This document shows, piece by piece, positions 1 through 64,000 of a stretch of DNA of 64,000 nt (within the stretch, counting starts at the first letter, position 1; each line of letters opens with the position of its first letter). The DNA is from Saururus chinensis (lineage: Eukaryota > Streptophyta > Magnoliopsida > Piperales > Saururaceae): positions 8,675,001-8,739,000 of the forward strand of contig CP141148.1 of NCBI GenBank assembly GCA_035235625.1, in the 5' to 3' direction. Under the pieces are notes generated by a model. The model ran no database searches. It was not told where the DNA came from and saw only the letters and a program-made list of their open reading frames with translations. A program made the translations under genes and the position numbers.

Positions 1-1291
1 AGTGCTTATCATTCTGCAGTGTTCTTTAGAGATTTTGTTGTTGGTTGTATTCATTTATTGTTATATGTGGACGTCATGTTTATTATTGGTGATGATTTTG
101 TTGGCATTTAGACACTCAAGGCACAACTTCAAGAACTTTTTGAAATGAAGGATTTAGATTTCCTTTGTTATTATTAGGGTATCGAAATTGTTTCTTCTCC
201 TTAGGGTTATCTTATGTCGTAGTCTAAGTGTGCTTCAGAGGTTTTTGCTCATTCTAGGTTGACTCATTCCCAGCCTGTTGATAGTCCCATGAAAGTCAAC
301 CTGAAACCCAACGTGTTATTAGGAGGTGGTTGGTTCTTTGGTCTATCTCAGGCCATATAATCAGCATGTTGTGCACATTGTCAATCAACTTTCTTTAGTT
401 CCTCAGCTCTCCTCATTGGGCCCCAGTTCTTCAGATTTTGCACCATGTGTAGGGCACCATGGATCGCAATTTTCTTCTCTCTCCCACTTCAAACCCCAAT
501 TTATGTGCTTAGTCTGATGCAGATTGGGTTGGTAATGTAGTGGATTGCAAATCCACCACTGGTTATTGTCTATTCATAGGTGACTCTCTTATTGCCTAGA
601 AGAGTAGGAAGCAGGATTGTGTTGCTCGTTCCAGTGTTGAGGCTGAATATAGAGCTATAGCTACTATTGCGGTGGAGATTGTTTGGCTTCGATGGCTTCT
701 TGGTGACATGGGAGTTACTCTTATTGGTCCTACTCCTATGTATTGTGACAATAAGAGTGCTATTCAGATTGCACACAACCCTATTTTTATAAGCACATGA
801 GGCATATTGATATTGACTACCAATTCATGCGCCACCACCTCTAATCTGGGACTGTAGCACTTCCTCATATTTCCTCCACTCATCATATTACTGACTTCTT
901 TACGAAGTCCCACTCATCATATTAATGACTTCTTTACGAAGTCTCACATGGTTGCTTGCTCCAGTTCTTATTGAGCAAACTCTCAATGTTATCTCCATCT
1001 AGAATTTTAAAAGGGGGGTGTTCGAGGATTATATTTAATTATATATCAGTACTTTTGGTTAAATCATAAGTAGCATTGTTCTATGTACAAGGGAAAGATT
1101 AGTCTTTCCTGGTTATTCTTATTATATGATTGGTCAACCCTTCACTTAGTAAGGGCAGTCTATCTTTTCTTTTAATTGGCAACCTTAAGCCTACTTAAGA
1201 GTCTGGTAAAGTCTTGTAAGACTTCTTCATTAATTCAATTCAAGAAAAGCTCTCTTCTCTCCAAAAATCCTAGTCTTCAATGATTCTATCA
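1..1291 (+). mobile_element. Ty1/copia relic, 3' part with LTR
   Basis: Conceptual translation gives the end of a copia reverse transcriptase and an RNase H region, including a Ser-x-Glu-Ala-Glu-Tyr-type motif near 0.63-0.65 kb. A purine-rich tract at about 1008-1018 leads into an LTR-like stretch. The element enters from off the left edge. It is broken, with several breaks in the coding part, and looks old. It lies in what would be intron 5, or the lost 3' half, of the protoporphyrinogen oxidase gene and runs in the opposite direction. Confidence 0.75.
1019..1291 (+). repeat. Probable 3' LTR of the copia relic
   Basis: It begins with TG straight after a polypurine tract and ends at a plausible CA. 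It contains a TTAAGAGTCTGGTAAAG-like transcribed-end region. The 5' partner lies outside the window, so the right boundary is a guess. Confidence 0.5.
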
Positions 1292-2342
1292 TAAATTACC
1301 TGCCTACTAAAAGAAAAATAGAAACTCACCCTGACCCAATAAATTTTAATCTATCAGATTGTCTATTAAAAACACCATGATTAAATTTCCTTGAAACTAC
1401 TTTCAAGAAAAATTGAATTTGCATGTGTTAGTGACAGCTGTTTTGGTGGCTGAAACTATTTTCTAGAAAGCCCTATGCACTCACGATCAAATAATAAGCT
1501 GGGTCTGATAGCAACCTCAGGCAAAAAATGGCTTCGAAAGTAAATCCTAGAAACAAATTACTTCCGAAAACTAAATAACCTCTCCAAAAAGTTTTGACTT
1601 TCTCAATTTATATTGCTCAGGATGGAGTTTGAAGTTCTTTTCCTAGGGAAAATTTCTCAATTAGTTATTGGTCTTGTCCGACAAATCCTTTATAAGAAAT
1701 CCACATCTATAAATGTTAACGGTATATCCTTATTAATTTTTTTAGGTGGACAGGTGTCAAATGGGTGTGAAGCCAAGGAAATTTAAACAGGATGAACTGA
1801 AAATGGCAGAACAAGAGTATTGGGTCCATTCTAACATGCGGGCCCCCTTACATAGTTTCATAAAATTTCAGTTGTTAAGAGGCTAAAACTCACAAGATGT
1901 GATTACTATCCACAAAAGAGATCTAAACTTAACATATAAAAGCCCCACAAACTTGCCACTTATCATGCTTGATTTCACCACTACCTCACATTGTTGGCCC
2001 ACATTTCAAATTGTTAAGTTACACGTTATATTTAACACATTAGCCAACCCACCCGCCCCCTCTCCCTCCCTCTTTTTCACATACTATAAAGTACATCATA
2101 TAAAGCTTGTGTACCAACATGAGCTTCAATTATGACTAAGATGGTAATTCTGTAAAAATCAAAATCTACTTTTTACCCACAATTCAAAAAGGCCAAAATG
2201 TATCACTAGCAATAATCTCTTATTCTACACTGCTTCTTATGAACCCTCCCCCTGTAATATAGCCATATACGAGCTAATCTATGTGTTTAACCTTCAGAAA
2301 ACACAAACTAAGAATCACGAACATTTATAATCACTAATTTAC
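1292..2342. other. Start of PPOX intron 5 or broken flank; no gene seen
   Basis: AT-rich sequence between the copia LTR and the exon 5 donor. I searched both strands by eye for the next PPOX exon (expected to begin around Leu-Gly-x-Lys-Val-Lys-Leu) and did not find it. Confidence 0.5.
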
Positions 2343-4274
2343 CTTGTAGCAATTGCATTGGGCAACATAGCAAGCCCCTTTTTAAAAGATCCAACGGTCT
2401 GGCCTTGTGGCTTTGGCAAGCGCCTGAAAATTAATTGAACTAAGTCTAGCCAGGAAATGCCACAATCATCAGAAAAATAAAAGTGGACTAAAAAAGAACG
2501 GGAAAATATGAAAACCAATTACGGGTCCCGTTGTGGCTTTGGATTTTTTCTCCTTTCTAGTAAGGAACTCAAGGTTCCACCAATGATACTACCGCCATTC
2601 TGTTCTAGCTTCCACACTTTCCCAAATGCTGCTTTCATACTCAATTTTGCAGGATCACCAGCATAAACCCCTGCACATGCCATCATTCGCATGAAGATAC
2701 ACTGAACTCAAGTACACAGAATCAAATTAGAACCAAAAAAGGACAATTACATGGAACAGAAATGCACCGGAACAAAATGGCTCTATCAATCGCTCAAAAA
2801 CCTCATCCCCAAGATTACGGCGCACAAACTCCTCAACAGACTCTTCATGATCCTGTTACCTTGGCCAGATGTTAAATGATCAGAAATAGAACATGCAGAT
2901 GCACTTTCTGAATTCAGATAGTTTTGTAAGCATCAGAGGAGACATTAATTTTTTTCATCCAGAAATTCCAAAATTTATTCTAGAATGTGAGAACATAAAT
3001 AAAAGAATTGCGCTCCTAAATATTCCAAAGGCCGTCTTTAGGAAATGTTTATGCGTTGCCTTGGGTTATCACATAAGGCCTTTGAAATACTCCTTCCATC
3101 CCACGTTAATTGCTTGGGTAGGAAATTGATTTCAAATTCAGACAATTAATATGGGACAAATGGAGTACAATTACTCTAAATATAGATTGAGTTATCAATT
3201 CACAGAGAGGGAAGTGAAGAGGACAAACCGGTGGAGGACGTCGAATGCCAAGGGCACCAATACCAGCTCTGAGCTTGCCAGGAATGCTCATCAAGTCGAA
3301 GAAAGGTAAATCGTTAGGCTTAGAGGGAACAGGTCTCAATTTCCCACCCCAAAAGACAAAACGGGGCGCATTAGGGTCACCGAATACAAGGTCATCTTTC
3401 AATCCGCTATCCACCTGCACGCACCATGAGAAACGGTAACCATGAACACACATCAGTCTGGAGGTCATTAAGCTCTTCTCTTTGAAAAAAAAAAGTAATT
3501 GGAAACAGCATTTTCATTAGCATATCCAATCCTTGTCAGTAGAAAACAAATAGATCTTTTTTTTTCATAATTATCGACACAAGCCTGTGATTTCACTAAC
3601 ATTTTCCGCAATCCATATCATAAAAAATTCTTGCATTGACCATAAACAAATCTTTTGATCAGAATTAGTAAGAGCGAATAATGTGCGTAATTTTGGCGCA
3701 GGCACAAGAAAATTTGAATAAGATTAAAGGGAAAAAGAGAGGGAAACACCGGCAAAGTCGGAATCACGGACCAGAAATCGCCACAATGACAACAACAGGA
3801 AAATACGCATGAAGATAATGCGGATGAAATGTAGGGTACCGCTAGGGTGAGGATGGGGTCAGAGGGCTGGAAGCTATTAGGACCCTCCTCCCACAGATAG
3901 CCGTCCCGTTCCACGGTGGTGATGTTTCCGCCGACACGGTCTCTGGCCTCGGTGACCAAAACTTCGCCGGCCACGTCAGCGTGCTTCGTCGCGAGGGCCT
4001 GGGCGATGCCGAGGCCACTGATCCCGGCGCCGACAATGACACAATCGACGGAGTAAGGGGGCGAGGAGGCACGGTCTATGCTGGGTGCACTTGAGGTAGA
4101 GACGGAAGAGGGGGAAAGCTGGTTGGCGACGGAGCATCGGGAAAGGGAAGAGGAATGCAGGGGGGAGAGAGGAGGAGATCGGAGGAACAGGCAGGAGGTG
4201 CCGGCGACTGTTGAGTGGTGGAGAAGGCAAGGAGAAGGAAATGAGGAGGGAGTCGAGATGGAGAGCGTCGCCAT
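2343..4274 (-). CDS. PPOX1: Protoporphyrinogen oxidase, chloroplast type, exons 1-5 only (partial)
   Basis: The enzyme oxidises protoporphyrinogen IX to protoporphyrin IX, the last common step of haem and chlorophyll synthesis, in the plastid. Five exons with GT-AG borders keep frame: 4274-3840, 3414-3229, 2852-2768, 2670-2523 and 2423-2343, about 311 codons. The first ~70 residues are Ser/Pro-rich like a transit peptide. The FAD-binding motif VGAGISGLGIAQAL and DRVGGNI follow, then LWEEGPNSFQPSDP, VPSKPNDLPFFDLMSIPGK, EEFVRRNLGDEVFERLIEP, FGKVWKLEQNGGSIIGGT and GQTVGSFKKGLAMLPNAI. These match plant PPO1 block for block. The start is the ATG before ATLSIS, which fits a transit peptide; an upstream in-frame ATG is less likely. 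The last ~220 residues (C-terminal FAD/membrane part) are not found left of 2343, where a copia relic begins. Either intron 5 is enlarged and the gene continues off the window, or the gene is truncated. No stop or frameshift is seen in the five exons. Confidence 0.9.
3090..3165. mobile_element. MITE, Stowaway/mariner-like, 76 bp
   Basis: Terminal inverted repeats start CTCCTTCCATCCCAC on the left and, read inward, CTCCATTTGTCCCAT on the right, flanked by TA on both sides (3088-3089, 3166-3167). It sits in intron 2 of the PPOX gene. Confidence 0.75.
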
Positions 4275-4860
4275 GTCAGTAGGGAGAGGAAAAAAAACCG
4301 ATGGGGATAGGAAGATGAACAAAATGGCCAGAATACGGACAATTAAAAACGGATGCTGCTACCTCTACATCAAAACCTTACCTAATGGATGGTTTTGATT
4401 GGACGAAGATACCACAAAGTGGGGTCTTCTCTTTCACGAGAAAGAGCGCACTTATATTCACCCGGGAAAACTTTTCGTTTTTACCTTATTGCATTTTATA
4501 TAGGAAAACCTTTCTTTTTTCCCTTATTTGCATTTTATATAAAAAATTTTGAACTAAAATTTTATTTTATTTTTACTTTACCAACCCCCTACTTAGTGCT
4601 TATCTGTATAAAGTCCTTATTCTTTCGCATATACAACTTTATATATTATCAAAGAGCGCATACCATAATAGTCCTTCTAGAAGTTATCTCATATAATATG
4701 TAGAGGTCTTATTCCCTCACGGTGGATACCTACTATATAGAAATTCATACTTTATTGAGTAATACCCTTCGTGAGTGTCATTTTAAAAGTTCTCTTTTAA
4801 TTCACGTAAAGGCCTTACTCCCTCGTGATGGGCACACCTCACATATAACTTCATATGTTA

Positions 4861-4890
4861 TTGGTGGGGGTGGGGGTGGGGGTGGGGAGG
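4861..4890 (+). other. G-quadruplex-prone run
   Basis: Five G4-G5 runs separated by single T or A bases, inside the tandem array. It fits the standard intramolecular G-quadruplex pattern. Confidence 0.7.
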
Positions 4891-5186
4891 GCACTCACCA
4901 TGACAATCATTCGAGAGGTTATCTGTATAAAGTCCTTATTCTTTCGCGTTGGATATCCCATATATAACTTTATATATTATCAAAGAGCGCATACCATAAT
5001 AGTCCTTCTAGAAGTTATCTCATATAATATGTAGAGGTCTTATTCCCTCACGGTGGATACCTACTATATAGAAATTCATACTTTATTGAGTAATACCCTC
5101 TGTGAGTGTCATTTTAAAAGTTCTCTTTTAATTCACGTAGAGGCCTTACTCCCTCGTGATGGGCACACCTCACATATAACTTCATA

Positions 5187-5217
5187 TGTGGGGGTGGGGG
5201 TGGGGGTGGGGGGGAGG
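5187..5217 (+). other. Second G-quadruplex-prone run
   Basis: Same pattern as the block about 330 bp upstream, duplicated with the 331-bp higher-order unit; the last run is seven Gs. Confidence 0.7.
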
Positions 5218-5924
5218 GCACTCACCATGACAATCATTCCAGAGATTCCCTCATAGTTCACATAAAGGCCTTACTCCCTCGCGGTAGGTACCCCCCTACC
5301 CCGTATATAACTTCATAAGTTATCGGTGGCAAATTCATATTTTATCAGGTAGTACCCACTGTGAGTGTTATTCTAAAAGTTCTCCTGTAGTTCACGTAGA
5401 TGCTTTACTCCCTCATGGTGGGCATCCCTAATATATAAATTCATATATTATCGAGGGAGGGGGGCACCATGAGAGCCATTATAGAAACTCCCTTGTGGTT
5501 TACATAGAGGTCTTACTCCTTTGCGGTGGGCTGTGGGCACCCCTCGTATATAACTTTATAAGTTATCGGGGGTGCCGACTGTAAGCATCATTCCAAAAGT
5601 TTCTCCCTCACTCACATAGAAGCCTTACTCACTTGTGGTGGGCACCCCCTATAAAACTTCATATGTTGCTGAGGGGGGTGCCCCCTATGAGCTCCATTCC
5701 AAAAGTTTCCTCATGGTCCACATGTCTTACTCCCTTCTAGTAGGCATCCCTGTACATAACTTCATAAGTTGTTGGGGGGTGCCCACCGTGAGCACCATTC
5801 TAGAAGTTATTTCGTACAATGCGTAGAGACCTTACTTCGTCACGGTGGGTCCCACCATATAGAACTTCATTGAAGGGTGCCAGTATGAGCACCATTCCAG
5901 AAGTTCTCCCATAGAAATTACCAT

Positions 5925-7430
5925 ACCTATGATACTGTAACGTCTCCCATTGTTCTACAAATGCTTTTTGAGCTAAAGGCCGCCACGACTATGCCTGCTG
6001 GGTTGCTTCAGCCCTTGCCTATTTTGAATAAGGTTTGGGAGGATGTTTCGATAGATTTCGTAGAGGCCCTACCCTTGGTGCAAGGCAAGTCCGTGATTAT
6101 GGTGGTGGTAGATTGGTTATCCAAGTAAGCTCATTTTTGCGCTCTGGGTCACCCTTTCACTGCCAAGACAATGGCAGAGCTCTATGCTCAAGAGGTGGCT
6201 AAACTCCATGGTATGCCACGCACTATTGTTTCTGATCGTGACCAGATTTTCATCTCTCAATTTTTGCGGGAGTTCTTCACTTTACAGGGTAGTACTCTCC
6301 ATATGAGCACCGCTTACCACCCTCAAATGGATGGCCAGACTGAGGTGGTTAACTAATGCTTAGAGCAGTATCTTCGCTGTTTTACTATGTCACAGCCCCG
6401 CAGTTGACTTCAGCTTCTTCCTTGGGCGGAGTGGTCTTATAACACCGCTTATCACATTTGTGCCGGTTTTACTCCTTTTGAGGTGTTGTATGGCCAGCCA
6501 CCTCTGACCGTGTTATCTTATGTTCTTCATCGCTCCTCTGTGGCTGAGGTGGATTATATGCTCTAGACATGGGACGAGGTTCTTCGCCAGCTTAAGGAGA
6601 ACTTGTCCACTGTTCAGAACCGGATGAAGCAACTTTACGATGGCCATCACTTCGATAGGGAGTTCGTGGTGGGTGACTTGGTTTATGTCTCTGTGCTGCC
6701 GCAGCGCTAGGCATCCTTATATTTAGCCTGAGCACTCTAAGCTCGTCCCCTGTTTCCATGGTCCTTATGCTATGAATGAGCGTATTGGATCGGTGGCGTA
6801 CCGCCTTGCCTTGCCGCCTAGTTCTCTTATTCACCATGTCTTTCACAACTCCAGGTTGCGCCGCTGCATCGGTGATGTATCCCTAGCCACTGCTGCTCCG
6901 CCACCCCCCCTGATGGGGCCAAATCTGCCTTCAGACCTTGTTCCAGCCTCGATACTTGATAAGCATCGGGTTTGTTGCTCCAATCGCATCATCACGGAGG
7001 TTCTGATTTCTTGGCAGGGTCAGGCCCTCGAGGATGCCACATGGATGCCTGAGGAGGAGTTTATGGCTCGTTATCTAGCTTGGTCCCCTTGAGGACAAGG
7101 CGAATAGCAAAAGTGTGGTGCACGTTTATTGTCCACTCTTCTTTTATCTTTATTTCAATACATTATGCTAGTTTCTCTTCTATTAATTACAGTTGTATTT
7201 GTTTATTGCATTATTGAATTGTGATAGGAGGCCTAGTGGACCACGGGATAGCAGGGCCCAGTAGCAGCATGTTCCCCAATGTAAGAGGGCGCAACTCCTC
7301 AGTCGTCCCCTTCCTTGGTTAGGGTTATGCAACAAGAGAATTCAGTTTATCCCCCCTCTTTCTTCCTTCTTCCTCCCATTTCCCTATGTGAGTCTCCAAG
7401 GTACCAATTGTGCCCACACCGGGCACATCA
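5925..7430 (+). mobile_element. Ty3/gypsy relic: integrase end, chromodomain-like tail and 3' LTR
   Basis: Translation shows an integrase core (DFVEALPLVQGKSVIMVVVD, then STAYHPQMDGQTEVVN), a GDLVYV-type C-terminal region and a chromodomain-like end (LISWQGQALEDATWMPEE). A purine-rich tract near 7090-7100 leads to an LTR of about 317 bp (about 7114-7430). The LTR end resembles that of the gypsy element at 60.1 kb (GGTACC..TTGTGCC..GGGCACA), so both are probably the same chromovirus-type family. Only the 3' third is present and it carries several breaks. It is an old fossil. Confidence 0.8.
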
Positions 7431-7927
7431 GTGTAGGTGACGACCATGACAATTTGGCAACTGATGAGGCAGAGGGCAAGGATGGGGGTAGTAGAAAGTC
7501 GTTGGTGGAGCTTGTTGGGGTGGTGAAGGATAAGGAGCACGATGGCAGTGTGGAGGGGTTCTGATGGTAAGGCGAGGCAAATATAGATGGTAGAGTTGTG
7601 ACTGTGCCAATGGCCACGACTCTGCAAGCTATGGCAAAGTGGTGACCATAGCCTGCAAAATTGAGATTGCACTAAATGGCTAGATCTGGCCACTAGCATG
7701 GCTCTATAGGCGGTGCCCCAAACCACGCCATAGGGTGGTTGAGATAGGCTTTGATGCAAGCTGGCCAGGGATTTTTTGCTAATTGGTCAAGGCTTTGCTA
7801 CGGACTGGCCGACCAAGCCAAATTTGGCTTGGCTTTGGCAATGGTCTGGCATTAGCTGCAAAAAATAATAATTGACAATTAGCCGCCTACAGTGGCTCTA
7901 GAGAAGGGAAAGAGAATCAGAGTTATA
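7431..7927. repeat. Unclassified dispersed repeat, copy 1
   Basis: Contains a stretch (about 7480-7540) clearly similar to about 36370-36425: a GTGGAAAGCCGTTGG-like segment followed by GCTCGTTGGGGTGGTGAAGG. No open coding frame of note and no terminal repeats recognised. Confidence 0.45.
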
Positions 7928-8111
7928 CTCTCTCAGTCCTATATTAATAGCTACATTTGAAAAAAAAAATTATTAAATGGTTGAAACCCACATCTAAGAT
8001 AAAGAAAAATTAGTTTATAATACTCAATCACTTAAATAAAATAAAATAAAGTAATTAATAATAAATAATTTTTTTTTATCAAATAAAGTTTTTAATTTAA
8101 GGCAGAAGGAG
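7928..8111. mobile_element. MITE, Stowaway/mariner-like, 184 bp
   Basis: Left end CTCTCTCAGTCCTATATTAATAGCT; right end read inward CTCCTTCTGCCTTAAATTAAAAAC; TA on both sides. AT-rich interior without coding capacity. Confidence 0.7.
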
Positions 8112-8682
8112 TAATACACAAACTTTATAAACAAACGTATTGAGGTAAAATACTCTTCACGAAATCCCGGAGAGAAGAAACATTGATACCACGATTCAAC
8201 ACCACCTTAGCCTAATGTCGTTGAAGAAGAATAGGTCCAGCATTAAGGGAAAGCTACCTGGCAGCCAGACGAAGACTAGCAAAAAACAACCAAGTCTACG
8301 TAATCTCACGTACATCTCCATCAATCACCTCAATATTGGATGTGATATGGGGAAGAAGTTGGACCACCTGGGGTGATCGATGGCGCCCATTGAAAAGTCC
8401 TCCCGCGTAGTGACTTCCACATCACAACTCCGAGATGAACTTCCAGGAAACATACCATCATATCCCTATTAGATGCTCTCCTCAACAAATTCTCACTACG
8501 CGTGATGAAAGACTCTGTGAAAAACGAAAGACGAAAGACTTTGTGAAAGACGAAAGGGAGCTATTTATCCAACGGTTCTATGTATTGGGCCTTAAATCCA
8601 CCAACGTCGCATTCCTTTGGAGACAAGTCTGCATTAGCTAGCTATCAGAATCTGTACTACATGGAAGTTGGCATGTATAAAC

Positions 8683-8691
8683 TATATATAA
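8683..8691 (+). promoter_or_regulatory. TATA box of peptide-gene copy A
   Basis: TATATATAA, 57 bp before the ATG, at the same spacing as in copies B and C. The ~450 bp upstream (8222-8660) are conserved with the other two copies. Confidence 0.6.
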
Positions 8692-8739
8692 CTTAAGTGC
8701 CTGGCTCAACTTTCACTTGTATTTTAGATGAGCGTAGCC

Positions 8740-9075
8740 ATGGGACGATCATTTACCCTTACAATACTTTTCATAACAGTGCTTTTTGCAACTTCTGTAA
8801 CCCAATGTAGATAAGTTTATCAGTTTATGAGTATGTTTTTTTCTTATATTTTGATCTTTTTTTTTACTAAGCAACAGTTTTATATCTCATACAGGACTAG
8901 GATGGAGTGGGAAGAAGTACAGGAGAGAACTAGCCTCTATAGATACCTTTCAATCTTCAATTATTTTCTTTTGGAGGCATTTCGCATCTTGTGGCTCTTG
9001 TGTTTGCTAAATGTGAATTCAAATCATCATGGGTGGTCGTAGGTGGAGTACGAGGAAGGAAAAGTTGTGAGGTTC
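8740..9075 (+). pseudogene. Small secreted peptide gene, copy A, decayed
   Basis: First of three dispersed copies of a three-exon gene (see 13875-14351 and 40172-40633). Exon 1 (8740-8806) still encodes a signal peptide, MGRSFTLTILFITVLFA followed by TSVTQ. The last base before the GT donor is T instead of G. Joined to exon 2 (from 8895, after CATACAG) it forms a TGA codon exactly at the splice junction. Exon 2 keeps GWSGKKYRRELAS, but the donor after the Ser-Glu end has been lost by a small deletion. The start of exon 3 (VEYEEGKVVR, from about 9044) is recognisable, then the sequence changes abruptly to unrelated DNA before the Gly-Asp-Tyr motif. Promoter and 5' flank remain conserved, so it was once functional or was copied with its promoter. 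Confidence 0.75.
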
Positions 9076-9511
9076 CGCTGTCCGTGACGGACATACAAAC
9101 TGTCCATCCGTATCGGTCCGCACAGAGACACAGACGGACACGGTCGTCTATATCAACCGAAACGAAGATGAGCAAACTAAAAGGAAGCATGTTAAGAACT
9201 TGAAGCAGTAGCCTACTAGCATGTTGTCCATTCTCCATAGCTGTTTTCGACCTCGGCCATATTCATCCGACAATTTTTTTTAAAGATGAACATCCAAATA
9301 CTAAAATGAATGGTGAATGAGTGCCTTGCAAATGCTAAAATGGCAAGAGTCAGATCGGAACTCGCAGAGAGAAGGTACGGACAAGAGTGGGGAAGAGGAA
9401 ACCAGGAAGGAAGGAAGAAGCCAGAGAGGAGTTCATAACACTTTCAAAAGACATTGTCGTTAAAATCAATATATAGTGACGAAAGTGGACACCTGCGGAC
9501 ACGGACAAAGG

Positions 9512-9655
9512 ATGGTTGTTTTGATTACCACCGGCTGGTCCATTTTCAGCGACATTGTCACCGCCAATTTAATAGGCTATGGCCTTGCCTTCCTCGGTGT
9601 CGCCTAAAACCACTCCAAGGTCCAGGCTCTCAAGGAGACCAACGCTCACGCCTAA
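9512..9655 (+). pseudogene. C-terminal fragment of a sugar-phosphate/nucleotide-sugar translocator
   Basis: The frame reads VVLITTGWSIFSDIVTAN, LIGYGLAFLGVA, a stop (TAA, 9608-9610 region), then NHSKVQALKETNAHA and a terminal stop. This resembles the last transmembrane helix and tail of plant triose-phosphate-translocator-family proteins, membrane carriers of the drug/metabolite transporter superfamily. In intact members the tail runs GVAYYNHxKLQALK, so the stop probably replaces a Tyr codon. No upstream helices are found nearby. I take it as a gene fragment, perhaps carried by a transposon; family assignment is from memory of the motif. Confidence 0.55.
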
Positions 9656-10029
9656 TTATTTGATTTTATCTTCTTCTTCGTCCCCAATTCTTATCTAATT
9701 TATTTGCAAACTAGAGGATGAGCAAAAGAAGAATGTTTTCCACGATCAAGATACATGGATTTTGTTTGTGATTGCAATTGGATACGGATGGAGTTGGAGA
9801 TGGGTTTTTCATATGGAGTACATCTTAAATCAAATTTGTTGCAGTTTTTTGTGTTTTGGTTTCAATTGCTTTTAGTGTTATTAGTTATTTTTATATCATT
9901 ATCCGGAGAGAAATAAATTGATTTTTGTTCTCCTTGCTATGGCGGGTATATGAGTAAATCACTCCTACAAGGGCCAAACTAGTGTTTTAGCATGACCTAT
10001 TAGATGTTTCTAGAGATGACCACTTGAGA
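9656..10029. other. Intergenic, nothing recognised
   Basis: AT-rich, no sustained reading frame, no repeat boundary seen. Confidence 0.4.
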
Positions 10030-10330
10030 TGTATTCTTAGGGGTGCTAACGAGCCGAGCTGAATCGAGTTTTGGGTTAGATCAACTCAAACTCATAATTT
10101 TGGGTATTGGCTCGAGCTCAACTTAAACTCAATTGAGCTACTAATCATCCAGCTCGAGCTCGGCTCAAAAAAGAAACTAAAAACTTGACTCATGCTCGAG
10201 CTTGAACTCAGTATACAGTAACCACATAACTTAACTCGAATTTAGCTTGGCTATAAATCCGACTATGTGCAAGTTTGGCTCAAATCAAATCCAGCTAAGT
10301 AAGCCAATGGAAATTCAAAAAGATTCTACA
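10030..10330. repeat. GAGCTCG-rich dispersed repeat, possible hAT-like fragment
   Basis: Starts TTAGGGGTGCTAACGAGCC, a form common at the ends of plant hAT-type non-autonomous elements, followed by repeated CTCGAGC/GAGCTCG words. The opposite end was not identified. Confidence 0.35.
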
Positions 10331-10643
10331 ACCGGGATTTAAACTTGTGATGTTGCCAAAAATTATAAACTCCTTAACTGTTTCACCTATAACACCTTTT
10401 GTGTCAAGCATTCCATCAAGTAAATATAAAGTTCTCATAATTTAAATATATATTTTTATCAAATATAATTTTATCACTCTGTCATTAAAGTTGTACGCTT
10501 GGCCCATGTTATTTTACATAATATTTGTACTTTTATATTGATCATAGATTTTAATGCATGAAAATGAGTGCAAAAACTTAATTAGTATTTCTTCCTCATT
10601 ATACCAATATACACTACTTAGTAAAAAATACTATTATCAAATA

Positions 10644-11300
10644 CTCCCTCCATCTTAAATTAATAGCTCTTTAAAAGCATCATCACCTGGCAGCACCCAG
10701 ACCCACACATTTTTGCAAAACTTTGTGGTCTGTGATTCAACAGCTGCCACACCACTAGTCTATCCCTATAGTCGATCAGCGACTCAGACCCACTCTGTGA
10801 CTCCCCTGCTTTCCATGGCAAGACTACTGATCACCAACAGGTGTAGTCGTCGCCTTGGCTGACCACAAGGCTAGAATTAGACAGTTTGCCATCCAGTTAT
10901 TCAATCACCCTGGCCCAACGGATAGCTAGCGGTCACCCAGCCTCCACCCTAAGCCCAAAAATCCTCTCTTTACCCTTCTTCTGAGCAGCCAAGTGCCAAG
11001 CATGGCATAGTTGTGGCTGCAGCTCAGCCTCCGCCCCTTTTGACAGAGGTGGTTGCGGTGAAGGAGGTCAAGGCTTCCGGTGAGGCCAACCATAGTTGTA
11101 TGAGGTCCAACAACCTTGGCCCATGCCGACATATCAAAATTAGCACGACTCTAGGCATCCTACCACACAAATGGATGGTCTTCATGCTCGTTCCTCCCTG
11201 CCTCCATCGACTACTGCACTTGACAGCACATCCTCTAGCGGCTCTTTCTCTCTTGCCTCTTCCCCAAGGTCAAAAGATCCCCCCCCAAAGCCCTAAATAG
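10644..11300. repeat. MITE-type end followed by unclassified sequence
   Basis: At 10644 a single MITE end (CTCCCTCCATCTTAAATTAATAGCT) appears with no matching right end nearby. The following ~600 bp is more GC-rich than its surroundings, with short frames on both strands that match nothing I know. Confidence 0.35.
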
Positions 11301-11700
11301 CCTTTTTTATGGCCATGGGGATTCAAGTTCCTAATCTTTTAAGGAGTTGGGCCAAATCCCCCTATTAAGTTGCCTGATTGAGCTATATTTTACTAATTTT
11401 CATCACTTCATTTAGGTGGGCCTGTAGGTTGAAATAAATGGCTTAATTGCACGTCTAATTTAGGTAAACAAGCCCTATGTGTCATGTTTAACTTTAAATA
11501 GTAATATCTTCTTCATCTAAGCTCTAGTATAAGTATTCTTGGTGGTGTTTGGAAGCTCTTTCTATCTACTTTGTACCTACAAAGGTATAAACCATTATCT
11601 ATTGAGGAAGTTGTTCAACTAATAAAGTAGAGCATTCAATAAACTATTTTTCACGTGGCCAACTTCAAAAATTTAGAAAATTCTTAAACATTATACATTC
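11301..11700. other. Intergenic, nothing recognised
   Basis: AT-rich, no coding signal seen. Confidence 0.4.
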
Positions 11701-12850
11701 ACTGGTTATTAATTAGATGAGTTTAGGTATCAATTTTGGGATCATGAAATCATAAGGTAATGAGAAGTATGGGTACAATCTTTAGAGAAGAGCAATACTA
11801 CAAGGATTGAAATAATCAAATGGTGCTTACAAAACCTGATTATGTAGAGATGGAGGATGATGAAAGGAGCAATATCAAGTTGAATTCAAGTGATGGTGAG
11901 CAATATGAGTCGAAATCATGCACTTCTTCACTTGCACTTTGGTGTGTTAAAATGACAAATCACAACACCAACTAGGTAATCTAAAGTAATGCATTATGTC
12001 TCATTAACTGATAGTGGTGGAACAAAGAGTTTAAGGAGGCAATACATGTGGCAATATTCTATGGAAGAGGAGATGGAGTCTCTCTTTCAATAAAACATGG
12101 GAACTTGTGCAATTGTCAATGGGGAAGAAAGTCTTGCACAATAAATTAATTTTTTACTTAAAGAATAACCAAATGACTTCATAAAGTTCAAGGCTAGACT
12201 GATGGATAAGGAGTTTCAACAAAAATATGATATTTATTTTAAAGACATATTTGTTCATGTAGTAAATATGAACACAATATGAATTGTGTTAAGCATTGTG
12301 GACACCAAGGACCTTTATTTAGAATCATTTGATGTTAAGACCACTTTTCTTCAAGGTCATCTTGAGGAGGAGATCTATATGAGGCAGTCATAGGGTTTTG
12401 TAGTCTCAAGTACAAAGGTACTAATTTGCAAGCTTATGAAGAGTTTGTATAGTCCTAAATAAGTGCCAATACAGTAGTACAAGAAGTTTGATAGTTTTAT
12501 GTTTAAGATTTGTTATGTATATTGTGAGGTTGACCATTGTTGTTACATCAAACAACTAATAGGTTTTTTCATTATTCTGCTACTGTATATTGATGATATT
12601 TTGATTGCATATTCAAACATGTTAGAAATCTCAAAATCTTAAGAGAGTTTTATCTAAAGGGTTCTCTATGAAGTATCTTTAGGTAGCAAAACATATCTTT
12701 ATGAAGAAGATCTGCTTAGATAGGTAAGTAGATATTTTGAGACTTTTCTAGGCAGATTATGTGGACATGGTGATGAAGAAGTTTAACATACACACAACTA
12801 AGTCAATAAGCACACCCTTGGCTCATTTCATGCAGAGCAAGAATGATTGT
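11700..12850 (+). mobile_element. Ty1/copia relic (reverse transcriptase region)
   Basis: Translated pieces recall copia pol: a WxxAMEEEMESL-like start of the RT domain, FDVKTTFLQGHLEEEIYM, and LLYIDDILIA. No LTRs found. Very decayed with many breaks, so this is an old copy lying between peptide-gene copies A and B. Confidence 0.7.
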
Positions 12851-12970
12851 GACACCTATGATTTTTGTATGATATTCTTAATATTTAATTAGTTTATTAA
12901 CTCATGTTTGAAATAGAGAAAAGAATATTATATTTCTTATTTTCTTCGAGTTTTTGATGATGTTGAAAAT

Positions 12971-12973
12971 ATG

Positions 12974-13005
<32 letters not shown>
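12971..13005. repeat. Microsatellite (TA)n(TG)n
   Basis: Alternating TA then TG dinucleotides followed by a short GA run. Confidence 0.9.
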
Positions 13006-13112
13006 AAGAGAGAGATTGATGGCGTATATGCTAGCACACGTTAGCGTCAGTGACACTAGTGCGCTAGTATGCACACCATCGATTTTAAATATCAACGGCC
13101 CCAAGCATTCCT

Positions 13113-13255
13113 TGTGTTAGGTTCATTGTGAGTGGGGATCATTAAAAGTTCTTCCCTTTAAAAGAGGAAACAATGAGACCTCAGTTCAATGTCACTGTAC
13201 ATCTTTATCACGAAAGAGTTTTTCATGCTCTTCACTGATAATGAACCTAACATAG
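13113..13255. repeat. Small foldback, possible MITE
   Basis: Left arm TGTGTTAGGTTCATTGTGAG and right arm CACTGATAATGAACCTAACA are inverted copies about 100 bp apart. Related single arms occur near 22.70-22.76 kb (TTCCTTATGTTAGGCTCA). Confidence 0.5.
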
Positions 13256-13817
13256 GCGACCTATCAGAGCCCTTTATATATAAGATTGACAATACACATA
13301 CTAGTATACCTTAGTATAAATACTACTACTAAGACTAACATACATTAACATATGCACTGTTAATTTTGTGGATAAAGAACTCTCATGTATAACTTAGGGC
13401 TCATTGTCAACGAAGAGCCGAAAAAAACTCTTCCTTTCACCCCTACAACCCAATGACGTCATAAAAGAATGTGTGTAGCATGAAGTCAAGGGAAAGCTAC
13501 ATGTCGGCCGTACCAAGACTAGGAACAGCCAAAGTAAGTTTATATGATTTCACATATATCTCCATCAATTCTACAGCTTTGCAAGTGAAAAGGGTCTTCC
13601 CTTGCAACTCCAAAATGAATTTCGAGGAAACATGTCATCCTATTCCTATTGGATTCTCTCGTTAACAAATTTTCAACACGTAGATGAATGACTCTGTGAC
13701 AAAAGACGGAGCAATGTATCCAACGGTTATGTGCCTTAAATCCACCAACGTCGCGTTCCTTTGGAGACACAAGTCTACATTAGCTATCAGAATTTGTACT
13801 ATATGTAAGCTCGCATG

Positions 13818-13826
13818 TATATATAA
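13818..13826 (+). promoter_or_regulatory. TATA box of peptide-gene copy B
   Basis: TATATATAA, 57 bp before the ATG; identical spacing in copies A and C. Confidence 0.7.
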
Positions 13827-13874
13827 CTCAAGTGGCTGGCTCAACTTTCACTTGTATTTGAGATTAGCAGAGAT

Positions 13875-14351
13875 ATGGGACGATCCTTTACCCTTGCAAT
13901 CCTTTTCATTACAGTGCTTTTTGCACCTCATATAACCCAAGGTAGATAAGTTTATGAGTATGCCGTTTTCCTGTATTTTGATTTTTTTTTACAAGCAGCC
14001 ATGTTATATCTCATGCAGGACTAGAGTGGAGTGGGAAGAAATACAGGAGAGAACTAGCCTCTTTACACACATCAGAGGTAGATTTCAATCTTCAACCATT
14101 TTCCTTTGGAGGCATTTCGCATCTTGTGGCTCTTGTCTATGCCAGCTCTGAATTCTAGTCATCATGGGTCGTGTTAGCTGGAGTACGAGGAAGGAAAGGT
14201 TGCGAGGATACTTGGTGACTACCATCCACCCACACCTAGCAGAAACAAAAGACCGGGGCCGCCGCCTGACACCCGTCCAGAGCCTACCTCTGATTCCGAT
14301 AACTCTCCTGATCCCGCTACCCCACCGGAGGCGGAGGCACCTCCTGAATGA
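13875..14351 (+). CDS. Small secreted peptide precursor, copy B (99 aa, three exons)
   Basis: Not a gene I recognise by name. Exons 13875-13941, 14019-14077 and 14178-14351 with GT-AG introns of 77 and 100 bp join in frame to 99 residues. Exon 1 is a clean signal peptide (MGRSFTLAILFITVLFA, then PHITQ). Exon 2 gives GLEWSGKKYRRELASLHTSE, ending at a basic-rich KKYRR site. Exon 3 gives LEYEEGKVARILGDY followed by HPPTPSRNKRPGPPPDT and an acidic, proline-rich tail ending PPEAEAPPE. A Tyr preceded by Asp and followed by Pro/Asn/Arg resembles plant sulfated peptide hormones (PSY, RGF/GLV, CIF types), but no family consensus is met exactly. The same three-exon structure and length recur at 40172-40633, which supports the model. 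Likely secreted; role unknown, perhaps cell-cell signalling. Confidence 0.72.
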
Positions 14352-15010
14352 ACTAGGATGCTCTCCCTTGTTGCTACAAATAATTAAAGATCGAATGTCT
14401 CATTAAGGAATACATTATCTCCAGTGTAATGCATATATATACATGTGTGTAATAACAGGAAGTGGTTTGGACTTTCTGATACTTGGATAGATTGCAGCAT
14501 CATATATCTTATTTGTACTTTCTGATTCTTGCTGTTAAGAATAAAAAAGGTCGATATTTTCTACATGGGCAACTCCATTTTCTGTATATATGCAGTGTTA
14601 TTTGTGTGTTAGCTGTCTCTGACTCTCTATAAGCCGGCTTATCTGGATCATCAGGCAAAACTAGTTCACGGACAACTCCATTTTCTGCTTGATGTATTAT
14701 GGAATTTGTCAAGTTTAATTTATTAAACCCCCTTGAATTTTTAAAAAATTTTATGGCTCAATCAACTGTTCAAACCTTGAATGAGGAAGAAACCCGTTTT
14801 CTCGTGTTGTTTTTACCACAACCAGATATTTATGAAGCACGATGAATTTGTAAGTAGCCAACAATACTTGTACGCCTGCACCCAAAAAAAAAAAATCGTA
14901 CGCGTCTACTTTTGATGCAAATCTGACTACACGGGAGCTTAGCGACACGCTTTTTAAGGATTATGAGTTGAGTAATGCGACGCGTCTCGCAGGACAATGT
15001 TTCCTACCAG
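14352..15010. other. 3' flank of peptide-gene copy B
   Basis: The first ~200 bp align with the flank of copy C and show the uninterrupted form of two sites that carry MITEs in copy C. The rest holds no gene; a 12-A run lies near 14883-14894. Confidence 0.6.
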
Positions 15011-15015
15011 GACCA

Positions 15016-15423
15016 TGTTGGGCTTTATTTTGTATTAAAACATAAGGTGGCCCAACTATCTCAATTGACACTGTTTTGGGCTTTTATAAAACTGTCTGGG
15101 TAATGGGCCTGAGTTAGAATACCCATTAAGCTGTGGTTTTAAGTGGCAAATCTGAACCGTTGGATGACCTATGGATGGACGGTCATGATTCTAGGGTTCT
15201 TAACAGTGGTGTCCTGGTTTAGTTATAAATACACCATTAGCCATCCTAATTCGGTGTCTTAAGCGAGATTGCTCTCAGCCAAATTCTAAACCAGAAATAC
15301 TATTGTGATTCTGAAGAAGATTAGTTGATTCTGAAGTGGATTAGCTGAAGATCAAGCTTACTTGAAGAGGTTCTCAATTACAATGACTACAGGTATGCCT
15401 AATCCCTGTATTAAAGTCTATCA
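15016..15423 (+). repeat. 5' LTR of the young copia element
   Basis: Starts TGTTGGGC, ends TCTATCA; contains a TTATAAATACACC TATA region. Matches 21872-22279 at 406 of 408 positions. Confidence 0.95.
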
Positions 15424-15424
15424 A

Positions 15425-15439
15425 TTGGTATCGGAGCAG
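15425..15439 (+). other. Primer binding site of the young copia element
   Basis: TTGGTATCGGAGCAG right after the LTR, the plant initiator-Met tRNA type of copia primer site. Confidence 0.8.
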
Positions 15440-15539
15440 ATTTATTTTGCATAGAACAAAATTTTACGGTGGACAGAATTTTTTCTCTGTTCACTGCGGT
15501 TATAATTTTTTTTATGATCCCATAGTTTACTATGTTCAT

Positions 15540-16370
15540 ATGGTATGGTTGGCTACAGCAATGTTACTGTCGTCGAAACCGGGCGACTGCCGAAAAACGG
15601 CCGGACTGTAGGCCGAAGTAGACGTGCCGGACAGAGCTGCCGCCGCCGGGCATTGAGTTCTGGCCGGCGTCGCCTCTGCACCGGCCGTCGGGATTTGATC
15701 CCACAATCCGGCGGCGATTAAAAAAAATTTGATTTTTTCTCGCCGCTGTGGGGTGGTTTTCGTATTTTTCCGGCCGCGGCGCTGGCCGGCGCCGCCGCTG
15801 CGCACAAAGCCGGTGTTTCCTTTGTTGTTTGTCGCCGCCGATTTCGAGTTGGAAGGCCCGCCGCTGCCCATTGTTGAAAGGAATCGGGGCCGGATTTGGA
15901 ACCTCCGCCATTGGGCGGAACTTTTTTCGGCCCCCTGAGCCACCGTCGGGAGTCGCGTACAGTCGCCGGGAATTTTTGTTTCCACTGTGCGTTTTTTTTT
16001 CCGATCTGCACCGTACAGGCCGCCGCGCTCCGTTTCATGGCCGGATCTGGAATCGTCGTCGTCGGACGGAAGTGTTCCCGGTTTTCGGGCTTGACGGCGG
16101 GCTACGACGGTCGACGGCGGGAGGCAATTTTTTTTTCCAGCAGGTCTGAGACCTCTCGCCCGTGGCGAGAGGTTGAAAACGACCTGCAGGAGCGGGTCGC
16201 CTCGACCCGCTTCTGCGGGTCGTCGCTGACCCACACTGGCGCGGGTCTGTTCTGACCCGCGCCCGGCGGGTTATCACTGACCCACGTCGCGGGTCAGCCG
16301 TGGCGCGGGTTAGTTGCTGACCCGGCCCAAACCGGGTCTCTAGACCCGGTTTGGTCTATTCCGGGGTGTT
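15540..16370. other. GC-rich leader core of the copia element
   Basis: Very GC-rich against an AT-rich background, full of CCG/CGG words, then an array of GGGTC/GACCC inverted words at 16.15-16.36 kb able to fold. Long frames exist on both strands, but they reflect base composition and match nothing known. Confidence 0.7.
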
Positions 16371-19300
16371 TTTTCTTTAAAAAAAAAAATTCTTTCCTTT
16401 TGTGGAATTTTTTTTATATCATATTGCATGTATGTTATGGATGTGTTATTTAATTATCATAATTGAGGCTTTATTCATGTTATGGGCCGGCCAGGGGATT
16501 ATATTGCAATCATATATTTTATCAATTTTATTTTTTAAAAATTGCTGAGCGCACCACTTATGTAATTTTAAGAGAGAGAGTATACATTATGCCTATTGTA
16601 AGTGACACCAGAATTCAAGGACCACGTCTGGAGGCGGATGCAGTCATGGAGTATTAATGTATATTTTTTCCATTTCAGGGGCTTATAGCTTCCAAATTGT
16701 ACTTTTTTTTAATGACTGTATAAGGACTTTGGACTATATTTTTATTTGTGGTGTGTGGTGATGGACCCCTTGGCCGAGTCCCAAAAGCCTGATGACAAAA
16801 TTGACATTAATGCCCCTGTCAATTTTGTATGGATATTCTTATGATTGTTTGATAATTAATTGCATTCATTTTGTTATTTGAAATGGTGAATAGCACAAAT
16901 TCAGTTCCTACATCCGTTGTGATAATTTATGAATGGCCAAAGCATCCTAAGTTATTTGTCAACGTGTGAATCATATAGAATGTTACCATGAGGTACATAG
17001 ATTCACATACATCAAAAATATTGTGCTATCATCAAATTCTGATTATGTGACAAAGACTGTCATCCGGCCCCAAAGGGAGGTGGTAGTTAGCGTTACATAC
17101 TTAGGATAGGGTGGAGGGTTATATATTTTAACATTGGTAAATCCCTATGCCCAAAGGTGTGAGATTTTTCTGTCATGTTTTATGTATAACCCACTAGCCT
17201 TATTATGAGACAAAATTAACATTTGTTTCTATATAGCTTAGTAAATTTGATGCAGATTGCAACCTTTGCCCAAAGGGAGGTTTACAATTTTACTATATGA
17301 TTTTAGCATTGGCTATTTCATACTTATGTTCTTGTTTCTTGCCTTCTTTAATGTTTGCATGTATTTATTCTTTTATTGCAGCTTATCCGTCTTTTATTTC
17401 TAACCCTAATCAGCACCTTCCATTATTATCTGGGGACAATTTTACAGATTGGAAGGAAAAAGTTCTTTTACTGTTAGGGTGCATGGACTTGGACTTGGCG
17501 TTTCGTATGGATGCACCCACCACTCCTACGGAAAAAAGTACGCCTAGTGAGGTAGCATCTTTTGAAAAGTGGGAGCAGTCTAACCGCTTAAGCATGATGC
17601 TCATGAGGTCTCACATCAATAAAAGCATTAGGGGATCCATCCCAGAATGCGCTACAGTCCAAGAACTTTTGAAAGCTATTGAAGCTCAATTCAAGAGTTC
17701 TGATAAAGCCTTGGCCAGCACCTTAATGTCCAAGCTGTCATCTATGAGGCTAACAGATGACAAAGGGGTGAGAGAGCATATCATGCAAATGCGTGATATT
17801 GCTAATCAGTTAAATAACATGAAAATAAAGATTGATGATACTTTTTTGGTCCACTTTATTCTGAACTCCCTGCCTGCACAATATGGGCCATTCAAGATCT
17901 CTTATAACACACATAACACTCAGTGGTCAGTCAATGACCTTCTGAGTATGTGTGTGCAGGAAGAGGGGAGACTTAAACAAGAGAAGCTAGAGAGTGCCCA
18001 TCTAGTTTCTCATAAAGGACAAAAGAAAGGTAATCATGGTGCTTCAAAGAAAAAAGCTGATAAAGGTGTACCAATGAAGTCTACTGGTGTCACGAAGGAA
18101 ACCAAATGCTTTTTCTGCAAGAAGAAAGGACACATGAAGAAAGATTGCCCTAAGTATCAGAAGTGGCTTGCCAAGAAAGGAGGTAATTTCATGTCTTTAG
18201 TATGTTATGAATCTAACTATGTTAATTCTCATCATAATAACACATGGTGGATTGACTCTGGTTCTACAATCCATGTTTCCACTGTCATGTAGGGGTTTCT
18301 CAATCTAAGGAAACCAAATGATGGGGAGCACAATATTTATTCTGGCAATAAGATGTGTTCGAAGGTTGAAGGTGTGGGGACATATAGACTTGTTCTCCAT
18401 ACAGGATACACCTTAGATTTAGAGAGAGCTTTCTATATTCCAAGTTTTTCTAAAAACTTAGTTTCTGTATCAAGACTAGTGCCTCATGGCTTTAATTTTC
18501 AGTTTATGAATTCTTCATTTCTGATTATTAAAGATTCAGTCACCATTGGTTCTGGTTCTTTGATTGATGGCTTATATTGTCTCTCTCTGCATGTTTCCTT
18601 TGAACAATCTATGATGTCTGTGCAAGGAAGTGTTATTAAAAAGAACTCCTCTATGTTATGGCATAGGCGGTTGGGGCATATCTCCATTGACCGCTTAAAA
18701 AGATTAGTAAGAGAAGGAGTTTTAAAAACTCTTGATTTTACTGATTTAGAGACATGTATAGACTGCATAAAGGGAAAGCAGACTAACAAGTCTTCTAAGG
18801 GTGCTAAGAGGCATAATGAGAAATTAGGCACCATACACACTGATATCTGTGGACCGTTTAGTACTCCCTGTCTGAATGGTCAAAGGTATTTCATTACCTT
18901 TATAGATGATCATACTCGATACATGTATCTTTATCTCTTAAATGAAAAGTCTGAAGCATTTGATGCTTTCAAGACTTATAAGGCAGAGGTAGAGAAACAA
19001 TCTGGATTGAGTATCAAAATTGTTAGATCAGACAGAGGAGGGGAATACTATGGTAGGTACACAGAGAGTGGACAAAAACCTGGACCATTTGCACAGTTCC
19101 TGAAGGAAAATGGTATTGTTGCACAATACACAGTACCAGGCACACCACAACAAAATGGTGTTGCTGAAAGAAGGAACCGCACTTTGATGGATATGGTAAG
19201 GAGTATGATCAGTAACTCCTCTCTTCCTCTCAATATGTGGAGTGAAGCCTTAAAGACAGCCGTGTACATTTTAAATCGAGTTCCATCTAAAGCCGTTCCT

Positions 19301-21871
19301 AAAACATCCTTTGAGTTATGGAATGGATGGAAACCTAGTTTAGATCATGTACAAATTTGGGGTTGTCCAGTTGAGGTTAGGGTGTACAATCCACTTGAGA
19401 AGAAGCTTGACCCTAAGACTATCAGTGGATTTTTCATTGGCTATGCAGAAAGGTCTAAGGGTTATAGGTTTTATTGTCCATCTCACACCCCTACAGTAGT
19501 CGAAGCAAGGAATGCACGTTTTCTTGAGCAAGGCAACTTTAGTGGGAGTATTTCCCCCAAACACATTGTGTTTGAGGAAATACGGGTTCCAGTTGTTATA
19601 CCCACATCCGGTGGAGGAACATATACTGCATCACCAATGGTGATTCCAGAGCAGCCTCTCCTTCCTTCACTATCCCCTCAGGAACAAGTTGTTGAAGTTC
19701 CTATTGCACAGGCACCTCTGCTTGTTGCTGACATAGGACTTCGAAGGTCCTCAAGAGTAAGGAAACTTGCACTCCCTTCTGACTATGTTGTATACCTCCA
19801 GGAGTCTGACGAGAATGTTGGACTCATTCAAGATCCTATTACATATTCACAGGCCATGTCTGGAGATAACTCTAGTAAATGGTATGATGCCATGCAGGAT
19901 GAGATGAAATCTATGGCTGATAATCAAGTCTGGGATCTCGTAGAGTTACCGCAGGGCGCTAGGACTCTTGGTTGCAAATGGGTCTATAAGACCAAATTAG
20001 ATCCATCTGGTAACATTAGCAGATATAAGGCCCGACTTGTAGCCAAAGGTTTTCTTCAGAAAGATGGTGTTGACTATAATGAAACCTTCTCTCCAGTTTC
20101 AACGATGGATTCATTAAGAGTTATTTTGGCCCTTGTAGCTCATTTTGACTTAGAGTTACATCAAATGGATGTCAAGACGGCATTCTTGAATGGGGATCTT
20201 GAGGAGGAGGTGTATATGATTCAGCCTGAAGGATTCACCTCAGATAAAGGAAGTCATCTGGTTTGTCGACTCAAGAAGTCAATATACGGACTGAAATAAG
20301 CCTCCCGACAGTGGTATTTGAAGTTCAACGATGTTATTACTTCATTTGGTTTTAAGGAGAACATTGTTGATCAATGCATATACCTTAAGGTTAGTGGGAG
20401 TCGCTACACGTTTCTGGTCTTGTATGTTGATGACATTCTACTTGCAAGCAGTGACTTAGGGATGTTGCACCAGACTAAGCAGTTTCTTTCTCAGAACTTT
20501 GACATGAAAGATTTAGGAGAGGCTTCCTGTGTCATAGGGATTGAGATCTATCGTGATAGATCCAGAAGGATCCTTGGGTTGTCTCAACAGGCCTATATCA
20601 ATAAAGTTCTGAAACGGTTTAACATGGAAAACTGCTCACCTAGTGCAGCTCCTATTGTGAAGGGTGACAAATTTGGCCCGTTCCAGTGTCCAAAGAATTC
20701 TTTGGAGTTGGACAACATGAAGGACATTCCTTATGCATCGGCAGTTGGTAGTATGATGTACTTGGAGGTCTGTACAAAACCTGATATTGCCTTTGCTATG
20801 GGAATGCTGGGTCGATACCAGAAAAATCCAGGGATGGATCATTGGAGAGCTGCAAAGAAGGTTATGAGGTATCTGCAAGGAACGAAGGATTACATGCTTA
20901 CATACAGACATTCTGATCGTTTGGAGCTGGTTGGATATACAGATGCAGACTTTGCTGGTTGTGTTGACTTGAAAAAGTCGACATCGGGTTATATTTTCCT
21001 TTTGGCAGGTGGTGCTGTCTCTTGGAAAAGTATTAAGCAAACCCTTACAGCGTCGTCGACTATGGAGGCAGAGTTTGTTGCTTGTTATGAGGGCACGTCA
21101 CATGCTACTTGGCTGATGAACTTTGTCACAGGACTTACTATTATGGATTCCATATTTAGGCCGTTAAAGATGTTCTGTGATAATAGTGCTGCTGTATTTT
21201 TCACGAAGAACAACAAGAGTGGCAGTCGAAGTAAGCACATTGACATCAAGTATCTTGTTGTTCGGGATCGTGTTAAAGAAGGGACAGTTGTTATTGAGCA
21301 TATTGGTACTGAGCTTATGGTTGCTGATCCCATGACTAAGGGCTTACCCCCTTCTCTGTTTAAGAGTCATGTGGATCGTATGGGTCTTATTAGCTCATCG
21401 TGCATTTGATTTTGCTTATGTACTTCTGGACTTTACTCATTTATCATAGCGATTCTGATTAATTTTCTCGTTGTGTCTCATTTTTCAGTGCACTTCAGTA
21501 TGAGACAATATTTGCAAAATGAGTGGGAGCATGCCTTCACTCATAAATATATTTTGTCACATATAGCAATCAAATAGAATGAATTAGTTGCATCGTGATA
21601 CATGGAAGAGAATGTTCTCCTTTGAGGACATAACCGCCTTGATTCATGCGATTATGACATTTTGTAAGAGTATAAAGTTACCACATACAGTTCGAAGGGT
21701 ATTGTTTTTTCAAACATTGTATGCGCATACGAAAGTCATTTTAAAGTTTCCCATTACCCACTTGGTTATTTTTTAACTAAAATATTTTTTCTCAAATTTA
21801 GTTTAATTGAGCCAAGTGGGAGATTTTATTCTTTCTATGGCTCAATTGAGAAGTTGTGCCAAGTGGGAGAA

Positions 21872-22279
21872 TGTTGGGCTTTGTTTTGTATTAAAACATA
21901 AGGTGGCCCAACTATCTCAATTGACACTGTTTTGGGCTTTTATAAAACTGTCTGGGTAATGGGCCTGAGTCAGAATACCCATTAAGCTGTGGTTTTAAGT
22001 GGCAAATCTGAACCGTTGGATGACCTATGGATGGACGGTCATGATTCTAGGGTTCTTAACAGTGGTGTCCTGGTTTAGTTATAAATACACCATTAGCCAT
22101 CCTAATTCGGTGTCTTAAGCGAGATTGCTCTCAGCCAAATTCTAAACCAGAAATACTATTGTGATTCTGAAGAAGATTAGTTGATTCTGAAGTGGATTAG
22201 CTGAAGATCAAGCTTACTTGAAGAGGTTCTCAATTACAATGACTACAGGTATGCCTAATCCCTGTATTAAAGTCTATCA
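21872..22279 (+). repeat. 3' LTR of the young copia element
   Basis: Same sequence as 15016-15423 with two substitutions; followed by the GACCA duplication. Confidence 0.95.
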
Positions 22280-22284
22280 GACCA

Positions 22285-23661
22285 TCGATATTTTATATAT
22301 TGATAGTGCATATATTAAGTACATATTAATGTAAGTAATATTTATATTAATATATACGTAATTAATTTTGTAAATGAATGGTTCCTCTACATACCTTAAT
22401 TAAGTTAAGTTTATTATCAAAAGTATAAAAAATGCTTCTATCAAATAATAGCAATCTAAGATTATTGGTAAATTCTTTTTTCTTACTAATTTGTAATTTT
22501 TTTAGATTATTTTATAATTTTATTTTTCATTTGATTTAATAAAAGAGAGCTTTCTCCCTTTTTATTTGATAAAAAAAGAATAGTAGTCAGAAAAGGCCTA
22601 CGGTCTTGTGTTCACACCTCAAATGTTTTCTTACCCAAACTTTATTTTAACATTAGCATCAATATCGCTAATACTTATACATGTGTCATCGATCTTAGAA
22701 ATAAATGGTCTCTAGGTATTCCTTATGTTAGGCTCATAATAAAAAAGTATGAAAGACTCTTCTTAGACAGATGGTGACTCTAAAAATCTTATATTAATAT
22801 ATAGGTATAGTTATAATATTATTCTTTCTCTTGGGTGGGAGAGTTTGGTAACAATAACTTTATATATTAAATTCCAATATTATGATGTCAGTCATTAATG
22901 AACAATGTCAACAATGTACCACGAAAGTGATTAGAAAAACAACCATATCATACAGGGTTAAGTAGGTAGGCCCGTTCTATATAAAGTCAGAGTGGTATTT
23001 TTACTAAAGACAAGCAAGCAATAAAAAATAAATTATCCCCTCAAAAGATAATGGTATAAAAAATTAGAAAGAAGTCCAAACCTACAAACCCTTATATTCT
23101 ACTCCCGTCATAATTTGTTCTCTCAAATGCTAAACTCCATTCGTACTTGTTCTCACAAGCATCAAAGGTCTAAAGCGAAATGGGTCACTGGTCGTCTTCA
23201 ATCCTCCGCCTTTACTAGTCCTTAAGTAAAAAAACTAAATTTAAAGGGAAGGTTGTACCTTGGGGGAAATCCTAAAGACAAGATTTATGTGTTTGTCTAT
23301 TCATTTGCTTCCTCACTTCATTCTTATTGTATAATGACAATGTCTGCTCCTGTTACATTATCTATATTATTTGATTATTTTGATTAAGGTAAAGTATGTT
23401 GTAAATATAATTTATTAATTTAATAGCTTTCGTATTCAAAGTCTCTAGCTTTCTTAATAACAAACTTCTCATGTCCTTGAAGTTTTGAAGGTTATTTATT
23501 TATGAATTTACAACTTAATTTTTCTCTCATTACTAGAAAACCCTATTCAATTTATTATGCATTCTAAAAAATGATTAAGAGTTATCACTAATTTAACTTG
23601 TCTACTACTTAAATTAGTATTTTTATTTAGAATAAAATATTATTTATATTTATGCCATTAG
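22285..23661. other. Intergenic, nothing recognised
   Basis: AT-rich with no gene or clear repeat. A piece near 22.70-22.76 kb resembles one arm of the 13.1-kb foldback. Confidence 0.4.
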
Positions 23662-26600
23662 TGTGACACCCTGTATTTTCAAGAAGAAAATTAATTCATT
23701 TTATTTCTTTAAAATGCTCCTTTTGTTCACTAGCAAGTCATCTACACTTCAATGACCTACCGATGAAATAGCATAATGTTATTATCGACAAGCATTGACA
23801 TGTCAATAGCTTACCGATAATAACTTCATACATCGGTTATTTCAAAAAATGAGTCATTTTTACACTTTTTAGACTCTTAAAGTAATTTTCCTAGTATAAA
23901 ATAGAGTGAAACTCGGAATTGGGAGAGAACAAAAGTCTTAGAGGGGTCCTAGCACCGGTGTGAGTGACCAGAAGGAGACTTTATATCATAGATGAGAAAT
24001 CTCACTTTGATATAGGTCGGATTGCAATCTACTCTTTGAAATAGACAAAAGCATTTATAGATTTTTTATTTTCTTCAAGCTCTCGAGGATGTATGATTCC
24101 TGAACTTGAACCGATTTTAAATTCATTATATTTAATTACTTTTATGTGGTTTAAGCCGTTTATGATCAATTTTGATAATTTTTGAAAATAAAGGCAATTT
24201 CCAAAGGTTTTAAAGAAAAATATCTTCATATTTGTGAGTTTTAAATGAATCCAAACCATTTGTGAATTCTGGGGAATTTTTAGATTTTTTGCATATTTTT
24301 TAAAAATTAGGGTTTGGCGGGACCCCCTGTGGGCCACATGTCGAATTTGGGGGTTTTGGTCTAAAACATCTTAGACATCAAAATAAGTCATTACAAAAAA
24401 AATTAGAATTTTTCTAGCCCTAATTAGAGTTTAAATGACCAATATACATAAATTTCGTTAAATGTTTTATTCTCATCTGAAGCTTTAATTAGGTATAGCC
24501 CATCCCTTCCTATAAAAGGAAAGAGGCTGACCTTTTCCTATTTGAGAAAGGGCTGAGCTAGGAGATTTGGAGCATAATCCCCAATTAGGCCCAAAGAGGA
24601 AGTGGTTAGAGGTAAGATTTTCTTAATCATTACTTAATCTTTAGGGTTTTCCTTAAAATCCTCTTAATTTTATCATCCTCCGTTGATTCAATCCATTTTT
24701 AAAGCATTAAATCACTGTTTTACTCCTCTACCTCAAACCCTAACCTTTAAATTTTTGATTTTATGCGCCTAAGTTCTAGATCTAGGATTTGTTTTATGAT
24801 TTTCAAGTCTAAATCAAGTTTAGGCATGTTTTAACATAAAAATCTTATTTTTGGAAGGTTTTGGAGGTGATTGAAGTATTAATCCGACTTAAATCAAGTG
24901 GAGAGGTAATGGGATTTCATCTCAGCCTTAATATGTATGCAAATCTCAATTTTTTATGTGTTTTGATTGTATGGGTTTCATATTAAGGGCTTTAATGGTG
25001 GATTTGCACAAAGTTAATCTTTTGACTTGATTACTTAGGGTTTTGATTTTAAATGAGTTGATTTAATGTTTTAGAATGTTTAATTTGATTTTAATGGTGT
25101 ATGAGGCTTGAAATGAAGATTTTAAACTTAATTAATGGTGTCTCGGTTTTGAATTTCGGAAGGAAGAAGAAGACCTGAATCTGCCTTGTTGGTGATCAAT
25201 CGGGCCTAGTGGCCAATTGATCGGCTACACGGCAGATTTGGCCCATTTGTTTGTTATGTTCATTTCGGTGTTTTTGCTCCAAAATGATGTTTCTAATGTT
25301 TATATGGAGTATTTTGAGCTAGATTAAGCTACTGGAAGGGTATGCTACTTATGTCAGTATTTATGAAACATGTTTAAGTATTTTGTAAAATTACATGCGA
25401 ACAGTTAGACATGTTAACATTGATTATCTTAAACTTATGGGTGACGAAACTCTTATGTTCTAAGTATGTTTCTAGCAGGGTTATTGTATGATAATGAGAT
25501 GATATGTTATCTTATAATATGAATGAATTGTGGGTGAATGATGATATCATGTTCTAGCTTCATGTGTAGAATAATCATGCTTGTAAGAGTTGAACATTTG
25601 ATTCTATATGAATAGAATGATGGTTTATGTTAGATTTTACCATGATTTCAATTGAAAATTATTATTAAATTTTTATCAAAGCATGAGTGGATTGCCTTAT
25701 GAGCTATTGTCAAAGCATGGCCATGTGTTTAGAAATGTATAAACACACACATGAGGGGTATTTGCTATGAAATCGTGGTTGTTTATGATTCGAATATGAT
25801 GCATGTGGGGACTGATGAGAGTACGTTCCATGTATGAGAATTCACTTAAAACTTGCTCACGTATGTATCATGAATTCATGCATCATGAAACGGACTTCAT
25901 AAATGAGTATTTGTAGATGATTAGTCATGGTTGATCGATTGTATGCAATGATGTGGGATTGCATGCCAGATTAATCGATTGTTGGCTTGATTGGAACTTG
26001 GTTGGTCCAAAAGGACATGATTTTGATTTGAGTTCCTATGTGGAACATGTATACTCCCCGGGTTGGGTCAATTTGAATTGTTAATGCGATTGAGATTTAT
26101 TTATTAAGACAATCAAATCTGGACCCTAAAAATCCAAAGTGGTATGCCTTTGTGCACCGGCTATCACATGTTCTAGTTAATTCTAACTCTTCCACCGCAG
26201 AGATGTCCAGAGCGAATACATTGCTCCAGTTAATTCGGACATTTCTAGCCCAAACTGTCTAGAGCGAGCATACCTGCTCTAGTTAATTCAGACTTCCCGT
26301 GTAGATTGTCCAAAGCAAGCAAAGAGGCTAACTACCCCTATATCCTAGTTTTTCATATGGAATTCGGACTGTGTCCAGAGCAGGTGATATGATTGTATTC
26401 CTCTCCATGATGGAGGCATTCACCATTTGATGATAATACATGTGTATGAGATAATATTATGCCTAGATTTCATAGGTTGTGTAGGGATATTTGAGATTAT
26501 GTGACACATGTGGATGTAATTTATTATGCATGATCTTGATGTAGTGTGGTTTAGACACTTGTCATGCAGAAGAATGAGCTATGGAATGTATGAGATTTAT

Positions 26601-27924
26601 ATGAATACATGATCTGAATTGTGTTAGATACACTCCTCATGTAGGTTGATGTGATATGAATACATGAGCTGAATCATATGATTGAGACTATTATGCAGGT
26701 TTACGTGATATGAATGCATGATCTGAATGGTGTGAATGAGACACTATTATACAAGTTTATGTGATATGGTCACATTATCAGAAAGTACGTGAAAGACACT
26801 TCTCATGCGGTTTATGGTGATATTATGTTTGATTTGATTAGATAATGATCACTACTTATGCAGGATGGATGCTAAGTTATGATATGATTATTTACTCCTT
26901 GCCTTTGATTGGTGTGTCATATGCATGCTAACTTTTGTGTTTATGGATAAATAGGGGTTAGTAAGAAAATGATCAGAAAATGGTATACCATGTTAATTAT
27001 GAATTTGAATTGATATGTTGTCATGTTGTGATGGTTTTCTGATTATTGTCGCCATATTCAAACCTTACTGAGTTTTAGTCGCCCACTTTCTTTGTTTTTG
27101 TTTTGGGGCGGCATGGTTCGACCTACAGTCGACCAGGACCCTCTGTATGAGGAATGGTCGTGGAGAGCATGAGATTACGCATAGATGCCTCTAGACTTTG
27201 TTATGTTTTTCTGATTTACTCTGTTATGATAATAGAACATCATGTATGGTGGTTCTTGTTTCAAACTCATGTATATCTTATATTTTTAGATTTATTTGAA
27301 ACTTTTTGATTCAAGCTATGTGTGTTGGTTCAAAATTCTAAGTATGTGCGTATATGAGTTGTGGACTAGTTTAGAGTTAAAGTCCTATTTTGTTCTACTT
27401 ATTACTCTTGCTCAAAGGATGCAAGGTACGTAACTCCACTAGTGAAACCACCCATAGGAGGGGCTAAGTCTTCCACTATCCTTTAATCTCGTTCAATTTT
27501 CTGTCGCCCCTGCTCGCTGGACTGGCCCTTGGACCAGGTTCGGCTCGGGTAGAGTAGTGCCTGGGCATGACAACCCTACCTTTTCAGTTTTTTGATTCAT
27601 CATCTTCCTATTGGTTTACTTTTAGGTACAAGAGAGTGTAATTTGTCATTTTTATTAACTTGTGCATATGTAACAGACAAGTACATTATTGTAGATCCTA
27701 TAAATATTTTAATATATTTAGATAGTTAGAAGTTTAATTATGGTATTATCACAACTAATGTTTTGTTAAAGATATGACTCTCATGTCCCCAGTTAATCTT
27801 TTCAATGCTTTATAACCTCATTAAATAGTTTTATCCACTGCACATTATGAAGGGTAGCATGATATAAAATTTCATTTGGAGGATAAAGATTTATAAAAGG
27901 CTATTTAAAATTGCGGGCGTGACA
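23662..27924 (+). mobile_element. Long LTR-like sequence, probable solo LTR (gypsy Del/Tekay type)
   Basis: The ends are inverted (TGTGACACCC at the left, GGGCGTGACA at the right), typical of long chromovirus LTRs. A TATA-like CTATAAAAGG lies at about 24.53 kb, followed by a leader shared in diverged form with 36.80-36.92 kb. Flanks ATTAG and ATTTAG are similar but not an exact duplication. There are no coding domains inside. A ~65-bp tandem repeat lies at 26.56-26.84 kb. Old and decayed. Confidence 0.55.
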
Positions 27925-28312
27925 ATTTAGTGAAGTTGACAATTAAGCCATTATACAATGCTTCTAAAAAATGACGATATGAGAGCTCTTCATGGACAAT
28001 TTTAAAGTGTTATCTATTACAATAAAAAAGTATAATTTTTGGAAAAAAATTTAAAAAATTAAAATTTTTTGCCCCACAAAGGCAAAAATCATGGCTCTGC
28101 CGCTCCATGCAACCTAGTTTTTTCAATATCTGGCTTGTAACTTCTCATTCTTTTTTTTTATTAGTAAGAATTCTATTAAACACAAAAGGAGAAATACAAA
28201 AGTTAATGAAGACTAATTATACAACTTCTAACTATGAGATAAAAAAGGAAAATCATCTAAGAGAATAGGGTTCTAAGAAGTGATCAAGATGATGACATAA
28301 ATAGCAAACTTC
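27925..28312. other. Intergenic, nothing recognised
   Basis: AT-rich spacer between two LTR elements. Confidence 0.4.
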
Positions 28313-28519
28313 TGTGAAGACTTGAAAGCTTATGTTTTCATTTCATTCACAGGGTATAAGTAGTGTTTACATAGTACAGTTGTAGGGATTGAAATCCCTT
28401 TTGTTATGGTATTGGTTTAGTAAGTTATAACAATCAAGGAATCTATATTTGACTAGAATCACAACAAATCAGTCGGTGTATCTTTGTCCATATCCTTGCT
28501 TGTGGTGATATCGCCCATA
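28313..28519 (-). repeat. 3' LTR of the nested-host copia element
   Basis: On the minus strand it runs from TATGGGCGATATCACC to CAAGTCTTCACA. About 90% identical to 35073-35280. Confidence 0.8.
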
Positions 28520-30299
28520 TCCCCCCTTAAGCGGAAGGAGGGAAGCGCCTGAACTGTGAGCTTGTCACATAGAGTGAGGGCTAGGGAGGTACTTGGTAAA
28601 AATATCAGCAAGTTGATGAGTGCCTGGAATGTGGGCGAGCCGAATAGTGCCATTAAGAACATGCTCCCAAATAAAGTGAACATCGATATCAATATGCTTT
28701 GTACGGCTGTAGAATATTGGGTTTTTAGACATGTGAAGAGCACTAATATTGTCACAATATAGAGTAGGAGGAGGGACCAAAGATATGTGAAGAATCTTAA
28801 AGAGATAAAGAAGCCATATGATTTTTGTTGTGGTTGAGGCAAGGGCACGATATTCAGCTTCAGAGTTGGAGCGGGAAACTGTTGGTTTCTTCTTGGCACC
28901 CCAAGAAATCAAATTGGGACCAAGAAAGAGGGCATAGCCAGTAGTAGATCAATGACTATCAGGACAACTAGCCCAGTCGGCATCAGAGAAAGCATGTAAG
29001 GAGAGTGTCTTGTGACGTTGAAAAGTGAGCCCAAAGGTGAGAGTTCCCTTCACATAGCAGAAGATTCTTTTAAAGGCCTCAAGATGAGAAATGGTGGGCT
29101 TGTGCATAAATTGACATACATGACTAACTTCAAAGGCAAGATCAAGTCTACACAGAGTAAGATATTGAAGAGATCCCACCATTTGACGATAGAGAGTTGC
29201 ATCAGGAAGAATAGATGAGCCATGGGCAAAGAGTTGAAGTCCCGCAGCAAGGGGGTTGTTGACAGGCTTACTCTAGACAAGCCAAAGCTGTCAAGAAGTT
29301 GGAGAGCATATTGAGCTTGAGACAATACAAGTGTGGAACGGGTCTGATGTACTTGCATGCTGAGGAAGAAATGAAAGGAGCTCACACCTTTCATATCAAA
29401 GGCCTGTGATAGTGTGCAGATGAACTTTTTAAGAAGAAGAGGAGTATTACAAGTAAGAATGAGATCATCCTCATAGAGTAATAGGAACATAGTTGTAACA
29501 ACCCATTTTCCGGTTACGCTTAACCTGGGGGGTTAAGGGTAATTTGAAAAAAGTATTAGGGGGTTTCAAGGGATGAACTCCCTATGTTCAGTTAGATCTC
29601 AAAGTAACGAGAATAATGAATTGAAAAATATTCAATACGGAGGTCGGGAGCGAAAGCTATGACCTCGGGAAGCATGCCACATGTGAAAGACCCACTTGAA
29701 AAGAGCAGGATAACCTACACTTGTTGTCTTGGTTTAAAGGGCTCGTCGATACGAGTCTATAGGTACCAAGAACGCTCGAATCCGACTTTGAGGTAGGAAG
29801 TTATCGCGTGTTGAAGTTTGCATATTTTTGAAAAAATATGTTGAAAAATATTTTAAAATAATGAGATAAGGACAAAATAGCTGGCATAATTACCAATGCC
29901 AACAGCCACATCAGCCGCATTGCTGGAATGTGGTGCGGCACCGCGTGGTGGGGAGCTTGCCGACCCGCGAAATCGCAGGCCGTCCCGCATTGATGCATGA
30001 TGGGCTACACGTTGGCCTGCCCGTCAGCGTGATGTAGGCTGATTCCTGTGCAATGTGAGGGAGCCGCGCGGAATGACCAAGCTTGTTACGTACGTGGTTA
30101 GCTCATCGAAGGCGTGCGGGCGCGGTTCCTTTTCTTGTACGCTCACAGGGTTTCTTCTATAAATTGGAAATCTCGTTCAACGTCCGGAGGAGTTTTTGAC
30201 CCATTCTGAGTTTGTTTTCTTCTGTTGTTGAGACATTCCTAGATAATTCGAGGGTGATCTACGCAATGACATGGTTAATTCCTTCAGTTGGCATCCTTA

Positions 30300-30930
30300 A
30301 AAGGGAAGAACAGCTCAGGGCAAGAGGAGGCTCTGTCTGCCACCCTCATGCCTCGAGGAGAGAGAAGCGGCCTGGAGAGAGAGAGGCTATATCCTCCGAC
30401 ACCAGGCTGCATCGAGAGATGTGGCCCGGAGAATGGGAGGCTTCATCCTCCACCGAAGGGCCTTGGAATGTGAGAAATGCCTCGGGTTAGGGGACATTCT
30501 GTCCACGGGTTATGAGCGCGGAAAAGAAAAACTTTGGGAAAGGGAGGTTCTGTCTGCGGCCTATGGGTTCACTGTGTTAAGTGCCACTGGGAAGGGGGAG
30601 GATCGGCTCGGGGCAAGGGTTAGCTTTGTCCGCCAACCTCGTACCCTGAAGAGAGAGAATTGGCCCGGGAAAGAGGAGGCTCTGTCCTCTGTCACCGGGC
30701 CGCAACGAGGGAACTGGTTTGGAGTAGGGGAGGTTTTGTCCTCCACCGAAGGGCCAAGCAGTATGGGGAACATCCCCGAGTAGGGGAGGTTCTATCTGTT
30801 GCCCATGGGTACAGAAACATAGAAGAGTCTCCGAGAAAGGGGAGGGTGTTGTTTGTCTCATTCTGGCACAATGAGAGGAATGTGATGGAGCTAGAGAAGG
30901 CTCTGTTCGCTGCCTCTGGATTGGAAGGGG
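30300..30930 (+). repeat. Minisatellite, ~60-bp units, inside the solo LTR
   Basis: About ten diverged units built on GGAGGCTCTGTCCTCCACCG and GAGAGAATTGGCCCGG. Purine-rich and more GC-rich than the flanks. The open frames through it follow the repeat rather than a gene. Confidence 0.65.
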
Positions 30931-31330
30931 ATGACACTTCTGGATCTGAAGGGGAGGACACCCAAAAGGAACGAACATCTCCAAAAGCCACTACTTCTCG
31001 GGACACCAGGGGAATAAGCATTTCCTTACCATTCGATTTAATTATATGAATGCATGCGCTAATTAGGATATACATTACACTTTGATCCCTTGTGTTTTGA
31101 TATGCTATGCAATGATCTGTCATGTTTTGATATGTTATGCTTTGAAGTGACTAAATATGCTCTGGAGCGAGACATGTGATGTGTTTGGTCTTGCTCTGGG
31201 GTAGAGCAAGACGTGTGAATGTGTTTGGATCTGCTCTAGGGTAGAGTGAGACATGTGATGGTATCCGTGTGGTGCTTGGCTGTATGATAGAGCGAGATGT
31301 GTGTTCTGGTGATTTATCGGCTTCCGTATA

Positions 31331-33413
31331 TGTCATGTCCCGGGATTTTATAAAATATATAAAGAATTGAAAAGTAAAATCAGAGCTTGCTCAGGTCGTA
31401 ACCAGGAAACATATAACCATAAACATAACATGATATACTTTATTTCCCAGGAAATATATTGTATGTGTACAAATACATAAGTAAATATATAAACAAGTCT
31501 TCTCAAGCCAAAAAAAGATGAAATATACTTAGAAAACTACCGGTGTAATCGTAGACTCTGTGGTCACCACTTGAAGCTCCCAAAAAGTATCTTTACTGCT
31601 TTACTCTACACCCGTCTATTCCACACCGGGCCCTGCAAGGTCTGGGGGGTGGTGAGTATTTTAAAATACTTAGTAGGAGTACTTATCCTATCAGACATAA
31701 ATATAACATCTCACAGTTTGTAAATCACATAATTAAGTAAATAGATAATACTTTTTGAGAAGCAGTAAGGGTGTGCCTCTCACCAAAAACTTCTTAAGGG
31801 CTTCTTCCAGCGTTTCGAAGATGCTTCTAGGGTTTATAAGCTTCACGGCTTACTAGTGTCCTAGATACATATTATATTATAAAGAATTTATTGCGGGTAC
31901 AATGCAACGACCTCTTACTCCTTTACAGATTGTTCGTAAAACACTTCATGCTTATAGAGGGAAGAGCAACCTGTGCTGATGGGGCACTGGATCTAGAGAT
32001 TAAAGAGTTTTGCCATGATACTCTCTACCCTAGCATGCGTAGCCTTGATAGTTGACATTCATTAGGGGTGAATCAGGGGTCTTGCCCTTCATTAGGGGCT
32101 CACGAGGCTAATATACGTACCATGCATCCGATTCCAAACCAGATTGTACTGTGTACTCTCCATTATGGAACTCTATCAGTACATTTACCAATCTGAGCCC
32201 CAAATTATTAAATTTCTTATATTTCCTGACTAGAACGGGAACAATCTTTCACAAAGAACAACCTTTCAAAATTCTAGCATTGCCTTTACAAGGCATGGTC
32301 GTGTTACCTATAACGATTATAAAGGTAGGGTTAGTCGCTCGTTCCAACGAGACAGCTACCCCTTCTCTATCTCATCTCAGTAACTTGGTCGTCATGATTT
32401 TATGTATTTCAAAAATTATTTTGATAAAGCACTAATTCTATAAAACCGTCTTTCAATCTCACCATACTCAAGGATAATTAAAATAATGACGAAGCTAGAC
32501 TTTATTTATATCACATATAGAATAAAGTATAATTTAAAAGATAACTACTCGATAAAACAAATATATGAGGCAATCCAAGAAACATATATGGAAATTACTC
32601 AAATATTTAACTATAATTATATATAAACTTTAAAAGACAACCAATGTAAGTATTTATGTCTTAAGAGAGGATAAAATCCCCTACCTTGTTTTCTGTACAA
32701 GAAAATAAACGATACTCTGGACAGCCCAAAATTAAATGTCAGATTCCTAAGCAGTAGAGATCTCAAACTAGAAAAATAACTCCGCCACGACATTCAACAT
32801 ACTTGATTTAGGTAGAAATGCCTCTTAAACAACTCAAATCGGACTTAAAACGAGTAAGAAACGAATGAAAAGAAGTTTCTGAATGTTCTAAATAAGAATA
32901 GAAACAACTATTTATAAGGAAATGGGGCTGACGCACATCTGACGCATGTCTGACTAACTTACGCGCGTTAGACATGCGTCATAATTATGACACATCTATT
33001 TTGACATGTGTTAGATTTCTGAGGCTGCATATCTGATGTGCGTTAGATTTCTGACGCGTGCATATTACACATGTCAGATTTCTGACGTTGCCACGTGGTA
33101 TATTTATTTTTTATTTTCAAAATTTGAAACTATGATATCTTTTTATCCCGTAATCGGAATTGCAAATTCTTAGTACCGATGGACTCATATCTATGAGCCC
33201 TTTGAAACTAGACCCACATGGGTAGGTTGCTCTGCACTATAAAATAGGCCCCACCCATATAACAAGTTTCCCGAGGTCATAGCTTTTGCTCCCAACCTCC
33301 GTTTTGCGTGTTCTTCAGTTTGTTACGCTCGTCTCACCGAGCTCTATTCAATACACCTAACTTTTACCACAAAAAAAATATAAAAAGATTATTTAAAAAC
33401 TATGGATGTTACA
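31331..33413 (-). mobile_element. Second solo LTR, inverted, inside the first
   Basis: On the minus strand it runs TGTAACATCC to GGGACATGACA, 2083 bp, with flanks GTATA and TTATA (four of five bases match, probably an aged target duplication). A TATA-like TTATAAATAG on the minus strand near 32.92 kb is followed by a leader. No coding domains. Confidence 0.75.
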
Positions 33414-35072
33414 TTATAATTCCAATTAAATATTCAGATATATGTAATTTGACGTATGTGTCTTCGTAGTGCCTGATATATGTAATATCTATTAAGCAAA
33501 ACTACGTATGGATCCAATCAAATCGGAGTAACATCGTAGATGTTATTCGATACGTATGTAGGCAACCAACGACAAGGCAATGTTGGCCCGATCTAAATTA
33601 GTTATAAAAATAAGTATGTTCTGGCCTATGCGCAATGAAGCGCTAAAGTTCTGTAGTGCGTAGAGAACGTGAAGACTTGCACTTAGAGTCCGCCACTCCT
33701 AGTTTTGGTTTTAATTTTAATTTTTTGGATAATTCGGAGTGCGGGTTATCCCCTGTGAACCCTGGCTCGGGTCAGTTTCCAAGTCGGGGCATTATAATAG
33801 TATCACAACCACGATGCCATATGAAGAAAGATGTGTCATGAAGGCACATAAAGGAACAGATGCAATAGAATCAGTACAAAGACCATTACCATTGCCAACA
33901 AGTACGCGATCAATACCAGAATATGGAATCATACCCTTGGCCTGAGAGGAGTTGGGTGTCATATGATGAGATGCACTTGTGTCCGGATACATGTCGAGTC
34001 TGACTGATCAGAAAGATGAAGAGCAGCAAGGGCTTCGGCTGAATCAGATTGGGAGGTGGACACCTTACAATTATTAGCCTTGTGATTAGGATAGCCACAC
34101 TTATAACGGTATACAAAGGAGGTATCACTGGTGATAGGAGCAGCACAGGGTCGTCCTCGACATGAAATGGCATTGCGGCCCCGGCTATCACCCCCATTAC
34201 CACGCCGAGCAGAAGAGGAGGAACCGTGAGAAGGGTGGGTAGCGGGCCGGATGCCATGGTTACTAGGTGACGAGGAATGTGGTGCACTGGTACGACTTGA
34301 GAGAAGTGCAATAGAGGAGAGAGAGGCAGATTGATGGTTATGAATCCGATGTTTGAAATTAGAAAGGGTACCAACAACATCATCCATTGAAGGGAGAGGC
34401 TAAGCCAATTGAATGGCAGTGACCACAATGTCATACTCAGACGGTAGGCCTTGAAGGAGGAGGAAGATCAGGTCATCATTTGTCACGTGGTCATTGGCTA
34501 TGGCAAGAGTGCGGGAGATAGCCCGAGCCTGATGCACATACACAAAGTTTGAGAGGGTGCCCTTGGAAAGGGAATGGAGCTCTCATTTGACACTTTGGAA
34601 ACGGTTGTGCATCACAGTGCCGTATGAAACTTCAAGAGTGGACCAAATCTCAAAGGCAGAGACGCAGTGCACAACCTGAGGATGTATATCCTCGGAGAGA
34701 GAGGAAGCAATCCAAGCAAGCACCATTTGATCCAACTGGAGCCATGCTCGGATGGCTGGATCAAAGTCGGATCCTTTGGGGCGCTTCAAAGTTCCCTGCA
34801 CAAGACTGAGAAGGCCATGGCAGTGAAGGACCGGGAGGACCTGTATCTTCCAAACCAAGTAGTTGGTAGCAACCAGCCAGGAAGCAATTTCTTGAGTGAT
34901 AGATTTGACAATTGGCAACGTGGAGGAGACAAGGGCAATGCCAGAATCCATCGGGGAGGTAGTAGAGTCATTGCTGATAATGGAAGGGGAGGCGGCCATG
35001 TATATGGAGAGGGTGGGCAAAGCAACGAAGGAAAAAAATGCAGCTAGGAAGGATTGTCTAGCTTTGATATCA

Positions 35073-35280
35073 TGTGAAGACTTGAAAGCTTATGTTTCCA
35101 TTTCATTCAGTGGGTATAAGTAATGTTTACATAGTACAACTGTAGGGATTGAAATCCCTTCTATTATGGGTATAAGTTTAGTAAGTTACAACAATCAAGG
35201 AATCTATATTTGACTAGAATCACAACAAATCTGCCAGTGTATATTTGTCCATATCCTTGCTTGTGGTGATCTTGCTCATA
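35073..35280 (-). repeat. 5' LTR of the nested-host copia element
   Basis: On the minus strand it starts TATGAGCAAGATCACC and ends CAAGTCTTCACA; followed by the primer-type site. Confidence 0.8.
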
Positions 35281-35879
35281 ACTTCTACTTCACAACACTT
35301 GAATAAGGTGACTTTATGAGTCAACTCTCCCTTAACATTAGACAACTGCACTGAGAAAAATATTGAGAATGATTCCAGGTACAAATGGTGGTGACCAAGA
35401 ACAAAGATATGTCTTCAATGAAACAACCAGTTTGGAAGACCTAAGTTCGCCTTTTCTTCAAAGTAAAAAATAAAAGAATCATTCTCTTCTTCCTCTTTTG
35501 TTTGTTTTTTGCTGCATGATTTAATTTCTCTTGGTAAAGTATTGTGGTTACTCTAAGTAACAAAATTCAAGGATTTCATCATTTCCAGTTTGAGTGTCTC
35601 AATCATGATATATCAATAACTAAAGGATGTATAGATAAACAATTGGGCAAGATGGATGTATCCAATCAAACCAAAAGGTCATCCAATTTAACCCGTTTCC
35701 ATCTAATTAACTTATTAGCTTAAAATGGATCATATGAACATCACCATTATATGCCTTATACCGGTAGAATGTGTATATTCTCCCCAAAATATGCTTAAAG
35801 CCCCCATTGCTTATACACCCAAAAAAAATCAACTATGAACTCATGTATACCCCTCCTCACCCCATATATATTTTAAGTT
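35281..35879. other. Intergenic, nothing recognised
   Basis: AT-rich spacer right of the copia element, beginning with the ACTTC target duplication. Confidence 0.4.
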
Positions 35880-36445
35880 ACCTTCTTCTCCAACTTTGGC
35901 GGTGACAGTGGCAACCCTACTCTCTTCTCCCCTCCTCTTTTTTTCTGATTGGATCTAGCCTTTCATGCAGCCAACTGTTGCTAGCTATGGCCACGACCAG
36001 ATTTGGCATGGGTGCGACTTTGCACCAATTTGTTGTTAAAGATGCTCCCGCCCTCGATTGCCACATCAAACCTCAATGACACCTGAACCCAATAAAGTCC
36101 ATGCTTGCTCTCACCATCTCCTTGGTGTGGTTCCAAGTCCCATCAAACACAATCAAATTAATAATTTATTCCTCTCTGACATACCCTAAGGGGAATTGAT
36201 GAAGTATAGTGAGTGGGTGTAGGGGAAATGGTGAGGAATGGAAGGGAAGAGGTAGAGGGCGTGGGGGAAGGGGAGGGAGGAGAGGTTGAGAGCAAGTCAA
36301 GGAGGGTGGAGGACTCATGGCGGCGACAAGCAATGGTCTAGCCGCAATGGAGGCATATGGACAAGATAGGAGTGGTGGAAAGCCGTTGGCAAAGCTCGTT
36401 GGGGTGGTGAAGGACGACGAGTTGGGTGACTATGTGAGGGACTCC
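35880..36445. repeat. Unclassified dispersed repeat, copy 2
   Basis: Shares the GCTCGTTGGGGTGGTGAAGG region with 7431-7927. A G/A-rich stretch at 36.19-36.31 kb precedes it. No gene recognised. Confidence 0.4.
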
Positions 36446-39170
36446 TGTAAGATCTCTAATTTATTTTTCTTTTTAATTTATGTGAATTTGTTTGTTTATT
36501 GGTTTAATTTAATTTTTGGGGTAATGGGTTAGTTTAATTATAACTTTCTTAAGGTTTAATTTTATTTTAAAAATATTAGTGTCAAGCTTGATTCACACAA
36601 TTTTCTACCATGAGACCCACGTCCGTGTGGGATGATGTGCTACCCATTTTGGTTGCCAACCTTCTTTTGATTTGTCTAACTGGGATTGGGTGTGATTAAA
36701 TTCGTTTTTGAGTTAAGAGTGTACTTAAATGGTAACTTAAGGCCTTTTTACCAATTTTCCAGCCCAACAATTTAATTCTCAGTTTATAAATCATACTATA
36801 AAAAGAAAAACCCTAGCCATTTTTCAAATGGGGAATAGCTAAAAATAGAATGAAGATGAAACTCTACCCCTATTTCCCACAGGAGAAACCCTTTGTAAGG
36901 TAAGGCATTCCCCCTTAATCACCACTTAATCTTTCAATTTTTATCTTAATCATTTCAATCATCACTTTTCCTATTTAGATTCTTAGTCTTCTTCCATCAA
37001 AATCATGTTTTTAAATCCGATTTAGAACCATAATTAGGTTATTTTTTTGTATTTAATCTGAGGAGGTTTTGAATCTATCATCTTCTAAATTGATTTGAGT
37101 CCATTAATTAGTTTTGATTAAAATTCACCAAAAGCCCTAATATTTTGTAAGATTTCTTGAGGTTGAAGCTCGTTCAAAGAATTCACAAGCTTGATAGGAG
37201 TATGGGGTTTTCTTTCTAAAAGGTTTTTGTCCTTCAAATGTTATTATTGTGGGTTTCTTTGAACTTTTGATTCATCTTGATGTGTAATGGTAATTTACTA
37301 AAAATATGTGATATATGGCTGTTTTTGTATGTTTAAACATGAAAAATGTTAGATTTATCACATTTTAAGCTCATGTAATCATTATATGAAGTTTCATGAA
37401 ATTTTAGAAAATTTTATTAATTTTTAGAAGAATTCCAGTTCAGTTTCGTGAGGTAGAAGATGACTATTTTGACAGTTCTATTTTGACCGTTCAATCACCC
37501 TGTGGGCCAATTGAACAACCAGTCGTTCGAATGGGATGGCAGGTTATTTGAACGACCAGCAGTTCAAACGGGCCATCAAGCCGTTCAAACAACCAAATAG
37601 TTCTTTATTTTGGATTCATAACTATGTTTCAGATACTTTTACTTTGAGTTTTGCTCTCAAATTTTTTTTAAGAATAGATTATCATGTCTAGATTATATTC
37701 CTATATTTTAGATTTTTTTGGAATAATATTTATTTTTTATATTTTTGTAACGTGTTGTGTAGTAAAACAGTGCTCCATTTCCGTGTTTAGAAGCATGTTT
37801 AGGGGTAAAAAAATATAATTTTTAATTCATTCTTTTTAAGATGAATTGATATATATTTTATGAGCATGCTATGAAAAATTAAAGTTGTTTAGAGCACAAT
37901 AAGATAAGGGCATAGTCATAAATTTGAAGGTGGATGATTTTGGCAGAACTTCATAGTCTCATTAATTAAATGAAAAAAATAATTATTGGTACTTATTTTT
38001 ATATGAGATTTATTTATATGTTAATTAAGACTATGATGTAGGTCTCAATCAATTTTTACAGTGATTGGAGTTTATTTTCTATTTTTTAAAAATGTACAAG
38101 TTGCATGTAGTGATTATGTTAAAACATCTACTTAAGCTAGTATGGGATAAATGAACATATATGTAATTTTAAGTGGTATTTTGATAATTTATTTATATTT
38201 ACTCCATAATTTTAGTAGATTATGACTATGATGAATTATGAATACTTGCACATCTCACATTAATTATATATGAACCATGTTCCACATGTTTTAGCTTAAA
38301 TATGAGCACGTGCATGTATGTATATTTTACTCATGCTTATATGATTTTATTTGTTATAAATGGATTATATTTCATGTATATTAGGAGTGATTAGAATAAG
38401 TTTACCTATGCTTGTATTTATTAAACATTATTCATGGATGTATCATGTCACATGTATCATGAGAATGACTTATAAGTAAATATTACTCGTGTTTGACATG
38501 ATTAATTGATTTGATATCTTAGTATTCCGGATTAACAATATCAGAAGTCTATCGAATTGGTTTTACGTCAATTGGATGAGGTTTGATGTTCCTTTGATGA
38601 CAGGTTTCTTCCTTAAGTGAGAAGAGCAAAATGTTATAATGAGTTAAATCAATGAGTATTCATGGACATAAGAATTTAGGTTGGTTAGTCCATGTGTACC
38701 TGCTTACTAGGGGGTACTTTCCCCATTGAAATTTACCCATACATTCCTAATTTTTCTTTTTAAAAATTCAGACTTCCTTGTTATAATTTTCAGGGTGAGC
38801 ATGTCTGTTTGTGCTTCGGCCAAAATAAGCATAGTTGTTTTCTTTATTGTGAGACATTTACCTGATTATTTATGCATGTGTATGGATTATAATGTTCATT
38901 GACACAGTTTGTGCGAGGACAATAATGCTTATGTTACACATAATATATATGAAAATGTAGGATAGAATGTAATTTGACACACTTGATTATGCAGGGTAAA
39001 TGTGAATGCTGATGATTTCTTCGTACATGATGTGAATAAACTATGAAACTTAAATAATTGTACAAAATATGCATGTGGGTATACGGGTTAATATAGAGCT
39101 TGTGCATATTATTAATGATCATTGTGATCCAAAAAATAATGCGCGGGCGCATACACACACACACAGGAAA
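36446..39170 (+). mobile_element. Long LTR-like relic, relative of 23662-27924
   Basis: Starts TGTAAGATCTC, has a TATA-like ACTATAAAAAG at ~36.80 kb, then a leader and a CCTTAATCACCACTTAATCTTT stretch that aligns with ~24.61-24.64 kb. No coding domains; the right end is unclear. Old. Confidence 0.45.
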
Positions 39171-39179
39171 TAATTAATA

Positions 39180-39356
39180 TGAGCCCGGGCTCACGCACAT
39201 CGGCGTGCGCCCGGGCTCATTGGGCCGTCAGATGTATATCCGATGGCCCATCAAACTCACGGGTTTAAATACCCCGTGAATTTGATGGGCCGTCGGATAT
39301 AAATCCGATGGCCGAATGAACTCGGGCGCACACCAGCGTATGTGAGCCCGGGCTCA
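39180..39356. mobile_element. Near-perfect palindromic GC-rich MITE, 177 bp
   Basis: TGAGCCCGGGCTCAC at the left is matched by GTGAGCCCGGGCTCA at the right, and the pairing continues inward through GGGCCGTCAGATGTATATCC / GGATATAAATCCGATGGCC and GATGGCCCATCAAACTCACG almost to the centre. TA flanks both sides (39178-39179, 39357-39358). Inner GAGCCCGGGC copies are also present. No coding capacity. Confidence 0.8.
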
Positions 39357-39360
39357 TATA

Positions 39361-39737
39361 AACTAGACTCATATATATATATATATCATATAAAGTATAA
39401 TAATACACATTACAAAGAAACTTTGTGACGCAAAATAGCCTCGGAGACGAAATCCTCTCAAGAAAAATTAATAAGACCACCATTCAACATCATCATCTTT
39501 ATTAGGGAAGAGTTTTTCATTTTTTTTGTTTTATTCTGACAACAAGTCTAGTGTAAGAAACGCATAAAAGTCATTCATCTACGTGGTATTAACGCTAACG
39601 ATATTAATCTCAAATGTTAAAATTCTCATATATTTCTTATAGTGGGCTCATTATCGCAGTATAGCATTAAAGGTTGCCCTTTGTTAGTTACTTCGTTGGT
39701 TACTGCCTATAATATTAAAAAGAATGGGTCTAACATG
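39361..39737. other. Distal upstream region of peptide-gene copy C
   Basis: AT-rich; includes a short TA repeat at 39.37-39.39 kb. It shares GGGCTCATTRTC-type words with the same place upstream of copy B. No gene seen. Confidence 0.4.
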
Positions 39738-40114
39738 GGGTCAAAGGGAAAGCTACCTAGCAGCCAGAAACTAGACTCGCTAAAAATGGTCTCACATACA
39801 TCTCATCAATCGCATTAATTTTGCAGGTTAAACAAGGAAGTAGGTGCACCATCCACGGGGTGGTCAAGCCCCATTAAATATACATACATATCTGCTGACT
39901 TTACTCGCGAGTCCTCCTGCAAAATGATTTCCCTCACAACTCCAAGACGAACTTCCTGGAAACATGCCATCCGATTCCTATTGGTTTACTGAATAAAATG
40001 GAGCTATCTATCCAACGGTTCAATGCGTTGAGCCTTAAATCCATCAACATCGCAGACCATCGGAGACAAGTCTGCACCAGCTATCAGAATTTGTACTATA
40101 TGGAAGCTCGCATG

Positions 40115-40123
40115 TATATATAA
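40115..40123 (+). promoter_or_regulatory. TATA box of peptide-gene copy C
   Basis: TATATATAA, 57 bp before the ATG, within a block (39738-40171) conserved with copies A and B. Confidence 0.7.
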
Positions 40124-40171
40124 CTCAAGTGGCTGGCTCAACTTTCATTTGTATTTGAGATTAGCAGAGAT

Positions 40172-40633
40172 ATGGGACGATCCTTTACCCTTGCAATCCT
40201 TTTCATTACAGTGCTTTTTGCACCTCCTATAACCCAAGGTAGATAAGTTTATGAGTATGCCGTTTTCCTGTATTTTGATTTTTTTTTACAAGCAGCCATG
40301 TTATATATCTCATGCAGGACTAGGGTGGAGTGGGAAGAAGTACAGTAGAGAAGTAGCCTCTTTAGATACCTCAGAGGTAAATTTCAATCTTCAACCATTT
40401 TCCCTTGGAGGCATTTCTCATCTCTAGCTCTGAATTCAAATCGTCATGGGTCTTCTTAGGAGGAGAACCAGGAAGGAAAGTTTGCAAGAATACTTGGTGA
40501 CTACAATCCACCCAGACCCAGCTGGAACCAGAGATCAGCACCGCTGCCGCCTGACATCCCTCCAGTGCCCCCTTCTGATTCCAAATACTCTCTCCATCCC
40601 GCTTCCCCATGGGAGGCAGAAGCACCTCCTTAA
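40172..40633 (+). CDS. Small secreted peptide precursor, copy C (99 aa, three exons)
   Basis: Paralogue of 13875-14351 with the same exon lengths (67, 59 and 174 bp): 40172-40238, 40318-40376 and 40460-40633, GT-AG introns of 79 and 83 bp, total 99 residues. Signal peptide MGRSFTLAILFITVLFA then PPITQ. Exon 2 reads GLGWSGKKYSREVASLDTSE. Exon 3 reads EENQEGKFARILGDY, then NPPRPSWNQRSAPLPPDI and a Pro/Ser-rich tail ending WEAEAPP. Exon 1 differs from copy B at one base and intron 1 only by a 2-bp indel, while exon 3 differs at about one base in five, mostly changing amino acids. The GDYxPPxPSxN core is kept, suggesting it is the functional peptide, possibly released and Tyr-sulfated. No known family matches exactly; function unknown. 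Confidence 0.72.
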
Positions 40634-40697
40634 TGAATTAGGATGCTCTCTTTTGTTGCTGCAAATAAAGGTAGAATGTCTCATTAAAAAATATATA

Positions 40698-40796
40698 CTC
40701 CCGTCCCACATTAATAGCTCTATTTAACTTTTTAAAATAAATTAATTTTAATTTATTTTAAAAAATTAAATAAAGTTATTAATGTGGTAGAGGGAG
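40698..40796. mobile_element. MITE, Stowaway/mariner-like, 99 bp
   Basis: CTCCCGTCCCACATTAATAGCT at the left; right end read inward CTCCCTCTACCACATTAATAAC; TA duplicated on both sides. Copy B has the empty site. It lies just after the stop codon of copy C. Confidence 0.85.
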
Positions 40797-40876
40797 TAAA
40801 TAATATCTTTAGTTTGATGCATATGTGTGTAATAACAAGTACATTGGACTTTTTGATACTTGATATATTACAAATA

Positions 40877-41060
40877 TTCCCTCCTTTCCGTATTAATAGT
40901 TACTTTAAAAAAAATAATAATTGTTATTAAATAGTAAAATAAATTTATAATATTTTTTTTCATGTACCCAATTAATTAAATTGAATAAAATAAAATAAAA
41001 TTATTAATATGAAATAAACTTTTTTGTCAAAATAGAGCTATTAATTTAAAACGGAGGGAA
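40877..41060. mobile_element. MITE, Stowaway/mariner-like, 184 bp
   Basis: TTCCCTCCTTTCCGTATTAATAG at the left; right end read inward TTCCCTCCGTTTTAAATTAATAG; TA on both sides. The copy B flank aligns across this point without it. Confidence 0.85.
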
Positions 41061-41257
41061 TATATCTCAGTACTTTCTAATACTTGCTAATAAGAAGAAA
41101 AAAGGTCTATGTTGAAGTGTATGTATAAGGTTAGATATGAATGAGGGCAAAATATGTGATACGATTATGATTAGTTACTGCAATAAGGGAAGAAGACTCA
41201 ACAATCTTTTTAAAAGAAATGAAGGAAACTTAGCCATCCCATCAATTGACCAATCTT

Positions 41258-43072
41258 TTAAGAATGTAAAGGGGTCATACTTAAGATATAAATTAACAGA
41301 GCAGATAAAAGTGCGGAAATTATGTGATGGAACCGAAACATTGTTGCCGAATTGCATGGAGTATCAGTCCCACTAAAGCACCTTCTCTTCTGCTTGAGTC
41401 CTTTACCACCTTCAAGAACATGGGTAAAGTTCTTCTGCCCACTGCTAAACAAAACACACCAAAGAAAAGAGCCCTTGTGTCCGCCTTTGAATGCGACTCC
41501 AACCTCAGTGAATTGCTTACTACGGATCACAGAGAGGGTTTTGTTATCTGGAACACGGATACCAGAGAAGACCTGAACTGGTTGTAGATACTTAGAGTGG
41601 CATCTCAGAAGTCGACCTTATATAACATCCACAGTTGGCAGTTCTACACCGCAGTTTGGAGCAAATATTTCAGTATCATCATCCTCTGGAGGTTGGCAAA
41701 TTATAGCATCCGAGCCACTGCAATTTCCTTCACATTTCTGTATGTATTGCAAAGCCATGCACCCGAGACCAGGGTTATTAAATAGTTTTGGTAGTTTGTG
41801 AGCCGTTCTGTTCTCGTTAATGGCGTCAACTAGCTCATCAGCTGGGTTTCCTAAAAGAACACATATACAGTAATTAATAGAACAGTGCTTATCACTTGTA
41901 GAAAAAAATGAAAAGTCTATAATCATTTGGTAATTAGCATCGGATTATACATCTTACATCCAAAGTAAAATCCATGAAGTATGGAAAAATGCCAAATGAT
42001 TGTAAATGTGTTTTTTTATAAAAAATTTACAATATGTGGACTATTGGTGTGCACATTACATTACGAGATCATAGAAGTTTGCACAAGTCCCTATCTGTTT
42101 GTAGAAGAAAATCTTCTGAGAACCATAATATGGTACAATAAAATACTACTCCCATATGCCAGTTGAAATCTCCTTCGACTCGTTAGACCTTTATTTGTCC
42201 TGAATTTCTTATCACCCCATCCTGTTGATGGATAGAAAATCAATAGAAGAAAGTTATGACAACTTGCCAAAACCTTCATCATGATAAAACACAAAAAAAT
42301 TTCATTGATTTGGCTGCAACTAAATGCTCATTATAGAGATATATTCAATCGATAAACCTCATGTTATCAACTTCTAATCCCTAACTTCTAAAACATTGGG
42401 AAAAATACACTAATTGTTAATCTCTAAACCAATTCGCTACACTAAATAATACACAGAGGGGGTAGGGGAGGAAGATGATGAGAGTTGAGCTAAAAGCAGA
42501 GTTATCTGTAAAATTGATTTGTCAACTGGATAAAATGGTACGAATGAGAATTGAGATGTTTACAATAGATAAAACATAATCTCATCATTATGGTTATGGC
42601 ATTGGAAGACCCTTTGTAGAACATTTACCAAATTTCTAAAGGGTGTTCTTCAACTTCATTAAAATTGATAGTCGGAGCATTTACCAAATTTCTAACGGGT
42701 GTTCAACAACTTGTCAAAATAGATAGTAAAACAATAAAATAAACAAGTAATGGAGTGCCAAATTGTAGAAAAAAATTAATGAAGTGTCAGATATTTAATG
42801 AGGCGAGCAGAGAAACCTGAAAATAGATACTTTTCTCCATGTGATAAAAATCATTACCGAAGAGTGAAGAAAAACCTCAGGAAATACAAGAAACAGTCTG
42901 TGTTTGATCCAAGTACAAAAAATAGCAGAAACTTAACACAGAATTATTTGAAATTTCATTTGGTAAAAAAGAAAGGAGAGTGAATGTAAGTACCATGGAT
43001 GTGAGCTGAATCTGCAGGCACCAACATCATAAGATACAGAAGGAAATGCTTGAAGGCCCAAAGAACTGACAT
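41258..43072 (-). pseudogene. GPI-anchored extracellular protein gene with one in-frame stop
   Basis: Two exons, 43072-42994 and 41850-41258, with a 1143-bp GT-AG intron, would encode 223 residues. Exon 1 is a signal peptide (MSVLWAFKHFLLYLMMLV, PADSA). Exon 2 holds NPADELVDAINENRTAHKL, GLGCMALQYIQKCEGNC, CQPPEDDDTEIFAPNCGVEL, LRCHSKYLQPVQVFSGIR, FTEVGVAFKGGHKGSFLWC, GLKQKRRCFSGTDTPC and a hydrophobic tail HHIISALLSALLIYIL with no basic end, the GPI signal form. Four N-glycosylation sites (NRT, NCS, NKT, NFT) and many Cys are visible. It resembles the small plant family annotated as uncharacterised GPI-anchored proteins (At3g06035/At5g19250 type, from memory). A TAA at 41620-41618, where a Ser codon is expected (DVI-stop-GRLL), interrupts an otherwise clean frame. 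It is a recent pseudogene, a natural null allele, or carries a sequencing error. Confidence 0.72.
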
Positions 43073-43610
43073 TATAGACAAGAACATCAAATGACGGGTA
43101 GAACTACTGTACCTCCGCTCACCAACAACTTTCTATGAAGAAGTGGGCAAGAATTTGGAAAAAGTGGGATCAAGTGATCAAGTTTACCTTGCTGCCTGTT
43201 TAAATTAATGACTAATATATGAGTCAAAGGAAATGGAAAGTGGAAGATAAGAGTGTAAAATCTATGTTGACGATTTAATTAGATACACAAACCTCCATTT
43301 CAGGAACAATGTTTCTTTAGCTTTCCACCAAACTAGTCCTTTTCTTTGTCGTTTGTTTTTTCAATAAGCGCTTCCTTCGGCTAAAGCCTGAGAGTGCATG
43401 CCAGAGATAAAGTGCCGCGCTTAAAAAGAAGAGAAGGGACAAAATAATTCAAAGCTGCAGACTTGCAGATGAAACCATAGGGCAGTGGGTCCGATCAGCC
43501 GTGTGGCGAGGCCCCTGTTCTATTACTTAACGAAATTTATTGCCGCCGAGAGGCTGTCGCTCATATTTTTGAATTAGAGTGAGATTGTGATATGTCATAT
43601 TATGATATTG
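43073..43610. other. Upstream region of the GPI-protein gene; no gene seen
   Basis: Mixed-composition spacer including a plausible promoter for the minus-strand gene; no TATA box I would defend. Confidence 0.4.
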
Positions 43611-44536
43611 TGGGGTTGTAAATAAATTAGCCCAACCCGGCCCGGCCTAAAAATTAATGGGCTTTAGCTTTAAAAAATAAGTTGTGAGTTGGGTCGAGTT
43701 TTAAATATAAAAGCAGGGGCTTAAATGAAATAAAAAAAAATCTAGTCCGGTCTACAATAAATGAAGTTCATTGTGTTGGTCATTACCCAGCCTAACCAAT
43801 TTTTTAACTCAGCCTACCTCTCTCAAATCTCATATTCAGTCCCAACTCCCATATAAAATAGAAAAAAACCTTAACTCTTCAGCCTCCCTCTCATTCATTC
43901 GGTCATTTTACTTATGTGTGCTCTCTCCTGTCTCAAATTCCCATCTCACTGGCTCAAGTCGTGACTCCACTGGTAGTAGAGGGAGTACATCAAGATATGG
44001 CGCCATTGATGGCTCGTGTTGAAATAGGAGAAAACTATCTAGTTTAAGGACTCGCACATCACCCGAGCATCCAGGCCCCGCAGTATCATCCCTATTACCA
44101 CCCACCTCACAATCAAGGGGGCGAAGGATATCCTCAACAAGCAGTTCTCTTTCAAGCTCTCCACCACCATGTATTTCATTATTAACTCTGACAAAGAAAA
44201 AGAGGAGTGAATCAACTCCATTAGCAAATCTATTGTCCAATACTCCCGATATGTGATAGATTCCAAAGTTGTTGATTATAATGTTAAGTGAAATAGATGA
44301 CAAAATTGAGTGGTCGACAAGAGAGGACAAGACTGATTTTTACCTTCGATAGTCACTTATTCTCCCGTCAGTGAAGAAAGCTCGTGGCCAAGCCCAGCTT
44401 GACCCGTATATCGAGTCAAGGCAACTTTTTATTTGGGAGGTTAGGGCTGGGTCGGGCCTTTTATTTGTCATTCATTTTTAGGGCCGGGCCGGGGCCTACC
44501 CCTAGCCTACCATGGCCCAGCCTGCTTGCAGCCCTA
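43611..44536. mobile_element. hAT-like non-autonomous element, ~926 bp
   Basis: The left end TGGGGTTGTAAATAAATTAG and the right end read inward TAGGGCTGCAAGCAGGCTGG are imperfect inverted repeats of plant hAT form, each followed by GC-rich GGCCCGG words. I could not confirm an 8-bp target duplication. The interior has no intact transposase. Confidence 0.5.
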
Positions 44537-44873
44537 GTTGTGTGAGGAGTGATGGCCAAATGGTGAAGACCAAAGAGCCCCAGTACATACGGTGCTCACT
44601 ACAAAAAGAATAACATTTTCTTGTATTTTATGATAGGCTCGATGACCAACCTACATGGCTCAGGTACAAAAGGGGGATTCGGTCTTATATATATGCAAGG
44701 AAGGTAATAAAAAAGAAAGAAGATATGTACTATGTTTGGAGCCCTTGTAAGGGGCTCAGAACTACAGGGGCTTAGAAAACAGGTCACACTATATGTTCTC
44801 TTAAAAAAATACACTTTTATGTACACTATTACTTATACTATCTTTTCTTTTTGAAAAAATATTATTTTTTAGG

Positions 44874-44963
44874 TCTCACATTATTGTTCTATTTAATTTT
44901 TAAATAAATTAATTTTAATTTATTTTAAAAAACTAAATGAGGCTATTAATATAGGAGGAGGGA
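44874..44963. mobile_element. Degenerate MITE of the same TA-flanked family
   Basis: The interior AATAAATTAATTTTAATTTA matches the 40698-40796 MITE, and the right end reads ATTAATATAGGAGGAGGGAA. The left end has decayed. Confidence 0.5.
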
Positions 44964-45189
44964 ATTATGAAAGGATTAACCCAAAGATACAGCTATAAGG
45001 AGAATTTTGGCCCAATTATGTAGTATAATTGGCATTACTCATTTAGGAAAATAAAACTCTTCCTTTATTTGAGTAATAGATCATGGTGTACCAAAACTAT
45101 GATAAATTTTTTAAGAAAAAATATCTATTTTTAAGTAATTTTCTAAAATAGATTTATGTCTAAAAAATATAGAAAAAGTGCATAGGTCT

Positions 45190-46040
45190 TGTATATTTAT
45201 CAAAATAAGATTGTGCACATGTATTGTCACACAGGTAGTAGCAAAAGACTTAATTACTCCACTCTTCTTCTAGTTCAAGTGTATTTACAAACCGAACTAC
45301 CTCCCCTCTCTTCTACTAGTTTAAGTCTATTTACAAACCAAATTACCTCCCTTGTGCCTTATGTTCCTTCTCCTACTCCAGCTTCAACTCCCATCACTCC
45401 ACCTCCTCTACCTCCAACTCCACCTCCACCTTTTTTTTTCTCCTCCTCATTTTCTCAATCTCCTCCTCCGCCTCATCCTCCTCTTTCCTCCCTTAACTTT
45501 AAACCATATGAAGAAACAAGGAAAATAAAGATAATTTACAATTGGCAATTGGCAATTGTCAAATTATCAATTGTAAATGTGACGTGTCATTAATAGATGT
45601 TTGAGTTTTGTTTATGGAGGTAAAAGCTCAAATTCATGTTAAAATAAAATTCAATATTCTTTTTAAGTAGTTTAAGATATTCATAAGTTTATTTTTATAA
45701 TTGAATCTTATAAAGAATAAACAACTTTTTAACTGGCTTGATGACTAGTTTGTAGCTATTTCCCACCATATTATAATCATGAAGATGAAGGGGAGAAGCC
45801 AGAGGCAAAGGTGATGCAGATGAGGAGGAAAGGAGAAGGAGATGGAAGAAGAGGTGGAGGAGGAGATAAAGAAGGAGGAAGAGGTGGTGAAGTTGAAGTA
45901 AGAGACATAGGGGAGGTAGTTTGATGGGCAAATAGATTTGAAGTAGAAGAAGAGGAGGGGTAATTAAGTCTTTTATTGCCACATGTATAGCATTTCATAT
46001 GCATGTCTACTTTTATAAATATGGAAAGCTTGTGCACAGT
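45190..46040. repeat. Large CT-rich foldback (inverted repeat) of ~850 bp
   Basis: The left arm (~45.19-45.49 kb) and the reverse complement of the right arm (~45.78-46.04 kb) align through AAAAGACTTAATTACYCC, TTCTTCTASTTCAA, AACTACCTCCCCT and a CCTCCTCC-rich stretch. The spacer is ~290 bp. Frames rich in Pro/Ser on opposite strands come from the CT-rich arms and are not genes. Confidence 0.7.
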
Positions 46041-47730
46041 TTGTGTATTTCGTTAGACCTTGACTCTACTTTGATAAATTACTTAATTTTCAACATTTTA
46101 TAATTCAATGTTTGTACTCAATTCTAAAATTATTTGAATCAAGTGGAGGCGATATCTTAAAAGAGACAAAATAAAATCTTATTAAACTTTAAAAAATTAT
46201 ACCAAAATATGAAGTTTAGTTAAAAAAGGGTAAAAAATATGTTGAACCCGTAAGTGCTGTTCCACACTAAGAATCACGTAAAATCATAATCATCAATAGT
46301 TGTGACACATATATAAAATTAGCCCTAACTTGATATAATTACTAAGCTAACCATATCACAGCAAGTGCCCTGATAGAACTAAGAATTCTACTAATTTAAG
46401 AAATTAAAATAAGAAAGAAACTTCTAATTGACCTACATCAATTTGGAACCCAATAATTTGGATAATTGAAGAATGTCAATAATGCAAAGACAATCCCCTT
46501 AGATAGAATTGTGATATACACCTAATTAATATGTCTAACAAAACCTTCCAATAGGGTTTTGGTTGGACAAAATATATGGGTATCACATAAGGCACACTTG
46601 GGCCCAAATCTTCTGTCTAATTAAAACTGAATCAGGAGGTTTTGTTAGATAGATTCATTTGGTGATTGTCATTGTCCTCTTAGTTATTGTCCTCTTAGAT
46701 AATAATCTTTATAACTTACAAGTGATGTTGAAAGAAGACTCTATAAAGGGCTTTTTATGGTTGCAACTATTTCATATATTTGTTCTTCATCGGCTATAGT
46801 TGCAAAATAATACATCCAATTGGGGCATGATATGCTGAGCCTTGAGCAACTCCAAAAAAGGAAACTATTTTTGTGGAAACCACCTCATGATTAATTAACA
46901 TATAAGTACTTGTATCCAACTTTTAATTTTAAAATATCCTTTTTTAACTAAGATTGTGAAAATCAAAGTAATGCACATATTATAGTTGATGACCATATTA
47001 TAATGTTCATTTGGTTAGGCATTAGAGCCCCAACTTATTGGGCATATTATGTCACTCACAAGTTACAAGAGAAAGATGTCAAAAACCTATTTTGCATTGC
47101 CAAGAAGCACTCTAAATGGAAGGTTCTGTCCAATAGCAAATCCTGTCGACATCGATTAATCTAATTATATTTACCTTTTTTTTTGTGAAGAGGTGAAAAT
47201 GGGTTTGTACCATTCAAATAAATGGATTAATTATAACCATCCAGCTACAAACATGTTTAAATGTAGCTAGTTCAGTTATATGGGCAAGTGATACGCTTAT
47301 TGTTCATCTTCAACTATAATAACTCATTTTAACAAAATGCCTATATAATCCATCTGAAACCCCTTAAGAGACAATCAATTATAGTAAAAAAAAAATTTGA
47401 CATGCCTCTGTTAATGGAAAGATTTATCATAAAAAAATCGTCTAAAATGTTGAATTGAAGCATCACATTAAATTTTTTTTTTGTAAGTACAATTGATTAA
47501 GGAGAAAACTTAACTCTGAGTAGTTCTCTACACTCAATGCAGCATAGGGCAAAGGTGGCTAGAAAGTGTGGTGGTCAACCGACTCGTGAAGAGAGAAAAG
47601 AAACGCATAACAGGCCTTAATATTTAAAATCAACAGCGTACAGACTAGAACATATTAACGCTAATAATATGTTGTGCTCATTGTCCGAAGTAAGCATCAA
47701 AAACACTTTTAGTGAAAAAAAAAAGGAGGT
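46041..47730. other. Intergenic, nothing recognised
   Basis: AT-rich; both strands scanned for motifs without a hit. Confidence 0.4.
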
Positions 47731-47731
47731 C

Positions 47732-47990
47732 ATGGCTGGTTGGCTGAAGGGTGGGCAAGGCCACCTCCCCTGCTTTGAAACCCTTCCCCGTTGTTATAAT
47801 AATATTAGGCGGAAGGCCGTTGAGTATCAGCGCTGCCGTCAAGAAGTGGGAACCTTCAAAGGTTTTTGCTTGTCTACTTTCTTATAATTTTGTTTTCTTT
47901 TTGTGTTAAGAAGTTTTGAATAAAAAGTTGTCTTTGCAAGTTGTTCCTCAAGCCGACAGGGTATTGGTTCGTCTCGAAGAGCTGCCGCAG
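47732..47990 (+). pseudogene. Chloroplast 10-kDa chaperonin (CPN10) gene, 5' fragment
   Basis: CPN10 co-chaperonins cap Cpn60 in the plastid. Two pieces are visible: the end of exon 1 (SISAAVKKWEPSK, to 47860) and the start of exon 2 (VVPQADRVLVRLEELP, about 47940-47987), separated by an 80-bp intron with a GT donor. Intact plant CPN10 proteins read KWEPxKVVPQADRVLVRLEELPEKSAGG. The acceptor reads GCAAG instead of the expected GCAGG, which shifts the splice by one base and breaks frame. The start codon at 47732 is in a different frame from the rest of the transit-peptide region. The remaining three quarters of the protein are missing. It is a broken host gene fragment. Confidence 0.7.
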
Positions 47991-48938
47991 GTGGGGTATC
48001 TATGACATTTTGATAGTAATTTTATTTGTTCCTGTAGTCTTAGCGCATTGTTGAGACCTGCATTCGCCCATTCTGCAAAAAATAGAATTGGTTATGTGGT
48101 TATTTATGAATTATTATAGGGCATGCTGAAGTACTTTGAAATTTCATTTTTCAATGATCTTATTGACTATGTCGAGGACTGATGTGTAGATATTTTAGTT
48201 AAAATAAGAGGCAAATTTGCTGCTTCTTGCTATTCTTCTTCATGTTGTATAATTTAGGAGTTGTTGCAATGGCGACATACGAACTAACCCTTTTTAAATA
48301 TGGAAAAGAAAATCATTCAAGAAAAAATTTGGTGCACTGCACATAGCTAAACTTGAATGTTTTCAAATTAAGGAAATGTGGATAGTGATCGCCTTAGGTT
48401 GAAGAATAGGGTTTTTGGACATTGTTAAAGACTAATTGGCATTTAGTAACCACGTTATATGCTATGATTATGTGAATCTCTCTTTCTATATCAGATGTCA
48501 CAAATATAATTTCTCATATCATGATAGTTTGACATGTAGGTGTCAGATGTTCGTTTGGAGGATGATTGGGTTCATCTTGATGAGCAGCTGAGACCTGAAG
48601 AGCTCAAGGAATTGATCCGTGACAAAGAGGCGCATTCCCGTGCAGTTGTTCTTGAGGGTGTAAGTATCATGTTCTTCTTTATTAACTCATATTATTCCAT
48701 CAACTATCAAATTGTTGAGTTACTTATGCCAATATCTCCCTAGGTAGGAGACATCCCTGATGCCGAAATAAAACCCCTGGAGAATGTATTATTTGTTTGC
48801 AAACTCAATCCTGTAACTCAAGTAAGTGTTTCTTCCTCTATTTGATTTTGGTTCATGTTAGTAGTATAAACTGTTTCTCTTGGTCCTATGTTTGAATTAG
48901 ATGATTAGGGAAATATTCCTTAGGCAATTGTCACGTCT

Positions 48939-49560
48939 CAAGGTTCACAATCTCGTGAGATCTCGGTCTTGGTAGAGATACCAAGGTAAGAGATAATGTA
49001 ACTAGGCTATTTTGCCTTTTTACACAGTGTCAGCAAGATCTCGATAGTTTTTTTTTCTGATCTTGGTTATTTTTTGCTCCAACTCGCCATTTCTCTTCAA
49101 TTTCACTTTCAAAAGTGTAAAACAAAAGACAATGATTCCTACTCAATTATTCATCAAAGTTGGGGTCATTATTTATTACTCACTCCCCTCCTCTCACATT
49201 GGACCAGCATTTCAGTCCCTCATAATGTGAAAGTTCCCTCCTTCCTTCAGCCCCTTACAATGTGACAATGGTCACTCACATATCATGTTCGGGAAAAGGG
49301 GGCTGCCCCACGCCACTTGAGCTACTGTTGATGTATTTTTTCCACTTCTATGCTTTATTTAGGTGGATCTTCTCAAATTTTCTGCTTAATGTATAATGTT
49401 AGTGTTTGTATGTGTAGATATGTACTTAAGTTGTCAAATTTATATGTGAGAAACCTTTCTTGAAATGACTGAGATGGCGAGAACATTTTACATGATCTCT
49501 CCGAGATTTTTTCTCTTTGGTTGATTGAGGCGAGATCGAGATCCAAGATGACGAACCTTG
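48939..49560. mobile_element. TIR element of ~620 bp in an intron of the CYP59-like gene
   Basis: CAAGGTTCACAATCTCGTGAG at the left and, read inward, CAAGGTTCGTCATCTTGGAT at the right are inverted. Both arms continue with GATCTCG words. No transposase inside; family not determined. Confidence 0.6.
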
Positions 49561-52500
49561 GTCCTTATGCAACTTTCTGTGCACTGCTGTCACTTGATAA
49601 TAATGGTCATCTATGCTATCATTTAATCATGAAATTGGTAGATTGGATAAGGTGTTTGATAATGATGAGGAAAATGATTTTTTATTCATGGGAGTAATGT
49701 AATTTTTTTCTTTTAAAATTTTTAAACAATTGTTGTTTGTTTTATATTTTAATTTACTGAGTTAGTGAGTTCTTTGATTGCTAACTTTTTATGTGTATAC
49801 AATTCGTAATGCAGGATGAGGATTTGGACACAATCTTTTCTTGCTTTGGAAATGTTATATCGTAAGTGAAATCAGAGTATACCATCTTATCTATTAATTT
49901 TTTTTAGCTAATTCGATAAACATTCAATGCTATTCTGAGTACTAAAGCTGAAAACATATGATAGAAAAAAGAAAGAAGATGAAGCTAGAAATGATACAGA
50001 GAATACTGCTTATGATCCGTATCCTCTGTTTAGTATAGATGTTATGATCTGATAGTACATGCTTAACTATGAAAGAAATCCAACTCCTATATTAAAAGAC
50101 TCCTGATGACAAGTAAGCTAAGCTCATAAGTTGTTGTGCAGTGAGATATTTATAGCAAGGGCTGACTAAGATAGTCTTCTTGATAATATGGCTAGCAGTG
50201 TTATAAAAGGTGTAAGGCTACAATTGTAAACCTCGAAGATTGAGGCATAGTGCTCTTGTACAACTCTTTTAACATTTCGAACTTGACAAAGCTATTAGTA
50301 TGATGAGAATTAAATAAAATGATAATATAGAAGTACATAAATTTTAAAGTGATAAAATATTAAATTGAAGAGGTGGTTGAAAGAGAAGTTAAATAGAAGC
50401 AAAGTTTGTAACTTTAAGGCTTGAGATGTACCTCACTCCATTGATGCATTTGTAAAAGTCACAGGTCATGTCCTTTGCTCTTTCTGTGGGGACATTTTCT
50501 TGAAGTTTTTCATGAGCCTTAGGAATGCTTTTAGACTCGGGTAGGTAGCTTCAGTGCCTTACACTAAGACTACCGTGCCATCTCTCCCTCTTTACTTGTC
50601 TACTTCATTTTTTCTACTATAGTATAATAGTTATATGTAATCGTGACTCATTGTTGTTTATTCCAGGGCTGAGATAATTCGTGATTACAAAACTGGAGAT
50701 AGTTTATGTTATGCTTTTATTGGTGAGTGGTGCATGATGTTTATTAATTGTTGTCGCATACTTGGAAGATGGATAACTGGTAGATGTTTTTCGCAACTTA
50801 GTGTTTTGTTAATTTTTTCATTAAATTAGGTGTTTTTTTGTCAACTGACATCATATGATGGTTTAGGCCCTTGGATTAGTGTTCTTTTGGTATTGTATAC
50901 TGGTGAGGATGGTGTGTAAATAATTGGGAATTGGAAAGGATTATGATTCACTCTTGGTGTTATCCTAATGCAGGGAAACAGGATCTAAGTGTGGACTGTA
51001 CTGATACGATATACCATATGATGTTGGGTTTTGGGTGGTGTGAAAAGAAGCTTTAACTGCGAGATGGCAAGAAAAGATGGAGGGGAAGGCTATTAGAAGA
51101 AGAGAGATCAAACAAAAGTGTTGAGAGGGACGAAGTGTGCTTCTTTTTTTAATAAAGCCTAATGAATTTCTAATAACAATAGACTTCCCACATATGTAAT
51201 CAATATAACACTCGATTCAATAGACATAATTCTGTCTCCTGTAACTAACAAGAATATTACCATTAATTTAATAGAAATGTCTTTGAAACTAAAATTACAA
51301 TAAATTCTGGAGAAATTGATCAAATACACTTAATTATCGATTGTGCTCTGCATGAAGTTCCTTCTGCTTTCATCTTTCTGATTTGTAAAATTCCTGTTGG
51401 CATGGACTTTTATTGGTGATGTTTAACACTTGTTGCTGCGAATTGGAACAACTGTAATGAGCTGTACGACAATGATTATATCTTTGATTTTACATTCTTT
51501 GATTTATATAATATAGCCATTTTATTGAGCATTACTTTCCCTTTGGTACTTTTACAGAGTTTGAGAGCATAGAATCTTGCGAGCGAAGCGTATTTTAAGG
51601 TATATCTGTCCTTATGTGCTCTTTTGTTTTGGATATTGTCATTTCCAAGTTGATCTCTGCCTTCAGAATGTGTAGGTTCAGTCATTAGTCAACTAAAGGC
51701 TGAGTGAAGGGGGCCTTCTAAGCCTGTCACTTACTATCTCTTGTTACAATCTTAACAAACATTATCAATAGGCTTTGGGATCGTAAAAGTATTATTCCAA
51801 CTGTTATAGCTTCTGACTGTAAGGTGGTATATGGAGGCTGCAAGCAGCTTGATGACTGCTTACCAGAAATTATTTTGACATGTGGCTAGCATGTCTTTTC
51901 ATTGTGATTTTTTTAAAATATGATTCTCTTAATATGTTCTTTCCTTCTGTATGGAGTGACAGATAATATGTCCTTATTGTGTAGCATTTTGGTTTCTTGT
52001 GTCTATTACTCTGAAAGCGAAAGCTTGGTTTTCTCTGAGTTGAAAGTGTTTCCAGTGTTGACTCCCTCTCAAGTTGAAAGTCCGCATTTTCAAAAAAGGA
52101 AGAGTTGAAAGTTCACAAGATTTAAATGGTGTAACTATATACTACAGTAGAGTGAGCTGTTTCCTTTTACGTTGACTGGATATAGAAAGAGCTTGTTGAG
52201 TTTAGTTGCTTGTCATTTTGCTATTGAAAATATACTATGTAGCTTGCTCATTTGTCAATATTTATGATCCTTTTGTGACCTGTTATAGTTGTGCAATTGT
52301 ATCAGTTGTTAAAAATGGATATTAATCTTTGGCAATCTAAAAATGTTTTAACAGCTACATGTTTTTGTTACAACCTCTGTTCAAAATTAATTTTTGACAG
52401 ATGAATAATGCACTTATTGATGACCGAAGGATACACGTTGACTTCAGTCAAAGTGTGGCTAAACTATGGTCTGTGTACAGATGTGGTGGAAAGAATCAGG

Positions 52501-53454
52501 GGGCTCAAGGTAAACATAGGGCTTCACTGCAAAATGATATGAGTTGTCTTTCCAAATATATTTTCTTTCATTTATAGCTGAACTATGTAGATGAATTGTG
52601 CATGTCAAATTAAGTCTGATCTCTTTCTCTTCATTAATAATTATTGAAAGCTTTCTTTTTCTCATCAGTCCATGTATAGGAGTAATTTGTTGGTTTGCTA
52701 GAAGTATCCTAATTAAAAAAATCTTTGAACACTGGCCAAGCTCAGTTATCTCTCTCTTAGGGACAGCTCATATTGGCATCATACTTGAACTTAATGCTTT
52801 ACTCTTTTAGTTGCATACATTGCCCATGACTAAAATCCGCAGAAGAGAACTCTCTTTTGTGTGGTTTTGATTTTCCTTAAATAAATTTAGGGTCAGAAAG
52901 TAGAATTATGTTGTGTAGCGTTGGAGGTTTAGATTTTTTTGGTAATTCTTTGTTATCTGGTTTTCCCTCAAGGAATGTGTTAACAATCCCATAATGTTCG
53001 GGATTTGCAGATTAAACATTTTGCCAAGATTCACTTTTTTTGCTTGAACTATACTATTGCTTCTTTATTTCACTATTTCCTTAACTAGAGTAAGTCAATT
53101 TAATCATGTTTATGATTGAAAAGAGTTAACCTTTTCAGCCCCTTAGTCATGCCGGAATAGAAGGATGGAGATGAAGAAATTGGTGAAAATGACCCCCTTT
53201 TCTGGATCTGACTGGTTTATCATGTAAGAAATAGCATTTCCACGTTTTCTTGGGTATATTCCATCCCTGCATTTCTGACCTTCATAGCTCTAGAAGCATT
53301 GGGCAGCGGGTCTTGGGCATACCCTAGGTGATTGGCAGCTGGATATAATATTCTAAGAGGTTGGTTGCCATGCCCCTTTTAGTCGAACTTGCACAACCCT
53401 CGTTAAAAAGATAATGCACCATAATAACAATAAAATTTTTATAAAAAGATACTC

Positions 53455-53545
53455 TTGTCATCCATACTAATAGCTTCATTTGATAAAATAGTTTATCTCG
53501 TATTAATAGCTCCATTTGGTTTAATTTAAGTGGGTAAGTACTTTA
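53455..53545. mobile_element. MITE-like fragment(s) in an intron
   Basis: Two copies of a TATTAATAGCTCCATTTG-type end in the same direction suggest one partial MITE inside or beside another. Confidence 0.4.
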
Positions 53546-54000
53546 AATATTATGAACTTGGAGATTTGAAGCTGCTGAGTGACAAACACAGGAATTGACC
53601 AAAATAAAAACACACACAAACAAACAACACGCACAAAAAAACGAGGTCATCAATAAAGTTTGGGCTTCAACCCCTTCAGCAAAAGCTGTGCAGCAGCAAA
53701 GAAAATCTTATTCCTGCTATCTAAAACAAGATTTAACTTCATATGAAGTTTGAATATTTTTTTGTGTTGCAAGACCTCCATCATTGATGGCCTCGTTCTT
53801 TCTTGCCTGAGCCACACTCCTCCTTGGAATGAATGATCACTGTGGCATCGATTTGCTTTTTGCCAGCACTGTTCTTGTTTTTTTGCCATCTGCCGCCATT
53901 TCCTTTGAATAGTCATTTGCTACTGTTGTCATCCATATGCTGCTGATTTCTTTTGTTGTCGTATTTATGGCCATAGTTCTACCATTGCCCTTGCAGTACT

Positions 54001-54001
54001 G

Positions 54002-54045
<44 letters not shown>
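54001..54045. repeat. Microsatellite (CT)n(CA)n
   Basis: Simple dinucleotide tract in the long sixth intron of the CYP59-like gene. Confidence 0.95.
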
Positions 54046-55329
54046 ATTCTGTCATGCTTCATCCACTTCTCTGCTATCAGAGTCTCTCTATTCCCAATAC
54101 ACTGGTGCTCACCTGTCTCTCGCTCTCTACTAGCTTCTACTAATCACAGCTCTCTTCTATTCAGCATCTCCTTTCTCTTTACATTTCTTTTCTCTTCTCC
54201 TTTATTAGCTGGTTGTTCTTGCCCTAATTCATGGACTAATGCTCAGTTCACAGTTGAAAAATGTCAGATCTCTTCAACTTTTGATTTTTTTTTATTGGTC
54301 ACGAGTGGTAAATCACTGGTCTAATCTTTTGCTGTTTCTCGAAGGTTGGCTGTTTTGAGGTTGATTTCCTTGAGATCATGGTGAAAATGATTATGCCCAT
54401 AAATATTAGATGATAAGTATCTGGAATATGTAGTGCAGCATTTCTGGTGTAAATGAATTGTTGCCTATGATATCCAGCCATTTCCTGCTAGACATGGAAC
54501 TGGCAATTTCTTGTGGACATGATAAATTTCCATTTCCAAGAATGTCCTACAAAACTAAGGGGCCTTTAGGTTGTTTGCTGAAATTAAATGGTTTTTATGT
54601 GAGGTTTCAATTTTAGTAATGTATGCATTTTCAAATTTGTGCAGGCAAAGGATGTTTTAAATGTGGTTCTGAAGATCATGTTGCCAAAAACTGTACAGAG
54701 AGTAAGAACACAAAAATGCCAGCCTTGAAGCACACGTTGAAAGATGAAAACACCCAAAGAGGACAAAGGTTTGCTCTCTCTCTCTCTCTCTCAACAAGTG
54801 ATTTATAAATGAGTCTAATTTTGCAGGTACGACATGGTATTTGATGAAGACCATGTTGAAGGTTCAAAAAGCAGGGGGAAGAGGCAACGTGAACATATAA
54901 CAGAAGATGAAGGTAAAAGGTTGAAAGATCACCAAAGTTTAGGGCGTCAACATAGAGAACATGACAGAAGAGATTCCAGAAGTGACAGGCAAGGGCATGA
55001 TGATAGTCACAAGAAGTATGGAGATGAGAGAAACCATGATGGTAATAAAGGAAGCAGGAATAGTGATGCTTTCAGAAGAGATGAAACAGAAGACAGGAAG
55101 AGAGGTGCAGAACATGAAGGTCGTCATCACAGGAGGGATGAGAGAGAAGACTATCATGTGAGAAGGAACTCCCGTGATTATGATCGGGATGAGCAGAATG
55201 ATGTAAAAATTAGAAATCATCATAGCGGTTTACACCTGACCCATGAAGGAGAAGATCGGAAAAGAGACAGGGTACACTAATGAAACGAAATCAGATAGAA
55301 GACGTAGGGATGAGAAAAGGAGGTGACCT

Positions 55330-57136
55330 TATGTTTGACCTTGTGGCTAAATCATTTACTTGACCTTAAGAGATTGCAACTTTTTCAATGTTACATATCT
55401 GGCCGCAGACCATGTCGTACTTATTTGCCACGCCAAAAGCAAGAATTTCTCTAGGTACTGTGTTCTGCTTGGTCAATCTTGTTGTAAATTCTAAAATTCG
55501 TGAAGATCAACAACGAAGAGAATGTCACTTTATCCTCCATGAAGCTGTCGAGTGTAAATTTTTTATGGGCGTAGCTGGTGTCGCTTGTTTGTTTGTGACT
55601 TTTTTCATCTTTTCTTTTTTGTGGAGTTGGAGGAATTAAGCGACTGGTGAGGGAGTTGCTACGGGTTCGACTGGAATCTTGAAAGGGCCAGTCTCATTTT
55701 TGAATTTCTAAGGTATTGAAATTTCTATAACATTCTATGCTCACAGGTAAGCAGAAAGTGACGAGAAAAGTAATCAGTTAAAGAGTGTACAAATCAATAG
55801 ACAAGATCATGAAAATGCAAGTAAACCTTGTTCTCTCATATCTTCTACAGTAATGCCCTAATTTATTTACTTATCAAACCTTTACCTTCATTTATACGTC
55901 AAAATTGGTTTGAGAAGTTCTGGTATTAAAAGGGACAATCGGTTTAGTTTTGTGTGGGTTGCGTACGTGTCTAACGAAACTACTGCAAATGAGACAACGA
56001 TGTCTGATTAACTGGAATTTGGCCAATAATATGAACAACCTTTCCGTTCGTCTACACCATAGACTTCACCGAAGTCATAGCCAGGGGTGCTGCACAGATC
56101 AGGCTAGGTCACTTTCCTAATTTATTGCTCAATGAATTATGTACAATGGTAGGAGCCCTATGGATCACTTTCCTAATTTATTGCTCAATGAATTATGTAC
56201 AATGGTAGGAGCCCTAGGATCATGGTCACTGGTGCTGGTTAGGGAGCCTAGTCAGTTTTATTTTTTATGATAAAAAAATTATGTTTACTTATTAAAAATA
56301 AAATGGAGGAAAATGGGCGTATCCTGGCGCAAAAAAGACTCACCAAATACATACAGCAGATTTTTTGGTGCCCCTTGAAATCAAGAGCCCAAAATGACCC
56401 CCTATTGTAGACACGACCCTTGCCATGGGGGCTCATTTTGGGTTCATGTTATCAGGCAGCACCAAAAAATTTCCCATTTACATATCTTTTTTAATAACAC
56501 AATCTGTTACATATCCAATTACAAATGAGATGAACTAAAATGGAGGAAGTATGTTAAAAAAACCAATTCAAAAATATATCTGGCCCCCTAAATGGTTAAT
56601 AAGCTAGAAAAACTGTGGATTGTGAATTTAATAATAGAGAGATAAAAATGCCCAAATTCTGATTTATTTTGATCCCATTTACCAACTTGTTGTTTGTTAT
56701 ATCAATTACTTAGGCAGTCTCAACTAAAAAACCGATAAAACCCAGCTAAAACATGCGAAAAACATGGATCCCACCGTCCTTGGAGAATACTTTGAGTTGT
56801 CTATAAGATAATTAAAATTTACTAGCTTTTATTCTCATGTTAATTCAGCAGAGACGTCTGAGATAAAATGAATCAATAATGAAGATAAAATGTCATTCTA
56901 GTATTAATCAAAGAAGTAAACAAAGTTTTTCTGCAATCCAGCCCATGATCAACTTTCCTTGTTGGCGAAGTGAAAATCTTCCGAATTGCTTCAATATCTT
57001 CCTAAATCAACCTATATCCAAATAGAGTGATTAATTTACCGTTAGCCTCACTGCACTAGTTGGTCGTTTCTGTCAGTTAGTTTTATCATTTTAATCCGGA
57101 GATGATCTAATCAAAGATTTTTTTTTTTCCTTTCAC
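55330..57136. other. Intergenic; contains a 56-bp tandem duplication
   Basis: No gene recognised. TCACTTTCCTAATTTATTGC... occurs at 56109 and again at 56165, two essentially identical tandem units. Confidence 0.6.
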
Positions 57137-57416
57137 GTGTCCAATGTTAGGAATGAAAGATGGCAGTTTGGGGACTTCGTTTTATTTTATTTTTGGCAAA
57201 AACAGGTTGACGACTTAAAATCAGTCAAGCGATCGCTGTCACCTTCGTTAATTTTGCTTCTTCCTTTTCCCATCGTTTCCTCGTCTCCGTTTCCCACTCT
57301 TGATTGCCGAGAACGAAAACCCATGAAAACTTGGCCACCCTTTTGAGCTTGGAGTGGCTTGTTCGGTTGTTTGAGTCTGAGAGCAGAAAAAGAACCCTTG
57401 TTGGGAGTTCCACTCC

Positions 57417-60097
57417 ATGGGCAACTGCTTAGATTCTTCGGCTAGAGTTCAGAGCTCACAACAGCCGTCTGGTAATATTCATGGGCTGGAGGTCGTTTAT
57501 TCCTCTTACACTTCTCGAGTTCTTATTATGTTTTTTGTACGGGAGACCCTTTTCCGGCTCTTTTCCCTTCCCATCCAAGTTTAAAAGTTTTTGAAATTTG
57601 CTTGATTTTGTTATCTTTAATATTCTATGATGATTGGATACAAATGTTTTCAAGCTATGGAGGCATTCGTGTTATATTAATTTGCTTTTTTTAATTGGGC
57701 TGGGGAATTAGAAGTGTGATATTTCGAGGTGGTAATCACGAAGCTTTTTTTGTTATATTTTGCAACTAAGTTAGTACATGATTGGAGGTGATTTTTACGT
57801 TGCATAAACCAAGTTAGTACATGATTGGAGGTGATTTTTACGTTGCATAATTAAGGCCATGTTTCTATGGCAATAGCAATCTTAAAGTTATGATTTTATT
57901 TCTCTGAATTTTTAGGACATATAGCATTTGGTTATTCATAGAGTATTTATTTAGGGGGAAGATAGTACTTGTAAGCTCTGTTCACACTTGCTATGAAATG
58001 TTCTCCCATTCTTGGGTTTTAATCTTCCTTCATACTTGTTGTAGTTCTAAAGAATCAAGAGCCAAAATGTGTATAGCGTTGTATCCTTTTTGTAACTCTG
58101 TTATATCTCTGAATCAAAGGCTTCAAAAACCAACAACAAGAGAAAACTATCTACAAGTGCATCAAGTTTGACTCTGCTATCTTACAGCGAGAAGAGTGGT
58201 AGTTCTAATGCTTTAACCCCACGAACTGAGGGCAAAATCTTGTCATCCCCAAATTCGAAAAACTTCTCTTTCAATGAGCTCATAAATGTGACTAGAAACT
58301 TTCGTGCAAAATCTCTCGTTGGAGAAGGATGATTTGGTTATGTTTTCAAGGGATGGGTCGACGAGCAAACATTAACTGCTTCAAAGCCTGGATCTGGAAC
58401 GGTTGTTGCTGTGAAGAAGCTTAAACCAGAGGGTTTTCAAGGCCACAAAGAGTGGTTGGTAAGTCATTCCTCTCTTATAGAATTTGTTTAATTAAGTTTC
58501 TCAGTTTTATTGGTGTTATTAATTTGGTTTCACAACTGATGTGGACAGACAAAAGTTCAGTACCTCAGTCAACTTTACCATCCAAATCTAGTTAGGCTTA
58601 TCGGTTATTGCTCTTAGGGTGACTACCGATTACTAGTCTATGAGTACATGCCAAAAGGCAGTCTGGAGAACCACCTATTTAGACGTAAATTATCGTACTT
58701 TGTTTTATGTTACTTGGAAATGAAATCATGCTCCTTGTTCATTTTCGGGAGAAATGTTTGTCATAAAATCAAAGATCCCACAGTTTCAACATTTAAAGAA
58801 GTAGATTTATAATTTCATATAATTTATGTATGATGAAGTGGCTTTGTTTGTAGTGTACGGACATGAATGCCTGCTTGTTGTGACTCGTTTTAATATGTAA
58901 AAATATCTATTTAGCAATTGTTGACTTCTTTTTAGCAATATTGCATCTCATAGTTGAAAATGAACCTCTTTTTTAGGAGGAGCTCAGTCATTTTCTTGGG
59001 CTATAAGAATCAAAGTTGCAATTGGTGTTGCACGAGGACTCACATTCTTGCACGATTCAAAATGTCAAGTGATACATTGCAATGTTAATGCTTCAAATAT
59101 CCTCCTTGATGTAGTATGTCTAAAGCTGCACATATTACATGATCCCAAGTAGAATGTGTTGACCTCATTTTTATTGTTTGGATGGGTGGGGCTTGCCTAA
59201 GATGGGACTACCAGTGTTTATTAATTGTGCATAATATTGCATACTTTGTTTTCCTTTGTCACATTAACTTCTATCTCAAAGTTGTTAACGATGCAGGATT
59301 TTAATGCAAAGCTTTCTGATTTTGATCTGGCAAAAGCAAGTCCCATTGGGGACAGGACCCATGTTTCTACCCAAGTTGTGGGAACTCGTGGTTATGCTGC
59401 CCCAGAGTATCTTGCCACAGGTCTTATTCTCTTAGTCCTTGTATTTCTTTGGGAAGAAATGTAACACTCTTACGTACCTATTCTGCTATTTATTATGAAG
59501 ATGCTAAGCACTATTAAGGCATTTTTTCTTGTGTTAGTATTCCTAGTGGTTGATGCAACAATTAGGTTATTGTGAGGATGCTAAATACCTTAAAACATTT
59601 TTTTTCTTATATTTATGTTCCTAATGGTGGATACAAGAGGTAGGCTATCTGCTAAAAGTGATGTTTATAGCTTTGGGGTGGTTCTACTGGAGCTTTTGAC
59701 CGGGAGGAGAGCGCTTGACAAGAACAAAGCCAGTGCAGAATATAATTTGGTTGACTGGGCAAGGCCATATTTAGGTGACAGGCGCAAGCTATTCCTTGTT
59801 ATGGACACTAAGTTGGAGGGACAATACCCTCAAAAAGCAGCCTATGGATTTTCTACCCTTGCTTTGCAGTGCCTCACCTCTGAAGCCAAAGTAAGGCCAC
59901 AAATGTCTGAAGTTTTGACGACTTTAGAACAGCTTCAAATGGCAAAGAATGTCTTAAGAGTTACTCCACCAGAACACAAAGGGGATTCCAGTCCTGTACG
60001 GAAATCGCCATTAAGACATCTCCTTCACCACGGCATGCGACCCCTGGTGAATCACCATTATCATCATATAGGCAATCCCCACGTATATGTTGAATGA
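57417..60097 (+). pseudogene. RLCK-VII type receptor-like cytoplasmic kinase, pseudogene
   Basis: RLCK-VII (PBL) kinases relay signals from cell-surface immune and growth receptors. Six exons are seen: 57417-57471, ~58120-58458, 58549-58684, 58977-59110, 59297-59420 and 59640-60097. The N-terminus MGNCLDSSARVQ has the myristoylation Gly2 and palmitoylation Cys4. Kinase blocks follow: [75 protein letters not shown] and [20 protein letters not shown]. There is a stop in the Gly-rich loop (GEG-stop-FG, TGA 58330-58332) and another after IGYCS (TAG, ~58615). The catalytic RD is replaced (IHCNVNASN for IYRDFKASN), and DFG reads DFD. The exon 1-2 junction also does not keep frame as I read it. The 3' half is still open, and a gypsy LTR starts ~20 bp after the stop. 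Confidence 0.88.
57768..57853. repeat. 43-bp tandem duplication in kinase intron 1
   Basis: AAGTTAGTACATGATTGGAG... at 57768 recurs at 57811 nearly unchanged. Confidence 0.85.
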
Positions 60098-60118
60098 GGC
60101 AACTAATCATGTATCTAT

Positions 60119-60482
60119 TGTGCATGATGACCAGACTCGACCACTGCTTATTAGTTGCTTAGACTTATTTTATTATTTTCGTACGATTTGCTATTGTAAT
60201 AATTAGTATAATGGATGTTTAGATGTATTTTGAGTTGGTTCAGTCAGTGACCCAGGTTAGCCGAACCACTGACTGTTAGGCGCTCCTAGGGAAGTGGGCC
60301 AGCCCGGGTTGGGTTGGCGTGACTCCCTAGGGGACTGGTCGTCCCCTATATGGGTCGACCTTGGTTACTTTTGGAGGTTATGAAAAATATTGAATCTCAG
60401 TTTCTCCCCTTTCTTCTCCAATTCTCCCCTTTCACTATATAGTACTCCTAGGTACCGTTTGTGCCTACAATCGGGCACAACA
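60119..60482 (+). repeat. 5' LTR of the right-hand gypsy element
   Basis: TG start just after the kinase stop codon; CA end before the primer site. The last ~60 bp resemble the LTR end at 7.37-7.43 kb. Confidence 0.75.
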
Positions 60483-63400
60483 TTAGTATCGGAGCATTAC
60501 GATTGTCGGACATGGCTCAAGGAAAGCAAACTGCTGTTGTTCCGGAGGTTCAGACGGAGAAGGAGGCACCAGCGTCAGCACCTGCTTCTACGGACAGCCC
60601 GAAGGACGATCTTCCTGCCACCGCCAGCGATGCTAAACTCGACAAAATCATAGCCGCGCTAGAGGTTCTGACATCGTACATGGCGAATACAGTCAAGGGC
60701 GAAGTCCTGGGGCGCACAGCGCCCATCCTGCGGGGGCTGCCTCCTGTGGTCATGGAGAAGGGTGGCCCGTCCCAAACTGCTGAGCCCGCCTTCCCTTGCC
60801 CTCCGGCGACTGTGGATGTCGACACACGAGTCTTCCCTAGCCTAGCGCACTTCCCTCCCGGAATTCCAGCCCCAGAGGGGCGCCACCAGGCCTAGGACAT
60901 GCGAGGCACACCAGGTGTTCGAGATAATGCCCAGATGATGCCGCCCGCCCCCAACCAGTTTCCAGATGCAGAGGATGATTGGGATGATTATCCGGAGCAT
61001 CGCGGCAGAGCCCGTGGGGGGGCTGAACCTCGTCTTGCTCGTTTGCAGTTCCCTCGCTATAATGGGGATGATGACCCGGTAGAATGGCTGTATAAAGCAG
61101 AGAAGTTCTTCTCCTATCAAGGCATGCACTCTGAGACAGAGTGTCTGCGCATAGCGGCCTTTCATTTGGATGGCGATGCATCGGTTTGGTTCCAGAACTT
61201 TGAGAAAGAGGTGCGCTATCCTACTTGGGCAGCATTCTCTGATGAAATATGCACACAGTTCGGCCCCAATGAATTTCAAGATTTCAATGAGATGTTGTCA
61301 GCCCTGTGCCAGACCACAACCGTGCGAGCCTATTATACAGACTTCATGAAGATCGCCAACAGGCTGCCAGAATGGCCTATGGCCGCCCTGGTGGGTACGT
61401 TCAAGCGTGGGTTGAAACCAGAAATTTCAGAGGAGATGCGTCACTTCCCTTGCACAAGTATGCGGGATGTGGTGCGACATGCACGGATCGAAGAGGAAAA
61501 GCTGGCCCGTCAGCGCAAGGGCGGGCGCTTGGGACCTCCACCCCGGCCTGGACTGAGCTCTACTCCTATGGTGACTTCTTCGGGCAATCCGGCCACAGGC
61601 CGCCTAGGCCAACCGGCTGCAGCGGCCGCGCCCATTGTTTGTCGCCTCACGCCTGCCCAGATGGACGAGCGCCGAGCCAAGGGGCTGTGCTTTTGTTGTG
61701 ATGAAACATTCGTGCCTGGACATCGCTGCGCTGTTAAGGGCAGCTTGCTCGTGGAGGAGGTCGACGACGAGGTCGACAGCAAGGCCGACGCTACATCATT
61801 AGTAGCCGAGGACGCGCTGCCTGAGATTTCAGTCCATGCATTCGCTGGCACTTTCACTCCGCACACTATGCGGGTGCAGGGATTCCTGAAGCGGGAGCAA
61901 GTAGCTATCTTGATCGACAGTGGTTCCACCCATAATTTTATTAATGATAAGGTAGCTCATCGCCTCGGATGTGTGGTGTCAGACTCGAAACCGTTCGAGG
62001 TATTGATTGGTGATGGTAAGCACCTTCGAAGTACCGGTGTGTGCGCTCAGATTGCTCTCTCGATTCAGGGAACCGTATTTGTCACCGACCTATTCTTATT
62101 GCCCACAAAAGGGGCGGATGTCGTTTTGGGAGTACAGTGGCTACAGGAATTGGGTGATGTTGTGTGGAATTTTCGGGATATGGTGATGGAATTCGAGCAC
62201 CAGGGACAGCAGGTTCGGTTGGAGGGGTCCCGGCCTGGCACTCTTCTTGCGGCCCAGGACATGGGCTCCTTCTTCAGGTTTGCCCCTCAGGGTATTCTTT
62301 TTGCAGCAGCGGGCTATTATAGGCGTTCCACAGGATTGGATTCCCTCTGATTTGCAGGTACTCTTGACCGAACATGACGACTTATTCGCTGAGCCGCAAG
62401 GGCTGCCTCCCATCCGGCCTCATGACCACCGTATCTCAATTCTTCCAGGGGCAGCACCAGCCAATGTCCGACCATACCGTTTTCCTCACATCCAGAAGTC
62501 TGAGATTGAACAGTTGGTCGCGGACATGCTACAATCCGGCATCATTCGTCCTAGCACGAGTTCTTATTCATCTCCTGTGCTTTTGGTTCGCAAGAAAGAT
62601 GGCTCGTGGCGGTTTTGTGTGGATTACCATGCTCTGAATGCCATCACTATCAAAGATAAGTACCCCATCCCTGTGATTGAAGAATTGTTGGATGAATTGA
62701 CAGGTGTCAGCGTTTTTAGTAAGCTTGATCTTCGTTCTGGGTATCACCAGATTCGTGTACAGCCCTCTGATGTACACAAGACAGCATTCCGGACTCACGA
62801 TAGCCACTTCAAATTCTTGGTCATGCCTTTTGGTCTGACCAATGCCCCCTCCATGTTCCAGTCTCTGATGAATGATATTTTTCGGCCTTTCCTTCGCCGG
62901 CACATATTGGTCTTCTTTGAGGTATACAGTCGGTCATGGGATGAACACTTGACTCATCTCAGGTCGGTTTTCTCTATATTGCGTGCTAATTCCTTATTTC
63001 TGAAGCGTTCGAAGTGTTCATTTGGCAGCCCGCAGGTTGAGTATTTGGGTCACATTATTTCTTAGAACGGTGTTGCTACTGACCCGGCCAAAGTGGCCGC
63101 TATGCTCTCATGGCCGACCCCAACATGTGTCCGAGCGCTGAGGGGTTTCCTTGGTCTTACAGGCTATTATCGCCTGTTTATCCAGCGGTATGGCGAATTG
63201 GCTCGTCCTCTTACAGAACTATTGAAGAAGGGGGCATTCATATGGTCGCCGGCGGCCCAAACAACCTTTGATGAGTTAAAGCAAGCCATGGCGTCTGCCC
63301 CGGTCCTGCTCCTACCGGATTTTAGTCGGCCGTTTGCGGTGGAAACAGATGCGTCGGAGAAAGGCTTGGGTGCTGTCCTCTTGCAAGATGACCGACCCCT

Positions 63401-64000
63401 AGCTTATTTCAGCAAAGCACTCGCTGGTCGCTCCTTGTCTATGTCAATATATGAGAAGGAAATGTTGGCTATCATCCTCGCCGTTGCCAAATGGCGCCCG
63501 TATCTATTGGGTCGTTGTTTTCTAATTCGCACCAATCATCAGCCACTGAAATAGTTTTTGGATCAGCGTGTGTCTACTCTGGCTCAGCAGAGGTGGGTGA
63601 GTAAGTTGTTTGGCTATGACTATGAGTTAGTGTACAAGAAGGGGTCCGACAATATCGTTGCTGATGCGCTCTCTCGTAGTCCAGCCCCGGGTTCCTGCTG
63701 CACCATCTCCACCCTTTCTTGCCCGTTTATTGAGGAGCTCCAGTGAGCATATGGTTTGGATTCATGGACGCAGGGAGTTATTGATGCCATTCAGGCCGAA
63801 CCAGCAGCCCGGCCTTTCTTTGTGTGGCGGGATGGCCTTCTGTTCTGGAAAAACAGCTTGTGGGTACCAGAGGTTTCTGATTTGCGCAGCCGTATCATTT
63901 CACATTTCCATGACACTCAGGTGGCTGGTTACGAGGGGTCCTTCCGTGCATATAAGCGGGTTAGCCAGAGCTTCTTATGGAGGGGTGTTCGTCGTGCCGT
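60119..64000 (+). mobile_element. Ty3/gypsy element, chromovirus-like, 5' part; continues off the window
   Basis: 5' LTR of about 364 bp (60119-60482, TGTGCATG to GGGCACAACA), then a primer-type site TTAGTATCGGAGC. Parts in gypsy order: GAG (~60.5-61.7 kb; LARLQFPRYNGDDDPVEWLY, a CFCCDE..GHRC finger), protease (~61.9 kb, LIDSGSTHNFIN), reverse transcriptase (~62.5-63.1 kb, FSKLDLRSGYHQIRV, MPFGLTNAPSMFQ), RNase H (~63.3-63.7 kb, VETDASEKGLGAVLLQ) and the start of integrase at the edge. Fairly well kept, with a few breaks. Likely the same family as the relic at 5.9-7.4 kb. Age cannot be set without the 3' LTR. Confidence 0.9.

Follow-up and report, generated by a model that had tools for sequence, protein, structure and literature searches.

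The classes of plant sulfated peptides are tabulated by their features in PMC11534595. In the sections of the papers drawn on here, peptides of the PSY family carry the motif DYxxxx[AP]NxxHxP (PMC7913133, PMC11641228), whose five conserved residues are all present in 31 of 32 aligned sequences (PMC7913133). Departures from the motif occur: AtPSY9 carries Asp where the eighth residue should be Asn (PMC11534595), and the spacing in wheat TaPSY7 is shorter than that of the motif (PMC11641228). Wheat PSY precursors are 71-175 residues long and are encoded by genes with two or more exons (PMC11641228), and tobacco PSY genes have two or three introns (PMC12153210). For the maturation of PSY, a review has proposed SBT6.1, acting at RXLX/RXXL sites, and the Asp-directed SBT3.8 (PMC7913133). 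CIF peptides have 21-24 residues with Asn or His at the C-terminus (PMC11855783, PMC11534595). For CIF4 an extension at the C-terminus has been described (PMC11534595), and patchouli CIF genes contain one to five introns (PMC11855783). All 13 RGF-type peptides drawn from that table end in Asn and are usually 13 residues long, one member having Glu-Tyr (PMC11534595); most RGF genes contain introns (PMC8708909). Two introns are therefore ordinary in sulfated-peptide genes, and gene structure does not separate PSY, CIF and RGF.

Here we describe a locus in a 64,000-nucleotide stretch of Saururus chinensis DNA (contig CP141148.1, positions 8,675,001 to 8,739,000; hereafter the window) with two intact copies (A and B) and one dead copy (C) of a three-exon gene. 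Directly evident from the sequence are how the genes are laid out, that they are duplicated, that one copy is dead and that A and B share a near-identical 5' tract. Our preferred interpretation, to which we give about an even chance, is a local family of small secreted peptide-hormone-like precursor genes of the Asp-Tyr (tyrosine-sulfated) class, with a PSY-like layout and a diverged core.

Gene models and predicted precursors

Splicing and translation of copies A and B give 99 residues each from exons of the same lengths, and the borders are GT-AG at all four introns (Table 1). The preliminary description of two three-exon copies was exact on all these points, spans included. Its emphasis on identical length stands as a count, but the equality is not pure conservation. 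Copy B has one additional Leu codon and a TAA stop where the last codon of A is GAA; since the extra codon offsets the earlier stop, the equal length is partly coincidence, and we have dropped it as a sign of constraint.

Table 1. Features of the three gene copies, by position in the window.
Feature	Position	Strand	Description
A/B near-identical tract	13807..14024	+	218 columns; TATA box, 5' leader, exon 1, intron 1
Copy A TATA box	13818..13826	+	TATATATAA; 57 bases upstream of ATG
Copy A exon 1	13875..13941	+	67 bp; hydrophobic leader MGRSFTLAILFITVLFAPHITQ and first base of codon 23
Copy A intron 1	13942..14018	+	77 bp, GT-AG, phase 1, 68% A+T
Copy A exon 2	14019..14077	+	59 bp; remainder of codon 23, then LEWSGKKYRRELASLHTSE
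Copy A intron 2	14078..14177	+	100 bp, GT-AG, phase 0, 57% A+T
Copy A exon 3	14178..14351	+	174 bp including stop; VARILG, Asp-Tyr core DYHPPTPSRNKRPGPPPD, acidic and proline-rich tail
Copy B exon 1	40172..40238	+	67 bp
Copy B intron 1	40239..40317	+	79 bp, GT-AG
Copy B exon 2	40318..40376	+	59 bp
Copy B intron 2	40377..40459	+	83 bp, GT-AG
Copy B exon 3	40460..40633	+	174 bp including stop; FARILG, core DYNPPRPSWNQRSAPLPPD, tail
Copy C, dead	8740..9072	+	TGA at exon 1-2 junction under the same splicing; no second donor; exon 3 truncated before core

Intron 1, in phase 1, falls at the end of the leader, and intron 2 is in phase 0. Without splicing, the reading frame of each of the three copies ends after 24 residues, just beyond the leader, so that a longer protein requires the splice. 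The spacing from TATA box to ATG is the same 57 bases in all three copies, and in A and B the start codon has G at -3 and G directly after the ATG. The introns contain 57-68% A+T compared with 41-45% in the ligand exon, although intron 2 of copy A is not above exon 1 of the same copy (58%). In the joined coding sequence of copy B, where stops were counted, the true frame alone is open and each other frame has four stops; within exon 3, however, frame +1 is open as well in A and in B.

The leaders of A and B have a best 13-residue mean hydropathy of 2.7, starting at residue 5. Neither protein contains cysteine, Asp-Tyr lies at residues 56-57 of 99 and is preceded by RILG, and the last 42-43 residues include 15 prolines in A and 14 in B. 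The hydrophobic leader, the lack of cysteine, RILG before Asp-Tyr and the proline-rich core and tail fit precursors of plant tyrosine-sulfated peptides. A "clean" signal peptide had been claimed; the hydrophobic leader is there, and its cleanness is a matter of that hydropathy mean only. Small secreted peptide genes remain the best reading of the anatomy. The term "hidden family" exceeds the evidence, because intron-bearing peptide genes are known, the Asp-Tyr is that of an established class and no protein constraint is shown.

A search of Pfam-A with both proteins at E up to 10 matched no family, a result whose bearing on PSY and CIF depends on Pfam including such models. The PDB sequence search with copy A returned two rows, both mitochondrial ribosomal proteins (E 0.46 and 3.7). 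Pattern scans gave 34 matches in viral contigs (with copy A) and 125 in genome contigs (with the A-B alignment) and no confirmed relative in either, as expected for a plant gene. Six strings of the form GDYxPP occurred in none of the open-access papers searched, which is weak evidence, sequence strings mostly sitting in figures.

Duplication, decay and a shared 5' tract

The three copies are homologous, with 84% identity between A and B over 720 columns and 77% between A and C over 662. The duplicated segment measures about 0.8 to 1.4 kb, with similarity fading outward (roughly 13463-14558, 39718-41113 and 8245-9072, pieces pooled). When the window was searched by tblastn with the A and B proteins, no fourth copy was found, the best row beyond the three loci having E 0.098. 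Copy C is a dead gene copy, in agreement with the preliminary description. With T as the last base of its exon 1, the same splice gives TGA at codon 23; an 11-base gap deletes the end of exon 2 together with the second donor; and its homology stops at about 9072, upstream of the Asp-Tyr core. Inverted repeats of at least 14 bases number nine pairs in the segment of copy B, one in that of C and none in that of A. Eight of the nine pairs in B lie wholly in A+T-rich DNA 3' of the gene, and the ninth links intron 1 to that DNA. A mobile-element origin of the gene segment is not favoured, given the absence of such repeats from the A segment and the fading of similarity at both ends.

A Copia element with both LTRs lies between copies A and B (15016-22279). 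Its LTRs have 99.5% identity across a 409-base match (15015-15423 and 21871-22279), GACCA on both outer sides forms a 5-base target repeat, and the gag-pol frame has in-frame stops at 18290-18292 and 20297-20299. Copia-type pieces of reverse transcriptase (29050-29532) and gag (34583-35089) are found on the minus strand, and Ty3-type gag, protease and reverse transcriptase frames occupy a G+C-rich stretch at 60896-63065. Just 3' of copy B is a short palindromic element (40692-40802) with a CTCCCGTCCCAC end and TA flanks, which we take to be Stowaway-like; related pieces lie near 44855-44963. The window also holds the N-terminal part of a protein with a Pfam amine oxidase match (3618-4358, minus strand, E 3.4e-13), presumably plastid-type protoporphyrinogen-oxidase-like by our own reading of the sequence, and the C-terminal part of a protein kinase (59594-60097, Pfam kinase matches) that by eye is like a plant receptor-like kinase.

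The preliminary description of copies A and B did not include the 5' tract that they share. Within it the two differ at 2 of 218 aligned columns, a 2-base indel uncounted; overall they differ at 103 of 767. Divergence around the tract is 17-23%, and its flanks differ at 36 of 160 columns over 13590-13791 and at 63 of 367 from 14032 on (summed from bins). None of 5,000 permutations reached the length of the tract, the longest permuted run with at most two differences being 120. In intron 1, A and B show no difference in 77 columns apart from the 2-base indel, compared with 14 of 77 between A and C. The tract bears the signature of gene conversion, and recent ectopic conversion seems the better reading, because selection on the leader would not extend to intron 1. 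If so, constraint gains no independent support from the near-perfect leader or from the first donor and acceptor. Gene conversion would hold the promoter and leader alike, and the ligand exons of A and B would drift apart.

Coding constraint and competing interpretations

The coding sequences of A and B differ at 43 sites over 98 codons (16, 10 and 17 at the three codon positions). By NG86, dN is 0.140 and dS 0.237 for the whole coding sequence (98 codons) and 0.212 and 0.355 for exon 3; LWL85 gives 0.138 and 0.268, and dN/dS is about 0.6. When the 43 differences were re-placed at random in the coding sequence, the observed amino-acid identity was matched in 9% of trials for the whole sequence; the figure was 30% in exon 3 and 44% in exons 1 and 2. 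The BLOSUM score was matched in 27%, and no stop arose in 27%. The substitution pattern between A and B does not demonstrate protein-level constraint. Indels between the copies measure 3 bases in the coding sequence and 2 and 17 bases in the introns. GDY and the preceding ARIL are unchanged and the amino acid differs in 20 of the 56 exon-3 codons compared, a comparison of two sequences only.

The cores, stripped of Asp-Tyr, were compared by score with nine PSY, 13 RGF-type and five CIF-type peptides, leaving out the PSK rows of the table. In 18-74% of 500 trials a shuffled core had a mean score at least as high. For the PSY peptides, 23% (A) and 24% (B) of the 500 shuffles reached the mean score, and 27% (A) and 37% (B) the best score. 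Raw mean scores ranked CIF above PSY above RGF in both copies, CIF peptides being longer. Since shuffles score equally, the likeness beyond Asp-Tyr lies within shared composition, proline above all.

The reading as Asp-Tyr precursors is favoured by the spliced open frames, the 3-base coding indel, leader hydropathy, Asp-Tyr itself, TATA spacing, start context and the A+T-richer introns, and by the analogy of published precursors, which are of similar size, have a leader, a variable middle and a C-terminally placed Asp-Tyr, and come from intron-bearing genes. The weak substitution tests, a dN/dS of about 0.6, cores that score like their own shuffles and a third copy already dead count against it. 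Alternatively, the copies may be decaying PSY-type duplicates, a local array derived from a PSY gene and no longer under constraint; A and B would then be intact yet drifting, and C already dead. Such decay, which we consider unlikely but of real weight, would account for the presence of Asp-Tyr, P7 and (in A) P13 along with the absence of N8 and H11, in a family where 31 of 32 published sequences are complete, for the lack of significant protein constraint at a dN/dS of about 0.6, and for the dead copy C. It is harder to reconcile with A and B still being open, with every splice site kept and the coding indel in-frame, and the likeness to PSY beyond Asp-Tyr does not exceed that of shuffles. 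There is a smaller chance that the genes encode a distinct proline-rich small secreted protein (a cell-wall protein, glycopeptide or defence peptide) in which Asp-Tyr is incidental. The 42 residues after Asp, with 15 (A) and 14 (B) prolines, and the failure of any hormone family to beat shuffles would suit it; the unchanged GDY and ARIL beside so many altered exon-3 codons speak against it, though two sequences are few.

The other two alternatives are both very improbable. Chance could have left an open spliced frame in a non-coding or fossil duplicated segment, given that a second frame of exon 3 is open in A and B, that 27% of shuffles stay stop-free and that the window holds several retroelements. 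Against this, the leader, phase-1 intron, splice sites, TATA box, start context and in-frame indel are mutually consistent, and inverted repeats of at least 14 bases are absent from the A segment. Slightly less probable still is a CIF/TWS1-type peptide whose C-terminal extension needs removal. Pairwise alignment shows a likeness to CIF1, CIF3 and TWS1 in P-S/T around position 7-8 and in a PGP or AP-rich end, the raw mean score of this family is the highest of the three in both copies, and CIF4 has a C-terminal extension; the scores are nevertheless within those of shuffles, and neither Asn nor His stands 19-24 positions along from Asp56.

If A and B are precursors of the Asp-Tyr class, the leader of about 23 residues would be removed in the ER and Tyr57 would be sulfated by tyrosylprotein sulfotransferase. 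Subtilases may cut in the pro-region (at RREL, in A only, and at RILG, in A and B) and before Asp56, and the proline-rich tail would be trimmed. The product would be a peptide of some 13-19 residues in the apoplast, beginning with DY[HN]PP[TR]PS[RW]N and possibly perceived by a leucine-rich-repeat receptor kinase. A bolder version, which we consider improbable, is an unnamed tyrosine-sulfated hormone family with the core DYxPPxPSxN, whose short exons evade annotation and whose promoter and leader undergo ectopic conversion while the ligand exon diversifies. Should the genes be expressed, they would supply a divergent ligand for the sulfated-peptide class that governs root growth and the balance of growth and stress, and a small worked example of conversion at the leader versus divergence at the ligand. 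If not expressed, they are a caution that open small-exon models in proline-rich DNA alone prove little.

Comparison with known sulfated-peptide families

Copies A and B resemble RGF/GLV/CLEL genes in the Asp-Tyr start, the size of the precursor and the possession of introns, which are common in that family. They differ at position 13, where A has Pro and B has Ser instead of Asn; Asn stands at position 10 in both. This family has the lowest mean score of the three, and neither protein matches the RGF-like pattern DYxxPxxxPPxxN, a pattern of our own that is stricter than the family. With CIF/TWS1 they share the Asp-Tyr start and a proline-rich core, and CIF4 offers a precedent for a C-terminal extension; the difference is that positions 19-24 from Asp56, read by eye, contain neither Asn nor His in A or B.

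The pattern scan with the PSY motif matched neither of the two proteins. N8 and H11 are missing in both and P13 in B; A keeps D, Y, P7 and P13, and B keeps D, Y and P7. The layout is like that of PSY: a small precursor from an intron-bearing gene (99 residues, two introns), a hydrophobic leader as candidate secretion signal, a variable middle and, in the C-terminal part, an Asp-Tyr that is a putative sulfation site. PSY is accordingly preferred among the known families by analogy of layout only, and A and B are best regarded as candidate Asp-Tyr peptide precursors not assigned to a named family, possibly drifting.
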